The notes under the pieces were generated by a model. It searched no databases and was not told where the DNA came from. It was given only the letters and a program-made list of their open reading frames with translations. The position numbers and the translations under genes were made by a program. Positions 1 to 54,960 of a DNA stretch of 54,960 bases are shown one piece after another. This DNA is from an uncultured Eubacteriales bacterium (GTDB lineage: Bacteria > Bacillota > Clostridia > Christensenellales > CAG-138): the NCBI GenBank assembly GCA_902765005.1, contig CACWYB010000013.1, positions 1 through 54,960 on the forward strand, given 5' to 3'. Each line of letters starts with the position of its first letter. Position 1 is the stretch's first letter.

Positions 1-69
1 TATATGCCGCAAGGAGAGTTGGGGAAACCCGGAACCCCTGTTCCGGATCTCTTCCCTTCTTGCAGGTAT

Positions 70-98
70 GTTATACCACTATTATTAGCACTCGTCAA
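70..98 (-). promoter_or_regulatory. Sigma-A promoter for a heat-shock gene left of the window
   Basis: Read on the minus strand there is a -35 TTGACG (93-98) and a -10 TATAAC (70-75) separated by exactly 17 bases. The -35 lies inside the CIRCE inverted repeat, so the promoter would be blocked when HrcA is bound. The transcript runs out of the window to the left. Its first bases include a small hairpin (ggaac/gttcc, about 31-44), and no start codon with a ribosome site is visible before the edge. Confidence 0.75.
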
Positions 99-111
99 GA
101 GAGAGTGCTAA
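85..111. promoter_or_regulatory. CIRCE operator (HrcA binding site)
   Basis: The inverted repeat TTAGCACTC-N9-GAGTGCTAA is a perfect match to the CIRCE consensus. It is bound by the heat-shock repressor HrcA in Firmicutes and usually precedes groES-groEL or hrcA-grpE-dnaK. Here it overlaps the -35 of a promoter pointing left, so the controlled gene lies beyond the window edge. Confidence 0.93.
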
Positions 112-154
112 TTCTTTTGTGAGGAAATTGTGAACTGTCATTGCAGCTATTTTC

Positions 155-235
155 TCAATAGCGCACTCCCGCTATACGTACCAGGTTGGGGGCCGCCTTG
201 TCCGTGACGGTCATGGTGGTGCCGATGGTGCAGCC
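155..235 (-). pseudogene. Short 3' remnant of an unrecognised gene
   Basis: Between xylA and the CIRCE promoter the minus strand encodes about 26 residues with a protein-like composition (GCTIGTTMTV..., then TDKAAPNLVR) ending in TGA. There is no start codon or ribosome site, and upstream its frame runs into the end of xylA. I do not recognise the family. It is most likely the tail of a gene deleted when xylA was joined to this flank. Confidence 0.3.
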
Positions 236-255
236 CTTAATATGATGTCTCGTAG

Positions 256-1572
256 TTAGTTGAACATCACCTGGTTGACGATGCTCTCCAGATACTCCTG
301 CCGGCCGCTGCCTGGCAGCTCCGGCGCACCCAGCTTCTCAGCGTATGCTGCGAGCTCGGCAAGTGTTGTCTCGCCACTGCGAATCTTTGCTCCGATGCCG
401 GTGCGGTAGCTGGCATAACGATCCTCGACGAACTTGTCAAGCCTGCCGTCCTCAATCAGAGCGGCGGCCTTGATCAACCCGAGCGCGAAGGTATCCATGC
501 CGAGAATATAGGCGTGGAACATGTCCTCCATGGTGTAGCTGGGGCGACGGGTCTTGGAGTCGAAGTTGAAGCCGCCGGTCAGTCCGCCGGCCTTCAGCAC
601 CTCGTACATACACATGGTGGCGTCGTAGACGTTGAAGGGGAACTCGTCCGTGTCCCAACCGAGAAGCATATCCCCCTGGTTGGCGTCGATGGAGCCGAGC
701 ATCCCGTTGATGGCGGAAATGCGCAGATCGTGCTGGAAGGTGTGCCCGGCGAGCGTCGCGTGGTTGGCCTCGATGTTCAGCTTGAAATCCTTGTCCAATC
801 CATACTGGCGCAGGAATCCGATGGCGGTAGCGGCGTCAAAGTCGTACTGGTGCTTCATGGGCTCCTTCGGCTTGGGCTCGATGTAGAAGTCGCCCGTAAA
901 GCCGATGCTCCTGCCGTACTCTACAGCCAGATGCATAAGCTTTGCAATGTTTTCCTGCTCGAACTTTACGTCCGTGTTGAGGAGCGTCTCATACCCCTCG
1001 CGGCCGCCCCAGAACACGTAGCCCCGGCCGCCCAGCTTCACGGTGATGTCCAGGGCCTTCTTCACCTGGGCCGCGGCGAAGCAGAACACGTCCGCGCTGT
1101 TGGTGCTTCCGGCGCCGTTCATAAAGCGGGGATTAGAGAACATATTGGCTGTGCCCCAGAGACACTTGATGTCCGTACCCTGCATCTTTTCAAGGATATA
1201 GTCGCTGATTTCGTCGAGGCGCCGGTTTGTCTCCTTAATGTCGTCCGCTTCGGGGACAAGGTCAACATCGTGGAAGCAGAAATAGCGAATGCCCAGCTTC
1301 TGCATGAACTCGAAGCCCGCGTCCACCTTGGCTTTGGCGTGGGCCATGGTGCCCTTCTCTGCGCCGAAGGACTTGTCCGCCGTGTCCCGGCCGAACATAT
1401 CGGTGCCCGCCGCGCAGAGATTGTGCCACCAAGCCATGGCGAATGGGAGGTGCTTCTTCATGGGCTTGCCCATGACGATTTTGTCCGCGTCGTAGAACTT
1501 GAACGCCAGGGGATTCTTGCTGTTCGGTCCCTCATAGTGGATGGCGGGAATGGATGTAAAAAACTCTTTCAT
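256..1572 (-). CDS. xylA: Xylose isomerase
   Basis: The 438-residue protein has the usual XylA length and motifs. It converts D-xylose to D-xylulose in the cytoplasm. The catalytic His/Asp region FHDVDLVPE is at residues 100-108, then [10 protein letters not shown] (about 186-195) and the metal-binding [10 protein letters not shown] (229-238). The ATG at 1572 follows AAGGAG at a good distance. The gene starts 11 bases after the xylB stop and is the last gene of the leftward xylan/xylose operon. A short gene remnant and a CIRCE promoter follow it. The reading frame is intact. Confidence 0.97.
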
Positions 1573-1583
1573 ATGCTTCTCCT

Positions 1584-3068
1584 TTATTTGATCTCCGGGA
1601 ACAGGCCCTTCATGGCCGGATATATCTTCTGAAACCTGCGATACTGAGCTTCGTAGCGGGCGGCGATCATGGGATCAGGCAAAACCGTTTCCCGCACATG
1701 GCACAGGGCGTCCGCGCAGGTTTGGACGCTTTCATACGCCCTGGTGCCCACCATAGCCAGCATAGCCGCGCCGTAGCCGGGGCCCTGCTCGGTTTGGGGG
1801 ATGTCCAGGGGGAGGTTCAGCACGTTCGTCAGGATCTTTCGCCACAGGGGGCTCCTGGCGCCGCCGCCGCAAAGCTTGGACCGGTCGATGGAAAGGCCCA
1901 GGGAACGGGCCACCTCCAGGCTGTCCCTGAGAGCGAAGGCCACGCCCTCCAGCACGGATTGTACCATATCGGCCCGGGTCGTGTCCAGGGACAAACCCAC
2001 GAAGGTCCCTCGGGCGTCCACGTCGTTGATGGGGCTCCGTTCGCCCATGAGGTAAGGCAGGAAGAAGACCCGGTTGTTCCCCAGCTTGTCCTCGGTGATA
2101 CCCGCCTGCTCGGCAGCGTAGTCCGAGGTGTTCAGGATGTCCTCGCAGAACCACTTGTTGCAGCTGGCGGCGGAGAGCATGCAGCCCATCAGATGATAGT
2201 TCCCATCCGCGTGAGCGAAGGCGTGGAGGGCGTTGCCCGGATCGACGCCGAACCTGTCAGAAGAGATGAAAATCGTTCCGCTGGTACCGAGAGAGATGTT
2301 GCAGGCACCACCTCCCACCGTACCGGTTCCTACGGCTGCGGCAGCGTTGTCGCCTGCGCCGGCGATGACCTTTACATCTGTACTCAGCCCCAGCGCTGCT
2401 GAGATCTCCGGGCGCAGCGTGCCGATGACCTCGTAACTCTCAAAGAGCTGCGGCATCTGCGATTCCGATACGCCGCAGACGTCCAGCATCTCCTTTGACC
2501 AGCGCTTGTGTTCCACGTCCAGCAGAAGCATACCGGAGGCGTCGGAAAAGTCGCAGCTATGGACGCCCGTCAGCTGATAGTTGATGTAATCCTTGGGGAG
2601 CATGATTTTTGCGATGCGCGCGAAGTTTTCCGGCTCGTGTTTTTGCATCCAGAGAAGTTTCGGCGCGGTGAAACCCGCAAAGGCAATGTTGCCGGTGTTT
2701 GCCGATAGCTTCTCCTTGCCGATCTTGGTGTTGAGCCATGCCGTCTCTTCCGCGGTTCTGCCGTCGTTCCAGAGGATGGCGGGGCGGATGACCTGATCGT
2801 TCCTGTCCAGGGCCACCAGGCCGTGCATCTGGCCGCCTGCGCCGATGCCCTTGACCTCCGTTGCGTCGAAGCCGGTCAACAGCTCCGGCACGCCGGTGAG
2901 AACGGCCTGCCACCAATCCTCGGGACGCTGCTCGCTCCAACCGGGCTGGGGAAAGGATAGGGGATATTCTTTGGTGACGGCGTTGAGAATCTCGCCGCGT
3001 TCGTCCACCAGCAGCAGCTTCATAGCGCTGGTGCCGAGATCAATTCCGATAAAAGTCCTTCGATTCAT
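1584..3068 (-). CDS. xylB: Xylulokinase (FGGY family)
   Basis: A kinase of about 494 residues that phosphorylates D-xylulose to xylulose 5-phosphate. The N-terminal ATPase motif [13 protein letters not shown], the sugar-binding [10 protein letters not shown] near residue 77 and the second-domain [14 protein letters not shown] are all visible, and the length is normal. I chose the ATG at 3068 over an upstream in-frame ATG at 3110. It is preceded by GGAG and overlaps the GH1 stop codon as ATGA (3065-3068), implying translational coupling. The next gene downstream is xylA, so the pair completes xylose entry into the pentose phosphate pathway. Confidence 0.95.
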
Positions 3069-4381
3069 AAGCACGCTCCGTTCGTTTCGATTATCTTTTT
3101 GTATTCCCATGCGGAATCCTTAAGGATCCGCTTCTGCGTGGCGTAGTCCACATAGATGAGTCCGAAGCGGGGATCAAAGCCCTCCGCCCACTCGAAGTTG
3201 TCCATGACGGACCAGTGCTGATAGCCGAGGACGGGGACGCCCTCGTCGATCGCCCGCTTGAGCTCTTTGAGGTAGCGATAGAGGAAGTCCGTGCGCTTGG
3301 GATCATGCACCTTGCCGTCCAGGCTGATCATGTCGTGAGCGGCAAGACCGTTTTCTGTGATCATGATCGGCAGATGATAGCGCTCGTAGATAAAGCGCAC
3401 ATTCCAATACATCACACGTTCGTCGATGACCCAGCCGAGGCAGTTCCTCGGGGTCCCGGGCAAAGGCGTTTGTGTATTGCCCCAATCGCCGTAATTGAGC
3501 GGAGTATAGATATTCAGACCGATAAAGTCCAGCGGCTGGCAGATCGCCGCCATATCCTTCTCGTGGGTGGCGTAGATACCGTAAGCTCTTACAGGCTTTC
3601 CCAGAAGCATCGGGTCCATCCACCAGCGGTTGGCCATGAGGCCGTTGCCGGTCTCCACGGTCTTTTTTCGGGCATCCTCGATTTCATCCGGCGTTTCATG
3701 TGCCGGAACCCACGCGCCGCTTGAAAACGCTACGCCCACCCTGGGCGGCTTTTTTGCGTATTTTCGGATGGTCCTGACCGCTTCCGCGTGCGCGAGCATG
3801 CAGTTGCGGGTGAGCTTTGAAAGAGCCAGATAATTCCGTTTGAAGGGCGCATGGACGCCCTGCAGATAGCCGTTCATGATAAAGCACCCCGGCTCGTTCA
3901 TGGTCATCCACCAGGTAACTCGGTCGGAAAGCGCATCAACGACAGCTTTCGTATAGTCCCGGAAAAGCGGCACGATGTGTTCACTGCGCCATCCGCCTTT
4001 TTTATAGACCCATAGGGGCAGATCCCAGTGATAGATCGTGACAAGCGGTTCGATGCCCGCTTCCAGCAGCGCATCCACAAGGTCGGAGTAGAATTTGAGC
4101 CCATCGGGGTTTACCTTACCCTCCTCCGGGATCACGCGGGACCAGCTGACGGAAAAGCGGTAGCTTTTCAGCCCGATCTCGCGCATCAGCGCCACGTCCT
4201 CCCGCCAGCGGTGGTAGTGATTGCAGGCCGTGTGACAGTTTTCTCCGCGCTTTACCTGTTTTTTCGTGGCGACGTCCCAGATGCTGGGCGTTCTGCCGCC
4301 CTCGTTCCAGCCGCCCTCGATCTGTGCTGAAGCTGCAGCGGCGCCCCATATAAAGCCGTTCGGAAATGTTGTGTCGCTCAT
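3065..4381 (-). CDS. GH1 beta-glycosidase
   Basis: A 438-residue family 1 glycoside hydrolase starting MSDTTFPNGF. The acid/base glutamate is E163 in TMNEPG and the nucleophile is E343 in ITENGLA; FIWGAAAASAQIEGG at the N-terminus and WSVMDNFEWAEGF near the C-terminus are family signatures. There is no signal peptide, so it should act in the cytoplasm on imported disaccharides such as beta-glucosides or xylobiose; substrate specificity is not readable here. The true ATG (4381) overlaps the esterase stop as ATGA. A longer open frame reaching 5080 is an artefact of a frameshift in that upstream gene. Confidence 0.93.
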   Translation of the reverse strand: MSDTTFPNGFIWGAAAASAQIEGGWNEGGRTPSIWDVATKKQVKRGENCHTACNHYHRWREDVALMREIGLKSYRFSVSWSRVIPEEGKVNPDGLKFYSDLVDALLEAGIEPLVTIYHWDLPLWVYKKGGWRSEHIVPLFRDYTKAVVDALSDRVTWWMTMNEPGCFIMNGYLQGVHAPFKRNYLALSKLTRNCMLAHAEAVRTIRKYAKKPPRVGVAFSSGAWVPAHETPDEIEDARKKTVETGNGLMANRWWMDPMLLGKPVRAYGIYATHEKDMAAICQPLDFIGLNIYTPLNYGDWGNTQTPLPGTPRNCLGWVIDERVMYWNVRFIYERYHLPIMITENGLAAHDMISLDGKVHDPKRTDFLYRYLKELKRAIDEGVPVLGYQHWSVMDNFEWAEGFDPRFGLIYVDYATQKRILKDSAWEYKKIIETNGACL

Positions 4382-5080
4382 TCCTGTTTCTCCTTTTTGA
4401 TCCATGTCGCCGCCGTCTGGGCGATGACCTCTGCACCCTCCCCGTTCGGATGCACGCCGTTCAGGTTTTCCCTCAAATGCCGCATACAGGTCGATGGAGG
4501 GAATTCCTTCCGTTTCTGCCCCTGCGAGCACCGCCGGTCGGATCTCTGTCTCAATCACCTTTGCATCGATGTCGAACGGCACCGGGTTTCCCCATGCGGG
4601 CGGCGGCGTCATCACAATCACGCGCGGCTTGCTCGGCAATGCGCGATAGACGTTCCAAAACCGCTTCAGATCCTCGGTATATGCCGCTGAGTCTTTCCAA
4701 TTATACGGCTTGCTGTCGTTGGTTCCGAGCATCAGAAGGACCAGATCGGGCGCAAAGTCGAGACTTTCCCGATATGCAGCGGTCTTTTCAAAGGAGCAGT
4801 CCCCCGCAGACGATGCCGTCGCGCCGCACACGCCGAAATTCTGCACGCAATATTTGTCCCCGAGCATGCGTCCGAGCTGTTTGGGATACTGCATCTTTGC
4901 CCAGTTCTGCACGCCGTATCCGTAGGTGATGCTGTCGCCGACGCATGCAACGCGGATCTGTCCCGCACGCGGGCGCTTGTTCCAGCGAAAGATCGCCATG
5001 GTTCCGCGCTGCATCGTGATCCAAAATGCAATCGCCGCAAGCAGCAGCAACGCTGCAAATACCGAAAGGATCCAAATCAT
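4378..5080 (-). pseudogene. GDSL/SGNH esterase with a frameshift near 4474
   Basis: The N-terminus has a membrane segment (residues 2-20), then the SGNH blocks: nucleophile GDSITYGYG and GTNDSKPYNW. The expected last block with the catalytic histidine (NGVHPNGEGAEVIA) is present, but in another frame. Removing one base around 4474-4477 joins AAF to RENLNGVHPNGEG and gives a stop at 4378 that overlaps the GH1 start as ATGA. In the given frame the esterase instead runs on into GH1. Either a real frameshift mutation or a sequencing error explains this. The block V Asp is Asn (NGVHP instead of DGVHP). The likely role is deacetylation of xylan side chains. Confidence 0.8.
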
Positions 5081-5083
5081 TTG

Positions 5084-6508
5084 CTATTCCTCCAACGTGA
5101 ACGACCGGATATCCGCTTTGCCGGACAGAACCTCAATCGTCAGCGGTTCCCGTTCTCCGCCGGGCAGCGGAGCCGTCCCGTTCGCATCGAGCGGAACGCC
5201 GTTGACTCCAAGAACCGCGTCCCCGCAGTATTGTACCACAATGCGCTTTGTTTTGCGAAGATCAAAATACTTGTAAACCGCCTTTGTCCCTGCCGTGAGG
5301 TCGGCAAGGAGCATGACGCCGTCCCATTCCGTAATTCGCGGCAGAGTCTGCTGTCTGCCTATGCCAAGCTTGATCGGCTTTGGCGTGATGAGGTTGCAGC
5401 AAAGCGCCGCGGGATAGTCGCCGATGCCGGGAAGCGGCGCGCAATTCAACCCTTGCGTCGTGACCTCGACCTGGCGGATGGTTCCGTCCGGCGCAAGCTC
5501 GACGGGTTCCGCGCAGGCCTGGCGGGAAAAGTCGGTGTTGTTGGTGCAGCGATGGTAAAACACATAGTATTTACCGGCGATGTTTTCAATGCCGCCGTGA
5601 ATCGTCCCGGCATTGTTCTTTGGCTTCGCGTTGCCGTGATATCCCAGATCGCTGTTGGAAATTACCACACCGCGATAGGCAAAATCGCGATCGGGGTACT
5701 TCGAAGTGGCATAGCACAGCTCGTTATTCTGTCCGGATGACCAAACGAGGTAGTACAGCGCTCCGAACTTGCGGATGCTCGCCGCCTCGTAAAAGGCATG
5801 GTGATACAGCGCGCTGTTTTTGTCTGCCGTGGTCTTGCTGTCCAGAACCGCTTTCGGCTCTGATTTCACCGTCAGCATGTCGTTCTCCAACTCCACCACC
5901 GCGCAGGAAAGGATGCTGGGCTGCGTCGCCTTGATTTCGCTGATGGGACGCTGAAACAGCTTATGCTGCACAAAGTTCAGAAGCGGTGAAAACAGCTTCG
6001 AGCGAAAATCCCTTCCCAGTCCCCAACCGTAGTAAAGCCAAATGCGTCCGTTATCGTTCAAAACAGCGGGATCATTGGTCAGATATTTCAAAACAGGACT
6101 TCCGTCCGGATAGCGGATATCGCCGTAGTAATCAAAAGGCCCCTCCGGTCTGTCGGAGACTGCCACGCTCAGCGGTCCGAAGGGCTTGGTGTTCGGTCCT
6201 GCGGCAAAGTAATAGAGATAGTATCGTCCGTCATTTCCGCGAACGCAGTCCGGCGCATAGAAATCGACCGGTTTTCCATCCTTCGAGCGCGGATCCTGCT
6301 CCTTTCGGTAGGTCACGCCGTGGCACGTCCAATCGGAAAGATCGTCTGCCGGCGCAGACCATACCGTGTAGTCCTTCACACAGAACCGCGTCGCATTGGC
6401 AGCGTCGTGGCTCCCGTAGAGATAGACCCGGTCGCCGAAAACATGCGGCTCACCGTCCGGGACGTATTCGTTCAAGGGGAAAATGGGGTTCAGGATTTGC
6501 TTTTTCAT
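5084..6508 (-). CDS. GH43 family glycosidase (beta-xylosidase / arabinofuranosidase type)
   Basis: A 474-residue protein with an N-terminal five-bladed propeller: DGEPHVFGDRVYLYGSHD carries the general base Asp, APDCV and DGRYYLYYF follow, and AFYEAASIRKFG fits the catalytic acid Glu. A C-terminal beta-sandwich extends from about residue 370. No signal peptide is present. It would release arabinose or xylose from arabino-xylooligosaccharides in the cytoplasm. It begins 1 base after the GH39 stop and ends 3 bases before the esterase start, so it is an interior gene of the operon. Specificity within GH43 cannot be settled by eye. Confidence 0.87.
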   Translation of the reverse strand: MKKQILNPIFPLNEYVPDGEPHVFGDRVYLYGSHDAANATRFCVKDYTVWSAPADDLSDWTCHGVTYRKEQDPRSKDGKPVDFYAPDCVRGNDGRYYLYYFAAGPNTKPFGPLSVAVSDRPEGPFDYYGDIRYPDGSPVLKYLTNDPAVLNDNGRIWLYYGWGLGRDFRSKLFSPLLNFVQHKLFQRPISEIKATQPSILSCAVVELENDMLTVKSEPKAVLDSKTTADKNSALYHHAFYEAASIRKFGALYYLVWSSGQNNELCYATSKYPDRDFAYRGVVISNSDLGYHGNAKPKNNAGTIHGGIENIAGKYYVFYHRCTNNTDFSRQACAEPVELAPDGTIRQVEVTTQGLNCAPLPGIGDYPAALCCNLITPKPIKLGIGRQQTLPRITEWDGVMLLADLTAGTKAVYKYFDLRKTKRIVVQYCGDAVLGVNGVPLDANGTAPLPGGEREPLTIEVLSGKADIRSFTLEE

Positions 6509-6509
6509 G

Positions 6510-8051
6510 CTATGCTCTCACCGTAACAAGCCAAACATCATTTGTCGATAGAGAAACATCCAGGCAGGTTTTTCCGTTTGCAGTCGAAAACGGCAGCGAT
6601 TCCTCCGTGAGCCGCGTTTTTTCGGTGATCTCCCGTGCCTGTGCCCTCGTGAGATTGTCCGGCGAACCCATCTCACACCAAATGCGCTTGGGATTGCAAT
6701 GCTCGTCGTCGATGCGCTGCACAGTTACGGAACGCGCCTCAAAATCCAGCGACAGCAACAGGTCATACCGCTTGTTCTCGTAATAGTCGCCGCTCTGCGG
6801 AGTCAGAAGAATCTGCACGTTCTGTCCGTCCGTAAAAGCGCCCATGTCCACCTCGCCGGTTTGCGGCAGCAAAAGCCGCTGCGGATAGAGCTTGGAGAGT
6901 ATCTTGAAGCCCCAGAAGTTGGGTTTGGGGATGCCGTCATTGGAGACGATGCCGAAGGAGCCCACGAAGGGCTTGGGCAGCATGAACTGCTCCTCAAAGA
7001 GGTCGGAGCAGCACCAGAACATATATGCAGCCAGGCTGCCGTCCAGATCAAGGCAGGATTTGACCGCAAAGGCTGCGGAGTATTTTTCGTCGTGGACCGG
7101 CGAGCCAAACACCGCCATGGAATTCCACTCGGTAATAAACAGCGGCTTATCCTTACACTGCGCCTTGGCCGCTTTGTCCATGCTGGCCAGCGTTCCCTTG
7201 TCCCAGCGTTTGGCGTCTTCCGGCAGGAAGAACATATCCGTCATGGCGTCGCTGAGGTCCGTGTGGTTCTTTACGGCGCTCATTGCCGATGAGAACATAT
7301 GCTTTACGTTTGCGAGATTGATGAAATTGCCGAAGGCGTCGCCGGGGTAATGGTGGGTTGAGACAAAATCACAGGGAACCTTGTTTGTTTCGCAGAACGT
7401 CAGAAACTCCGGGATCCACTTGCAGGCGCTGGTGGAGGGGCCGCCGACGCGGAGCTTCGCGTCCACGCTCTTGATAGCCCTTGCCGTTGCCTCGTAGAGC
7501 TTAAAATAGTCCTTCTGCGTTCCGGCGAAGAAGCAGCCAAGATCCGGCTCGTTCCAGACCTCGAAATACCAGCCTTCCACCTCCTCGGCGCCGTAACGGT
7601 CAAGGAGAAACCGGATAAAGCGGCGGATATAGTTGCTCCAGTCGTCAAGGGACTTCGGCATGGTGATGTTGGGGTCATAGGCAAGCCCCAGCTTTTTGCC
7701 GCTCGCAAGAGCTGAGGGCATGAAGGAGAGCTCCACGAAGGGCTTCACGCCGCAGTCCAGCAAATTGTCATAAATGTCGCCCACCTGCCGGAAGTTGATC
7801 TCGGAGATCTTGTTTTTCCCGGGCACAGAGGAAAACATGCGGCAGTCGCCCATCCGCTGATAGGTCAGCATATCGTCGTCGAACACACCGTGGCAACGGA
7901 GATATCGAATCCCCAGCTCGTCGTGAGCCAGCTTGATATGCCGCAGCATATCCGCCCGGTGCAGAAGATAGGCGTGGCAGTTGCCAAGCCCCATTTGCCA
8001 GGAAAAGTCGGTCTTCGCCCGCGGTGCATTGCGGTGAATGGAGATGTTCAT
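6510..8051 (-). CDS. GH39 beta-xylosidase
   Basis: A 513-residue protein with GH39 hallmarks: acid/base E168 in EVWNEPDLGCFF, nucleophile E308 in FITEWNSMA, and RYLRCHGVFDDDM near residue 50. It hydrolyses xylooligosaccharides from the non-reducing end and lacks a signal peptide. It starts at ATG 8051, 14 bases after the truncated GH3 stop. It is the first intact gene of the xylan operon; because the gene above it is cut, its original promoter appears to be lost. Confidence 0.92.
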   Translation of the reverse strand: MNISIHRNAPRAKTDFSWQMGLGNCHAYLLHRADMLRHIKLAHDELGIRYLRCHGVFDDDMLTYQRMGDCRMFSSVPGKNKISEINFRQVGDIYDNLLDCGVKPFVELSFMPSALASGKKLGLAYDPNITMPKSLDDWSNYIRRFIRFLLDRYGAEEVEGWYFEVWNEPDLGCFFAGTQKDYFKLYEATARAIKSVDAKLRVGGPSTSACKWIPEFLTFCETNKVPCDFVSTHHYPGDAFGNFINLANVKHMFSSAMSAVKNHTDLSDAMTDMFFLPEDAKRWDKGTLASMDKAAKAQCKDKPLFITEWNSMAVFGSPVHDEKYSAAFAVKSCLDLDGSLAAYMFWCCSDLFEEQFMLPKPFVGSFGIVSNDGIPKPNFWGFKILSKLYPQRLLLPQTGEVDMGAFTDGQNVQILLTPQSGDYYENKRYDLLLSLDFEARSVTVQRIDDEHCNPKRIWCEMGSPDNLTRAQAREITEKTRLTEESLPFSTANGKTCLDVSLSTNDVWLVTVRA

Positions 8052-8065
8052 AGTTTTGCCTCCAT

Positions 8066-8746
8066 TCAGAAGTCTTTACAGGTCTCACTCTTGAAAATGA
8101 GCTCCAGCACACGCCCGGCAGAACGGTCGAGTGCTGCTCTATCCAGCGTTCCGTTTTTCAGCCCGGCAAGCAGCGCCTTCCGCACGGCAGCACCTCCTGG
8201 CATAATGAGATCATTGCCTGCGTTGATCGCGGCCACGTGAGATGCGGGGTCGGTGGCGTTCCAGTCGCTCATAACAAGCCCGCCATAGCCCCACTCCTCC
8301 CGGAGCACTCCGGTCAGAAGCTCCATATCGTTGCAGACATATCGCCCGTTGACCCGATTATAGCTGGACATGACCGTCCAGGGCTTTCCTTCGGTCACAG
8401 CGATCTCAAAAGCGCGGAGGTAGATCTCACGCAGTGCCTTCTTGGAAACGTTCGCGGAGACGCCGGTCCGGTTGTCCTCCTGGTTGTTGCAGCAGAAATG
8501 CTTGACCGAGACGCCCACGCCGCCCTGAGACTGCACGCCGCGGGTAACGGCCGCAGCCATCTTGCCGGAAAGGATCGGGTCCTCGGAGTAATACTCAAAA
8601 TTTCTGCCGCACAGAGGGTTTCGATGAATGTTCATTCCCGGCGCCAGCCATACGGAGACGCCGATTTCAAGCATCTCTTTGCCGACAGCCTGCCCGACCT
8701 CCTCCAGAAGCGCGGTGTCCCAGCTCTGCGTCAGCACCGTTCGCAC
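8066..8746 (-). pseudogene. GH3 glycosidase fragment, 5' end lost
   Basis: About 226 residues of a GH3 catalytic domain remain. They include SVWLAPGMNIHRNPLCGRNFE in two parts, KHFCCNNQE, and the nucleophile Asp in LVMSDWNATD (about residue 161). The usual N-terminus is missing and no second sandwich domain follows, so either both ends are lost or this is the tail of a domain-swapped GH3. At about 8745 the GH3 reading frame stops abruptly and the plus strand changes to the end of another gene. The apparent ATG at 8746 has no convincing ribosome site and is probably a junction product. Confidence 0.85.
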
Positions 8747-8885
8747 CTATGAGACCGAGGAGAAGTTCACCGACGAGGTGCAGAGCGAAAACGGCGCGGG
8801 AAGATTCTACTTTGACGGCGAGCAAAACCTGATTTGGGAAACCGAAGGCGCGGACGAGGGCATTGCCTTTATGAAGGTGGGCTGA
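8746..8885 (+). pseudogene. 3' fragment of an unrecognised plus-strand gene
   Basis: The plus strand from the GH3 breakpoint encodes about 46 residues (RTYETEEKFTDEV..., then GRFYFDGEQNLIWETEG, ending FMKVG) and a stop. It is followed by a strong terminator. The beta-rich, acidic tail looks like a real C-terminus, but I cannot name the family. No start is present: the 5' part was removed by the deletion that also truncated the GH3 gene. Confidence 0.5.
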
Positions 8886-8912
8886 AATCGCACAAAAACA
8901 TACAAAACTGCT

Positions 8913-8955
8913 GCAAAGGCACCGACTGCTGCCGGTGCCTTTGCTAATCAACGTT
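8913..8955 (+). terminator. Intrinsic terminator
   Basis: A perfect 12-bp stem, GCAAAGGCACCG (8913-8924) pairing with 8933-8944 across an 8-base loop, lies 27 bases after the fragment stop. A T-run follows shortly (8951-8955). From here to 9046 the sequence is AT-rich with no gene. Confidence 0.8.
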
Positions 8956-9046
8956 TTTCGCCATCTCCCTTTTTACAATGTGCCAAGGTTCATCATTGTG
9001 CGATTCAGATTGCGCCTAAGCTGGTGCATTTTTTTCAAAAATATTA

Positions 9047-9075
9047 TTGACAAATAAACTTCTATATAGTATTAT
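9047..9075 (+). promoter_or_regulatory. Sigma-A promoter with a palindromic overlap
   Basis: TTGACA (9047-9052), a 17-base spacer and TATTAT (9070-9075) form a near-consensus promoter 55 bases before the flavin-reductase start. The spacer and -10 contain an imperfect inverted repeat, AATAAACT/AGTATTATT centred near 9063. This is a plausible operator for the MarR protein encoded downstream; that link is inference. Confidence 0.75.
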
Positions 9076-9129
9076 TCCTTACGGCACAAGACGAATTACA
9101 TTCAATGAAAGAACAGAAAGGAAATACCT

Positions 9130-9633
9130 ATGGAAACCATCAATATCGCAAAAGCTCCGGCATATACCTCGCCCAACCCGATGACGCTGATCTGCACGCG
9201 CAAGAGTGACGGAACCACAAACCTTGCCACACTGGCGTTCTGGACTTACGCCTCCACCAACCCCGGCAAGATCATGTTTGCACTCAACAAGGGCGCTTAT
9301 TCTCTGGAACTGCTCGCCAAGACCAAGGAAGTCGTTCTGACGGTTCCGGGCGTGGATATGGCCGGCGCGTTGATCGGTTGCGGCACATCTTCCGGCCGGG
9401 ACACCAACAAGGTAGAGAAGCTCGGTCTTGCTATGAAGTCAGTCGAGGGCACCGACATTCAGATCCCAGTTTCCACGCGGCTTGCCATCCACGCAGCAGT
9501 TGTTGAAACGGTAGACGCCGACGACCACGTAATCCACGTCTGTGATGTGAAGAATTTGTTTGCCGATGATTCCGTAGAGGCGATCTTCGGCTGGAACGGC
9601 TACGCTGAGTTGGCGGGAGCGCAGAAGAAGTAA
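9130..9633 (+). CDS. Flavin-reductase-like FMN-binding split-barrel protein
   Basis: A 167-residue protein of the flavin reductase (DIM6/NTAB-type) split-barrel family: an N-terminal PNPMTLICTRKSDG, a TLAFWTYASTNP strand pair and a GCGTSSGRDTNK loop match the family's FMN-contact regions. It would bind FMN and reduce it or use it on a small substrate in the cytoplasm. AAAGGAAA precedes the ATG. The gene has its own promoter and is separated from the MarR gene by a strong terminator. With the MarR and radical-SAM pair downstream it may supply reducing power; that is inferred from neighbourhood only. Confidence 0.82.
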   Translation: METINIAKAPAYTSPNPMTLICTRKSDGTTNLATLAFWTYASTNPGKIMFALNKGAYSLELLAKTKEVVLTVPGVDMAGALIGCGTSSGRDTNKVEKLGLAMKSVEGTDIQIPVSTRLAIHAAVVETVDADDHVIHVCDVKNLFADDSVEAIFGWNGYAELAGAQKK

Positions 9634-9642
9634 TGAGAAAGG

Positions 9643-9669
9643 AAGGGCGGTCTGAAAGACCGCCCTTTT
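9643..9669 (+). terminator. Intrinsic terminator
   Basis: A perfect 11-bp stem, AAGGGCGGTCT (9643-9653) with 9657-9667 and a 3-base loop, ends in a short T stretch. It lies between the flavin-reductase stop and the MarR start, so it should limit read-through into the MarR/radical-SAM genes. Confidence 0.9.
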
Positions 9670-9683
9670 ATCGGTGAACAGAA

Positions 9684-10115
9684 ATGAGCAGACAAGGCGG
9701 ATTTTTGATCTCGCAGATTAAACAGGTGGGCGGCCGTGTTTTTGACCGCATTCTCAGCGATAAGAATATCGACGCATTCAACGGCGCGCAGGGACGTATC
9801 CTCTACATTCTCTGGCAAGGAGACGGCGTACCTATTAGCAAGCTCTCCAAAGAGACGGGGCTTGCCATGAACACGCTCACCAGTATGCTCGACCGCATGG
9901 AGGCAGCGGGGCTTGTCCGGCGGGACAGGGGCGACCACGACCGGCGAAAGATTTTGATTTATCTCACCGACGAGGCAAAGGCGTTGGAGCAGGATTACAA
10001 CGCGGTCACAGCGGAGATCGAAAGCATTTATTACAAGGACTTTTCCTCGGAGGAAATCGACGCGCTGGAGGGTTATCTGCGCCGGGTGCTCACAAATGTT
10101 GAGGAGGCGCTGTAA
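9684..10115 (+). CDS. MarR family transcriptional regulator
   Basis: A 143-residue winged-helix protein. The helix-turn-helix PISKLSKETGLAMNTLTSML lies at about residues 50-69 and the wing RRDRGDHDRRKILIYLT at about 79-95, ending in a long dimer helix. It probably autoregulates the local genes and may respond to a small ligand or redox signal. It begins 14 bases after the upstream terminator stem, and its stop is 1 base before the ATG of the first radical-SAM gene, so the three genes should be co-translated. Confidence 0.93.
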   Translation: MSRQGGFLISQIKQVGGRVFDRILSDKNIDAFNGAQGRILYILWQGDGVPISKLSKETGLAMNTLTSMLDRMEAAGLVRRDRGDHDRRKILIYLTDEAKALEQDYNAVTAEIESIYYKDFSSEEIDALEGYLRRVLTNVEEAL

Positions 10116-10116
10116 T

Positions 10117-10806
10117 ATGTCGGTTTGCATCAAGGATCTGATTCAGAATATGAATCTGGTGATCGGCTGCACGGTGGGATGTTCTTACTGTTACGCGAGG
10201 AACAACGTCAAGCGGTATCACATGATCGACGACTTCTCCCAGCCGGAGTTCTTTCCGAACAAGCTGCGGCTAATGGAGAAGCCGAAGCCTCAGAACTTCC
10301 TGCTCACCGGCATGAGCGATCTCTCCGGCTGGAAGCCGGAATGGTGCGAGCAGGTGTTTGCCAAAATCGCGGAGAATCCGCAGCACCAGTTTTTGTTTCT
10401 CTCCAAGCGCCCCGATTTGCTGGACATCGACTGCGACCTCGACAACGCATGGTTTGGCGTGACGGTCACGCGGCGCTCCGAGCTGTGGCGCGTCTATGCA
10501 CTACGGGAGAATGTCCGCGCCAGGCACTATCACGCGACCTTTGAGCCGCTGTTCGATGATCCCGGCGAGGTGGACTTGCATGGTGTCGATTGGATCGTCA
10601 TCGGCACCATGACCGGCGCTCAAAGCAAAAAGATACACACAGAACCGGCGTGGGCGTACTCGCTCATGGAGCAGGCGCACACGCTGGATATTCCGGTGTT
10701 TTGGAAGGAAGACCTCGTCCCCATTATGGGCGAGGAACAGATGATACAGGAGTTGCCCGCCGCATTCAACAGAGTTTTGGAGGAACAGAAAACATGGCAC
10801 AAGTAA
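10117..10806 (+). CDS. Radical SAM protein, 'mobile pair' protein A type
   Basis: About 229 residues. The CxxxCxxC cluster motif is GCTVGCSYCYAR near residues 18-29, characteristic of radical SAM enzymes with the SYCYAR variant. FLFLSKRPDLL, WFGVTVTRRSE and WIVIGTMTGAQSK resemble the DUF5131/phage Gp37-like radical SAM group. I chose ATG 10117 (MSVCIKDL), which follows GAGGAGG, over an in-frame ATG at 10096 inside marR. It overlaps the next radical-SAM gene by 13 bases. From memory, NCBI/TIGRFAM describes adjacent pairs like this as 'radical SAM mobile pair' A and B of unknown function. The substrate is unknown. Confidence 0.85.
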   Translation: MSVCIKDLIQNMNLVIGCTVGCSYCYARNNVKRYHMIDDFSQPEFFPNKLRLMEKPKPQNFLLTGMSDLSGWKPEWCEQVFAKIAENPQHQFLFLSKRPDLLDIDCDLDNAWFGVTVTRRSELWRVYALRENVRARHYHATFEPLFDDPGEVDLHGVDWIVIGTMTGAQSKKIHTEPAWAYSLMEQAHTLDIPVFWKEDLVPIMGEEQMIQELPAAFNRVLEEQKTWHK

Positions 10807-11705
10807 TGATGGATGGGATTCTCGTCGGAGAAAAAGACGTCAAAAGTGTAATGACTAAGTCAAATCTGCCCGTGGGCGGGTACTCGGTCAACACCTATGT
10901 GGGCTGCACCCACGCCTGCAAATATTGCTATGCGTCGTTTATGAAGCGCTTTACCGGCCACAGCGAGGAATGGGGCACCTTCCTTGATGTGAAACACTGG
11001 CCGGAGATCAAGAATCCGAAGAAATACGCGGGTCAGCGCGTCGTGATCGGCTCCGTCACCGACGGCTACAACCCACAGGAGGAACACTTCCGCAACACGC
11101 GGAAGCTGCTCGAGCAGCTCTGCGGCAGCGGCGCGGATATTCTGATCTGCACGAAGTCCGATCTCGTCGTGCGCGACCTCGATCTGCTCAAGGAGTTGGG
11201 GCAGGTCACGGTGTCGTGGTCAATCAACACGCTGGATGAGGACTTCAAAAACGACATGGACGCCGCTGTGAGCATTGAGCGCCGCATTGCCGCCATGAAA
11301 CAGGTCTACGACGCGGGCATTCGGACGGTCTGCTTTGTCTCACCCGTCTTCCCCGGCATCACGGACTTTGAGGCAATTTTCGAGCGGGTGAAGAATCAGT
11401 GCGACCTGTTCTGGCTGGAAAACCTGAACCTGCGAGGCGGGTTCAAGAAAACCATTCTGGACTATATCGCCGGGAAACGTCCCGAGCTTGTGCAGCTCTA
11501 TGACGAGATTTACAACAAGCATGACAGAAGCTATTTTGAGGCGTTGGAGAAGAAAGCGGAGGAAATGGCGAAGAAGTACGATTGCCCCTTCGTTGACAAC
11601 GAAATGCCCTACGGCAGAGTACCGCAGGGCCATCCCGTGATTGTGGATTATTTCTATCACGAGGAGATTCGAGGCTCGGAAAATACGGGAACGCGGAAAA
11701 AGTGA
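10794..11705 (+). CDS. Radical SAM protein, 'mobile pair' protein B (SPL-like)
   Basis: About 303 residues with CxxxCxxC in GCTHACKYCYASFMKRF near residue 38 and SVTDGYNPQE, a signature of the spore-photoproduct-lyase-like radical SAM proteins. SWSINTLDEDF and ENLNLRGGFKK follow. The start is ATG 10794 (MAQVMMDG), inside the end of protein A (13-base overlap), with GAGG upstream. An earlier in-frame start at 10590 lies wholly within protein A and is rejected. The tight overlap suggests the two enzymes act together. The gene ends 62 bases before a terminator stem. Confidence 0.88.
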   Translation: MAQVMMDGILVGEKDVKSVMTKSNLPVGGYSVNTYVGCTHACKYCYASFMKRFTGHSEEWGTFLDVKHWPEIKNPKKYAGQRVVIGSVTDGYNPQEEHFRNTRKLLEQLCGSGADILICTKSDLVVRDLDLLKELGQVTVSWSINTLDEDFKNDMDAAVSIERRIAAMKQVYDAGIRTVCFVSPVFPGITDFEAIFERVKNQCDLFWLENLNLRGGFKKTILDYIAGKRPELVQLYDEIYNKHDRSYFEALEKKAEEMAKKYDCPFVDNEMPYGRVPQGHPVIVDYFYHEEIRGSENTGTRKK

Positions 11706-11767
11706 CCGCGTCTGCATCTTGATAAGATGCAGACAAACAGCAAGGTCATCATGGATGAAGTGACAAT

Positions 11768-11815
11768 AGCTCCACTGTCGATTCAACACCGACGGTGGAG
11801 TTGTCTTTTTGCAAC
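11768..11815 (+). terminator. Intrinsic terminator after the radical-SAM pair
   Basis: CTCCACTGTCG pairs with CGACGGTGGAG (one G-U pair) across a short loop and is followed by TTGTCTTTTT. It ends the marR/radical-SAM transcription unit. Confidence 0.85.
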
Positions 11816-11934
11816 TATTGATCTTTTTCTCGCTTTTGATTAAATCCCCCTTGACAAAATGTCTCTCAGTATAAGCATTCTCTGCTGTATTCCTAAAGTC
11901 CTGCTTGTCTCTTTGCCTGAGGTTGCTGTCAACC

Positions 11935-12000
11935 ATGACGATATTCAGAACACAATTCGGTGAATCCCCAACGGCATACAGAAAGAAGTATTGCGTATAG
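11935..12000 (+). pseudogene. C-terminal scrap of an AraC family regulator
   Basis: Twenty-one residues ending in a stop read TIFRTQFGESPTAYRKKY, the hallmark end of AraC/XylS DNA-binding domains. Everything upstream (ligand domain and first HTH) is missing. It shows that a regulator gene was deleted here. Confidence 0.7.
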
Positions 12001-12107
12001 GCATTCCCTCAGAGAAACACTCGTTGCAGTGGGAATAAAGGGTACTTTATCAAAAAGTGCAGTCAAAACTCTTTGAAACCCTGTTTGTGTGAAACAGAAA
12101 ATATGGA

Positions 12108-12132
12108 AAAGTCCCTAGATTAGGGACTTTTT
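12108..12132. terminator. Bidirectional terminator hairpin next to att copy 1
   Basis: AAAAGTCCCTA/TAGGGACTTTTTT with a 3-base loop has A-run and T-run flanks, so it can terminate in both directions. The last Ts touch the tRNA 3' end copy. Equivalent hairpins stand at the other att copies. Confidence 0.8.
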
Positions 12133-12177
12133 TGGCCTCCCCGGTGGGATTCGAACCCACGGCCTTCCGCTTAGGAG
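12133..12177 (-). repeat. att copy 1: 3' half of tRNA-Arg(CCU)
   Basis: Forty-five bases match the end of the intact tRNA at 39533-39577 from CCA through the last base of the anticodon loop (TTAGGAG), with one difference in the T-stem. Identity stops exactly where the 5' anticodon stem should begin (cccatg instead of gcggac). This is the pattern left by tyrosine-recombinase integration into a tRNA anticodon loop. It marks the boundary between islands D and A. Confidence 0.92.
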
Positions 12178-12243
12178 CCCATGAAGCATGTGTTAAAAAA
12201 GCCAGATACTTAGCGAAAAATGTTAATTATGTAAAATGGGTGT

Positions 12244-12313
12244 GTGCCACTGATGCCGTAGATGCCGCTTATGCCGTGAGTGCCACCGAAAATGTGGTCA
12301 AATCTGTGCCCAA
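12244..12313. repeat. Iterons and arm-type repeat pair, island A left end
   Basis: Five consecutive 9-bp units fit RTGCCRYNN: GTGCCACTG, ATGCCGTAG, ATGCCGCTT, ATGCCGTGA, GTGCCACCG (12244-12288). They are followed by ATGTGGTCAAA and TCTGTGCCCAA with an 11-bp period (12292-12313). Similar blocks occur at other island ends, which suggests binding sites for an integrase or excisionase. Confidence 0.6.
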
Positions 12314-12354
12314 GCTTTGCTATTTGTGCAAGCCTTTGCAAAGAACCCCGCATC

Positions 12355-12381
12355 AAAAAGAGCCAGCGATTGATCGCTGGC
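12355..12381 (-). terminator. Terminator of the island A minus-strand operon
   Basis: GCCAGCGAT (12362-12370) and ATCGCTGGC (12373-12381) form a perfect 9-bp stem. Read on the minus strand it is followed by TCTTTTTG. It lies about 78 bases after the RraA-remnant stop. Confidence 0.8.
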
Positions 12382-12458
12382 TTACTGAGTGGGAAAAGGA
12401 GATCAACCCACCCAGACATCCCTGTTTTCATGCCCTAGATTATTCGAAAATGTAGATA

Positions 12459-12761
12459 TCAAGGCTCATAGACATCATCGATTATTTCGTAGTCCTTGGC
12501 TTCCAGGGGCTTTTCGACCCAGGCCCGGTTGGCGGTGCCGTTGCAGGCTGCCAGCAGCTTTTTCTCGTCCGCAGCCTGGAACGCTTTGGCCTTCTCCAAA
12601 ACCCAGGCAGCGTCCTTGCGGGGGATGCAGATGATGCCGTCGGGGTCGGCCAGGATGATGTCGCCGGGGTTCACGCTGATGCCGCCGCAGGAGATGGGCA
12701 CGTTGATCTCACCCGGGCCTTCCTTGTAGGGGCCGCCGGGGGTGGTGCCGGTGAAGTTCAC
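12459..12761 (-). pseudogene. RraA-like aldolase family, C-terminal half only
   Basis: About 100 residues match the end of the RraA/4-hydroxy-4-methyl-2-oxoglutarate aldolase family: TGTTPGGPYKEGPGEINVP, GGISVNPGDIILADPDG and IPRKDA. The first half of the roughly 220-residue fold, with its substrate and metal residues, is absent. Upstream the frame continues about 30 residues of unrelated sequence to a stop near 12855. The GTG at 12761 is therefore not a natural start. It lies downstream of the MFS gene in the sigma-54 operon and is probably non-functional. Confidence 0.8.
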
Positions 12762-12876
12762 AGGGAAATCCCACTTATGGGAACTTGGAATCAGGAATCT
12801 CGTTTCTCTATTGCATCCCAGTGCCCGTTTCGTGCTTTTCAGGAGTTGTATGGACTAAATAGTGTTTCCCGGCCTT

Positions 12877-14016
12877 TCAGTGTTTTGTACTGCTCCTCAT
12901 GGATGTCGATATCCCGGTGATCCCGCCGATCAGCATTGCTACAGCGCCTATCAGGAACTGACTGTCAACAGGTATGCAGAGCCATTGTATGATCCCATTG
13001 TTGACGACCGGAGACAGGAACTGCCCAATCTGACATATACAACAGAATACGGTGATCGCCATTGTGACCTGCTGTGCGGAAACGGATGCAGATGCCTGAA
13101 GGTATCCTGCCGGCATCCGGATGGAGAAGATGAACCCCAGGATTATCGCAGCCGCAAACGCCGCTGTCTTTCCTGGAAATAAGTAGACTATGAGAAGGCC
13201 GATTCCCCCTGCAAGGCACAGGAGCGGAAAGGTTTTTTGTCTGAATCGGTTGATGACCGTCCCACAGAGCAGTCCGGATATGATCCCTGTCGCGGACAGG
13301 ACGGACAGAATCGTTCCTGCCAGTCCGGCATCACCTATCCTGTGGCTGTCCAGGAATGCGGCCACGTTGTTCTGAAACACAAAGAAGAACAGGCAGAACA
13401 CGAACCCCAGGCAGGATATTCCGACCAGCTTCCTGTTCATGAGGTCTTTCGCACCGCTCTTGCCCAGTTTCTCAGTGAGCTCCCCTTCGGGCAGGAAGAA
13501 CGATACCGCGATGACAGGTATGAACAGAAGGAATACATAGAAAACGTGCCACCACTCCCCCTTCGCCAGGATACCTCCCAGATAGGAAAAGCATGCTCCG
13601 CCGATACCGATCACCACTGACTGGAGCCCAAGCATATACGGCTGTTTTTTCTCCTCATAGTGTTCTGCGATCAATGCTGAGCTAATCGGTGCTATGCCGC
13701 CGTATCCCAGCCCCGTGAACGCCATCGAAATGAGGAGCGCATAAAAACGGTCATGATACAACAGCGGGCACAACCCTGCGATGCACATAATGGACAGGGA
13801 GAAAAGCACGATCTGCTTCTTACGGAACCAGGCAGTCAGATGACCCGACAGCAGAATGGCTGGCAGCGCAATCAGGGATGGCAGCGACGTCAGAAGTTGC
13901 ACAGCAGACTCTGACCTGTCCGGAAAAGCCTGCGCTATCTGTCCGAGCCCGGCAGCAACAGCCAGGATATAGGTGATGATAAAGGACGGTGCCAGTACCG
14001 TAATCGCTTTTTTCAT
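12877..14016 (-). CDS. MFS transporter
   Basis: A 379-residue carrier with about eleven or twelve hydrophobic segments. The MFS loop between helices 2 and 3 is recognisable (SGHLTAWFRKKQIVLF), followed by GLGYGGIAPISSALIAEHY. ATG 14016 follows AAAGGGGG. It is the third gene of the operon from the sigma-54 promoter, 76 bases after gltS across a GC-rich hairpin. The substrate is unknown; the neighbours suggest an organic anion or amino acid. Confidence 0.87.
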   Translation of the reverse strand: MKKAITVLAPSFIITYILAVAAGLGQIAQAFPDRSESAVQLLTSLPSLIALPAILLSGHLTAWFRKKQIVLFSLSIMCIAGLCPLLYHDRFYALLISMAFTGLGYGGIAPISSALIAEHYEEKKQPYMLGLQSVVIGIGGACFSYLGGILAKGEWWHVFYVFLLFIPVIAVSFFLPEGELTEKLGKSGAKDLMNRKLVGISCLGFVFCLFFFVFQNNVAAFLDSHRIGDAGLAGTILSVLSATGIISGLLCGTVINRFRQKTFPLLCLAGGIGLLIVYLFPGKTAAFAAAIILGFIFSIRMPAGYLQASASVSAQQVTMAITVFCCICQIGQFLSPVVNNGIIQWLCIPVDSQFLIGAVAMLIGGITGISTSMRSSTKH

Positions 14017-14045
14017 GGGAACTTGCCCCCTTTGGTAAAACTAAG

Positions 14046-14074
14046 GGCGGGCCGCCAGCCTATAGCAGCCCGCC
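14046..14074. other. Intercistronic GC hairpin
   Basis: GGCGGGC (14046-14052) pairs with GCCCGCC (14068-14074) in the gap between the symporter and the MFS gene. No T-run follows in either direction, so it is more likely an RNA-stability or processing hairpin than a terminator. Confidence 0.45.
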
Positions 14075-14092
14075 GCGAAACAGAATGGTAGA

Positions 14093-15484
14093 TTATGCCT
14101 GTTCAAATGCGTCTTCCGGCATCGCCCCGCGCTCGTTGAGGGGGACTTTATAATGCCACCATCCAAATATACGGGCGAGGACGTTCATAACCACGAGGAT
14201 GCCCAGGCAAATGCCGATGATCTGCCAGTGCTTCCCTGTCATAAGCATGATGGGGCCGAAACCGTAGATCAGGGACTGGATGGGGTTCATGAACGGATTC
14301 TGGAGCGCGAAGTCATTCAGTGCCTTGGACTTGCCGTCGGGATCTACGATCCTGAGCAGGATCATGCCGGTGGCAGAGACGCCGAAGGACATGCCGAGGT
14401 GGAGCATGCCGCGTTCAAACCAGCTCTCCTTGAAGTAGCCCCTGGCGAAGAAGAACCAGCAGAGGACGTTCGTGATGATGCCGAATACGAACAGCATGAT
14501 CAGGGGAACGGCGTAGGTCGCGACCACGCTGATCTTGATGGAAGCAACGCCGAAGAACACCAGAAGGTCCGTCGCCGTGCCGCTGATCCGGGAGAATACC
14601 TTCGTGTCGATGTAGCGGTACACACCGCGTTTCTTGCCGCGGGAGAAAATGACGAACATCAGGAAGCCGCAGAGGAACGTGCAGAGGAAGTCGGGGATGC
14701 TCAGGGATGAGACCTTTTTGATCCCCTGGCAGAGGTAATAGCCGGCGCCGGTGGCGATGAGCGCCCAGCCGAGGTGCCAGGCAAGGGAATCCAAAGTGAC
14801 GGGAGCAATGGTCTGCTTGCCCATGGACTGCCTCTGCTCTTCGGGCACCAGGCCTGTCAGCATGTCGGCGGGGATCTTGGAGCTGTCCTCCAGGTACTGC
14901 GTGTAGCCTTTCTTTGTAGCCCACTTGATCAGGGCAAGGCCGACAAGGATGCCCGCGAGGATGCCGACCGTGGCGGACGTCATGCCAAGGTCGGTGGCGT
15001 CAGCGAATCCCTGCTCGGCAAAGGTCTTGCCGATAGCGGCGGCAGTGCCATGGCCGCCGGCAAAGCCGGCCATCAGCAGGAAGCCGAAGCCCTTGTTGAT
15101 CTGGGGGAAGAGCGACGAGATCACCAGGATGGAGAAGGTGCAGCCCAGGACAACCTGCCAGCAGACGCCTCCGAGCATCATCGCGCCCATGCCGTATACG
15201 CGGCCGACCTCGTTCTTGAGGTCCTTCTTGTTGATGGAGAACCCGCTCACGCCGATGCACGCGAAGACCAGCATGATGAGCACGCCGGAATAACTGCCGA
15301 TACTGTCGGAGAACGGGATAACGTTTAGGACCTGCTTGCCGAGGATCAGTCCCAGGAACCCTGCGATCAAGGCAGACGGGACGAAGCATTTCTGAAGGAA
15401 TTTGACTTTCGTACGTATAAACTGGCCGATGGCGATCAACCGCCCGGCCCATGCGACGTCAAGCATCAAAGATGTAGCAGTCAT
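14093..15484 (-). CDS. gltS: Sodium/glutamate symporter family protein (GltS-like)
   Basis: A 463-residue membrane protein of the ESS (GltS) family: about ten or more helices in two inverted halves, each with a glycine-rich re-entrant region (LLMAGFAGGHGTAAAIGK in the first half, LHLGMSFGVSATGM in the second). It should import glutamate or a related dicarboxylate with Na+. AAAGGAG precedes ATG 15484, 32 bases after the cyclodeaminase stop, so it is the second gene of the sigma-54 operon. Exact substrate is uncertain because the family also moves other acids. Confidence 0.88.
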   Translation of the reverse strand: MTATSLMLDVAWAGRLIAIGQFIRTKVKFLQKCFVPSALIAGFLGLILGKQVLNVIPFSDSIGSYSGVLIMLVFACIGVSGFSINKKDLKNEVGRVYGMGAMMLGGVCWQVVLGCTFSILVISSLFPQINKGFGFLLMAGFAGGHGTAAAIGKTFAEQGFADATDLGMTSATVGILAGILVGLALIKWATKKGYTQYLEDSSKIPADMLTGLVPEEQRQSMGKQTIAPVTLDSLAWHLGWALIATGAGYYLCQGIKKVSSLSIPDFLCTFLCGFLMFVIFSRGKKRGVYRYIDTKVFSRISGTATDLLVFFGVASIKISVVATYAVPLIMLFVFGIITNVLCWFFFARGYFKESWFERGMLHLGMSFGVSATGMILLRIVDPDGKSKALNDFALQNPFMNPIQSLIYGFGPIMLMTGKHWQIIGICLGILVVMNVLARIFGWWHYKVPLNERGAMPEDAFEQA

Positions 15485-15516
15485 GATATTTCTCCTTTCA
15501 AATTAATAAACGCTGT

Positions 15517-16641
15517 TTAGACCCAGTGGGGTTCATCCCAGAACTTGAACCAGGTTCCGATGCCCTTTTCAAGGGCAGTCTGATACACTTCATAGATCCA
15601 GCCGACGTCTTCGAGGCTGAGACCGGAGGAAAGGAATATGTTGTGATGGGTGTCGTTCTTCCTGAGATTGACTTTGCCGCCCACGACATCGCCTAGTTCC
15701 ACTGCTTTTTCGGGGATCTTTCCGGCTTCGACCAGCTTGAAGTACTGGTAGGAGGACCATTGCTTCGCGAATTCCTGGATCACGCCGTTCTCCGTGGCGG
15801 AAGCCATGTTGTCCTTGTGCATGCCTACGCAGTCGATAACGATCCCGGTATCGGGATCCTCAAGCAGCTCGTCGTCCACCAGGCCGCCGCCGGTGATCAG
15901 GATGGTCGCCCCGGGGCGGAGCCATTCCGTCTTGATGTACGCGGGGTTCGTGCCTGAGGAGGCGAGGCTGATGGCGTCGCTGTTCCTCACCAGTTCCTCC
16001 ATAGAGTGGACTACCGTCATCTTTATGCCCGTATCCGCCTCCATCTCCTTCGCAAACTTCTCCGACCTTTCCTCAACGATATCATAAATGAATACTTCCC
16101 GGCAATTCGGCATCGTTTCGATGAGGCTCAAGCAGCATGCGTGGCTGATGACGCCGGCACCGACGATACCCACGGTCTGCGCCGTGGACGCCTGCAGGTA
16201 CTTGTTTGCGACGCCCGGCATGGCGCCCGTACGCATGGTGCTCAGGATACAGCCCTGCATGATAGCAAGAGGTGCGCCGGTATCGGTATCGCTCAAAAAC
16301 GCGGTAAGGATCGAACGCGGCATCCCGTTCTTCAGGTTTTCCCGGTTCGAGCCGTAGAACTTGCCGCCGCAGGCACGGAAGCGCCCGCCCAGGTACCCGC
16401 ACATCGCAACGTAACGGCGGTCAGGGGTGTTCTTCGGCATGGTCGGCACCGGCGGATTGTCGGGGAACGTCACGACGCCGCCGTGGGCAACGCCATCCCC
16501 GCCGCACATGCGCCAGTCGCCGGTCGCATATACCCGGAAGACATCCTCCATGGTGGCAACGCATTTCTTCATGTCCAGGCCGCCGGCGGCGATCACATCG
16601 TCTTCCGACAGCAGCAAGGTTTCCAGCTTCCTGTCACTCAT
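15517..16641 (-). CDS. Ornithine cyclodeaminase / mu-crystallin family dehydrogenase
   Basis: A 374-residue NAD(P)-binding protein. The Rossmann motif VGIVGAGVISHACC is at about residues 153-166, and MRTGAMPGVANKYL before it is typical of the OCD/mu-crystallin family. Database names for close relatives include 'tyramine oxidase subunit B', which I would not take as a function. Likely chemistry is imine reduction or amino-acid cyclisation or deamination. ATG 16641 follows AGGAGG. It is the first gene behind the -24/-12 promoter at 16696-16711 and sits divergently from the activator gene. Confidence 0.87.
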   Translation of the reverse strand: MSDRKLETLLLSEDDVIAAGGLDMKKCVATMEDVFRVYATGDWRMCGGDGVAHGGVVTFPDNPPVPTMPKNTPDRRYVAMCGYLGGRFRACGGKFYGSNRENLKNGMPRSILTAFLSDTDTGAPLAIMQGCILSTMRTGAMPGVANKYLQASTAQTVGIVGAGVISHACCLSLIETMPNCREVFIYDIVEERSEKFAKEMEADTGIKMTVVHSMEELVRNSDAISLASSGTNPAYIKTEWLRPGATILITGGGLVDDELLEDPDTGIVIDCVGMHKDNMASATENGVIQEFAKQWSSYQYFKLVEAGKIPEKAVELGDVVGGKVNLRKNDTHHNIFLSSGLSLEDVGWIYEVYQTALEKGIGTWFKFWDEPHWV

Positions 16642-16695
16642 ACATATCCCTCCTGAAATCTGATTGAAAGAGTATCCTCTTCTACCGATATATGT

Positions 16696-16711
16696 AGCAA
16701 AATCCGTGCCA
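16696..16711 (-). promoter_or_regulatory. Sigma-54 (-24/-12) promoter
   Basis: On the minus strand TGGCACG-GATT-TTGCT matches the sigma-54 consensus TGGCACG-N4-TTGCW at every position. It would start transcription about 44 bases before the cyclodeaminase ATG. The adjacent genes encode an enhancer-binding protein and RpoN, which supports the call. Confidence 0.92.
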
Positions 16712-16740
16712 ACTTTTACGGCCGCAATACCAGCCTTATA

Positions 16741-16755
16741 TTCTTAAATTGAGAA
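16741..16755. promoter_or_regulatory. Putative enhancer site 1 for the sigma-54 activator
   Basis: TTCTTAAATTGAGAA is an imperfect inverted repeat 30 bases upstream of the -24 element. It matches the reverse complement of the site at 16895-16909 at 14 of 15 positions. Two copies of the same palindrome in one divergent spacer are what an enhancer-binding protein needs. Confidence 0.65.
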
Positions 16756-16836
16756 TGAACCCCGTTGATCTGCCCGGTTTCATCTCCCTTCCTTTCCTTT
16801 TCTTCTCGCTAATTCTCCGATTTTTTATTATAATTC

Positions 16837-16866
16837 TTGCTTTTTTACGTGGATATGTAGTACAAT
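16837..16866 (+). promoter_or_regulatory. Possible sigma-A promoter of the activator gene
   Basis: TTGCTT (16837-16842), an 18-base spacer and TACAAT (16861-16866) lie 61 bases upstream of the activator ATG. The second palindrome (16895-16909) is just downstream, so the activator could repress its own synthesis. Confidence 0.5.
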
Positions 16867-16894
16867 GGCGATAGTTCTCAAATCGATATTGATA

Positions 16895-16909
16895 TTCTCA
16901 TTTTAAGAA
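16895..16909. promoter_or_regulatory. Putative enhancer site 2 / autoregulatory site
   Basis: TTCTCATTTTAAGAA is the partner of the palindrome at 16741-16755. A half-site TTCTCA also occurs at 16875-16880. It sits between the activator's likely promoter and its ribosome site (AAAGGAGG, 16913-16920). Confidence 0.6.
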
Positions 16910-16926
16910 TTTAAAGGAGGGCAAAT

Positions 16927-18696
16927 ATGTCGAGCTTGCTGGAACAGGATAAGGAATTTCTGCAGGCGCTGCTGGAAGCCAACAGGACGATGATCAACCT
17001 GTCCATGCAGATCATCGACAGCGACCGTTTGTGCGTAGCCGCCTCTGGTGCCGAGTCCGTCAAGAACTGCATCGGGAAATACAGCCGCCCGGACGGGGCC
17101 ATCGCCCGCCATTACTTGAAAGGCGTTCGACGGGTCACGATCTCCCATCCCGGGGAAAGCGAGAACTGCATCGGGTGCGCCGACTACAAATCCTGCCCGC
17201 GGTCCCTATACAACGTCGCCGTCTTCGCGCAGATCATCGTTGACGGAGAGATCATCGGCGTGCTGGGGGCAATGGCCAACGACAAGGAGTCGAACGACCT
17301 GATCCTTAAGAAGGAAAAGGCCGTTTACGACTATGTGGAATCGCTGGCCGACCTGATCGCTCACCGGGTATCTGACTTCAAGCGCGCGGGAAAGATGTCC
17401 CTCCTGAACTCACTGCTTTCAAAGACGATCTCCTCCATCCCCCAGGGGCTTATCGTGCTGGATACGGAAAACAGGATCACGATGCTGAACACGCTCTTCA
17501 TGAACTATATAGGGGACAGTGCTTCCTCTTATGTGGGCAGGCATATTTCGGCACTGTTTCCGAAGCTGGACGATGACTATATCGCCTTCCACCTCGACGA
17601 CCACCGGTACCATGAGCTCCGGTACAACGCGCTGCATTTTACGGCCGAATTCGTCCCCCTGCTGAGCGGGGACAGGAAGGAAGGGCTGCTGATCTACCTG
17701 GACGAGAGCAAGGCGACGTACAGCAAGGCTTGGGAGATGACGGACGCCTCCGTTGACATAACCTTTGAAGACATACTCGGGGAGGATCCCGCCTTCCTCG
17801 ATTTCAAGCGCCAGGTCCGCTCCGTCGCCGGGTTCGACTCCACCATCCTTCTCACCGGCGAGACCGGTGTCGGCAAAGAGATGTTCGCCCGGGCGATCCA
17901 CAACTACTCCCCCCGCAAGACGGCTCCCTTTGTTGCCATCAACTGCGGGGCGATCCCCGATACGCTTATTGAGAGCGAGCTTTTCGGCTATGACAAAGGA
18001 GCTTTCACCGGAGCCTCCTCCCAGGGAAAGCACGGCAAGTTCTTCATGGCCAACGGGGGCACCCTGTTTCTGGATGAAGTGGAGAATACGCCCCTGTTCA
18101 TGCAGCAGAAACTCCTTCGTGTCCTGGAGACCGGCGAATTCGAGCGCGTCGGGGGTACAAAAAGCATAAAGGTGGATGTGCGCATCATTGCGGCAAGCAA
18201 CGGGCACCTCGACGAGATGGTGAAGAACGGTACCTTCCGCAAGGACCTCTTCCACCGCCTGAGCGTCCTGCCGTTCCTGATCCCGCCCCTCAGGGAGCGG
18301 GGCGGCGACGTCCTGCTCCTTGCGGACCATTATCTCCGCCGCTACAGCGTCCGGTACAAGAAACAGGTTCTGGGCCTGGACGACGACCTCAGGAATTACT
18401 TTCTCAGCTATGCTTGGGAGGGGAACATCCGCGAGCTCCAGAACGTTATCGAATACGCTGTCAGTATGTGCAGCGGGAACCGGCTGAGCATGTGTGACCT
18501 GCCTTACTTCATGCATCCCGGCACAGCCGCGAGCCCCCAGAAGTCACTGCATGAGGTGGAGAACGAGTATATACGGAAGATAATTGCCTCAACAGGATTC
18601 GGAAACGCCCGGGAACGCGCCGACGCCGCCGCTATCCTGGGCATCTCACAGGCAACCCTGTACAGAAAGCTCAAGGAGTTCGACATCCAGCCATGA
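16927..18696 (+). CDS. Sigma-54-dependent enhancer-binding transcriptional regulator
   Basis: A 589-residue activator. Residues 1-150 form a sensor with a cysteine cluster (ENCIGCADYKSCP, about 79-91) that may bind a metal or ligand. A PAS-like domain (about 160-275) follows. The AAA+ core has Walker A GETGVGKE at about 311-318, the sigma-54-contacting GAFTGA near 358-363 and Walker B GGTLFLDEVE. A Fis-type HTH closes the protein (AAAILGISQATLYRKLKEF). Strong AAAGGAGG before the ATG. Its stop overlaps the rpoN start as ATGA. It should open the divergent -24/-12 promoter in response to a signal, perhaps the amino or dicarboxylic acid handled by that operon. Confidence 0.95.
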   Translation: MSSLLEQDKEFLQALLEANRTMINLSMQIIDSDRLCVAASGAESVKNCIGKYSRPDGAIARHYLKGVRRVTISHPGESENCIGCADYKSCPRSLYNVAVFAQIIVDGEIIGVLGAMANDKESNDLILKKEKAVYDYVESLADLIAHRVSDFKRAGKMSLLNSLLSKTISSIPQGLIVLDTENRITMLNTLFMNYIGDSASSYVGRHISALFPKLDDDYIAFHLDDHRYHELRYNALHFTAEFVPLLSGDRKEGLLIYLDESKATYSKAWEMTDASVDITFEDILGEDPAFLDFKRQVRSVAGFDSTILLTGETGVGKEMFARAIHNYSPRKTAPFVAINCGAIPDTLIESELFGYDKGAFTGASSQGKHGKFFMANGGTLFLDEVENTPLFMQQKLLRVLETGEFERVGGTKSIKVDVRIIAASNGHLDEMVKNGTFRKDLFHRLSVLPFLIPPLRERGGDVLLLADHYLRRYSVRYKKQVLGLDDDLRNYFLSYAWEGNIRELQNVIEYAVSMCSGNRLSMCDLPYFMHPGTAASPQKSLHEVENEYIRKIIASTGFGNARERADAAAILGISQATLYRKLKEFDIQP

Positions 18697-20054
18697 TGGA
18701 GCAGGTTCAAAAACAGGAACAGCACCTGTACCAGAGGCAGTACCTCGGGTTGAAAGTGCTCCAAATGAACTGCGCCGATCTAGAAGCGTATATCCGGGAA
18801 GAGGCGTCCTGCAACCCGCTCATCGACCTCGCGGATGACTGGCAGGCAGCCCCTGCTGTCAGCGTGGATGACAGTCCGTACGAGTATGGGTACGCCGGGG
18901 CGCAGGGACGCGTCCTGACCGCCCCCGACTCTGCCGATATCTCAGGCAGTGTCGACTCCTTCGCAGAGACCCTTGAAAGGCACCTGTCCGAACAGCTGTA
19001 TTATCGAGGCTTAACGGACGAAGCTGAGGTCATTCTCAGATATCTGATCGCGAATCTGGACGAAGACGGCTACTTTAGGCAGGATCCGGCGGAGTCAGCG
19101 GAACGCCTTGGCGTTTCTTCCCGTGCTTTTCAAAACGCGCTGTCTCTCCTTCAGTCCCTTGACCCTCCCGGCATCGGGGCGGCAAACCTCAGGGAGTGCC
19201 TCACGCTGCAGCTGGAACGGATGGGCGCCCCGGCGTGTGCCGCGGACATCGTGAAGGATTATCTGCCGAAGCTTGCGAAAAAGCAGTACAGCGCTATCTC
19301 AGCTGGTCTGGGCCTGCCGCTTTCCCTCATCAAGGATGCCTGCACGCTCATCGCCTCCTTGGACCCGAAGCCGGGCAGCCGTTTTGAAACGCCGTCCAGT
19401 ACATGCTACGTCATCCCGGATATCTACTGTGCCTGCAGGGACAGCGTCATCCGTGTAAGCACCCGTTTCCAGGGCAGGGCGCCGTTCTCCATCAATGAAT
19501 ACTATTTATCTCTGCTGAAGGAAACAAAGGACAAGGAAGTAAAAGCCTACCTCTCCGAGCGGATGCGCAAAGCGAGCGACCTTCTCAAAGGACTCAGCGA
19601 CCGGGAAAGCACCCTGCTCGCATGCTCCAGGCTCCTGATCGGGAAGCAGTCGGGATACCTCTTCGGTTCGTCGGAAAGGGTCCCCTTCACCATGACCCAG
19701 GCTGCGGAACAGCTCGGGGTACACGTCTCCACCATAAGCCGCTGCGTTCAGAACAAATACCTGCAGGGACCCAGAGGGGCTATCCCCCTCTCCTCCCTCT
19801 TCTGTCAGCCCGTCTCTGCCTCCTCACCCAGATTTTCACAGGACCATGCGAAGAAGTTGATGCTGCTGCTGATCCGCTCCGAAGACCGGCGTAGGCCGCT
19901 ATCCGACCAAGTCATCGCTGATACGCTCGCCAGGCAGGGGTTTCCCCTGTCCCGAAGGGTCATTGCCAAATATCGTCAGGCTATGGGTGTCCCCTCTGCA
20001 TTCGGACGGAAGGAACGATCAACAGCGGGTGGCGATCCTTTCCAGTATATATAG
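18693..20054 (+). CDS. rpoN: RNA polymerase sigma-54 factor
   Basis: A 453-residue RpoN. The glutamine-rich region I (MMEQVQKQEQHLYQRQYLGL) contacts activators, the core-binding domain is central, the HTH TMTQAAEQLGVHVSTISRCV is at about residue 333, and the RpoN box SRRVIAKYRQAMGVPSAFGR is at about 420-439 (consensus ARRTVAKYRE). It starts within the activator's stop codon (ATGA, 18693-18696), so both are made together. A sigma-54 gene inside a tRNA-bounded island, coupled to its dedicated activator, is unusual; whether the chromosome has another rpoN is not visible here. Confidence 0.96.
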   Translation: MMEQVQKQEQHLYQRQYLGLKVLQMNCADLEAYIREEASCNPLIDLADDWQAAPAVSVDDSPYEYGYAGAQGRVLTAPDSADISGSVDSFAETLERHLSEQLYYRGLTDEAEVILRYLIANLDEDGYFRQDPAESAERLGVSSRAFQNALSLLQSLDPPGIGAANLRECLTLQLERMGAPACAADIVKDYLPKLAKKQYSAISAGLGLPLSLIKDACTLIASLDPKPGSRFETPSSTCYVIPDIYCACRDSVIRVSTRFQGRAPFSINEYYLSLLKETKDKEVKAYLSERMRKASDLLKGLSDRESTLLACSRLLIGKQSGYLFGSSERVPFTMTQAAEQLGVHVSTISRCVQNKYLQGPRGAIPLSSLFCQPVSASSPRFSQDHAKKLMLLLIRSEDRRRPLSDQVIADTLARQGFPLSRRVIAKYRQAMGVPSAFGRKERSTAGGDPFQYI

Positions 20055-20481
20055 AACACCCACCGGTCCTGCATGCTGCAGCCCAACCGATGGGTGCTTT
20101 GAAAACACTATTGTTTCTGCTGTATCCGGCCTGCTAAAGAGCTTTTATTGCCCCTCACCTATAACGGCCAAAAAAACGGAAAATTCAGGTGGAGAGTACA
20201 AGGCTAAAATAATATATTATTTGATGGTTTTAGCAGAGAAATGACCAACAAACTATAGATGAAAACTAGTGCCGCTGATGCCGTAGTTGCCGTAAAAATT
20301 CGGCTGTATGTGGTATTATGTGGTATTTTCTCGAAAAACGCTTGTTTCAAGTTAGAACGATGATGCATATCAAAACAGAATATGCATTCTCATGAAATGT
20401 GGGCAGAAAAGTGAAAGACAACTCGTGATGAATAATGGCAAAAGAAAAAAAGCCCAAAAAACTAAGTGTTTTCAGGCTTTT
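20055..20481. other. Right end of island A, non-coding
   Basis: No gene was seen. It holds three 9-bp iterons (20269-20295), a perfect tandem arm-type pair (20308-20327) and a hairpin (AAAAAGCC ... GGCTTTTT, 20447-20482) that abuts att copy 2. Confidence 0.65.
20269..20327. repeat. Iterons and arm-type repeats, island A right end
   Basis: Units GTGCCGCTG, ATGCCGTAG and TTGCCGTAA run at a 9-bp period (20269-20295), echoing the left end of the island. They are followed by ATGTGGTATT twice in perfect tandem (20308-20317, 20318-20327). They are read as protein-binding sites for recombination. Confidence 0.6.
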
Positions 20482-20482
20482 T
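20447..20482. terminator. Bidirectional terminator hairpin next to att copy 2
   Basis: AAAAAGCC and GGCTTTTT flank a 19-base loop region that itself pairs partly (aaaaac/gtttt). It sits directly before the tRNA 3' end copy, like the hairpins at the other att copies. Confidence 0.65.
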
Positions 20483-20526
20483 GGCCTCCCCGGCGGGATT
20501 CGAACCCACGGCCTTCCGCTTAGGAG
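20482..20526 (-). repeat. att copy 2: 3' half of tRNA-Arg(CCU)
   Basis: All 45 bases are identical to the end of the intact tRNA (39533-39577), from CCA to the anticodon loop. Identity stops at the base where the 5' anticodon stem would begin (cggaac versus gcggac). It separates islands A and B. Confidence 0.95.
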
Positions 20527-21166
20527 CGGAACCTTGAATTGACAAATCCCTATATATGGGGCTCTTTTGTCCGGAAAATAGGCGTTTTTGGCGATTCCAA
20601 AGTGCCAATAAGTCCATATATTTAGGCATTTTTCAATAAAAATGTGGTGGAAAATGTTGCGCCTACGGCTTTTTGACGTTTTTTGTCATCATTTTTGATC
20701 CGATCTTTCCTCGCCTTTCATTTCTAAACAGCCTTATCAAAATATTTGCGGATTCCGTTTTTTTCAAAAATATATAGTCCGTCTCTCAGTAGCAGTACTT
20801 CTACTATCAGAGTATCGGTAGGAAGGCTAGAAAAGCGAAATCAGGAAAAGCTCGAAGACTCGAAGAATATTCCTAAATATAAGGATTTTCTGCCTCTTTT
20901 ATCTGTTTTATTTTGTCCAAATAATAGCATGGAATTCAAGTGTTTTTGTTCAGAGTGTTGTCAAAAATGTTGTCACCTTCCAACGTCATTCTGCACGTAT
21001 AATAATGAACTTGTGACCTAATCGCAAGTTAGTCATAAGCTGGTCATGAGGTTTTTGGGCCAATTATGGCTCTGCTCCCAACAACCATCGCACAGAACTT
21101 GGAACGTCTTCACAATGAATGCAATTTTCACTGCAGAGTTCTCAAAGAAAAATCAAATCTGGATTC
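20527..21166. other. Left end of island B, 640 bp without a gene
   Basis: AT-rich DNA with two arm-type pairs: ATGTGGTGG/ATGTTGCGCC (20642-20663) and GTGTTGTCA/ATGTTGTCACC (20955-20977). A plus-strand open frame at 20746-21021 has no ribosome site and low-complexity content and is not taken as a gene. Two arm pairs at one end could mean that two element ends are stacked here. Confidence 0.6.
20642..20977. repeat. Two arm-type repeat pairs, island B left end
   Basis: Pair 1 is ATGTGGTGG and ATGTTGCGCC (12-bp period, 20642-20663). Pair 2 is GTGTTGTCA and ATGTTGTCACC (12-bp period, 20955-20977). They share the core TGTKGYNC with repeats at the other island ends. Confidence 0.5.
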
Positions 21167-22801
21167 TCACGTAAGACCGCGAAACTTGTTTGGTACACGA
21201 TATAGACCATGAGACCACTCCACCAGGTCATCCAACGTTTTTGCAGCCAATAGTGATCGAGTAGCCATCGCAGGATCAATGCCTATATCCTCAGGATAAG
21301 CTACTCTGCCTTGTTTGCGCAGAACATCCCTTTCTGTTGGGGAGATTCTCTCCCCCACCGGAGTGTCTCCGGCGACAGCGGCAATCATCTTTTCACGCTC
21401 AACGAGATTCTCTGCCTGATACAAGTATGCGATCCCCTGCTCTGTAATGACATGTGTGGTATCGGTGCCAAAAATCATTATGGGCGGCTCCGTGAGGCCG
21501 ATTTGCTTACCCATATCGATGGCGTCCAACTTTTCCACAAAATTCGGGCCTCTGGGTCCGACGGTCTGTAATATCTGTACGACACACTTTCTGCCTCTAT
21601 CGGGAGAAAAAGCTGTATGTGTGCTGACCCAGGGGGGATTGGCATATCGGCGTCCATTGGGGTTGCTGCCCAGATTTGGTGCGCCGCCGAAACCGGTAAG
21701 ACGGGTTGCCGTAACAGTAGAGGAATTACCTTGAGGATCCATCTGCAACGTGGAGCCGATAAACAAGTCAAGGCCATAAAGACCAGCCATATGGCAGATC
21801 GCTCGATTGGAACGAAGACTCCCGTCGCATCCCAACGGAAAGATATCGGGGTGCTGAGACACATACGTCTCCATCCCGTATTCCCCACCGGGTACCAGAA
21901 CACTCTCAACCCAGCCACTCTCGATGGCTGGAATAAGGGTGGGATGAGGATTGAGCATCCAACGAGTGCATATTTTTCCCTTTAGTCCCAGGGTTTCGCC
22001 GTAGGTGGGCAGCAAAAGCTCGATGGCGGCGGTGTTATAGCCAATCCCGTGATTCAGACGCTGGATGCCATGCTTAGCGTAAACGCCTTGAATGGCCATC
22101 ATAGCCATAAGCACATGCACGTCCTTGATCTTGGCCGGATCTCTTGTAAATATCGGATCGACAAGATACGGTGTGTCGGCTTTCACCACGAAGTCAACCC
22201 AGGAGCCGGGTATGTCCGTCCGCGGTACCGATTCCACGAGCTCGTTAACCTGGGCAACGACGATTGCGTTGCGGAAAGCGGCAGCTTCTGTCAGAATTGG
22301 CGTATCCTCGGTATTGCCGCCGGTAAACAGATTCCCATTGGCGTCTGCCGATTCTGCCGCTATCAGGCAAATATCTGGAACCAGATCCATATATAGTCGC
22401 CCGTAAAGTTCCATAAACGTCTGCAGAGAACGAATCTGAATCTTCCCGGATCGGATCAATTCCACGATGCCTTTGCTCTGGTTTCCGGCGTAAGAAAAAT
22501 CCAGCGTGGATGCAATGCCTTTGCGGAACAGAGAAAGATGCTCATCCAGCTGCAGGCTAGGCATGATCATGTGTAAATCATGGATTTGGTCCGGATCCAT
22601 TTTTGCCAGTGCCTGTGCCAGAAAGGTGGCCTGCTTTTGATTGTCTCCTTCCATGAGTACCGTATCCCCGGGGTCTAGTAAATCCGAAAGCAGCCGCACG
22701 ATCTGCTCAGTGACAACGGTTTTTCGCGCTACATAAGAAGCAACACGTTGCAGTTTGCGCTGTTTTTTCTTTACCCTGGATTCGACTGTTGAAAGGATCA
22801 T
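21167..22801 (-). CDS. mdcA: Malonate decarboxylase alpha-subunit-like CoA/ACP transferase, copy 1
   Basis: About 544 residues, the MdcA length. The family pattern runs end to end: VLMEGDNQKQATFLAQALAK, then NTEDTP, NHGIGYNTAAIELLLPTYGE, LKGKIC, NPHPTLIPAIESGWVES, TRLTGFGGAPNLGSNP and THVITEQGIAYLY. MdcA exchanges acetyl and malonyl groups on the decarboxylase acyl carrier. No mdcB, C, D or E gene is nearby, so the function here is open; a CoA transferase for a dicarboxylate is plausible. I prefer ATG 22801 (MILSTVESRV) behind GGGAGG to the in-frame ATG at 22849, which overlaps the upstream remnant. A close paralogue is at 32131-33756. Confidence 0.9.
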   Translation of the reverse strand: MILSTVESRVKKKQRKLQRVASYVARKTVVTEQIVRLLSDLLDPGDTVLMEGDNQKQATFLAQALAKMDPDQIHDLHMIMPSLQLDEHLSLFRKGIASTLDFSYAGNQSKGIVELIRSGKIQIRSLQTFMELYGRLYMDLVPDICLIAAESADANGNLFTGGNTEDTPILTEAAAFRNAIVVAQVNELVESVPRTDIPGSWVDFVVKADTPYLVDPIFTRDPAKIKDVHVLMAMMAIQGVYAKHGIQRLNHGIGYNTAAIELLLPTYGETLGLKGKICTRWMLNPHPTLIPAIESGWVESVLVPGGEYGMETYVSQHPDIFPLGCDGSLRSNRAICHMAGLYGLDLFIGSTLQMDPQGNSSTVTATRLTGFGGAPNLGSNPNGRRYANPPWVSTHTAFSPDRGRKCVVQILQTVGPRGPNFVEKLDAIDMGKQIGLTEPPIMIFGTDTTHVITEQGIAYLYQAENLVEREKMIAAVAGDTPVGERISPTERDVLRKQGRVAYPEDIGIDPAMATRSLLAAKTLDDLVEWSHGLYRVPNKFRGLT

Positions 22802-22838
22802 TTTCTTCCCTCCCAAAGTTTGCCTCTTCTCTCCTGCA

Positions 22839-23255
22839 TTACCAGCCATTACAAGCGAACTTATTCAAACGCGCTTCCATAGCCTGAAGCATACGCGGCC
22901 ATTCCTCTGGATCGATAAAGGGGTTTTCGGCTGGATGCGCTAGCATGTATGCTCGTTTTTCCAGAGTAGAATTGTGCCTGGGATGGTTTCCCAATGTAAT
23001 ATCTACCTGGCAGTTCCGAAGTTTTTGGATTGTACTCCGAAGTGCCTGCTGCATATCTGTTTGAATACCATATTTTTTCTGAAACTCTCGGAACAGGGAA
23101 AAGAACCCCATACCGCCAAAATAACCCACTGAGTGAGTTATGCTGTCATCCGTTACATCGAATAAGAAGGCCAAGGTTCCTTCCGTATGACCAGGTGCCA
23201 ATAAACAAGTAATGGAAGTGTTTCCCAGGGAGATCATATCACTTTCATCAATCAA
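22839..23255 (-). pseudogene. Metallo-beta-lactamase-fold hydrolase, C-terminal part
   Basis: About 138 residues begin in mid-domain with ILIDESDMISLG, then TCLLAPGHTEGTLAFLFDV carrying a metal-binding His, and TLGNHPRHN near the end. The N-terminal HxHxDH metal site is missing. The fragment is fused at about 23250 to the truncated end of an aminotransferase gene in a different frame. A deletion has removed the 3' part of one gene and the 5' part of the next; neither product should be functional. Confidence 0.8.
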
Positions 23256-24165
23256 GATACCAATACTCTCTACGCTCCAGGTAACTCTTTCGCATTCGTT
23301 CCGTTTCCTCTGGATGGTTTAAAGCGGCCAGCGCCGCAATTTGGGAAAACTCGCTGATGCAGGTCATGGTGTGTTGATAAATCCTGTAAGCCATATCGAT
23401 CACTTCCTCAGGCCCAGAGATATACCCCACACGCCAGCCCGTCATTGCAGCAAACTTGGAAAAACCGTTGGCAACGATCACTCGCCCTTTCAATTCGGGA
23501 TAGCTTCCCAAACTAATATGTTCCTTGTTGTCGAATATTATTTTTTCATAAACCTCATCGGCAATTACGAAAAGGTCATGCTTTAGGACAAACGCTGAAA
23601 GAACTGAAGCTTCCTCCCTTGAAAGGACGCGGCCAGTCGGATTATTAGGCGTGTTGATTATAATGATCCGGGTTCGAGGAGAAACATGCGCTTCAAGGAG
23701 TTCCTCGCTTATTCGATACTCTTCATTGAATGATAAAGGCACCGATACCGGTATGCCGCCAGCAAGTCGGACCATAGCGTCATAACTAACCCAGGAAGGT
23801 GTGGGAATCATCACCTCATCTCCTGGATTCAATAGTGCTTCTAAAGCAACGCTGATCGCATATTTACATCCTGGGGTGACCAAGATGTTCCTGCAGAGGA
23901 TATGATTTTCCACTTCTAATTTCTCAGCGATTCTTGCTCGCAGGGAAGGGATACCTCTTCCGGTAGTATAATGGGTCCGTCCAGCCCGTATGGCTTGGAT
24001 GGCGGCATTTTCCACCGGCTTAGGTGTGTTGAAGTCGGGTTCTCCACCAGCTAAGCTGATTACATCAATTCCCGACGCCTTCATCACGCGAGCTTTGTCC
24101 ATAAGTGCAATCGAGGCGGAGGATCCGATTTTGAGCAATCTTTTGTTGAATACTGCCTTACTCAT
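23248..24165 (-). pseudogene. Class I/II PLP aminotransferase, C-terminus deleted
   Basis: About 305 residues of a fold-type I aminotransferase (usual length about 390). IDVISLAGGEPDFNTP, NTPNNPTGRVLS, the cofactor Asp in VIADEVYEKI and the PLP lysine in ANGFSKFAAMTGWRVGY are all present. The sequence ends abruptly at SYLERREYWYLD, where the frame meets the metallo-hydrolase remnant. The small C-terminal domain is lost, so activity is doubtful although the PLP site is intact. Its start faces the divergent LysR gene at 24408. Confidence 0.88.
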
Positions 24166-24328
24166 GGTTCTCTTCCTTTCCTACAAATTGTATAAGTGTA
24201 CGTCATGTGTGATCGTTGCCATGAAGAGGTGCTTTTTTCTATAAACAAGTATACTTCCTCTTTAATAAAAAGTAAAAGCAATATTATATATTATTAAAAT
24301 TATGAAAACTAATAATTTGTCTGGACTC

Positions 24329-24358
24329 TTGACGATAATTCTCTAAAAGATTTATAAT
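24329..24358 (+). promoter_or_regulatory. Promoter of LysR1
   Basis: TTGACG (24329-24334), 18 bases and TATAAT (24353-24358) precede the LysR ATG by about 50 bases, within an AT-rich divergent spacer (24166-24407). Confidence 0.65.
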
Positions 24359-24407
24359 TAATTAGTAATTTATTAGATGTCATTATGTATTTGGAAAGGA
24401 TTTGCGC

Positions 24408-25322
24408 ATGAATATCGACAATATGAGAACCTTCTTGCAGGTTGCTTACTGTCACAGTATCACGCAGGCTGCCAATAATCTGTTTGTATCTCAGCCTACT
24501 GTGAGCATGCGAATCCAGCAACTGGAATCTGAGCTTCATACCAACTTAATTATCCGGAAAAAAGGGATGAGGAACGTTGAATTGACGCCCGAAGGCGCTG
24601 CATTCATTTCCATTGCAGAACGATGGCTGTCCCTTGAAATGGAAACAGCTCAGTTTCAGGATCATCGAATCAATCTTCCTTTGACGATAGCCTGTCCAGA
24701 TAGCTTGAATGTGTACGTTTTGAATCGGTTTTTCCGTTCTTTGTCCGAAAACCACCCCACGCTTAGATTAAGCATACACACACATCAATCTCCTGAGATT
24801 TTCTCTCTGGTATCTTCACGAAAGGTAGATGTAGGTTTTGCGTTTCTTCTTTCTCATTACCCAAATATCATTTGCAGCCCCATATACTCTGAGGCGATGG
24901 TTTTACTCTGTTCAACCAACGGAGAATGGCCAGATCGCCCTATACGCCCAGAAGAACTAGACACATCCAATGAACTGTTCTTACCTTGGAGCCAAGATGT
25001 TCATCTATGGCATGATAAGCTGTGGAACCCCCAGATTATGCCTTACGTTACAGTAGACATGGCTTCTCTTATTGCTATGTATATGGATCGGCCGAATAGC
25101 TGGGCGATTTGTCCTATCTCTGTTGCGAACAGCTTTATTCAGAATAAATATCCTGTTCAGATCTGTCCAATCAGCACGCCTATTCCGGATCGTGTTTGTT
25201 ATATGCTTACAAATCGTCCTGCCCATGAAGTTGAGCCGACAACAATCGCCTTGTTTCGCAGAGAGCTCATTCGCTTTCTTTCCGCCAGAGACGGTTTTCG
25301 TGTTCTGTTACCCTCAACGTGA
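24408..25322 (+). CDS. LysR family transcriptional regulator 1
   Basis: About 304 residues. The N-terminal winged HTH is SITQAANNLFVSQPTVSMRI (about 16-35), with the wing at IIRKKGMRNVELTPEG, followed by a substrate-binding-like effector domain. I chose ATG 24408, seven bases after GGAAAGGA, over an in-frame TTG at 24402. It is divergent from the aminotransferase remnant, its probable former target. Its last 9 bases overlap the end of the convergent LysR2 gene. It is more AT-rich than its right-hand neighbours. Confidence 0.93.
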   Translation: MNIDNMRTFLQVAYCHSITQAANNLFVSQPTVSMRIQQLESELHTNLIIRKKGMRNVELTPEGAAFISIAERWLSLEMETAQFQDHRINLPLTIACPDSLNVYVLNRFFRSLSENHPTLRLSIHTHQSPEIFSLVSSRKVDVGFAFLLSHYPNIICSPIYSEAMVLLCSTNGEWPDRPIRPEELDTSNELFLPWSQDVHLWHDKLWNPQIMPYVTVDMASLIAMYMDRPNSWAICPISVANSFIQNKYPVQICPISTPIPDRVCYMLTNRPAHEVEPTTIALFRRELIRFLSARDGFRVLLPST

Positions 25323-26222
25323 TCGCTCCTCCGGATCGGGGAACAGACGCTTGACCTCGGAAAAGATTTGCTGCAGGGCAGTGTTCTGCATGGCATCTTT
25401 GCGGCAATAGACATAGACTGGATAGTTCTGCCTCTCAATCAGGCGAATAAAGCGGATGTTTGGAAAGGTGTATCCATCGGGAACGATGGCCACCTGCTTG
25501 TTGCCGGACAGGACGGAAAGCGCATGGAAGGTGGATTTCACCTCCATTTTGATATGCGGGATAAAGGCAGCCGTGGCAAACAGGCGGTCTATCTCTTTGC
25601 GGATGGTTGTATCGCCTCTTTGCAGCACGAAGGAACTGTCGCTGAAAGATTGGAGCGATATGGCTTCCGGGCTGTCTCCGGCCCGTTCGGAACCGAGATG
25701 GAAAAAGGGATGATCCGGAGAGACCGCCGCGTTCAGATAATCGTTTTCCCACATGTAATAGGAAAAGGCCGGGTTCATGTCCACGATGGCGCTGCAGGCG
25801 ATATCCAGCGTGCCGGACAGCAGCATTTCCTCCAGATCGCCCACAGGGGATTGGATCACATTGATTTGCAAATCCTGAAACAACGGAAGAAGGAGCCCCA
25901 GCAAATATAACCCCTGCTTCCCCGCATGTCCCCAGGATATCTTCGTGCGGCTTTGCGTCTTCAGTAGCTGGATCTGCATGGCCGCGTTGTTCCGGATGCC
26001 TTCCATCTGCGCAGCGGCGGTATAGTATATCTGCCCGGCTTCGGTGAGCTGAAGGGGCTTGTTCCCCGCGCGCAGCAGCAATGGCATGCCGATCTGCTGC
26101 TCCAAGGAACTGATGTACTGGCTGAGGGAGGACTGGGAGACGTATAGCGTTTCGGCAGCTTTCGTGAAACTGCGCGCTCTGACGACGGCAAGGAAATAAT
26201 CGATTTGCTTGATCTGATTCAT
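25314..26222 (-). CDS. LysR family transcriptional regulator 2
   Basis: A 302-residue LysR protein: HTH SFTKAAETLYVSQSSLSQYI (about 18-37) and an effector domain with the usual VAIVPDGYTFP segment. It is divergent from the M20-tctCBA-capA-mdcA2 operon (184-base spacer), the normal place for its regulator. The spacer holds a palindrome at 26292-26312 with LysR-type T-N11-A geometry. It probably activates the operon in response to the imported carboxylate. Confidence 0.93.
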   Translation of the reverse strand: MNQIKQIDYFLAVVRARSFTKAAETLYVSQSSLSQYISSLEQQIGMPLLLRAGNKPLQLTEAGQIYYTAAAQMEGIRNNAAMQIQLLKTQSRTKISWGHAGKQGLYLLGLLLPLFQDLQINVIQSPVGDLEEMLLSGTLDIACSAIVDMNPAFSYYMWENDYLNAAVSPDHPFFHLGSERAGDSPEAISLQSFSDSSFVLQRGDTTIRKEIDRLFATAAFIPHIKMEVKSTFHALSVLSGNKQVAIVPDGYTFPNIRFIRLIERQNYPVYVYCRKDAMQNTALQQIFSEVKRLFPDPEERSR

Positions 26223-26291
26223 GGCGCTCTTTATAAGAATAACCGATTAAGTAAACAAGAAAAACATATTTGCGTATTCAAGTCAATGCCT

Positions 26292-26312
26292 TTATTCTAT
26301 TAATAGAGATAA
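26292..26312. promoter_or_regulatory. Palindrome in the LysR2/M20 spacer, candidate LysR box
   Basis: An imperfect 21-bp inverted repeat is centred on CTATTAATAG and flanked by TTATT and GATAA, with a T-N11-A core. It lies midway between the divergent starts, so one protein bound there could act on both. Confidence 0.45.
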
Positions 26313-26405
26313 GCCTTTTTTACTATAGCATTTTCCTTCCCCACTCGCAAGCGTTGAATAAAAAAAGTTAATCGATATTCGAACGGACACAGTTAAGAGG
26401 TGGAT

Positions 26406-27614
26406 ATGATTCAAGGGAAAAGCCAAGCGGAAAAAACGATCATTGAGTATATCGACGCCCACAGGGATGAGATGGTCAACGTATGGAAGACCATCGTATC
26501 CACGGAAAGCCCCTCGATCGAAAAAGCGCAGGTGGACAAGGTCGGCCAGATCATTTGCAGAGAACTGGAGGCCGCAGGCGCTTCGGTTCGCACGGAGTAC
26601 GTTGAAAACCGTGGAAACGTGCTGATTGCAGATTGGCATGCCGATGCCGAAAAGCCGTTCCTGATCTTTTGCGGCCACATGGACACGGTATTCCCCATGG
26701 GCACGATCCTGGAGCGGCCGTTCACGATCCGCGACGGCATCGTGACAGGCCCTGGGGTTTTGGATATGAAGGGCGGGCTGGTCATCGCGATCTTCGTGCT
26801 CAAGGCGCTGGAGGCGGCTGGCTATCGGGAATACCCCGTTCGCGTCGTTTTCGTGGGAGATGAGGAGCAGGGCCATCGGCAATCGGACGTAGGCAAGCGT
26901 CTTCCTTCCTTTATCCACGGCGCTTTTGCCGCGTTGAATTTCGAAACCGGGTTCCCCTCCGGCGGGATCGTGGTGGGACGGAAGGGGTCCTGCCGCTTAA
27001 GTCTGGACGTTACTGGGGTATCCGCTCATGCCGGCAACTGCCCCGAGCAGGGCAGAAACGCCATCGTTGAAATGTCCCACAAGATTCCGCTCATCCACGG
27101 GTTGAACGATCTATCTCACGGCACGTCGGTAAACGTGGGCGTCATCTCGGGCGGCACCGTCGTGAATGCGATCCCGGCAAGCTGCCACATCGATATCGAC
27201 ATTCGGTATACGGATCGGACGCGCCTGGATGCCGTGCTGGCGAAGATTCAGGAAATATCAGACACGAATGTCATCGGCGGCTGCTCCTGCAAGGTAACGA
27301 TGCAATCCATAAGCATGGTGATGGAGCCGAACGAAAAGAACCACGCGCTCTTCGAACACATTCGTTCCACGGCGGAGGATATCGGCTATGGGGTCGTGAC
27401 ACCCATAACCAGCGGGGGATGGTCCGATTCCAACATCATCTCCCATGAAGGAATTCCAGTCGTATGCAGCATGGGGGTGATAGGAGAGTTCAACCACACG
27501 AAAAAGGAATACGCTCTATGTGATTCCTTGTTTGAAAGGGCGAAGCTGGCGGCTGTCTCCATCTGTCGCATGCAGGCCGGCTTTGCAGAAACTCTGAACA
27601 GCCACAGGGAATAA
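26406..27614 (+). CDS. M20 family metallopeptidase (ArgE/DapE/CPG2-like)
   Basis: About 402 residues. Zinc ligand motifs are CGHMDTVFP (His/Asp), GPGVLDMKGG (bridging Asp), and DEEQGH with the general base Glu. The dimerisation domain starts near KGSCRLSLDVTGVSAHAG, with the conserved His there. It hydrolyses an amide bond, such as an N-acyl or gamma-glutamyl amino acid, in the cytoplasm. I prefer ATG 26406 behind AGAGGTGG; a GTG at 26400 is possible. It is the first gene of the operon and may process the substrate brought in by the transporter. Confidence 0.9.
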   Translation: MIQGKSQAEKTIIEYIDAHRDEMVNVWKTIVSTESPSIEKAQVDKVGQIICRELEAAGASVRTEYVENRGNVLIADWHADAEKPFLIFCGHMDTVFPMGTILERPFTIRDGIVTGPGVLDMKGGLVIAIFVLKALEAAGYREYPVRVVFVGDEEQGHRQSDVGKRLPSFIHGAFAALNFETGFPSGGIVVGRKGSCRLSLDVTGVSAHAGNCPEQGRNAIVEMSHKIPLIHGLNDLSHGTSVNVGVISGGTVVNAIPASCHIDIDIRYTDRTRLDAVLAKIQEISDTNVIGGCSCKVTMQSISMVMEPNEKNHALFEHIRSTAEDIGYGVVTPITSGGWSDSNIISHEGIPVVCSMGVIGEFNHTKKEYALCDSLFERAKLAAVSICRMQAGFAETLNSHRE

Positions 27615-27647
27615 CGGAAGGATATTCCGTATTAAAAAGGAGGAAAT

Positions 27648-28700
27648 ATGAAAAGAACATTAGCCTTACTGCTGGTATTCGTGATGGTGCTGTCCTTGGC
27701 TGCCTGTGCATCCAAGCAAACCGCGACAACGACTCCGGCGGCGGAAAAGGAAGAATCCAAAACAGCGGTAGAGAAGACGGAGAGCGAGCCCGCGAAGGAC
27801 CCGCTTCCCAAGACCATTCAGGTTCTGATCCCCTTGAAGGCCGGCGGCGGAACGGATGTCCTTCTGCGCTACATCACGGACGGCATCAGCCAAAACACTG
27901 GCAAAAGCCTGGTGGTCGTAAACCAGAATGAAGGCGGCGGCGCGGTGTGCTTCAACAACGTGGAAAACGCCAAGGTAAACGGGGAAACCATCGGCTTCTT
28001 CGGCAGCAGCTACTTCACCAACTACGTTGCCGGAAGCCATGACACGGCGCCGGACAAGCTCCGCTGCGTTTCCTTCCTGGAGATGGTGCAGGGCGGATCC
28101 TTCATTGTCGTTCCCGCCAGCTCCCCGTATAACACGTTCGAAGAGCTCGTAGCGGGCGCCAAGGAGAAGGAGTTGGTGCTGGGCGTACAGCTCGGTTCCT
28201 ACACCCACTTCCAGTGCGCTGAGATCGCCAACAACGCCGGTATCCAGTTCAAGTATGTGGAAGCCACGGGTGATGCAGAGAAGGTGACAGCCCTTCTGGG
28301 CAATCTGGTGGACGTCAGCCTGATCAATGCGAACCAGACCCGTCAGTACGTTGAATCCGGCGACCTGAAGGCCCTGTGCTGTGTTTCCGATTTCGATCGT
28401 GAAGCCCTGCCTGTTCTGAAGGATGTGCCGACCCTGAACGATTTGGGCCTGCCTTCCTGCAACGCCTGCTCGGTCTTTGTCACCTGCGTGCCCGCTTCCA
28501 TGGACGACGCGACGGCGCAAGCCATCAATCAGCTGTTCATCGATTCTCTAAACCGTGACGACGTCATCGCGAACGTGAAGAAGTCCGGTTATGTGTTGAA
28601 GGCTCACGATCTGGCCACCAGCCAGGCCATGTACGAAGCCTCCTACACCTCTTTCCTTGATATTGGAAAGCAGCTGGGGATTCTTGCCGAAGGAAGATAA
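27648..28700 (+). CDS. tctC: Tripartite tricarboxylate transporter substrate-binding lipoprotein (TctC/Bug)
   Basis: 350 residues with a lipoprotein signal: MKRTLALLLVFVMVLSL, then lipobox LAAC with Cys at about residue 23, and a charged Ala/Glu/Thr-rich linker. The Bug-family domain starts with IQVLIPLKAGGGTDVLLRYI (about 62-81) and contains VVNQNEGGGAV. It captures a di- or tricarboxylate outside the membrane and delivers it to TctAB. AAAGGAGG precedes ATG 27648. A hairpin without a T-run follows the gene (28723-28749) and may raise its expression over that of the membrane subunits. Confidence 0.93.
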   Translation: MKRTLALLLVFVMVLSLAACASKQTATTTPAAEKEESKTAVEKTESEPAKDPLPKTIQVLIPLKAGGGTDVLLRYITDGISQNTGKSLVVVNQNEGGGAVCFNNVENAKVNGETIGFFGSSYFTNYVAGSHDTAPDKLRCVSFLEMVQGGSFIVVPASSPYNTFEELVAGAKEKELVLGVQLGSYTHFQCAEIANNAGIQFKYVEATGDAEKVTALLGNLVDVSLINANQTRQYVESGDLKALCCVSDFDREALPVLKDVPTLNDLGLPSCNACSVFVTCVPASMDDATAQAINQLFIDSLNRDDVIANVKKSGYVLKAHDLATSQAMYEASYTSFLDIGKQLGILAEGR

Positions 28701-28722
28701 GCAACGTCTGTCTGTTTTCTAT

Positions 28723-28749
28723 CTGCCCGCTTTTTTGCCGAGCGGGCAG
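28723..28749. other. Hairpin between tctC and tctB
   Basis: CTGCCCGCT (28723-28731) pairs perfectly with AGCGGGCAG (28741-28749) around a T-rich loop, with no T-run after it. A partial attenuator or 3'-end stabiliser that favours the binding protein is likely. Confidence 0.6.
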
Positions 28750-28778
28750 GTAGATTTATTACAAGGAGGAGTATATCC

Positions 28779-29240
28779 ATGAAAATGAACAAGGATCGAT
28801 GGATAAGCCTTTGCCTGATACTGTTCGCTTTGATTTGGATCTGGCAAGCGTCAAAAATCAAGCCGCTGCTGGCTGTGGCTTCCGAGGATGTGGGGCCGAA
28901 GCTTTTCCCCTATTTTGCCGGGAGCATTCTGTTGGTCTGCAGCATCGGTAAGTTTTTCAGTTCCAAAGAGAAGGGGAAACCCTTTTGCACGAAGGAACAA
29001 TGGATAACCGTGGGCATTCTGTTGGGAACCCTGGTGGCTTATGTGCTTCTATTGTACCTGGTAGGTTTCTTCGTTTCCACACCTCCCATGCTGTTTGCCC
29101 TCGTATATCTGTTGAATGGCCGGAAAAAGCCGAAGGTGGTAAAGACGATCATTTTCGCCGTCGTTATGACGGCCATCGTATTCCTTGTTTTTCGGTATGT
29201 GTTGAGCGTGATGCTGCCGATGGGCATCCTGTTTGATTAA
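28779..29240 (+). CDS. tctB: Tripartite tricarboxylate transporter small membrane subunit (TctB)
   Basis: A 153-residue protein with four hydrophobic helices (about 8-24, 44-60, 74-96, 122-145), as expected for TctB, which partners TctA in the membrane. AAGGAGGA precedes the ATG. The family is poorly conserved in sequence; the call rests on size, topology and the position between tctC and tctA. Confidence 0.88.
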   Translation: MKMNKDRWISLCLILFALIWIWQASKIKPLLAVASEDVGPKLFPYFAGSILLVCSIGKFFSSKEKGKPFCTKEQWITVGILLGTLVAYVLLLYLVGFFVSTPPMLFALVYLLNGRKKPKVVKTIIFAVVMTAIVFLVFRYVLSVMLPMGILFD

Positions 29241-29251
29241 GGAGGCGCCCC

Positions 29252-30754
29252 ATGACCTTGTCTGTTCTTTTAAGCCTGTTTACACTCGAGCGCATACTCC
29301 TGTCGATCATCGGCACCATCATCGGCATCGTATTCGGCGCCATCCCCGGGCTTGCTTCCAGCACAGCCCTCGCGCTGATGCTGCCGGTGGCCTTTTCCAT
29401 GGATTCCTACACGGCCATCATCTTCCTCTCCAATGTTTGGATCGGCGGCTGTTCCGGCGGTTTGATCGCAGCCATCCTGCTGGGGATTCCTGGCCAGTCC
29501 TCCTCCATCGCAACCTGTTATGACGGATACCCTTTGAGCCAGAAGGGCCAGTCTGTCAAGGCCCTGGGCATCGGCATACTCTCCTCCTTCATCGGGACCG
29601 TGGGCGGTGTGCTCGTTGCCTATCTGTTCTGCCCGTTTATCGCAAAGTGGGCCGTCAAGCTGGGCCCCTGGGAGCTGTTCTCCCTCTGCTTCTGCGCCAT
29701 CATTCTGGTGGTGACGATTTCCAAAGGGGATATCTGGAACGGCCTCATCGCCGCCAGCCTGGGACTGATTTTCAGCTGCGTAGGCTTCTCTCCCATCGAC
29801 GGCGCAAAGCGAATGACCTTCGGCATTATCAGCATCTACGGCGGCATCAATCTTCTGGCGCTGATCTTGGGTATCTTTGCCTTAGGGCAGATATTGAAAA
29901 ACGTGGCGAAAGGGAAAACGACCAACCCGAACGTGGATATGTCCGGAATCCGCGGCTTCGGGTTGACCATGAAGGAATTCGTTTCCAACATTCCCAACAT
30001 CATCCGTTCCTTCCTGATCGGTCTTTGGATCGGCTTTTTGCCGGGCATGGGCTCCGGACTTTCCAACATGGTCGCATACGCTTCCGCCAAGGGCAGCTCC
30101 AAACATCCAGAGGAATTCGGCAAGGGCTGCATCGAGGGCGTGTTTGCTTCTGAGGTGGCGAACAACGCTTCCGTCGGCGGCGCCATCATCCCCATGATCA
30201 CCCTCGGCATTCCCGGAGACACGCCCACCTCCATTCTGCTGGGCGCGTTGACCATCTTCGGCGTCGAAGCTGGTCCTCTGCTGATGACCAACAGCGCGCA
30301 ATTCGCCAACACCTTCTTCGCCGCCTGCATCCTGGCGGCGGTGATTACCCTTGCCATCCAGTTCTTCGGCATGCGAAGCTTTCCGCTCATGCTCAAAATC
30401 CCCTTCGAGTACCTGTTTTCCGCTATATCCGTCATCTGCTTCGTAGGGGCCTTCTCCAACACCAATACCCTTTCCAACTGCTGGCTGATGTTGATATTCG
30501 CCTTTATCGGGCTGTTCCTCTATTATGCGGAGCTACCCACGGCGCCCTTGCTGCTCGGCTTTATCTTGGGACCCATGCTGGAGAAAAACCTGCGCAAGGG
30601 GTTAACGTACGCCACGAACGGCGTATGGTCCTTCTTTACAAGGCCCATCTCCTGTGTCCTGCTGCTGGTGGCCATCGGCAGTCTCGTCTGGCCGATCATC
30701 AAGAGCATCATCAACAAGCGCAAGCTGGCAACGAAAGGAGATGCACAGGCATGA
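29252..30754 (+). CDS. tctA: Tripartite tricarboxylate transporter large membrane subunit (TctA)
   Basis: A 500-residue protein with about twelve helices and the TctA signature near the N-terminus (GTIIGIVFGAIPGLASSTAL, about 22-41). A second PG motif lies in the middle (FLPGMGSGLSNMVAYASAK) and GVFASEVANNASVGGAIIP follows. It forms the Na+- or H+-driven channel for the carboxylate captured by TctC. It starts 11 bases after tctB, and its stop overlaps the capA-like start as ATGA, so translation is coupled. Confidence 0.95.
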   Translation: MTLSVLLSLFTLERILLSIIGTIIGIVFGAIPGLASSTALALMLPVAFSMDSYTAIIFLSNVWIGGCSGGLIAAILLGIPGQSSSIATCYDGYPLSQKGQSVKALGIGILSSFIGTVGGVLVAYLFCPFIAKWAVKLGPWELFSLCFCAIILVVTISKGDIWNGLIAASLGLIFSCVGFSPIDGAKRMTFGIISIYGGINLLALILGIFALGQILKNVAKGKTTNPNVDMSGIRGFGLTMKEFVSNIPNIIRSFLIGLWIGFLPGMGSGLSNMVAYASAKGSSKHPEEFGKGCIEGVFASEVANNASVGGAIIPMITLGIPGDTPTSILLGALTIFGVEAGPLLMTNSAQFANTFFAACILAAVITLAIQFFGMRSFPLMLKIPFEYLFSAISVICFVGAFSNTNTLSNCWLMLIFAFIGLFLYYAELPTAPLLLGFILGPMLEKNLRKGLTYATNGVWSFFTRPISCVLLLVAIGSLVWPIIKSIINKRKLATKGDAQA

Positions 30755-32037
30755 GAGTAAAATGTGTCGCCGCCGGGGATATGCTGGTGCAGCGTCGTCT
30801 CCCGGGGGCCTATGAAGGCTTTGAAGCGTTGTCTGCCTACATCCGCAAGGGCGATTTCCGCTTCTTCAATCTGGAAACCACCCTCCATCGGCAAGCACTG
30901 TACGGCTCCCAATACAACGGCGGAAGCTATCTGGCCGCAGACCCCAACACCATTTCTGACATACGCGCTTTCGGATTCAACATCCTCTCCCCGAACAACA
31001 ATCACTCCATGGACTTTTCCTATGAGGGATTGCTGAAAACCCGGGATAACCTTTTATCGTCGGATTTTCCCTTCGCAGGCATCGGCAGAAATCTGGACGA
31101 GGCCGCTGCCCCCGCCTATCTCGACACGTTGGGCGGACGGTTCGCCCTGATCTCGGCCTGTTCCACCTTCACCCCAGCCGCCATGGCGGGCCGTCAGAAC
31201 GCGCGTTTTCCCGGACGCCCCGGGATCAACGGCCTTCGGGTTTCGGAAACCCTGCTCGTGACTCAGGAGCAGCTGTCCGTGCTGCAGGAAGTGGCGGAAG
31301 GGACCATGGTCAACGGCCGCCAGGATATTATGCGCCGGGAGGGATATCTCCCGCCGCTGCCGGAAGGGACCGTTCGCATGGGCACCCTGAATTTCCAACG
31401 AGCGGAAAAGCCAGGCAAGCACACGGAGGTCGTACCGGAGGACGTTCAGCGGGTAAAGCGGGCCATCTATGAGGCCCAGGAGCAGGCAGACTATATCGTT
31501 GTTTCCGTCCATTCTCACGAGGTGGGCGGGATCGACAAAGAGGAGCCCGCTGCGTTCCTGGTGGATTTTGCTCATCAGTGCATCGACGCAGGGGCTCACG
31601 CCGTCGTTGGAACCGGCCCTCATCTGTTGCGGCCGGTGGAAATCTACAAGGGCTGTCCCATCTTTTACTCCCTGGGGGATTTCGTTCTGCAGAACGAGAA
31701 TATCCAGATGGCGCCGGCCGATATGTTCTCGGATTACGGCGTCCCGGAGGATTCCACGATGCGAGACATGTTCGCGACCCGGTCAAAGAATCATACCCGA
31801 GGCCTGCAATCGGATCACCGCATGTTCGAATCGGTGGTGCCGTACTGGGAGGCTGAGGATGGCAAACTGACGTATCTAAAACTGCTTCCCATTGAATTGG
31901 GATTCGGCTTGCCTCGCTCGAGAAACGGATGGCCCCGCATTTGCCATACGGCCTATATCCTTGAGCGGCTGCAAAAGATGTCCGCGCCCTACGGAACCGA
32001 GATCGACGCAGAAACAGGAGAAGTCCGCCTTCGGTAA
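30751..32037 (+). CDS. CapA-family metallophosphatase-like protein
   Basis: About 428 residues of the CapA/PgsA (poly-gamma-glutamate biosynthesis protein) family: VAAGDMLVQRRLP at the N-terminus, NNNHSMDFSYEGL (about 84-96), VVSVHSHEVGG, and VVGTGPHLLRPVEIYKGCPI then FYSLGDFVLQNEN. No signal peptide is visible, so it may be cytoplasmic, unlike capsule proteins. ATG 30751 overlaps the tctA stop; an upstream open frame back to 30625 is inside tctA and rejected. A hydrolase for a modified carboxylate is plausible, but the reaction is not known. Confidence 0.85.
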   Translation: MRVKCVAAGDMLVQRRLPGAYEGFEALSAYIRKGDFRFFNLETTLHRQALYGSQYNGGSYLAADPNTISDIRAFGFNILSPNNNHSMDFSYEGLLKTRDNLLSSDFPFAGIGRNLDEAAAPAYLDTLGGRFALISACSTFTPAAMAGRQNARFPGRPGINGLRVSETLLVTQEQLSVLQEVAEGTMVNGRQDIMRREGYLPPLPEGTVRMGTLNFQRAEKPGKHTEVVPEDVQRVKRAIYEAQEQADYIVVSVHSHEVGGIDKEEPAAFLVDFAHQCIDAGAHAVVGTGPHLLRPVEIYKGCPIFYSLGDFVLQNENIQMAPADMFSDYGVPEDSTMRDMFATRSKNHTRGLQSDHRMFESVVPYWEAEDGKLTYLKLLPIELGFGLPRSRNGWPRICHTAYILERLQKMSAPYGTEIDAETGEVRLR

Positions 32038-32130
32038 CGAATGGCGTCAGCAAACGAGCATAAGAGAGGCAGAGCAGGCTCTCTGCCTCTTTCTGTATCA
32101 AGTACAGCATCTAGAAGGAGACAGTTTGAA

Positions 32131-33756
32131 ATGATCCCTCTCTATGAAGATAGAAAAAGCAGAAAACAGAACAAGCAGCAGCGCGCCGCCGCCTTTGCCG
32201 CTGGCAAACACGTCCCAACCTCGCAGATCACCCAGCTGCTGTCTGCCCTGATCGAACCGAACGACACCGTGCTGATGGAGGGCGACAATCAGAAGCAGGC
32301 CACATTTTTGGCAAAAGCTTTGACCACGCTCGATCCCTCCGCCGTCCATGACCTGCATCTGATCATTCCCAGCCTGCAATTGGATGAACACCTGGAGCTA
32401 TTCCAAAAGGGCATCGCTTCTACGCTGGACTTTTCCTATTCCGGCAATCAGAGCAAGAGCATCGTTACCATGATCCGCTCCGGAAAGCTCGCCATTCGTT
32501 CCCTGCAGACCTTTATGGAGCTATACGGTCGGCTGTTCATCGATCTCTCCCCGGACATCTGCCTGATTGCCGCTGAAGCAGCTGACGCGGAAGGCAACCT
32601 ATATACCGGCGGCAACACAGAGGATACTCCGGTTTTGGTCGAGTCTACCGCCTTTCGGGAAGGCATCGTTATCGCCCAGGTCAATGAAATCGTGGATTCA
32701 GTGCCGCGGGTGGACATTCCCGGTTCCTGGGTGGATTATGTGGTACAAGCGGACGAGCCCTGCCTGATTGACCCGATCTTTACCCGCGATCCGGCGCTGA
32801 TCAAGGATGTGCATGTGCTCATGGCGATGATGGCCATAAAAGGCATCTATGCAAAGCACGCCGTCAAACGGCTCAATCACGGGATCGGCTTCAACACCGC
32901 AGCCATCGAGCTGCTGCTCCCCACCTATGGTGAACAGTTGGGACTGAAGGGGAAGATCTGCACGAACTGGATGCTCAACCCTCACCCAACCCTCATTCCA
33001 GCTATCGAAAGTGGCTGGGTAGATTCTGTCCTCGTGCCGGGCGGGGAACTTGGCATGGAGACGTATACGGCAGCCCATCCCAACATCTTTCCCTTGGGGC
33101 GGGACGGTTCCCTCCGCTCCAATCGGGCCTATTCTCATATGGCGGGTCAGTACGGGCTGGACATGTTTATCGGCGCCACGCTGCAGATGAACGCTCTGGG
33201 GGATTCCTCCACCGTAACTTCCACCCGGTTGACCGGGTTCGGCGGAGCTCCGAATCTGGGCAGCAATCCAAACGGGCGGCGGTATGCAAACGAATCCTGG
33301 ATCAGCATGCACACAAAGAGCTCGCCGGATCGCGGCAGAAAATGCGTGGTGCAGATGCTGCAGACCACTTCTTCCCGCGGCCCCAATTTCGTGGAAACTC
33401 TCGACGCGGTGGAGATGGGGAAAACGGTAGGCCTGGCGGAAACGCCGATCATGATCTATGGAAACGACACCTCCCATATCGTAACAGAAAAGGGAATAGC
33501 CTATCTCTACCTGGCGGATTCTGTAGAGACACGAAAGAAGATGGTGGCCGCTGTGGCGGGCGATACGCCCATAGGCAGAAGCATATCGCCGGATGAGATC
33601 GACGTCTTGCGGAAGAAGGGGTACGTAGCCTTTCCGGAGGACCTGGGCATCGATCCCGCATCGGCGACCCGCGATTGGCTGGCAGCGAAGAATCTTGAGG
33701 ACTTGGTCATCTGGTCCAAAGGGTTATACCATATTCCCGACAAGCTGAAAAAGTAG
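32131..33756 (+). CDS. mdcA: Malonate decarboxylase alpha-subunit-like CoA/ACP transferase, copy 2
   Basis: About 541 residues, closely similar along its whole length to copy 1: VLMEGDNQKQATFLAKALTT, NTEDTPVLVE, NHGIGFNTAAIELLLPTYGE, TRLTGFGGAPNLGSNP and THxVTE-type ending SHIVTEKGIAYLY. It is the last gene of the tct operon, 93 bases after capA. I chose ATG 32131 (MIPLYEDRK) behind AGAAGGAG; an in-frame ATG at 32041 lacks a ribosome site. The partner subunits of malonate decarboxylase are absent here too. It may load CoA onto the imported carboxylate. Confidence 0.9.
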   Translation: MIPLYEDRKSRKQNKQQRAAAFAAGKHVPTSQITQLLSALIEPNDTVLMEGDNQKQATFLAKALTTLDPSAVHDLHLIIPSLQLDEHLELFQKGIASTLDFSYSGNQSKSIVTMIRSGKLAIRSLQTFMELYGRLFIDLSPDICLIAAEAADAEGNLYTGGNTEDTPVLVESTAFREGIVIAQVNEIVDSVPRVDIPGSWVDYVVQADEPCLIDPIFTRDPALIKDVHVLMAMMAIKGIYAKHAVKRLNHGIGFNTAAIELLLPTYGEQLGLKGKICTNWMLNPHPTLIPAIESGWVDSVLVPGGELGMETYTAAHPNIFPLGRDGSLRSNRAYSHMAGQYGLDMFIGATLQMNALGDSSTVTSTRLTGFGGAPNLGSNPNGRRYANESWISMHTKSSPDRGRKCVVQMLQTTSSRGPNFVETLDAVEMGKTVGLAETPIMIYGNDTSHIVTEKGIAYLYLADSVETRKKMVAAVAGDTPIGRSISPDEIDVLRKKGYVAFPEDLGIDPASATRDWLAAKNLEDLVIWSKGLYHIPDKLKK

Positions 33757-33992
33757 TATTGTAACATTCGGTAAATTGTCAAACCCCTAACACAAACTCA
33801 TAGTCAAGTTGCTTTTTTCGATCCTGCCAATCAGGCATATGCATCGTTAATAAATCATTGAAATCCTTAATAATGTATATTTTTGGATAAAATGCATATT
33901 TTGTTCGTCGTTAAAATGAAAATGTTGCACCTATGTTGCACCAAAAGACAACACAAAAAAGTCCGAAAAACATAGAGTTTTTCGGACTTTTT
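33757..33992. other. Right end of island B
   Basis: AT-rich, no gene. It contains the arm-type pair ATGTTGCACCT/ATGTTGCACCA (33922-33943) and a long hairpin (33955-33993) abutting att copy 3. Confidence 0.65.
33922..33943. repeat. Arm-type repeat pair, island B right end
   Basis: ATGTTGCACCT followed by ATGTTGCACCA, an 11-bp tandem with one difference, lies 50 bases from the att core. It is the clearest example of the repeat family found at the island ends. Confidence 0.65.
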
Positions 33993-33993
33993 T
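33955..33993. terminator. Bidirectional terminator hairpin next to att copy 3
   Basis: A 17-base arm reading AAAAAAGTCCGAAAAAC pairs with GTTTTTCGGACTTTTTT around a 5-base loop. A- and T-runs at the ends allow termination on both strands, and it touches the att core. Confidence 0.85.
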
Positions 33994-34037
33994 GGCGTCC
34001 CCGGCGCGATTCGAACGCGCGGCGTTCCGCTTAGGAG
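33993..34037 (-). repeat. att copy 3: 3' half of a variant tRNA-Arg(CCU)
   Basis: A 45-base copy ends at the same anticodon-loop base as copies 1 and 2. It has several substitutions against the local tRNA (gcgtcccc for gcctcccc, and a T-stem of GCGCG/CGCGC in place of GTGGG/CCCGC). The T-stem changes are paired, so this is the end of a different functional tRNA-Arg gene, not a decayed copy. Confidence 0.9.
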
Positions 34038-34105
34038 CCTAAGCTGATTGCAACTAATAATGCTAGAGATTATCGAAAAAATCCCTGAAACAGGCTCTTT
34101 TTCGA

Positions 34106-34175
34106 GGTCCACTGATGCCATGAATGCCATAAGAGTCATGAAAGGACACAAAAATGTGGTCATCATGTTGTCAAA
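34106..34175. repeat. Iterons and arm-type repeat pair, island C left end
   Basis: GGTCCACTG, ATGCCATGA, ATGCCATAA and GAGTCATGA have a 9-bp period (34106-34141). ATGTGGTCATC and ATGTTGTCAAA follow with an 11-bp period (34154-34175). The order (iterons then arm pair) equals that at the island A left end. Confidence 0.6.
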
Positions 34176-34201
34176 AGTTGTTTCAGCAACTATACAGAAA
34201 G

Positions 34202-34231
34202 AAGGGACTGTGAAAACAGTCACGGTCCCTT
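34202..34231 (-). terminator. Terminator of the mannosidase/GPH operon
   Basis: A 12-bp stem (34202-34213 with 34220-34231, one G-U pair) around a 6-base loop is followed on the minus strand by TTCTTTCT. It lies about 120 bases after the transporter stop. Confidence 0.7.
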
Positions 34232-34353
34232 CGTTAAGGCAGGAAGCGAATTCTTTTTTCGGTTCTTCCCGGAAACCGGTCGAAGATAAAGGATCGGAAG
34301 CAGGCAAGTGCAGATTATAGATTAAGCGGTATGCTTTTTGCAATAATACCCTA

Positions 34354-35769
34354 TCAGATTTTCTTTCCGCCAAGGGCGATCTCTGCTTCCTCGCGGCTGA
34401 TTTCGCAGGCGTTGGCTTTGGCCATGATCTGCGCATCCTTGGTTCTTAATCGATAGCCGATGAGTAAAAGCGCGATGGATGCGGCAACGCCGATGAGAGG
34501 AATCAGGGTATTCATATACCAAACGCCTCTTAGAGTCCCAGATGTCTGCGCAGCATCGCTGCCGGATTGGAAGCCAATGAAGCCAAGTAACAGCATACCT
34601 ATGGCAGTGGAAATAGCGCTGGTGAATTTAGCAGTAAAGGTCTGCACAGAAAAAGCAACGCCCTGATTGCGCTGGCCGGTCGCATAGTGGCCGTATTCCG
34701 CGCAGTCAGCAATGAACATAGCTCCCGTAACGGCGCCTGCGCTTCCGAAAAGCGTTTTGATCGCGCACATCGTAAGGTAGAGAGGAATATTCTCGTAGCC
34801 TGTGTAAAAAATAATGATACCGAAGATGATGTTGGAAACGCAAGAAGCGATGTAAACCCAGAACTTGTCGAACTTCTTCAAAAGACATTTCGTCAGAAGG
34901 ATGGAGAGGAATGCTGGCGGAACGGCTAAAATGGCCATGTAGGTGATGTAGTCCTCGCTGCCTAACAGATAGATTGCCACGTAGTTGCCGGCGGTTCCGC
35001 TTGTCGCAGTCAGCGAAGCAACGATAGAGGCAAGGCTGATAATGAGCAGGGGCTTATTCTTGACCAGATAGCGGCCCATCTCCTTGAAGGACGGCTCTTT
35101 CTCGGGTGCGCTGATGTAGCGTTCCTGCGCCTTAAAGCCGACAGGAAGCATGGTCGCCAAGGAAATGATCGACATGATAACGGCCGTCGGTCCCCAGCCG
35201 ATCCTGGGATAAAGCATCGGCACAAAGAGAACAATCAGAACACCGATATAGCCGAAGACGGTCTTCTTAATGAAGAGTCCGTCACGCTCCTTGACATTAT
35301 CCGTCATACAGGTAGCAAGAGCGTGGATCGGCACGTCACAGATCGTATACGCCAGATCCCACAGCATGTAGCCGATGAGCAGCCATATGATCTTCGCAGT
35401 GTTACCGAATGAATCCGGCATGATGAATACGAAGATGGTGGTGAGTGGAATCATGACGGTGGAGATGCGTACCCAGGAAAGGTACTTATGTTTGAAGATC
35501 TGTTTTTTGTCGATAAAGATTGCGAACAAAGGGTCATTGACCGCATCCCAAACTTTTGCGACAAACAGAATGGCGGAGATGACGAAGGCGGCGATGCCGG
35601 ATTCGGTCATAAACAGCGAGATGTAGCTGGAGACCATGCCGTACATGATCAGCTGACCGATGAAATAGAAGCCGAAGGTGAATTTCTCGCCTTTCGGGAT
35701 ACGGGCGACGACTTCTTCGGTTGCGCCGGTTTCCGTCGCTTGCTTGGTTTTCTCGAAGTTTTCTTCCAT
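34354..35769 (-). CDS. GPH family glycoside:cation symporter
   Basis: About 471 residues and twelve helices of the glycoside-pentoside-hexuronide family. The N-terminal GFYFIGQLIMYGMVSSYISL and FVAKVWDAVNDPLFAIFIDK (the family's DxxxDP cation site) are clear. It would import a small mannoside with Na+ or H+. I chose ATG 35769 (MEENFEK) behind AAGGGG; an earlier in-frame ATG at 35799 lies inside the mannosidase gene. It is the second gene of the operon, 11 bases after the GH2 stop. Confidence 0.93.
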   Translation of the reverse strand: MEENFEKTKQATETGATEEVVARIPKGEKFTFGFYFIGQLIMYGMVSSYISLFMTESGIAAFVISAILFVAKVWDAVNDPLFAIFIDKKQIFKHKYLSWVRISTVMIPLTTIFVFIMPDSFGNTAKIIWLLIGYMLWDLAYTICDVPIHALATCMTDNVKERDGLFIKKTVFGYIGVLIVLFVPMLYPRIGWGPTAVIMSIISLATMLPVGFKAQERYISAPEKEPSFKEMGRYLVKNKPLLIISLASIVASLTATSGTAGNYVAIYLLGSEDYITYMAILAVPPAFLSILLTKCLLKKFDKFWVYIASCVSNIIFGIIIFYTGYENIPLYLTMCAIKTLFGSAGAVTGAMFIADCAEYGHYATGQRNQGVAFSVQTFTAKFTSAISTAIGMLLLGFIGFQSGSDAAQTSGTLRGVWYMNTLIPLIGVAASIALLLIGYRLRTKDAQIMAKANACEISREEAEIALGGKKI

Positions 35770-35780
35770 ATCGTTTCCCC

Positions 35781-38321
35781 TTACATAAATAGTTTGCACA
35801 GGATATAGGTGAGCCAGTTCTTGCCTGACCAGAAAATGGAGCGACGTAGTTTTCTTTCCTCGCGGGCGGTGAGATAGGTTTCGATATCTGCCACATTCTG
35901 TATGGTCAGAGTGCTCGCAACTGAGTCGATCGAAACTGAATCATCCACATCGGCTGTAAAGACGGCGGTTGCTCCGGGTAGGATGGTGATGTAGTTATCG
36001 TCCCAGGCGGAAGCCAGCGCATCACTGTCAACGAAGACATAACGGGCGTAGCAATCGGATGTGATACGTACAACGGCTTTGCCGTTTTCTTTTGTGACAT
36101 TAACAGTGAATTTAGGTTTAGGCAGCCTAGCTTCTTTGTCGGGTACGAGCAGATAAGACTTTTCATCCACAATGCACTCGTTGTTCTTCAGCACCACATT
36201 GATAAAGCAGTCTTTGATATCGATTCCTTTCAGATCCTTTTTGAAGTTCACATTAACTGCCTTTACAGATGCGACGGCGCCAACGGTTACATTGCGTGCT
36301 CCTTCCGCAAGTTTTTTTCCGTAGAAATCGAAGACGGTCCATTCCAGTATCAGATCAAAGGAATGGTTGAACTCATTGATGACATAGAGGTCGATGTCGC
36401 TCTTGTGGTAGTCGTTGGAGACCATCAGCATCTTGTTGAACAATCCGGAATGATAGAGAACGGCCTTTTTCTGCTTATTGTAATCCACTGCAGCCCAGGA
36501 GGCAACCGGCCAGCAGTCGTTCAGCTGCCAGTAGAGAGCTCCGTTCTGGTGGCCGATATTGCGCTTCCAGCACTCCGTCGCGTATCGAACAGTATCAGAC
36601 TGCACGATCTGGGAGAGATAAACGAAATCCTCAAATTTTTTGGGTTCCTTATATTTGGCGAGCAGGTAATAATCCATCTTCTCGTTGCCGCTGCCATTTT
36701 TCTGGTGAAGCAGCATTACGGGGTCCAAAAGCTTGATTTCGCCCTCGGGATGGAAGGAGCGAATCGTTTTCATAACAGGCATGGATTCCATACCGAATTC
36801 ACTACAGAAACGCGTGTTGTAATGAGCAAAATCTTCGATGGGAAACATGCCATGCCAGATGGACCAAAGATGCGTATCGCCCTTGACCTTGCCTATCCTA
36901 TTGCCGGACTTAACCTTATACCGGCCGCTTCCCGGCGAACCCGGCCAATAGGGCGTTACTTGATCAAATTCCTTGACCATATCACGCAGTTCAAAATGGT
37001 AGAAGTGAATGTTGGTCTCCGCAAGCTCTCCGGCGCTCCTTCGAACAAAGCCCATAGCCGCTTCGCACTCATTGTTGGCGCACCAGATGGCTAAGGACGC
37101 ACGATGGCGCAAGCGCCTTACGTTATCTTTGATTTCTAAATGAATGTTCTCAACGAATTCGGGTTGATCGAAAGGATAGATATTGCAGGCAAAAAGGCAA
37201 TCCTGCCAGACCAGGATGCCCATTTCATCACAGGCATCATAAAAATACTCGTCTTCGAAATACCCTCCGCCCCATACGCGAATCATGTTCATGTTGGCCT
37301 TTTGACATTCCCGTATGTACCAGTAGTAATCTTCCCGGGTCGTACGCTGAATAAAGGAATCGGCGGGAATCCAGTCGCCGCCTTTGCTGAAAATCGGAAC
37401 GCCGTTGACGACAAAGCGGAACTGTTCGCCCCAATCATCGGGTTTAGTATCAAGCTCGATGGTGCGAAGGCCGATGCGCTTGCATATGCGGTCCTGTTCG
37501 GTTTCTCCGGTCTTCAGAAAGGCCTCCACGCTATAGAGCGGCTGATCACCTAAACCGTTGCACCACCACAGTTCGGGATTCTCCACAAGAACGGTCTTTT
37601 TGAAACTCCTGTCTTGCTTCTCCAAGACATAGTTAGAGGCGCTCCCGTTCGGTGCCGTGAGCGTGACCTCGCAGAAGGTCGCCTCCGTTATTTCAAGCGG
37701 TGTAACTTCAAAGGAAAGGCTCACGCCTCCGTCCTTATGAATCTGTTCGATACGAATATCGTCGATTCTGTTATCATAGGCTTCGAAGCCGATAGAACGC
37801 ATTACTCCTGCCGGCGCAAGCTGCGGGCCCCAGTCCCAGGAAAAATGGCAGGGAGTTTTTCGGATGTGACCAACGAGTGGGAATGGGATACCCTTTTCAA
37901 GAATCGGGTGCGCCGCCTGACGTTCCTTCATGACCTCATAAGGATCTCGAATTTCAAGGCGGATGCAGTTATCACCCGCCTGCAAAAGAGGTTTCGCGTC
38001 AAAACGGTAGGTGCGGTTGATGTTTTCTGCATGTCCCAAAAGCTGGTCGTTCAGATAGATATCCATCACAGTATCAAGCCCGTCGCCAACAAAATCTACA
38101 TGCTTGTAAGCAATCGTTTCTGCCTGAATGATGAAGGTCCGGGAATAGGTGTAATCATGGTGGGCAAGCTCGGTAGCTTTGGTCTCGTTTTCGCCGTAGA
38201 AAGGATCCTCCATCCCGTTTCTCATATAATCAAGATAGGTACAGCCGGGCAGAACGCCGGGGATCGGCTCTCCCCCATCCTGCGAAAGAAACCAGTCACC
38301 CTTCAGATCAACTTTTCGCAT
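35781..38321 (-). CDS. GH2 beta-mannosidase
   Basis: About 846 residues with the GH2 layout: a jelly-roll domain (LKGDWFLSQDGGEPIPGVLP onwards), Ig-like domain, TIM barrel, then C-terminal sandwiches. RVWGGGYFEDEYFYDACDE opens the barrel. The acid/base Glu is in WCANNECEAAMG, and the nucleophile Glu is in FCSEFGMES. It cleaves beta-mannosides in the cytoplasm (no signal peptide). GGAGG is placed ideally before ATG 38321 (MRKVDLKG), so I prefer it to ATG 38333, which would contain that site. It is divergent from the araC gene and first in the operon with the GPH carrier. Confidence 0.93.
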   Translation of the reverse strand: MRKVDLKGDWFLSQDGGEPIPGVLPGCTYLDYMRNGMEDPFYGENETKATELAHHDYTYSRTFIIQAETIAYKHVDFVGDGLDTVMDIYLNDQLLGHAENINRTYRFDAKPLLQAGDNCIRLEIRDPYEVMKERQAAHPILEKGIPFPLVGHIRKTPCHFSWDWGPQLAPAGVMRSIGFEAYDNRIDDIRIEQIHKDGGVSLSFEVTPLEITEATFCEVTLTAPNGSASNYVLEKQDRSFKKTVLVENPELWWCNGLGDQPLYSVEAFLKTGETEQDRICKRIGLRTIELDTKPDDWGEQFRFVVNGVPIFSKGGDWIPADSFIQRTTREDYYWYIRECQKANMNMIRVWGGGYFEDEYFYDACDEMGILVWQDCLFACNIYPFDQPEFVENIHLEIKDNVRRLRHRASLAIWCANNECEAAMGFVRRSAGELAETNIHFYHFELRDMVKEFDQVTPYWPGSPGSGRYKVKSGNRIGKVKGDTHLWSIWHGMFPIEDFAHYNTRFCSEFGMESMPVMKTIRSFHPEGEIKLLDPVMLLHQKNGSGNEKMDYYLLAKYKEPKKFEDFVYLSQIVQSDTVRYATECWKRNIGHQNGALYWQLNDCWPVASWAAVDYNKQKKAVLYHSGLFNKMLMVSNDYHKSDIDLYVINEFNHSFDLILEWTVFDFYGKKLAEGARNVTVGAVASVKAVNVNFKKDLKGIDIKDCFINVVLKNNECIVDEKSYLLVPDKEARLPKPKFTVNVTKENGKAVVRITSDCYARYVFVDSDALASAWDDNYITILPGATAVFTADVDDSVSIDSVASTLTIQNVADIETYLTAREERKLRRSIFWSGKNWLTYILCKLFM

Positions 38322-38358
38322 AAAATCCTCCATATCGCAGAATCAAGCAAGTTTGATT

Positions 38359-38386
38359 ATTGTATATCATAGCTCTACGATGTAAA
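38359..38386 (-). promoter_or_regulatory. Likely promoter of the mannosidase operon
   Basis: On the minus strand TTTACA (38381-38386), 16 bases, TACAAT (38359-38364). It overlaps the first two ATATCATAG repeats, as expected for a site controlled by the neighbouring AraC protein. Confidence 0.5.
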
Positions 38387-38415
38387 ATATCATAGATGTA
38401 TGTTTTATATCATAG
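38364..38415 (+). promoter_or_regulatory. Three ATATCATAG direct repeats (candidate AraC operators)
   Basis: ATATCATAG occurs at 38364-38372, 38387-38395 and 38407-38415, at spacings of 23 and 20 bases, in the short spacer between the araC gene and the mannosidase gene. Direct repeats about two helical turns apart are typical of AraC-type binding. Confidence 0.7.
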
Positions 38416-38425
38416 AGGTGAACAT

Positions 38426-39160
38426 ATGTTTGAAAGAGCAAATGAATACGTTAACAACGTAAAACGAAGCGGTTTTACACATCACAAGTATGAGATAGAG
38501 CAAAACCCTGCCGCTATTTTTGATGTCAGTCCGGAAGTGGTGGAATCCTGGATTCATACAGATGTGCTTTCAAAAAAGATCATGTTTCCCTATGCGGAAA
38601 TACTCGGTCCAAACACGCTTCGCGGCATGAAAAATTGTGTCATTACTTTTCTGGTGACCTTTTCACGTGCCGCGATTCGAAGAGGCGTGGACTACGAGAC
38701 TGCTCTTTGCCTGAGTGACTTCTATATCAATGAGTTGGAGGCTTGCATGAATGAGAACGAGGTGGCTGCGGTAAGCGCCGATCTTTTGCGTCATTACTAT
38801 CTTTTAGCCAACCAAAAGAAGAAAACAAAGCATTCCTATCATGTTTCGAATGCAATTGTTTATATCAGACAGAACATCTTCAATCCCCTTTCCGTAACGG
38901 AAATAGCGAAAAATGAAGGTCTTGAGAAGCATTATTTTTCCACGCTTTTCAAAAACGAAACTGGTCAATCGCCATCTGCCTTTATTCTGACTGAGAAGCT
39001 TAAGCAATCCGAGGAAATGCTGAAGGATCGCAAAAAAAGTGTTACCGAAATAGCATACACCTTGTGCTTTTGCAGCGCCTCTCATTTTTGTCGCGCTTTC
39101 CGAGAGCACATTGGCATGACACCATTGGAATACCGCAAAAAGTATTACTCCCAATTCTGA
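38426..39160 (+). CDS. AraC family transcriptional regulator
   Basis: About 244 residues. A C-terminal double HTH begins near residue 140: PLSVTEIAKNEGLEKHYFST, then KSVTEIAYTLCFCSASHFCR, ending in the hallmark FREHIGMTPLEYRKKY. The N-terminal domain is not a recognisable cupin and contains several cysteines. ATG 38426 follows GAGGTG; an in-frame ATG at 38396 lies among the operator repeats and is rejected. It is divergent from the mannosidase operon and probably its activator. Confidence 0.92.
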   Translation: MFERANEYVNNVKRSGFTHHKYEIEQNPAAIFDVSPEVVESWIHTDVLSKKIMFPYAEILGPNTLRGMKNCVITFLVTFSRAAIRRGVDYETALCLSDFYINELEACMNENEVAAVSADLLRHYYLLANQKKKTKHSYHVSNAIVYIRQNIFNPLSVTEIAKNEGLEKHYFSTLFKNETGQSPSAFILTEKLKQSEEMLKDRKKSVTEIAYTLCFCSASHFCRAFREHIGMTPLEYRKKYYSQF

Positions 39161-39251
39161 TAAAGACGGGAACGAAAGCCTCATTCAGTACGAGGATTCG
39201 TATTAGAATAGCCGTAAACGCATTAACCAAAAACAGCCCTTCCTGAACAAA

Positions 39252-39273
39252 ATATGGTACATATGTGGTATTA
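39252..39273. repeat. Arm-type repeat pair, island C right end
   Basis: ATATGGTACAT and ATGTGGTATTA form an 11-bp tandem about 56 bases from att copy 4. The second unit matches the units at 20308-20327. Confidence 0.5.
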
Positions 39274-39292
39274 GGAAATATATCACATAATA

Positions 39293-39329
39293 AAAAGCCC
39301 AAAAAAACTTAGAGTTTCTGGGCTTTTTT
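39293..39329. terminator. Bidirectional terminator hairpin next to att copy 4
   Basis: AAAAAGCCCA and TGGGCTTTTTT flank a partly paired loop and abut the att fragment, closely resembling the hairpin at att copy 2. Confidence 0.7.
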
Positions 39330-39350
39330 GGCCTCCCCGGCGGGATTCGA
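39329..39350 (-). repeat. att copy 4: 22-base fragment of the tRNA-Arg 3' end
   Basis: It is identical to the tRNA end from CCA to the middle of the T-loop (tggcctccccggcgggattcg in plus orientation, then a), after which unrelated hairpin sequence begins. The anticodon-side half of the att core has been replaced. Confidence 0.85.
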
Positions 39351-39372
39351 CCTGCGCTGCGACGCAGGCCTT

Positions 39373-39419
39373 GCCCGCGGCTCTCAAGCCCCACAGGGGC
39401 TTGATTCACTCCCGCGGGC
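39373..39419. other. Nested double hairpin
   Basis: An outer stem GCCCGCGG (39373-39380) / CCGCGGGC (39412-39419) encloses an inner stem CAAGCCCC (39385-39392) / GGGGCTTG (39396-39403), both 8 bp and perfect. Another hairpin, CCTGCG/CGCAGG (39351-39368), precedes it. The function is unknown; the structure overlaps the first 54-bp repeat. Confidence 0.7.
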
Positions 39420-39514
39420 GTTCGAATCCCTTCTATTCCATGCAAACAAAAGGACCGCCACACTCCCGCGGGCGTTCGAATCCCTTCTATTCCATGCAAA
39501 CAAAAGGACCGCCA
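39407..39514. repeat. Perfect tandem repeat, 2 x 54 bp
   Basis: Positions 39407-39460 and 39461-39514 are identical. Each unit contains a T-loop-like GTTCGAATCCC and ends in ggaccgcca. The flank stem matches do not form a functional tRNA. The second copy runs into the terminator before tRNA-Arg. Confidence 0.9.
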
Positions 39515-39532
39515 CTCGGGCGGCCCTTTTTT
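39503..39532 (-). terminator. Terminator of tRNA-Arg
   Basis: Directly after the tRNA on the minus strand a GC-rich stem (GGGCCGCC ... GGCGGTCC) is followed by TTTTGTTT. On the plus strand it also ends in a T-run, so it works in both directions. Confidence 0.75.
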
Positions 39533-39609
39533 TGGCCTCCCCGGCGGGATTCGAACCCACGGCCTTCCGCTTAGGAGGCGGACGCTCTATCCTGCTGAGC
39601 TACGGAGAG
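39533..39609 (-). tRNA. tRNA-Arg, anticodon CCU
   Basis: A complete cloverleaf on the minus strand: acceptor CTCTCCG pairs with CGGGGAG, the D-arm is GCTCAGCAGGATAGAGC, the anticodon stem TCCGC/GCGGA encloses loop CTCCTAA (anticodon CCU, reading AGG), the T-loop is TTCGAAT, and CCA is encoded. It is the integration target: all att copies to the left are duplicates of its 3' half. The chromosome to the right keeps its 5' side. Confidence 0.96.
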
Positions 39610-39687
39610 GAATGCGGCCTATTTCGGCTGGCCGCGGGACTGATTATATCAGATTTGCCGGGTTTGTCAATGCGGGATGGCCCGGCT

Positions 39688-41052
39688 TCACAGGAGCTTT
39701 TGGGTCTGGGCGTACACGTTGCCGCTGCCCACGGTGATGACCAGGTCCCCGGGGGCGGCGTTCTCGTCCAGCCAGGCGCGGATCTCCTCGAAGGTGGACA
39801 GATACAGGGCGTTGCCCGTGGCCTTGTTGATGCCCGCCACCATATCCCGGGCGTGGACGATGCCAGTGTCCACCTCCCGGCCCGGATAGATGTCCGGCAC
39901 CAGGACCTTGTCGGCCCGGGTAAAGCAGGTCACGTCCTCACAGAACAGGGTTCTGGCCCGGGTGTAGCTGTTGCACTGGAACACGCAGTAGAGGGCCTTG
40001 TGGGGCACCCGGGAGGCGGCCTCCAAGGTGGCGGCGATCTCGTTCGGATGGTGGCCGTAGTCGTGGAAGACGCGGACGCCGTTGCGCTCGCCCATGAACT
40101 CGAACCGGCGCTTGGTGTTCTGGAACCGGCCCAGGGCGCGGGCCATGCTCGCAAAGTCCGCGCCGAAGACGTCCGCCACCGCGCAGGCGCCGATGGCGTT
40201 GATGATGTTGTGGGTGCCGGGCACATGGAGGCTGATCCGGCCCAAGGCCTCCGCCCCATGCACCAGGTCGAAGGAAGCGCAGCCCCAGGCGTCGAAGGCC
40301 ACGTTCCGGGCATGCCAGTCCCCCTCCGAGAGGCCGTAGGTCATGGGCTCCCGGTCAAGCAGGGGCAGGAGCCGGCGGACCTTCTCGTCGTCCCGGCAGA
40401 CGATGATCTTCCCCTCCGGGGGCACCAGGGCGCAAAACTGGGCGAAGGTGTCGATGATCTCCTGCTGGTCCTTATAGCAGTCCAGGTGGTCGTTGTCGAT
40501 GTTGTTCACCAGGGCCACCGTGGGCACCAGGGTGAGGAAGCTCTTCACATACTCGCAGGCCTCGGTGATGAACAAATCCCCGTCCCCCACCTTCACGCCG
40601 CCGCCCAGCAAGTCCACAAAGCCGCCCACGTGGACCGTGGCGTCCAGCTTCGCCTCCTCGTTGATGTAGGCCAGCATGGAGGTGATGGTGGTCTTGCCGT
40701 GGCAGCCGGAGATGGCGGCCACATGGGGATAGCGGGCCGAGATCTGGCCCAGGGCCACGCTCCGCTCCATCTCGGGGATACCGTGCTCCCGGGCGTAGCG
40801 CCGCTCCGGGTTGTCGGGCTTGATGGCGGCGGAATAGATGACCAGCTCCGCCCCCGCGGCCTGCTCCCCCTTCTGGGGAATGGACACGGGGATGCCCAGC
40901 TCCATGAGCCGGTCCGTGAACTGGGACCGCTCCCGGTCCGAGCCCGTGACCTCATGGCCCTGCTTCTTCAATATTTGAGCGATGCCGCTCATGCTGCACC
41001 CGCCCACGCCGATGAGATGGATGCGCTTTACGTCGTCTAAACCCACTGCCAC
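39688..41052 (-). CDS. murC: UDP-N-acetylmuramate--L-alanine ligase
   Basis: A 454-residue Mur ligase that adds the first L-Ala to UDP-MurNAc in peptidoglycan synthesis. The N-terminal IHLIGVGGCSMSGIAQIL binds the nucleotide sugar. The ATP P-loop reads SGCHGKTTITSM (Cys where most have Thr), then EACEYVKSFL, NIDNDHLDCY and HDYGHHPNEIAATL. The start is GTG 41052, ten bases after GGAGG. It ends 79 bases before the tRNA, in the high-GC core region. It is last of a minus-strand housekeeping run. Confidence 0.97.
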   Translation of the reverse strand: MAVGLDDVKRIHLIGVGGCSMSGIAQILKKQGHEVTGSDRERSQFTDRLMELGIPVSIPQKGEQAAGAELVIYSAAIKPDNPERRYAREHGIPEMERSVALGQISARYPHVAAISGCHGKTTITSMLAYINEEAKLDATVHVGGFVDLLGGGVKVGDGDLFITEACEYVKSFLTLVPTVALVNNIDNDHLDCYKDQQEIIDTFAQFCALVPPEGKIIVCRDDEKVRRLLPLLDREPMTYGLSEGDWHARNVAFDAWGCASFDLVHGAEALGRISLHVPGTHNIINAIGACAVADVFGADFASMARALGRFQNTKRRFEFMGERNGVRVFHDYGHHPNEIAATLEAASRVPHKALYCVFQCNSYTRARTLFCEDVTCFTRADKVLVPDIYPGREVDTGIVHARDMVAGINKATGNALYLSTFEEIRAWLDENAAPGDLVITVGSGNVYAQTQKLL

Positions 41053-41112
41053 TTTGTGTATGCCTCCAACCAGGTTTCCCTATAGTATACGCCGATCTGC
41101 CGTTTTTAGCAA

Positions 41113-42315
41113 CTATTCGGCCTCTTTCGCCCGCTCCCGGGCCTTGAGTTCATTTAGATCGTCCAGCTCCGTCACCACCGGCGGCTCGCTGCCGTCCAGC
41201 ATGCGGATAAAGCAGCGGCGGCGCTTGTGCTGATCCGCGTCGAACAGCCGCCACTGGGAGAGCACATTTTTGTTCATCTCCAGCTGGGGGCCGGTCTCGG
41301 CGTACTTCACGCCGTTGGCGATGGCCTTCTTCAAAAGGTCCTCCACGATGACCAGATTGAGTCCCGCGCCCTTCAGGTCCGGCCGAACGGCGATGAGGAA
41401 CAGGTCCAGCCGGTCGTTCTTTCCCTTGAGAGCCCGCAGGGTGGGGATCCAGCCGAAGGGGAAGAGCCTCCCCCGGGTCTTCTGGTTGGCCCGGGACAGG
41501 GAGGGCGCCCCCACGCCGAAGCCCACCAGCTCGTCCTTGTCGTTGTAGAGCAGGCAGGTGGTCTTGTTGTTCACCAGGGGCAGGAACTCATGGGTGTACT
41601 TCTCGATCTGCTTGGGCGTCAGGGGCACCATGCCGAAGAGGACCTGGTACGCCTCGTTGTAGAGCTCAAACACATCGTGCAGATACTTGGGCAGCATCCC
41701 CTTCTCCGACAGGTCCCGGACCTCCAGGGCCATGTGGCTCTTGGCCCGCTCCACCAGCTGGGCCAGCCGGGGCGGCACCTCCTGGGGGATATGGATGAGA
41801 TACTCCACCCAGTCCACCTCCTTCACAAAGCCCAGCCGGGCCATGTGCTCCAGATAGTAGGGGTGGTTGTAGTACACGTAGAACTGGGAGAGCTGGTCGA
41901 AGCCCTCCACCAGCATGCCCTCCCGGTCCATGTCGGAGAAGCCCTGGGGCCCGTGGATGGCCACGCAGCCCAGCTCCCGGGCGTAGTCGGCCAGGGCGCC
42001 GTAGAGGGCGTCGGTCACCTCCGGATCGTCGATGAAATCGAAGAAGGCGAAGCGGATATAGTTCACGTTGTTCTTCTCGTTGGCCCGCTTGTTGAGGATG
42101 CCGGCCACCCGGCCCGCCAGCTTCCCGTCCTTATAGGCCAGGAAGCACCTGGCCTCGCAGTACTCGAAGGCCGGGTTCTTGTCGGGCATGAGGTCGTTGA
42201 TCTGATCCCCCACCATATCGGGCACATAGTAGGGATCATGGGCATAGAGCTTGGTGGGAAACACCACGAAATCCCGAATCTCCCGCCTGGTTTTGGCTAC
42301 CTTGACTGTGACCAT
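41113..42315 (-). CDS. GNAT-like acyltransferase, function unknown
   Basis: A 400-residue protein common in Clostridia. The first half reads FVVFPTKLYAHDPYYVPDM and AGRVAGILNKRANEKNN, the second GFGVGAPSLSRANQK and LFLIAVRPDLKGAGLNLVIVEDLLKKA, a loosely GNAT-like acetyl-CoA region. No substrate can be assigned. It starts at ATG 42315, 9 bases after the HIT stop, so it is probably co-transcribed. Confidence 0.75.
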   Translation of the reverse strand: MVTVKVAKTRREIRDFVVFPTKLYAHDPYYVPDMVGDQINDLMPDKNPAFEYCEARCFLAYKDGKLAGRVAGILNKRANEKNNVNYIRFAFFDFIDDPEVTDALYGALADYARELGCVAIHGPQGFSDMDREGMLVEGFDQLSQFYVYYNHPYYLEHMARLGFVKEVDWVEYLIHIPQEVPPRLAQLVERAKSHMALEVRDLSEKGMLPKYLHDVFELYNEAYQVLFGMVPLTPKQIEKYTHEFLPLVNNKTTCLLYNDKDELVGFGVGAPSLSRANQKTRGRLFPFGWIPTLRALKGKNDRLDLFLIAVRPDLKGAGLNLVIVEDLLKKAIANGVKYAETGPQLEMNKNVLSQWRLFDADQHKRRRCFIRMLDGSEPPVVTELDDLNELKARERAKEAE

Positions 42316-42324
42316 GCCGGCGCC

Positions 42325-42663
42325 TCAGTTATCCCACTTCAAGGTTTTGCCGCCGATCAGGTGCAGGTGCAGATGATGGACGCTCTGACCCGCGTCGTCC
42401 CCCACGTTGGTGATGAGCCGATAGCCGGTCTTGTCCACGCCTTCGCTCTCGGCGATCCGCCGGGCGCAGGCGAACAGGTGGCAGAGCAGAGCGTTATCCT
42501 CGTCGGTGAGGGCCTGGGCGCTCTCGATATGCTTCTTGGGGATGATGAGCACGTGGACCGGCGCCTGGGGCGCGATGTCCCGAAAGGCGTAGACCAAATC
42601 ATCCTCATACACCTTGGTGGAGGGAATGTTTCCCGCCGCGATCTCGCAAAACAAACAGCTCAT
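42325..42663 (-). CDS. HIT family (HinT-like) nucleotide hydrolase
   Basis: A 112-residue histidine-triad protein. CLFCEIAAGNIPSTKVYEDD is the zinc-type N-terminus, PVHVLIIPKKHIES the middle, and VHHLHLHLIGG the catalytic HxHxH triad. It likely hydrolyses adenosine phosphoramidates or acyl-AMP. ATG 42663 lies 2 bases after the mtaB stop, behind GGAG. A much longer open frame upstream is the antisense-like frame of mtaB and is rejected. Confidence 0.95.
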   Translation of the reverse strand: MSCLFCEIAAGNIPSTKVYEDDLVYAFRDIAPQAPVHVLIIPKKHIESAQALTDEDNALLCHLFACARRIAESEGVDKTGYRLITNVGDDAGQSVHHLHLHLIGGKTLKWDN

Positions 42664-42665
42664 GG

Positions 42666-43937
42666 TTAATCTCCTTCTATTGTTCCAATGGCAATGGTAT
42701 CTTCCCGTCCCGTGATGCGAACCCGCACCAGCTCGCCCGGCTGACCCGGGCAGCGGACCCGGACGTAGTTTTTCGTGTATCCCGTGCCGTCCTCCTCCAT
42801 GAGGACCTGCTGCACGGTGCCGATCTGCCGATCGATGAAGGCTTTCTCCAGCCCCTCCCCCAACCGGATCAGCTCCCGTGTCCTTTTGGCCTTCTCCTGC
42901 CGGGTGAGCTGGCCGGCCATGGCCGCCGCCTTGGTGCCGGGCCGCCGGGAATAAGGGAATGCGTGGATGCGGGCGAAGCCAACCTCGTTGAGGAAGGCCA
43001 GCGTTTCCCCGTGCTCCGCCTCCGTTTCCCCGGGAAAGCCCGCGATCACGTCCGTGGTGATGGCGGTGTCCGGCATGAGGCCCTGAAGCCGCCGGGCGTT
43101 CTCCAAAAACAGGGCGGGGGTGTAGCGCCGGTTCATCCGCTGGAGCACCGCGGCGGACCCGCTCTGCAGCGAAAGGTGGAACTGGTGGCACAGGCTCCGG
43201 CTCCCGGCGCAGGTTTCGGCGAAGGCCTCGCCCGCGAACCGGGGGTCCAGGGAGCCCAGCCTCAGTCGCTCCACCCCGACTTCGTCGCTGAGGCGGATAA
43301 GGTCGTTGAGGGTGGGCCGGCCGGAAAGGTCCTTCCCATACTCGGAAAGCTCGATGCCCGTCAAAACGATCTCTCGGTAGCCCTTCTCGGTGAGGGCCGT
43401 CAGCTCCCGCCGGCAGCTCTCCATGGACCGGGACCGGAGCGCCCCCCGGGCAAAGGGGATGGCGCAGTAGGTGCAGAAGCTCACGCACCCGTCCTGGACC
43501 TTCAGCGTGGCCCGGGTCCGGCTGTCCGCCACGGCGGAAAGCTCCTCGAACTGCCGCCGGGCAAAGGGCGGCTCGTTGTCCGCCTCCGTTTTCTCCCCCA
43601 GCAGGGCCCGCTCCACCCGGGAAACGATGTCCTTTCGCCCCCCGGTGCCCAGGACCAGATCCACCCCGGACAGGGCGGACACCTTTTCCTTGGCCACCTC
43701 GCTGTAGCACCCCACGGCCACGACGAGGGCCCCCGGGCACTGGCTGTGGGCCCGGCTCAGCATCTGCCGGGATTTCTGGTCCGCCACCGCCGTCACCGTG
43801 CAGGTGTTCACGATGTAGGCGTCCGCAGGGGATTCGAACGATACCACCTGATGGCCCGCTGCCGTGAACAGCTCCGCCATGGCCGCGGTTTCATAGTGGT
43901 TCACCTTGCAGCCCAGGGTGTAGAAAGCAACCCTCAT
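42666..43937 (-). CDS. mtaB: tRNA t6A37 methylthiotransferase MtaB
   Basis: A 423-residue radical SAM methylthiotransferase that converts t6A37 to ms2t6A37. The N-terminal MTTase domain contains FYTLGCKVNHYE, NTCTVTAVADQKSRQ and VAVGCYSEV, which supply three cysteines for the auxiliary cluster. The radical SAM motif is CVSFCTYCAIPFARG near residue 150. TDVIAGFPGETE and a C-terminal TRAM-like domain follow. ATG 43937. An adjacent perfect palindrome (43957-43980) separates it from rsmE. Confidence 0.95.
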   Translation of the reverse strand: MRVAFYTLGCKVNHYETAAMAELFTAAGHQVVSFESPADAYIVNTCTVTAVADQKSRQMLSRAHSQCPGALVVAVGCYSEVAKEKVSALSGVDLVLGTGGRKDIVSRVERALLGEKTEADNEPPFARRQFEELSAVADSRTRATLKVQDGCVSFCTYCAIPFARGALRSRSMESCRRELTALTEKGYREIVLTGIELSEYGKDLSGRPTLNDLIRLSDEVGVERLRLGSLDPRFAGEAFAETCAGSRSLCHQFHLSLQSGSAAVLQRMNRRYTPALFLENARRLQGLMPDTAITTDVIAGFPGETEAEHGETLAFLNEVGFARIHAFPYSRRPGTKAAAMAGQLTRQEKAKRTRELIRLGEGLEKAFIDRQIGTVQQVLMEEDGTGYTKNYVRVRCPGQPGELVRVRITGREDTIAIGTIEGD

Positions 43938-43956
43938 TTCAATCTCCCGTTCCTAA

Positions 43957-43980
43957 TGTGAAAAAACGCGTTTTTTCACA
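43957..43980. repeat. Perfect 24-bp palindrome between rsmE and mtaB
   Basis: TGTGAAAAAACG is followed at once by its reverse complement, with no loop. It could act as a bidirectional terminator or hairpin (A-run before, T-run inside the 3' arm), although both flanking genes are transcribed in the same direction and look like one housekeeping unit. Confidence 0.8.
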
Positions 43981-43983
43981 CGA

Positions 43984-44700
43984 CTATTCCTCAAGCTCAT
44001 ACAGGATCTGAGCCACCATGGCCATGCCGGCGGTCTCGGTGCGCAGGATCCGCGGGCCAAGGGAGATGACCTGGGCGCCCTTATTTTGGAGCGCCTCCAC
44101 CTCCGCCGCCTCGAAGCCCCCTTCCGGGCCGATGAACAGGGCGATGCGCCGGCCGACCCCTTCCTTCATGGCCGCCTTCAGCGTCCGCGCCCGCTCCCCC
44201 TCGTAGGCACAGAGGACCGTGTCGAAGACGGAAAGGTCCGCCTTCTTCAGCTCCACCAGGGGCAGCACCTCGGGCACCCACCCCCGGCCGGACTGCATGG
44301 CGGCCTCACGGGCCACCTTCCGGTATCGCGGGAGCTTTTTATCGTACTCCCGCCCGGGCTGGACCACGCAGCGGGCGCTGTACACCGGCACCAGGGCGTT
44401 CACGCCCAGCTCGGTGCATTTCTGGATGATGGTCTCCATCTTCCCCGCCTTGGGCAGGCACTGGAACACGGTGAGCTTATGATGGGGCTCGCTGACGCAG
44501 GGCCGCCAGGGCCCGGTTTTCACCCGCGCCCGGCCCGGCTCCAGGGCCTCTATCTCCCCCTCGCACTCGGAGCCCTTGCCGTCGGAGAGCATCACATGGT
44601 CCCCCTTCTTCAGCCGCAGCACCGAGGAGAGATGCTTTAGATCCTCCCCGGCGATGCCGGCGGTGCCCGGCCCTATGTCGCTGACGAAAAAGCGGTTCAT
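43984..44700 (-). CDS. rsmE: 16S rRNA m3U1498 methyltransferase
   Basis: About 238 residues. MNRFFVSDIGPGTAGI opens the PUA-like domain, ALVPVYSARCVVQPG lies in the middle, and the SPOUT knot holds LFIGPEGGFEAAEVEAL and ISLGPRILRTETAG, which bind SAM. The start at 44700 overlaps the prmA stop as ATGA; an in-frame ATG at 44715 lies inside prmA. The prmA-rsmE pairing is common in Firmicutes. Confidence 0.95.
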   Translation of the reverse strand: MNRFFVSDIGPGTAGIAGEDLKHLSSVLRLKKGDHVMLSDGKGSECEGEIEALEPGRARVKTGPWRPCVSEPHHKLTVFQCLPKAGKMETIIQKCTELGVNALVPVYSARCVVQPGREYDKKLPRYRKVAREAAMQSGRGWVPEVLPLVELKKADLSVFDTVLCAYEGERARTLKAAMKEGVGRRIALFIGPEGGFEAAEVEALQNKGAQVISLGPRILRTETAGMAMVAQILYELEE

Positions 44701-45662
44701 GCCGGGTTCCTGCACAGCATGGCGAACCAGCAGTCGGAGGACTTCACCTCCGTCACCTCAAAGCCCGCCAGCTTCAGCTTCTCTTCCGTTTCCGCCGCCC
44801 GATCGTCGATGATGCCGGAGACGATGAACCAGCCCCCGGGGGCCACCACGGTCTTGGCGTAGGGCGCCAGGCCGATGATCACGTCCGCCACGATATTGGC
44901 CGCCACCACCGGATAGGGGCCGCCGATCTTCCCACGCAGGGCTTCGTCGCTGAGCAGGTTGCCGATGTGGATCTCATACCCCTCCTGAGAGAGGCCGTTC
45001 ATGTCCGCGTTGTCCCGGGCCACGGTCTCGGCGATGGGGTCGATATCCACGGCCACGGCCCGCTTCGCCCCCAGGAGCCGGGACGCGATGGAGAGGATGC
45101 CGCTGCCGCAGCCCATGTCCAGCATGTCCTGGCCGGGGACGATGACCCGCTCCAAAAACTCCAGGCACATGCGGGTGGTGTGGTGGGCGCCGGTGCCGAA
45201 GGCCATGCCCGGGTCCAGCTTGAGGACCACCCGGTCCGTGGCCGGCTTCTCCTCCCAGCAGGGGAGCACCAGCAGCCGCCGGCCGATCCGCAGGGGTTTA
45301 TAGTATTGTTTCCAGTTGTTGGCCCAATCCTCCTCGTCCACGGTGCGGACCGTAACGGCGAGGGACCCCAGCTCCACGCCCAGATCCAGGTCCCGCAGCC
45401 GGGCCACGGCTTCCTTGGCGGCCTCCACCTTGGGCAGGTTCTCCGGGCAGTCCGCCAGGTACCCCTTCACGCAGGGCTTGTCCGTGCCGATCTTCTCCAT
45501 GTCCGCAAAGTCCCAGTAGAGCACGCTCTCCCGCAGAAACGCGGCGGCGGTCTCCCGGCTTTCCTCGATGCTCTGCCCCGTGATCCCCGCCCCGTCCAGG
45601 GCGGCGCACACGTAGTCCAGGCCTTCATCGGTGGTGTAGACGCTGATTTCCAACCATTTCAT
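44697..45662 (-). CDS. prmA: Ribosomal protein L11 methyltransferase
   Basis: About 321 residues. The N-terminal half (MKWLEISVYTTDEGLDYVC) recognises L11. DPGMAFGTGAHHTTRMCLE is a PrmA signature. The SAM motif is LDMGCGSGILSIAS, and VAANIVADVIIGLAP follows. I prefer ATG 45662, ten bases from GGGGG; ATG 45668 or 45683 is possible. Its promoter (45701-45729) overlaps the end of the ROK gene, so prmA starts the housekeeping unit. Confidence 0.94.
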   Translation of the reverse strand: MKWLEISVYTTDEGLDYVCAALDGAGITGQSIEESRETAAAFLRESVLYWDFADMEKIGTDKPCVKGYLADCPENLPKVEAAKEAVARLRDLDLGVELGSLAVTVRTVDEEDWANNWKQYYKPLRIGRRLLVLPCWEEKPATDRVVLKLDPGMAFGTGAHHTTRMCLEFLERVIVPGQDMLDMGCGSGILSIASRLLGAKRAVAVDIDPIAETVARDNADMNGLSQEGYEIHIGNLLSDEALRGKIGGPYPVVAANIVADVIIGLAPYAKTVVAPGGWFIVSGIIDDRAAETEEKLKLAGFEVTEVKSSDCWFAMLCRNPA

Positions 45663-45685
45663 GGTCATATTCCCCCGAAGCACTC

Positions 45686-45729
45686 ATTTTGTAACAAAAT
45701 ATTATACTATGCTTTCCGGTTCATCACAA
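45686..45729 (-). promoter_or_regulatory. Promoter of the prmA-rsmE unit
   Basis: On the minus strand TTGTGA (45724-45729), 17 bases and TATAAT (45701-45706). Immediately downstream, at the start site, lies the inverted repeat ATTTTG-TAA-CAAAAT (45686-45700), a possible operator. The -35 overlaps the stop codon of the ROK gene. Confidence 0.7.
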
Positions 45730-46968
45730 GCCCTTTTGTGCGGATTCCGGGCCGCCGCCGTTCTGCAAAAACGCCGCCGCCACCAGAAGGCCCGGGGCTT
45801 TGGGCTCCAAGGTCCCGTTGAAGGGGCTCCGCTGCAGGGGCACCCGATGGCTCCCGTCCACGCCCAGGTCCATCTCCGCCCGGAGGCGGGAGAGAAAGTA
45901 GGGATGGTCGAAGACCTTTCCGTAGAGAACGATCTTGCCCGGATCAAATAGATAGATCACGCTCTTGAGGGCCCCGGCCAGGTATTCTATCCCCCGGTCC
46001 ACCAGGGCCGCCGCCCCGGCGTCGGCGCCTCGGGCCGCGTCCAGCACGTCCGTCAGGGTCAGATTCTCCTTCCCCTTCCCCCGGGCCGCCTGCCACAGCA
46101 GGGGCGTTTCCTCCGGGGACAGGCGCAAAAGGGCTTCCGTCAGGATAGCCTCCGGGGAGGCCACGGTCTCCAAACACCCGCACTTGCCGCAATGGCAGGG
46201 CTTGCCGCCCCGGCGCACCACGGGTATGTGGCCGATCTCGGCGCACTGGCGCCCCTCCCCCTCCCAGATCCGTCCGTGGAGGGCGAAGGCGCCGCCGATG
46301 CCGGAGCCGCACCGCAGGAAAAACTGGCTGTCCGGTCTTCGCTCCCGGTCCAAAAACAGTTCCGCGGCAAACAGGGCCCGCACGTTGTTGGAGAGCAGGG
46401 CGGGCAGGCCTGTGTAGGCCTCAAACCGGTCGCACAGGGGAAAATCCCCTTCATCCAGGGCGTCGAAGGTGCTGCGCGCCCCCCGCCCGTCGGCGGCCAC
46501 GGTCCCCCGGACGGCGATGCCCAGGCCCAGGGTCTTGCTCCTTTCCAGCCGGTTCTCCTCCGCCAGGGCCAGCAGCCGGCGGGAGAGGGTCTTTACGGTT
46601 TCCTCCGCCGGGGCCCGCAGGGGCAGGGGAACGGTTTCGGAGAAGATCACCGCGCCGTCCAGCCACACCCCGGAGAGGATGGCCCTGCCCAGGCCCAGCA
46701 TGACCCCCAGGGCGCACCGGCCGTGGGGGTCCAGCCGCAGCAGCACCTCCCGCCGCCCCACGCCCAGGGCGGGGGCCGGGCTCTCCCGGAGCAGCCCCTC
46801 CTCCAAAAGCTCCGCCGTGATCTTGGTCATGGCCGCCGGAGTCAGGCCCAGGGCCCGGGACAGCCCCTTGCGGGACAGGGCCCCCTGCTCCTGCAGGCAG
46901 CAGAGCACCGCCGCCCGGTTGTGGCCCCGGACGCCGGCCATGTTGCCCCCCAGATACCGGGGGCTCAT
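45724..46968 (-). CDS. ROK family transcriptional regulator (NagC/XylR type)
   Basis: About 414 residues. An N-terminal winged HTH is at residues 15-70 (GALSRKGLSRALGLTPAAMT). A ROK sugar-kinase-like domain follows, with the zinc motif GKPCHCGKCGCLET and GSGIGGAFALHGRIWEGEGR. It should be a sugar-responsive repressor. ATG 46968 overlaps the exporter stop as ATGA behind GGAGGGAAG; an open frame extending back to 47145 lies inside that gene. It is the last gene of the divergent catabolic operon and the best candidate to bind the TTAAC-N3-GTTAA sites near 51.3 kb. Confidence 0.92.
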   Translation of the reverse strand: MSPRYLGGNMAGVRGHNRAAVLCCLQEQGALSRKGLSRALGLTPAAMTKITAELLEEGLLRESPAPALGVGRREVLLRLDPHGRCALGVMLGLGRAILSGVWLDGAVIFSETVPLPLRAPAEETVKTLSRRLLALAEENRLERSKTLGLGIAVRGTVAADGRGARSTFDALDEGDFPLCDRFEAYTGLPALLSNNVRALFAAELFLDRERRPDSQFFLRCGSGIGGAFALHGRIWEGEGRQCAEIGHIPVVRRGGKPCHCGKCGCLETVASPEAILTEALLRLSPEETPLLWQAARGKGKENLTLTDVLDAARGADAGAAALVDRGIEYLAGALKSVIYLFDPGKIVLYGKVFDHPYFLSRLRAEMDLGVDGSHRVPLQRSPFNGTLEPKAPGLLVAAAFLQNGGGPESAQKGL

Positions 46969-47879
46969 GGCTTCCCTCCCTCCGCCGCCGGGTGAAGCTT
47001 CCCCCGCAGCAGGATGATGGCGGCCCCCAGGAGCACCACGCCGATGCCCAGCACCTTTTGGGCCGTCAGGCTCTCGTGGAGGAACAGCACGCCGATGAGG
47101 CAGCTCACCACGGGCATGAGCAGGAGCCACAGCTTCACCACCCATACCTCATGGCGCTTTAAATTCCGATAATAGAAGAAATAGATGCAGGTTTGGGCCA
47201 GCCCTCCCAGGGCCACCAGCCCCCAGAAATGGGGGATGCTGCCCGGGTCCAGGGCCTTTAAGTCCCCCCGGAGCAGGGCAAAGAGGGCGAAGAGGGCCAG
47301 CACGGTAAAATTGTTGTAGTAGGAGATGCTGTCCGTGTCCCGGCCGAACTTCTCCTGGGCGGCCTTGATGAGAAAGGCGTTCACCGTGACGCACAGGGCG
47401 CTGAGCAGGAACAACAGGTCCGTGGGGCGGAAGGCAAAGCCCTTCACATCCAGCCCCAGCACCAGCAGCACCCCCAGGAGCATGATGAGGCTCCCCGCCC
47501 AGTCGGAGGCGTAGAGCTTCTTATGGTACACCGCCACGGTGATGAGGTTCACCATGAGCACGTCGGTCTTGAGCAGGGCCGTCCCCGTGCTCAGGGAGCC
47601 CCCGGCATAGCCCAGATTGGCGAACAGGTCCAGCAGGAAGCCGAACACGCCGATGACCACCAGGATCACCGCCGCCTTCCCCTGGCGGAACAGGGCGAGA
47701 AAATGGCCGTCCGCCACCAGCTGCCCGGTCAAAAACACCAGGGCGCTCATCCGCAGCAGGCACCCGGCCGCGTAGGCCGAGCCTGTGGCGTCCACCATGC
47801 GCTTGCTCACCGCGTAGAATATGGACCAGGCCACGATCATGCCGGCGATCATGGCCCCGTCCCGGCCCCGGCTGTTCAT
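46965..47879 (-). CDS. EamA/DMT family transporter
   Basis: A 304-residue protein with ten predicted helices in two EamA repeats (first AWSIFYAVSKRMVDATGS, second beginning near residue 150 at TDLLFLLSALCVTVNAFLIK). Members usually export small metabolites. ATG 47879 overlaps the dehydrogenase stop as ATGA. In this operon it may export the organosulfonate or other end product; that role is inferred. Confidence 0.88.
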   Translation of the reverse strand: MNSRGRDGAMIAGMIVAWSIFYAVSKRMVDATGSAYAAGCLLRMSALVFLTGQLVADGHFLALFRQGKAAVILVVIGVFGFLLDLFANLGYAGGSLSTGTALLKTDVLMVNLITVAVYHKKLYASDWAGSLIMLLGVLLVLGLDVKGFAFRPTDLLFLLSALCVTVNAFLIKAAQEKFGRDTDSISYYNNFTVLALFALFALLRGDLKALDPGSIPHFWGLVALGGLAQTCIYFFYYRNLKRHEVWVVKLWLLLMPVVSCLIGVLFLHESLTAQKVLGIGVVLLGAAIILLRGKLHPAAEGGKP

Positions 47880-48973
47880 CGCAGGCCTTCAAACATCCGC
47901 CTGAGGGCGGCTTCGTCCATCTTCACCGGGTTGTTGCCCATGAGGGGATGGGCGGCGCAGTCCCGGCAGAGCTTGTCCATGTCCACCTCTCCCAGGTCCG
48001 ACAGCCGCCTTCTCAAACCTCCCAGCGCCTTGAGGGCCCGGATGCGGTCCATGAGCTCCTCCGTGCCGGAGAGCCCGGCCCGGCGGCACAGCTCGCAAAG
48101 GCGCTCGTCGGCGTTGATGGCCACGAAGCTGTCCAAGGTGAAGGCGCAGGCCTCCCCGTGGGGCAGGTGGTAATCCTCGGAAAGGGGATAGCTGCAGGCG
48201 TGGCAGGCGGCGGTCTTGGGCAGGGCAAAGGAGAGCCCGCCCAGCAGGGCCGCCAGGGCCATGTTCTCCCGGGCGGTCCTGTCGCTCCCGTTTCGCCAGG
48301 CGGCTTCCAGGTTGCCCAGCACCAGGCGCACGGCCTCCACGGCCATAAGGTCGCTGATGGGCTGATGGTTGCGGCTCCAATATCCCTCCAGGGCATGGGC
48401 CAGGGCGTCCAGGCCCGTGTTCATGGTGGTCCGGGGCGGCACGGTCACGGTGAGCTCCGGATCGATGAGGGCGGCCCGGGGCATGAAGACCGGGTTGTTG
48501 ATGGTCCGTTTCTCCTTGCCGCAGCTGATGACGGAGACCTGGGTCACCTCGCTCCCCGTGCCGGCGGTGGTGGGCACGGCGATCATGGGCAGGCGCTCCG
48601 CCGGGAAGGGCCGGATGCCCCGGAAATAGTCCAGGGCGTCCCCGTCCCCCGGGGCCATGGCCGCGGCGAACTTGGCCGTGTCCATGGTGCTGCCGCCGCC
48701 CATGCCCACCACGGCGTTCACCCCATGGGCCCGGATGAGCCGCACCGCTTCCGCCACGCCGGAAAGCTGGGGGTTCTCCTCCACGTCCGAGAAGACGGCC
48801 ACGATCTCGGGAATCTCCTCCCGAAGTTTATCCACCCGGCTGCGTAAAAACGCGTCGCAGACCACCAGGCACCGATCCGCCCCCAGGCCCTGCAGCAACC
48901 GGGGCAGCTCCCGGATTTTGCCCCAGCCGAAGGTGATCTCCACGGGCTGGCGATAGAGAAAATCAGTTACCAT
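47876..48973 (-). CDS. Iron-containing alcohol dehydrogenase
   Basis: A 365-residue group III ADH. The NAD-binding GMGGGSTMDTAK (about 92-103) and AVPTTAGTGSEVT are clear, as is the metal site TGLDALAHALEGYWS with later His ligands in HACSYPLSEDYHLPHGEA. It reduces a small aldehyde. It overlaps the isomerase gene by 11 bases. Fe-ADHs serve as sulfoacetaldehyde reductases in related bacteria, which fits the sulfosugar hypothesis for the cluster. Confidence 0.93.
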   Translation of the reverse strand: MVTDFLYRQPVEITFGWGKIRELPRLLQGLGADRCLVVCDAFLRSRVDKLREEIPEIVAVFSDVEENPQLSGVAEAVRLIRAHGVNAVVGMGGGSTMDTAKFAAAMAPGDGDALDYFRGIRPFPAERLPMIAVPTTAGTGSEVTQVSVISCGKEKRTINNPVFMPRAALIDPELTVTVPPRTTMNTGLDALAHALEGYWSRNHQPISDLMAVEAVRLVLGNLEAAWRNGSDRTARENMALAALLGGLSFALPKTAACHACSYPLSEDYHLPHGEACAFTLDSFVAINADERLCELCRRAGLSGTEELMDRIRALKALGGLRRRLSDLGEVDMDKLCRDCAAHPLMGNNPVKMDEAALRRMFEGLR

Positions 48974-49439
48974 AGATCCCGTCCTCGATGGCGCTGACCT
49001 TGGCGGCGAACTTGTGCATGTTCTCGGCCCGCCAGTCCTCCAGATCCTGGCACCAGGCGGTGGAAAGGAAGGTCTTCACCATCTCCACGGCCATCTCCGG
49101 CCCCACGATCCAGCCGCCCATGCAGAGGATGTTGGCGTTGTTGATGGCCCGGGCCATCTTGGCGGAGTAGACCCCCTCGCAGGCCACGGCGTAGACGCCC
49201 TTAAACTTGTTGGACACCACGCTCATGCCGGCGCCGGTGCCGCAGATCAGGATGGCCTTCTCATAGGTGCCGTTCTGGACCAGGGGCGCCACCTCGCCGG
49301 CCACCTGGTAGTAGGGGTGGACCTGGTTCAGATCGGTGGTCCCCAGATCATCGAACTCAATGCCCGCCTCCAGAAGGTAGGCCCGCACGGCCTCCTTGGC
49401 GGCAAAGCCGGACTTGTCACTGCCAATGGCGATCTTCAT
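48963..49439 (-). CDS. rpiB: RpiB/LacAB family sugar-phosphate isomerase
   Basis: A 158-residue isomerase: MKIAIGSDKSGFAAKEAVR at the N-terminus, and the active-site loop LICGTGAGMSVVSNKFKGVY with the catalytic Cys. Close to ribose-5-phosphate isomerase B, but the sequence alone does not fix the substrate. In sulfo-transketolase clusters an RpiB-type enzyme isomerises 4-deoxy-4-sulfoerythrose. It lies 18 bases after the transketolase C gene and overlaps the dehydrogenase. Confidence 0.9.
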   Translation of the reverse strand: MKIAIGSDKSGFAAKEAVRAYLLEAGIEFDDLGTTDLNQVHPYYQVAGEVAPLVQNGTYEKAILICGTGAGMSVVSNKFKGVYAVACEGVYSAKMARAINNANILCMGGWIVGPEMAVEMVKTFLSTAWCQDLEDWRAENMHKFAAKVSAIEDGIYGN

Positions 49440-49457
49440 AGCTGTATCCTCCTAAAG

Positions 49458-50381
49458 TTATTTATTCTGTAACGCTGTCCGCACGGTGGCGGCGATATGG
49501 GCTCCGTTCAGGCCCAGGGCTTCCTTCAGATAGGGGAGCTTGCCCACCTCCCCGAATCGGTCCTCCGCCCCCACGGCCCACACGGGCACGGGATCGTGGC
49601 TGAGGGCCTCCAGCACGGCGGAATGGAGCCCGCCGATCACGTTGTGGTTCTCTGCCGTCACCACGAGGCCCGTCTTATGGGCGGCGGCAAGGACGGTTTC
49701 TTTGTCGATGGGCTTGATGGTGTGGGGGTTGACCACCTGGCAGGAGATGCCCTCCGCCGCCAGAACTTCGGCGGCCTGCAGGGCTTCGCTGACCATAAGG
49801 CCGATGGCGAAGATGGTCACGTTCGTGCCCTCCCGCAGGGTGTCCGCCCTGAACAGGTCGAAGGCATAGCCCGCCGGGAAGACCGTGGGGAACTCCTTCC
49901 GGTTCATCCGCATATACACCGGCCCCTCGTAGGCGTGGAGCACGGGCATGGCGGCTTGGAGCTGGACCGTGTCCGTGGGCTCGAAGACCACCAGATGAGG
50001 GAGGGAGCGGACCACGCCCATGTCCTCCAGGCTCATGTGGGTGCCCCCGTTCAATTCCGCGGCGATGCCCGGGTCCGTGCCCACGATCTTCACGTTCCGC
50101 TTGGCGTAACACACGGAGATGGCGATCTGGTCGCACACCCGCCGGGTGGCGAAGGGGGCGAAGCTCTCCGCCCAGGGCAAAAAGCCGTAGCTGTTGAGGC
50201 CGGCGGCGATGGAGATCATGTTCTGCTCCGCCACGCCGCAGTCGAAGATGCGGTTAGGGAACCGCTTTCTCAGGGGGAAGGTGCCGCAGGCCTTGGAAAG
50301 GTCCGCGTCCAGCAGCACCAGCCGCTCGTCCTTTTCCATCAGCTCGCCCAGGCACTGGGCGTACATGGCTCTCATTTCCAT
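49458..50381 (-). CDS. Transketolase, C-terminal subunit
   Basis: A 307-residue half-transketolase with the pyrimidine-binding (RIFDCGVAEQNMISIAAGLN, containing the catalytic Glu) and C-terminal domains (VVTAENHNVIGGLHSAVLEA). It forms a heteromer with the N-terminal half encoded immediately upstream (3-base gap). It transfers two-carbon units between sugar phosphates or sulfo-sugars with thiamine diphosphate. Confidence 0.95.
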   Translation of the reverse strand: MEMRAMYAQCLGELMEKDERLVLLDADLSKACGTFPLRKRFPNRIFDCGVAEQNMISIAAGLNSYGFLPWAESFAPFATRRVCDQIAISVCYAKRNVKIVGTDPGIAAELNGGTHMSLEDMGVVRSLPHLVVFEPTDTVQLQAAMPVLHAYEGPVYMRMNRKEFPTVFPAGYAFDLFRADTLREGTNVTIFAIGLMVSEALQAAEVLAAEGISCQVVNPHTIKPIDKETVLAAAHKTGLVVTAENHNVIGGLHSAVLEALSHDPVPVWAVGAEDRFGEVGKLPYLKEALGLNGAHIAATVRTALQNK

Positions 50382-50384
50382 GGT

Positions 50385-51212
50385 TCACGCCTCCTCTCTG
50401 ATCCGGCGGATGGCCTCCTGGGCCTGCGCCTCGGTGATGTTCGCGTTGTGGTTGCCGGCGCCCAGGGCCACGATCCAGTCCACGCCGCAGCCCTTCACCG
50501 TGTTGAGAATGACCATGGTGGGCTTGCCGGAGCCCAGGCCCAGCTTGGCGTGGGCGACGGCGGCGGACACCTGGTCCACGTCGTTGCCGTCCTCCACCTC
50601 GATCACGTGCCAGCCGAAGGCAGCCCATTTCTCGGCCAGGGGGGCGATGTCGTTGATCTCGGCCACGGTGCCGCCGATCTGGAGCTTGTTATAATCGGTA
50701 AAGGCGATCAGGTTATCCAGGCCCTTGGCGCTGGCGAACATGGCCGCCTCCCAGACCTGGCCCTCCTGGCTCTCCCCGTCGCCGATGAGGGTGTAGACGG
50801 TGGCGCCGTCGCCCTTGAGCTTGGCGCCCAGGGCCGCCCCCACGGCGCAGGAGAAGCCCTGGCCCAGGCTCCCGGTGGTCATGTCGATGCCCGTGGTCAG
50901 GAGCATGTCGCAGTGGCTGGGCAAATGGGTGCCCCCCTGGTTCAGGGTCAGCAGCTCCGCCCGGTCGAAATAGCCCCGGTTGGCCAGGGCCGCGTACACC
51001 GCCGGGCCCGCGTGGCCCTTGGAGCAGATGAACCGATCCCGGCCCTCCTTCTTCGGGTCCCGGGGGTCGATGTTCATGGCCTCAAAGTAGAGCACCGCCA
51101 GCAGCTCCACCACCGACAGACACCCGCCGATGTGCCCCACGCCCAGATGGCCGATGCTCATGAGCACGTCGCATCTGAGGTCCTTGCAGATCTCCTTCAG
51201 ATTCTTTTCCAA
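50385..51212 (-). CDS. Transketolase, N-terminal subunit
   Basis: A 275-residue half with the thiamine diphosphate motif LIGDGESQEGQVWEAAMFAS (about 142-161) and the His-rich CSKGHAGPAVYAAL. The start is TTG 51212, well placed behind AAAGGAG; no ATG fits. It is first in the leftward operon driven by the promoter at 51254-51282. Split transketolases are common in Clostridia and often serve dedicated pathways. Confidence 0.94.
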   Translation of the reverse strand: MEKNLKEICKDLRCDVLMSIGHLGVGHIGGCLSVVELLAVLYFEAMNIDPRDPKKEGRDRFICSKGHAGPAVYAALANRGYFDRAELLTLNQGGTHLPSHCDMLLTTGIDMTTGSLGQGFSCAVGAALGAKLKGDGATVYTLIGDGESQEGQVWEAAMFASAKGLDNLIAFTDYNKLQIGGTVAEINDIAPLAEKWAAFGWHVIEVEDGNDVDQVSAAVAHAKLGLGSGKPTMVILNTVKGCGVDWIVALGAGNHNANITEAQAQEAIRRIREEA

Positions 51213-51232
51213 CGCCGATTCTCCTTTTTTGA

Positions 51233-51251
51233 TTAACTTGGTTAATTAACC
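51233..51251. promoter_or_regulatory. ROK-type operator downstream of the transketolase promoter
   Basis: TTAAC-TTG-GTTAA (51233-51245) overlaps the perfect palindrome GGTTAATTAACC (51240-51251). It starts a few bases after the -10 of the leftward promoter. The same TTAAC-N3-GTTAA motif recurs at 51324-51338 in the rightward promoter. Confidence 0.7.
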
Positions 51252-51253
51252 TG

Positions 51254-51282
51254 ATTCTATCCGCAATCCCGTGCCCTGTCAA
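51254..51282 (-). promoter_or_regulatory. Promoter of the transketolase operon
   Basis: On the minus strand TTGACA (51277-51282), a 17-base spacer and TAGAAT (51254-51259), with a 42-base gap to the TTG start. Confidence 0.88.
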
Positions 51283-51293
51283 GAGATGCCCCA

Positions 51294-51322
51294 TTGACTT
51301 TGCCCGGGTGGGAGCGTATATT
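51294..51322 (+). promoter_or_regulatory. Promoter of the FucI-like isomerase gene
   Basis: TTGACT (51294-51299), a 17-base spacer and TATATT (51317-51322), with the transcription start near 51329, inside the operator at 51324-51338. Confidence 0.88.
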
Positions 51323-51323
51323 G

Positions 51324-51338
51324 TTTAACAGAGTTAAA
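51324..51338. promoter_or_regulatory. ROK-type operator at the FucI-like promoter start site
   Basis: TTTAAC-AGA-GTTAAA is a perfect 6-3-6 inverted repeat placed at the start of transcription, so a bound repressor would block the promoter. Confidence 0.72.
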
Positions 51339-51354
51339 AAATGGAGGACACAGC

Positions 51355-52695
51355 ATGAAGCCCTTTGTTCCCGTGTATGTGCCGGTGGGAGTGCCCACCT
51401 TTCATATGGAGAGCGCCCAGGACGCCTTTGCCCGCTCCTGCCAGGTCCTGAAGGCCCTGGACGGCGATTTCGTCTGCCCGGAGGAGAAGCTCCTGTCCCT
51501 GGACCTCTTGCGGGGGTATCTGGATCCCCTGACGCCGGATCTGATCGTGTTCCAGAACCTGACCTTCGCCAACGCCGCCTACATGGCCGAGGTGCTCCGC
51601 CGGACCAGCTGCCCCGTGGTGCTCTGGACGCTGCGGGAGCCGGTCATCGATGGGGGGCGGCTCAGGCTCAACTCCCTCACCGGGGCCTACTCCGCCGCCA
51701 ACACCCTGCGGGCCTTTGATGATCGGCCCTTTGTTTACGTGTTCGGCGCACCCGAGGAGGCGCGGGTGCAGAAAGCTCTCGCGGCCGCCCTGGCCGCCGC
51801 CCGGGTGAAGCACGACATGCGGAGCCTGAAGCTGGCCGCCGTGGGGCACACGCCCCAGGGGTTCGGCTTCGGCCGGGCGCTGGACGGGGAGCTCATGAGC
51901 GCCTTCGGCGTGGAGCTGGAGGCCATCGAGGCCCGGGAGCTCATCGACAAGGCCAAGGGGTATACCGACGAGGAATGCCGGCCCTACCTGGAAAAAACTT
52001 TCTCCATGACCTGCGGTCTGGACAGCACCCCGGAGAAAAACCGGCTGGACCACGCCCGGCTCTATAAGGCCTACAGCGAGTATGTCCGAACCAACGGAAT
52101 CGGCGCCCTGGCGTCCCGGTGCTGGCCGGATTTCTTCACCGCCTTCGGCACCCCGGTGTGCACGGTGCTCTCCCTCCTCAACGACGACGGCGTGGCTGCC
52201 GCCTGCGAGGCGGATATCTACGGCGCCCTGTCCATGTGGGTGGGCATGGAGCTGTCCCACGCGCCGGTGTTCTTCGGGGACCCGGTTTCCCTGGACGAGG
52301 AGGAGAACACCCTCACCTTCTGGCATTGCGGGGCCGGGGCCTGCGCCCTGGCGCGGAAGGACACCGGGGCGACCATCGGCGTGCACCCCAACCGGAAGAT
52401 CGGACCGGCCATGGACTTTGGCTGCGAGAGCTTCCCGGAGGCCACCGTGTTCCGCATCGGCCGGGAGCCGGACGGACGCTTCCGGTTCTTCATCGCCGAG
52501 GGGGCGGCTTTGGACAAGCCCAAGCAGTTCACCGGCACCAGCATCGTGGTGCGCACGGACGCCAAGTGCCGGGAGCTGGTGGAAGAGAGCGTGCAGGCGG
52601 GCTTTGAGCCCCACTTCGTCGTCCTCCGGGGCCGCCACGCCGACACGCTGGAAGCCCTGGCCAAGTATCTTGGAATGGATATATATAGGTATTGA
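51355..52695 (+). CDS. FucI/AraA-fold sugar isomerase
   Basis: A 446-residue member of the L-fucose/L-arabinose isomerase superfamily: WTLREPVIDGGRLRLNSLTG in the first half, SRCWPDFFTAFGTPVCTVLS and NDDGVAAACEADIYGALSMW with metal-site acids, and a C-terminal beta domain ending YLGMDIYRY. It should interconvert an aldose and a ketose. In known sulfoquinovose clusters an enzyme of this fold converts sulfoquinovose to sulfofructose (from memory). ATG 51355 behind TGGAGG. It is divergent from the transketolase operon and shares its operator motif. Confidence 0.85.
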   Translation: MKPFVPVYVPVGVPTFHMESAQDAFARSCQVLKALDGDFVCPEEKLLSLDLLRGYLDPLTPDLIVFQNLTFANAAYMAEVLRRTSCPVVLWTLREPVIDGGRLRLNSLTGAYSAANTLRAFDDRPFVYVFGAPEEARVQKALAAALAAARVKHDMRSLKLAAVGHTPQGFGFGRALDGELMSAFGVELEAIEARELIDKAKGYTDEECRPYLEKTFSMTCGLDSTPEKNRLDHARLYKAYSEYVRTNGIGALASRCWPDFFTAFGTPVCTVLSLLNDDGVAAACEADIYGALSMWVGMELSHAPVFFGDPVSLDEEENTLTFWHCGAGACALARKDTGATIGVHPNRKIGPAMDFGCESFPEATVFRIGREPDGRFRFFIAEGAALDKPKQFTGTSIVVRTDAKCRELVEESVQAGFEPHFVVLRGRHADTLEALAKYLGMDIYRY

Positions 52696-52704
52696 TATAT
52701 ATCT

Positions 52705-52841
52705 GCAGCTTTTCTTGAAAGAAAAGCTGCCCAAAAGAACTTTAGGAACACTAAAAAACTCAGGAGTTCTAATACGTTAGACTTCCTGAGCTTCTCTTTT
52801 TTGCGCCGCTTTTTTCTCTTCACCGAAGAGAAAAAAGCGGC
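52705..52841. terminator. Three stacked bidirectional terminators between convergent genes
   Basis: Three hairpins stand between the isomerase and GPH stops. The first is a 12-bp stem with 52705-52716 pairing to 52719-52730. The second is CTCAGGA/TCCTGAG (about 52760-52791), followed by CTTCTCTTTTTT. The third is a 17-bp perfect stem, 52805-52821 with 52825-52841. A- and T-rich arms allow termination in both directions. Confidence 0.85.
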
Positions 52842-52862
52842 AAATAAAACGCCAGTCCTTCG

Positions 52863-54278
52863 TTACTCTCCGGCCGCCTGGTCCCGGAGCAGGGCCTCCT
52901 TCTGTTGCTGGAGCTCCGCCACCCGCTTCTTGCTCAGGGGATACACGAACCGCAGGATGATGAACACCAGCAAAAACAGCACCGCCGGGATCATGACGGA
53001 GAAGTTGTACATGGTGTTGAGCCGGGCGGGGGTCAGCCCCTCGGTTTTCAGCTCGCTCCCGTTGTACCCGATGACCAGCAGGGGCACGTTGATGAGGATG
53101 GTGGCCACGGTCTGGCCCAGTTTGCGCATGAAGGAATAGAAGGCGTAGCTGGTGGCCTCATCGTTGAGCCCGTAGGTCACCTTATTGTAGTCGATGGCGT
53201 CGGTGGCCAGCACCCACACCAGCAGGAAGATGAACGCCGTGCCGATGCCGCTCATGAGGCAGGCCAGCAGGTACAGCCACACGTTGGTCACCCCGAAGAT
53301 GGCCAGCACGAACAGCACCAGATAGAACACCGCCGCCAGCAGCACCCCGTAGGCGCACACCTCCCGGCGGCCGAACTTGTTGCCCAATTTGGTGGCGAAG
53401 AACATGACCACCGCCACGGGCAGATACTGGAACACCGTGGGCAGCATGGTCAGCCCCGGCGCGTTGAAATAATGATGGAACAGGTACGTGTTGTACCCCT
53501 GCCCGAACATCTGCGCCGCCAGGAACAGCATGCTGGCCAGGCTCACCGCCATGAAGGGACGGCTCTTTAAGAGGGTCTTCACCACCTTCATGGTCTGCCC
53601 CTTCTCCTTGGGCGCGGGCCTGGACACCACCCGCTCCCGGCTCCAGCCGTAGCAGAGGAAATAGAACACCACGCTGAGCAGCGCGATGGCGCACACGCCC
53701 ACGAACACCCGCTTGGCGTCCATCTGCTTGACCCCGTTCACCGTCACGTAGCACATGGAAGCCAGCACCATGGCGGGCATGGCCCCGAAGGTGGACCCGA
53801 TGGACCGAAACACGGACAGGCTGGACCGCTCCTTATCGTCGGAGGTGATCACCTGGGCCAAGGACCCGTAGGGGATGTTGATGCAGGTGTAGAGCATGCC
53901 GAAGAGGATGTAGGTCACATAGATCCAGGTCACCCGACCCCCCATGGAGAAGCCGCGCACATCCAGGAACATGAGCACGGCGGCCAGGGCCACGGGCACC
54001 GCGAAGATCTTCAGCCAGTGGCGGTAGCGCCCGTCCTCATGGACCTTGGCGCCGTCGATGAGCCGGCCCCAGATGGGATCGTTGACGGCGTCCCAGATCC
54101 GGGCGATGATGGTCATGACCATAACGCTGAGCACGCTGATCTCCAGCACGTCCGTGTAATACTTGTTGAGCACGCTCTGGGTCAGGCCGAACACCAGGCA
54201 GGACGCCAGATCGCCAAAGGCATAGCCGATCTTGTCCCGGGCCTTGATGCCGCTGGTTTGGGAGATGTAGGATTCCAT
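52863..54278 (-). CDS. GPH family sugar:cation symporter (YihO-like context)
   Basis: A 471-residue, twelve-helix transporter. IGYAFGDLASCLVFGLTQSV opens it, and IIARIWDAVNDPIWGRLIDG bears the family's cation-site aspartates. It ends in a charged, coiled-coil-like tail (KKRVAELQQQKEALLRDQ). It follows the GH31 gene by 20 bases on the minus strand, as in the yih cluster of E. coli where YihO imports sulfoquinovose or its glyceride next to YihQ. Substrate assignment is by context. Confidence 0.9.
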   Translation of the reverse strand: MESYISQTSGIKARDKIGYAFGDLASCLVFGLTQSVLNKYYTDVLEISVLSVMVMTIIARIWDAVNDPIWGRLIDGAKVHEDGRYRHWLKIFAVPVALAAVLMFLDVRGFSMGGRVTWIYVTYILFGMLYTCINIPYGSLAQVITSDDKERSSLSVFRSIGSTFGAMPAMVLASMCYVTVNGVKQMDAKRVFVGVCAIALLSVVFYFLCYGWSRERVVSRPAPKEKGQTMKVVKTLLKSRPFMAVSLASMLFLAAQMFGQGYNTYLFHHYFNAPGLTMLPTVFQYLPVAVVMFFATKLGNKFGRREVCAYGVLLAAVFYLVLFVLAIFGVTNVWLYLLACLMSGIGTAFIFLLVWVLATDAIDYNKVTYGLNDEATSYAFYSFMRKLGQTVATILINVPLLVIGYNGSELKTEGLTPARLNTMYNFSVMIPAVLFLLVFIILRFVYPLSKKRVAELQQQKEALLRDQAAGE

Positions 54279-54298
54279 TTCGTTCGTTTCCTCCAGTT

Positions 54299-54875
54299 TT
54301 ATTTGTTGCCCGCGACGGCGCCGCGGAACAAGTCGCTATACGAGCTGTCCTTCTTATAGAACACGGGCAGCTGCCCCAGGGGGGCGTTCACCAGATACTC
54401 CTCACCGCCGGCGTAGGCCTTGCCCGTCCACAGGTGGACCCAGTCCCCCGCGGGCAGATGCACCGTCCGCTGCCTGGCCCGGCGCTGGATCACGGAGCAG
54501 ACATACAGATCCGGCCCCAGGAAATAGCTGTACATATCCCGGCTGGCCCCATAGTCCATGGTCTCATAGAAGTCCGGCCGAATGGCGGGGATGCCCCGCT
54601 GGGCATCCTCAATGCACCGGTCGATGTAGGGCTTCAGGGCCACGTGGAGGTTGGTGAGGGCCACGGTGTGGGGCTTCACCGCCCGGGCGTCGAACTGGCT
54701 ATTGGCCCAGGGGCGGATGGACTCATGGCTCCGCATGAGCAGGGAGAAGCAGCCCATCTCCATCCAGCGGACGAACAGCTCGTCGTCCCGCCGCATCTTG
54801 CCGAAGGAGAAGAAGCCGCCGATGTCGCAGTGGACCATGGGCACCCCGGAGAACCCCAAGGAGAATGCTCATGTA
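54299..54875 (-). pseudogene. GH31 (YihQ-like sulfoquinovosidase), 5' part missing
   Basis: About 190 C-terminal residues of a GH31 enzyme. GFSGVPMVHCDIGGFFSFGK holds the acid/base Asp, then MRSHESIRPWANSQFD, GDWVHLWTGKAYAGGEEY and NAPLGQLPVFYKKDSSYSDL. The last two match remembered E. coli YihQ closely. The first two thirds, including the nucleophile Asp, are not in the window. Going upstream the GH31 frame meets a stop (TGA) near 54876, where composition also changes, so the gene is broken here by an insertion or rearrangement, or an assembly join. The ATG at 54859 lies inside the conserved domain and is not a real start. Confidence 0.82.
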
Positions 54876-54960
54876 CGGTAAGGAAGCAAGCAACCGAAAA
54901 CAAGAGATAGACCGCCAGCACTACACTATTCCGAACCAAAGACCAAAAGATAAGCATTGT
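54870..54960. other. Unrelated DNA at the right edge
   Basis: The last 85-90 bases are less GC-rich than everything from 39.6 kb on and do not continue the GH31 gene. Both strands are open: plus reads MLMYGKEASNRKQEIDRQHY onwards without a stop, minus reads MLIFWSLVRNSVVLAVYLLF onwards. I recognise neither. It may be the edge of an insertion element. Confidence 0.45.

Follow-up and report, generated by a model that had tools for sequence, protein, structure and literature searches.

Several described systems resemble the locus analysed here, as far as the available excerpts of their descriptions go. In Dehalococcoides, ssrA islands lie in tandem, are bounded by direct repeats of the 3' end of an RNA gene and carry catabolic cargo; a serine recombinase module adjoins the att site in 16 of these islands, and 15 have no integration module and were suggested by the authors as possible cis-mobilizable elements (PMC3146451). 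CIMEs have neither integration nor transfer genes, keep attL and attR, and accrete in tandem (PMC5704250). Additive flexible genomic islands are variable islands bounded by repeated copies of a tRNA's final bases, with site-directed gain and loss of cassettes (PMC10872708, PMC5217437). Tycheposons are tRNA-bounded cargo elements with metabolic genes (PMC10872708, PMC11389934), and CALINs are integron cassette arrays without an integrase that rely on integrase in trans (PMC11389934). The first three are, on these excerpts, close precedents for an array that the first-pass annotation of this DNA could match to no named system. No description of tRNA-stacked arrays in rumen Clostridia was found in the open-licence literature. 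The uncultured Clostridia of the genus studied here are kin of ruminant-gut ones.

The window, the whole stretch of 54,960 nucleotides that was analysed, is an entire contig, and the genome assembly to which it belongs is 77% complete. The 3' half of tRNA-Arg(CCU) recurs in it as three 46-base copies and one truncated copy, which divide positions 12132-39324 at copy-to-copy spacings of 8349, 13511 and 5332 bases:

39533-39609, minus strand: tRNA-Arg(CCT), the integration target (ARAGORN)
12132-12177, plus strand: core copy 1, candidate att site, one mismatch to the tRNA core
20481-20526, plus strand: core copy 2, candidate att site, no mismatches to the tRNA core
33992-34037, plus strand: core copy 3, candidate att site, with the second tRNA allele (GCG...CGC)
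39324-39350, plus strand: truncated core copy; the insert after it contains a 54-bp tandem duplication

The copies bound the following segments:

256-12131, no strand assigned: fourth segment, with glycoside hydrolases, FGGY kinase, MarR, flavin reductase and radical SAM; outer boundary beyond the contig
12178-20480, plus strand: cassette 1, with an RraA fragment, MFS, Glt_symporter family, a dehydrogenase of the ornithine cyclodeaminase/mu-crystallin family, a sigma-54 activator and sigma-54 (Pfam, NCBIfam)
20527-33991, plus strand: cassette 2, with two malonate decarboxylase alpha-type proteins, a truncated aminotransferase, an MBL-fold fragment, two LysR, an M20 peptidase, a TctCBA transporter and a PGA_cap protein
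34038-39323, plus strand: cassette 3, with an MFS_2 sugar transporter, a GH2 mannosidase-like protein and an AraC regulator

The arrangement drawn in the first-pass annotation holds in these respects: three full and one partial copy, segments of 8.3, 13.5 and 5.3 kb, a fourth that starts left of 12132 and leaves the contig, and a regulator of its own in each (EBP plus RpoN, two LysR, and AraC by Pfam). Its claim that the segments have no recombinase, relaxase or transposase also stands, since Pfam found none between 12.1 and 39.3 kb in the large ORFs or in five small or overlapping ones, and tblastn with five integrases gave no match in the window. No conjugation genes were recognised among the window ORFs scanned. 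To the right of tRNA-Arg lie chromosomal mur genes (Mur ligase ORF, 39688-41052), and the stretch from the tRNA to mur shows 79-87% DNA identity in eight of the 11 other genomes of the genus.

We read the locus as metabolic cassettes stacked one after another at the 3' end of tRNA-Arg(CCU); these integrase-less cassettes would descend from integrase-bearing islands and still be moved in trans, and we put the probability of this reading at about 0.68. Site-specific recombination inside the tRNA 3' half would stack the cassettes, each retaining both att halves (the 46-bp core with a hairpin beside it, plus arm repeats in some cassettes) and no integrase. The ancestor would be a tRNA-Arg island encoding a tyrosine integrase of the family found at tRNA-Arg(CCG) in genome G001; its gene may have shrunk to a C-terminal stub before disappearing altogether, and a visiting element with a matching integrase would supply excision and insertion in trans. 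We infer the trans action, the helper and present-day movement.

With tRNA genes counted, the core pattern occurs in 31 places and in all 12 genomes of the genus, which resemble MAGs and many of which are incomplete. Its reversed control gave no match in the same 12 genomes, so a chance origin of the cores is excluded. Cassette 3 is 99.3% identical over 5.37 kb to its counterpart in genome G009, another species, and the G009 chromosome is 82.6% identical to the source genome over 63 kb (26 stretches, maximum 90.2%). This match ends exactly at the cores, with an identity per 100 bp of 0.94-1.0 just inside versus 0.25-0.39 outside, on both sides. Cassette 3 also occurs in G010, where it is interrupted by a contig end. 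G009 and G010 have two neighbouring cassettes in common, in the same order and 99.5-99.7% identical, and diverge from the next core; their other DNA is 83.4% identical over 51 kb (20 stretches, maximum 88.1%). A 10.7 kb citrate cassette is 99.5% identical between two species with this same 83.4% over 51 kb, which diverge from there at the core. A search with 12400-31600 did not find the segment 1 and 2 cargo as one block in any of the 11 other genomes, most of them incomplete; the query matched an RraA fragment (85-91%, four genomes), a homologue of one gene (72%, G001) and segment ends. Relatives thus differ segment by segment and change neighbours at the core edges, as the first-pass annotation had anticipated. 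In the near-match search, segment 3 was unmatched in plasmids and segments 1 and 2 were unmatched in phages. The ends themselves turn up in varying combinations: five of 20 left-end families have more than one right-end partner, and six of 12 right-end families, tRNA genes left out, have more than one left-end partner.

Many ends also carry pairs of arm-type repeats, of which at least two site classes were distinguished. Those of cassettes 2 and 3 are:

20644-20659, plus strand: cassette 2 right arm-type pair GTGGTGGAAAATGTTG, 117 bases past the core
33923-33938, plus strand: cassette 2 left arm-type pair TGTTGCACCTATGTTG, 69 bases ahead of the core
34156-34170, plus strand: cassette 3 right arm-type pair GTGGTCATCATGTTG, 118 bases past the core

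Arm pairs occur at 15 of the 26 right ends, versus 0.5% of random windows, and at 13 of the 39 left ends, versus 0.2%; the motif was picked after the ends were inspected, and related ends are non-independent. Class I right-end arms lie at +117/118 in 11 of 12 cases, these ends representing four of 16 families. The left arm pair of cassette 1 lies at -171, away from the position near -70, and no pair was recognised at the remaining 11 right ends and 26 left ends. Class I-like arms adjoin tRNA-Asn in genome G099. Viral contig L149 has an intact integrase next to a core with three mismatches and arm repeats on either side; a search for the core with GTTGCAC arms gave no match at the allowed spacing, and L149 has both, with arms at +87. 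Phage vectors with class I arms were considered and rejected: matches came from 21 viral contigs, of which 20 have a single site and none has an integrase by tblastn with three queries, so these matches were taken as chance. Three contigs matching the core tail plus an arm have no core, and the search of viral contigs for class II arms gave no match.

The first-pass annotation had suggested that one integrase elsewhere in the genome might serve the array; none was found, and the arm sites fall into at least two classes. The genome-wide search gave three Phage_integrase matches, all on other contigs. One of these tyrosine recombinases is at tRNA-Leu, the other two have no tRNA within 1.5 kb flanks, and the core is next to none; a single resident integrase was therefore rejected. 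The arm pattern matched once among these recombinases, as a GTGGT pair located in the tRNA-Leu gene's own position. The recombinase on contig C3 sits in a stretch conserved across most of the genus, and is probably Xer. The sole tRNA-Arg-linked trace of an integrase seen in the incomplete source genome is a stub of 27 residues beside a core on contig C34. C-terminal stubs of the same integrase family lie next to cores in G012:C2 (53 aa), G091:C45 (91) and G086:C15 (194), and an intact tyrosine integrase of this family is found at a tRNA-Arg(CCG) gene in G001. This integrase, L134, has one distant relative in viral contigs (29%). The loci examined yielded no intact integrase with class I arms next to this core.

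These stubs also fit a less likely alternative, in which integrase-bearing islands accreted and became immobile once their integrases decayed on the spot. Later spread would then have been with larger blocks or by homologous recombination (natural transformation, transduction) between cores and shared ends. Its favourable evidence includes gene fragments within segments (RraA, aminotransferase and apparently GH3), shared cassette ends of about 320-390 bp that supply homology, a junction (20135-20797) that is 97% identical in G001:C33 despite differing cargo on either side, and the two adjacent cassettes in conserved order in G009 and G010. However, segment 3 in G009 is flanked on both sides by unrelated sequence up to the core, so homology there amounts at most to the core, and 99% identity between species that are 80-83% identical elsewhere requires recent movement of integrase-less units.

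A reading of the copies as decayed tandem tRNA-Arg genes, with ordinary chromosome as the segments, is scarcely credible, although the copies resemble tRNA and the genome has a second tRNA-Arg(CCT) locus. All copies end at the anticodon and none has the 5' half; ARAGORN calls no tRNA at them, which makes them 3' halves only. The T stem is fully paired in 23 of 25 readable copies, 20 of the 25 fit one of two T stems found in tRNAs, and the segments vary one by one. Hairpins of different sequence immediately precede 12132, 20481 and 33992 (by eye), and one marks an end of cassette 3:

39292-39328, no strand assigned: hairpin/terminator, left end of cassette 3

Such hairpins, seen by eye before many cores, would serve as folded recombination sites in an integron-like single-strand mechanism. 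This is very improbable, since the hairpins differ in sequence and resemble bidirectional terminators, and the arm-type repeats and the phage homologue indicate double-strand tyrosine integrase sites.

Cassette 1 has the following regulatory content:

16927-18696, plus strand: sigma-54-dependent activator (EBP), PF00158 at 2e-67
18693-20054, plus strand: sigma-54 (RpoN), TIGR02395 at 345 bits versus a cut-off of 277
16696-16711, minus strand: predicted -24/-12 promoter TGGCACGGATTTTGCT, 55 bp upstream of the dehydrogenase ORF (15517-16641)
16740-16756, no strand assigned: palindrome ATTCTTAAATTGAGAAT, second copy at 16894-16910

The activator carries GAFTGA and Walker A motifs, which we take to be those of a sigma-54 activator. 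Among the 12 genomes of the genus, the cassette 1 copy is the only sigma-54 gene found. The exact -24/-12 match is the only one in the window (0.07 expected), and with one mismatch allowed there are two matches versus 1.9 expected. The palindrome, a pattern drawn up after the gap was read, occurs in two places on both strands (0.06 expected) and is likely the activator site, as predicted from sequence. If cassettes are moved in trans as we propose, one with sigma-54, its activator and a target promoter would be a mobile unit with its own RNA polymerase specificity. More broadly, and tentatively, the genus may share a set of cassettes that depend on a helper and have standard double-stranded att ends, superintegron-like on tRNA genes; these would trade whole operons between species and could bring a complete orthogonal sigma-54 system (sigma-54, activator and promoter) to a lineage otherwise without sigma-54. 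Under our preferred reading, metabolic capacity would spread among gut Clostridia in units without mobility genes, which gene-based mobile-element finders would overlook; the core and arm layout offers a sequence signature for locating similar units elsewhere.

As 3' halves of a tRNA, in some cases with arm repeats, the cassette sites appear unlike attC. CALINs (PMC11389934) belong to a different system, that of attC sites and the integron integrase; the units here are multi-gene operons with regulators. Tycheposons are described as containing a tyrosine recombinase (PMC10872708), and none was found in these cassettes. The ssrA islands share tandem RNA 3'-end repeats, catabolic cargo and integrase-less members (PMC3146451); however, their recombinase is a serine recombinase, whereas many sites here have tyrosine-integrase-like arm repeats and the genus yielded no intact cognate integrase. 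As in CIMEs, integration and transfer genes are absent among the ORFs scanned, and candidate attL and attR sites are kept: full cores flank cassettes 1 and 2, and a full and a truncated core flank cassette 3. The CIME cases in the available excerpt accrete with an ICE or IME (PMC5704250), whereas here arrays recur across the genus and separate species carry identical kinds of unit. The between-species comparison reveals cassette gain and loss marked by tRNA repeats, as in additive flexible islands; arm sites, end families and integrase stubs, as seen in this genus, are not described in the excerpts on those islands (PMC10872708, PMC5217437). We read the segments as CIME-like hitchhikers, presumably moved in trans by an integrase that is absent or comes with a visiting element.

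The window is contig C13 in a genome of 2.38 Mb (45 contigs, 77% complete; G000), and its G+C content is 61-72% beyond 40 kb, on the side where tRNA-Arg(CCT) is followed by a Mur ligase ORF, versus 40-61% on the left side. The tRNA gene and the copies of its 3' half (cores), which delimit segments 1 to 3 from left to right, are the following:

12132-12177, tRNA-Arg 3'-half copy
20481-20526, tRNA-Arg 3'-half copy
33992-34037, tRNA-Arg 3'-half copy
39324-39350, truncated tRNA-Arg 3'-half copy
39533-39609, minus strand, tRNA-Arg(CCT)

The cargo that the first-pass annotation had assigned to each segment matches the gene content found, and, as it had also claimed, the ORFs scanned between 12.1 and 39.3 kb yielded no recombinase, relaxase or transposase. 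A 138-aa MBL-fold fragment (22839-23255) is similar to the C-terminal region of subclass B3 families; it scores far below every curated cut-off and is probably a gene remnant. A small insert at 39351-39531, which separates the truncated core from the tRNA, contains inverted repeats as well as a tandem duplication of 54 bp. G011 has a comparable truncated core and insert in the same position, and the same layout was found in G008, in G012 (three in tandem) and beside tRNA-Arg(CCG) at locus L142; this type of insert looks like a small element duplicating the tRNA 3' end.

Segment 3, located in the window between segment 2 and the tRNA, is 99.3% identical over 5.37 kb to a segment of genome G009. 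Chromosomal baselines were obtained by blastn from 20 stretches per genome (G000, G009 and G010) plus further stretches, keeping hits of at least 700 bases, and equal 82.6% for G000-G009 (67.6-90.2; 63.0 kb, 26 stretches), 83.4% for G009-G010 (67.4-88.1; 50.8 kb, 20 stretches) and 80.3% for G000-G010 (69.5-93.8; 59.0 kb, 21 stretches). Binned identity of segment 3 to G009 falls from 0.94-1.0 in the bins immediately inside the cores to 0.25-0.39 in those beyond them, with a single bin spanning the right end at 0.73. The two core copies at this end differ at 6 of the first 28 bases and agree over the last 18, which would place the switch between parents near or after base 28. The G009 counterpart adjoins the end of an ORF that reads as a glucose-6-phosphate-isomerase-like gene. 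G009 and G010 also have two successive cassettes in common, at 99.5% (10.66 kb) and 99.7% (cut by a contig end), and differ from the next core on. The 10.66 kb cassette includes genes for a citrate transporter, citrate lyase ligase, CitX/CitG, carbonic anhydrase and an iron-hydrogenase-type protein, as well as two ORFs without a Pfam match.

The cassette ends are combined in various ways. Rough clustering of 39 cores (27 copies and 12 tRNAs, the truncated window copy being left out) from 29 contigs, two of which came from the named genome collection and may lie outside the genus, sorted the left ends into 20 families and the right ends into 16. Five of the left-end families are joined to at least two different right partners, and nine of the right-end families to at least two different left partners (6 of 12 after removing four that are tRNA genes). 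Contig G001:C33 repeats the first 317 bp of segment 2 and the last 391 bp of segment 1 with other cargo; the att junction (20135-20797) is 97% identical there, and the cargo on either side is different. Exchange of a single cassette does not readily explain this conserved junction.

Putative integrase arm sites were scored as pairs of GTGGT/TGTTG half sites (class I) or TGCAGTCA repeats (class II). Of the 26 right ends (one end shorter than 150 bases being omitted) 15 carry such a pair, as do 13 of the 39 left ends, the corresponding rates being 0.5% and 0.2% in random windows and 0.9% and 0.2% in Markov-shuffled sequence; these counts involve a motif defined after the ends had been viewed, and related ends that are not independent. 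Offsets cluster: +117/118 in 11 of 12 right class I pairs (180 bases scanned), -67 to -73 in all eight left class I pairs and -86 in all five left class II pairs (110 bases scanned). Cassette 1 does not fit this layout well, with only an imperfect repeat at its right end and a left pair, GTGGTATTATGTGGT, at -171, beyond the scanned window. Class I-like arms (GTGGTAAATGATGTGGT) also adjoin a tRNA-Asn in G099 (L183), with an integrase about 1.1 kb off.

An intact 385-aa integrase was found at tRNA-Arg(CCG) in G001 (L134), where tRNA, hairpin, TGCAGTCA arms and integrase follow one another. The same order recurs at a tRNA-Arg(CCU) core in G086 with the integrase reduced to 194 residues, and shorter stubs adjoin cores in G091:C45 (91 residues), G012:C2 (53) and the window's own genome (G000:C34; 27), the last with class I arms between stub and core. 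Among the loci examined, no tRNA-Arg(CCU) core was found with both an intact integrase and class I arms; the mur-linked tRNA of G004 adjoins a different integrase ORF (338 aa). From these observations, the cassettes look like islands stripped of their integrase that kept its sites. The gene end and integrase stub of G000:C34 (L104) and G012:C2 (L110), from two genera, are 99% identical over 233 bp, and the gene end may belong to a fructoselysine-type SIS gene. In the viral collection the core pattern was matched by one contig. This contig encodes a 422-aa integrase that is intact, and pairs of GTTGCAC repeats lie to either side, at about -88 and +87. Its arm layout resembles that of the cassettes with a different spacing, and the same repeats flank other tRNA-like cores in two of six other relatives of this contig.

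Allowing up to three mismatches, the core pattern was found at 31 places in all 12 genomes of the genus sample, counting tRNA genes, and nowhere with the reversed control. In the wider family it was matched in 46 of 103 genomes, many having a single place. Outside the genus, at least two cores share a contig in G012, G091, G102 and G110; G062 has two cores 71 kb apart on one contig, with a more divergent match. A core-plus-arm scan of the named genome collection returned 10 stretches on nine contigs, all titled as MAGs of Clostridia or Clostridiales; sheep jejunum or goat rumen is the source of three, and seven are RUG records, a rumen series. At L142 a CCU-core cassette adjoins the tRNA-Arg(CCG) gene, and stacking may thus cross tRNA targets.

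Segment 1, a cassette without an integrase, encodes sigma-54 (18693-20054) and an activator. The sigma-54 profile was matched in one of the 12 genus genomes, that of the window, in none of the four with completeness of 90% or more and contamination of no more than 5%, and in 8 of 103 family genomes. The window contains one exact -24/-12 site (0.07 expected), 55 bp upstream of a divergent operon in a gap that also has two palindromes; allowing one mismatch, two were found versus 1.9 expected. From the two genes and this site search, which covered the window alone, we infer that segment 1 may be a self-contained sigma-54 regulon. A TGGCAC-type site lies near four of eight other sigma-54 loci fetched.

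The observation of integrase-less metabolic modules stacked at tRNA-Arg, and the core of its first interpretation, both stand. The accompanying remark that no named system of this kind is known misses close precedents: the kind is already represented by ssrA islands (PMC3146451), CIMEs (PMC5704250) and additive islands (PMC10872708, PMC5217437). Relative to these precedents, two things are new: units that lack an integrase yet retain the arm layout recur across the genus, and one cassette bears sigma-54.
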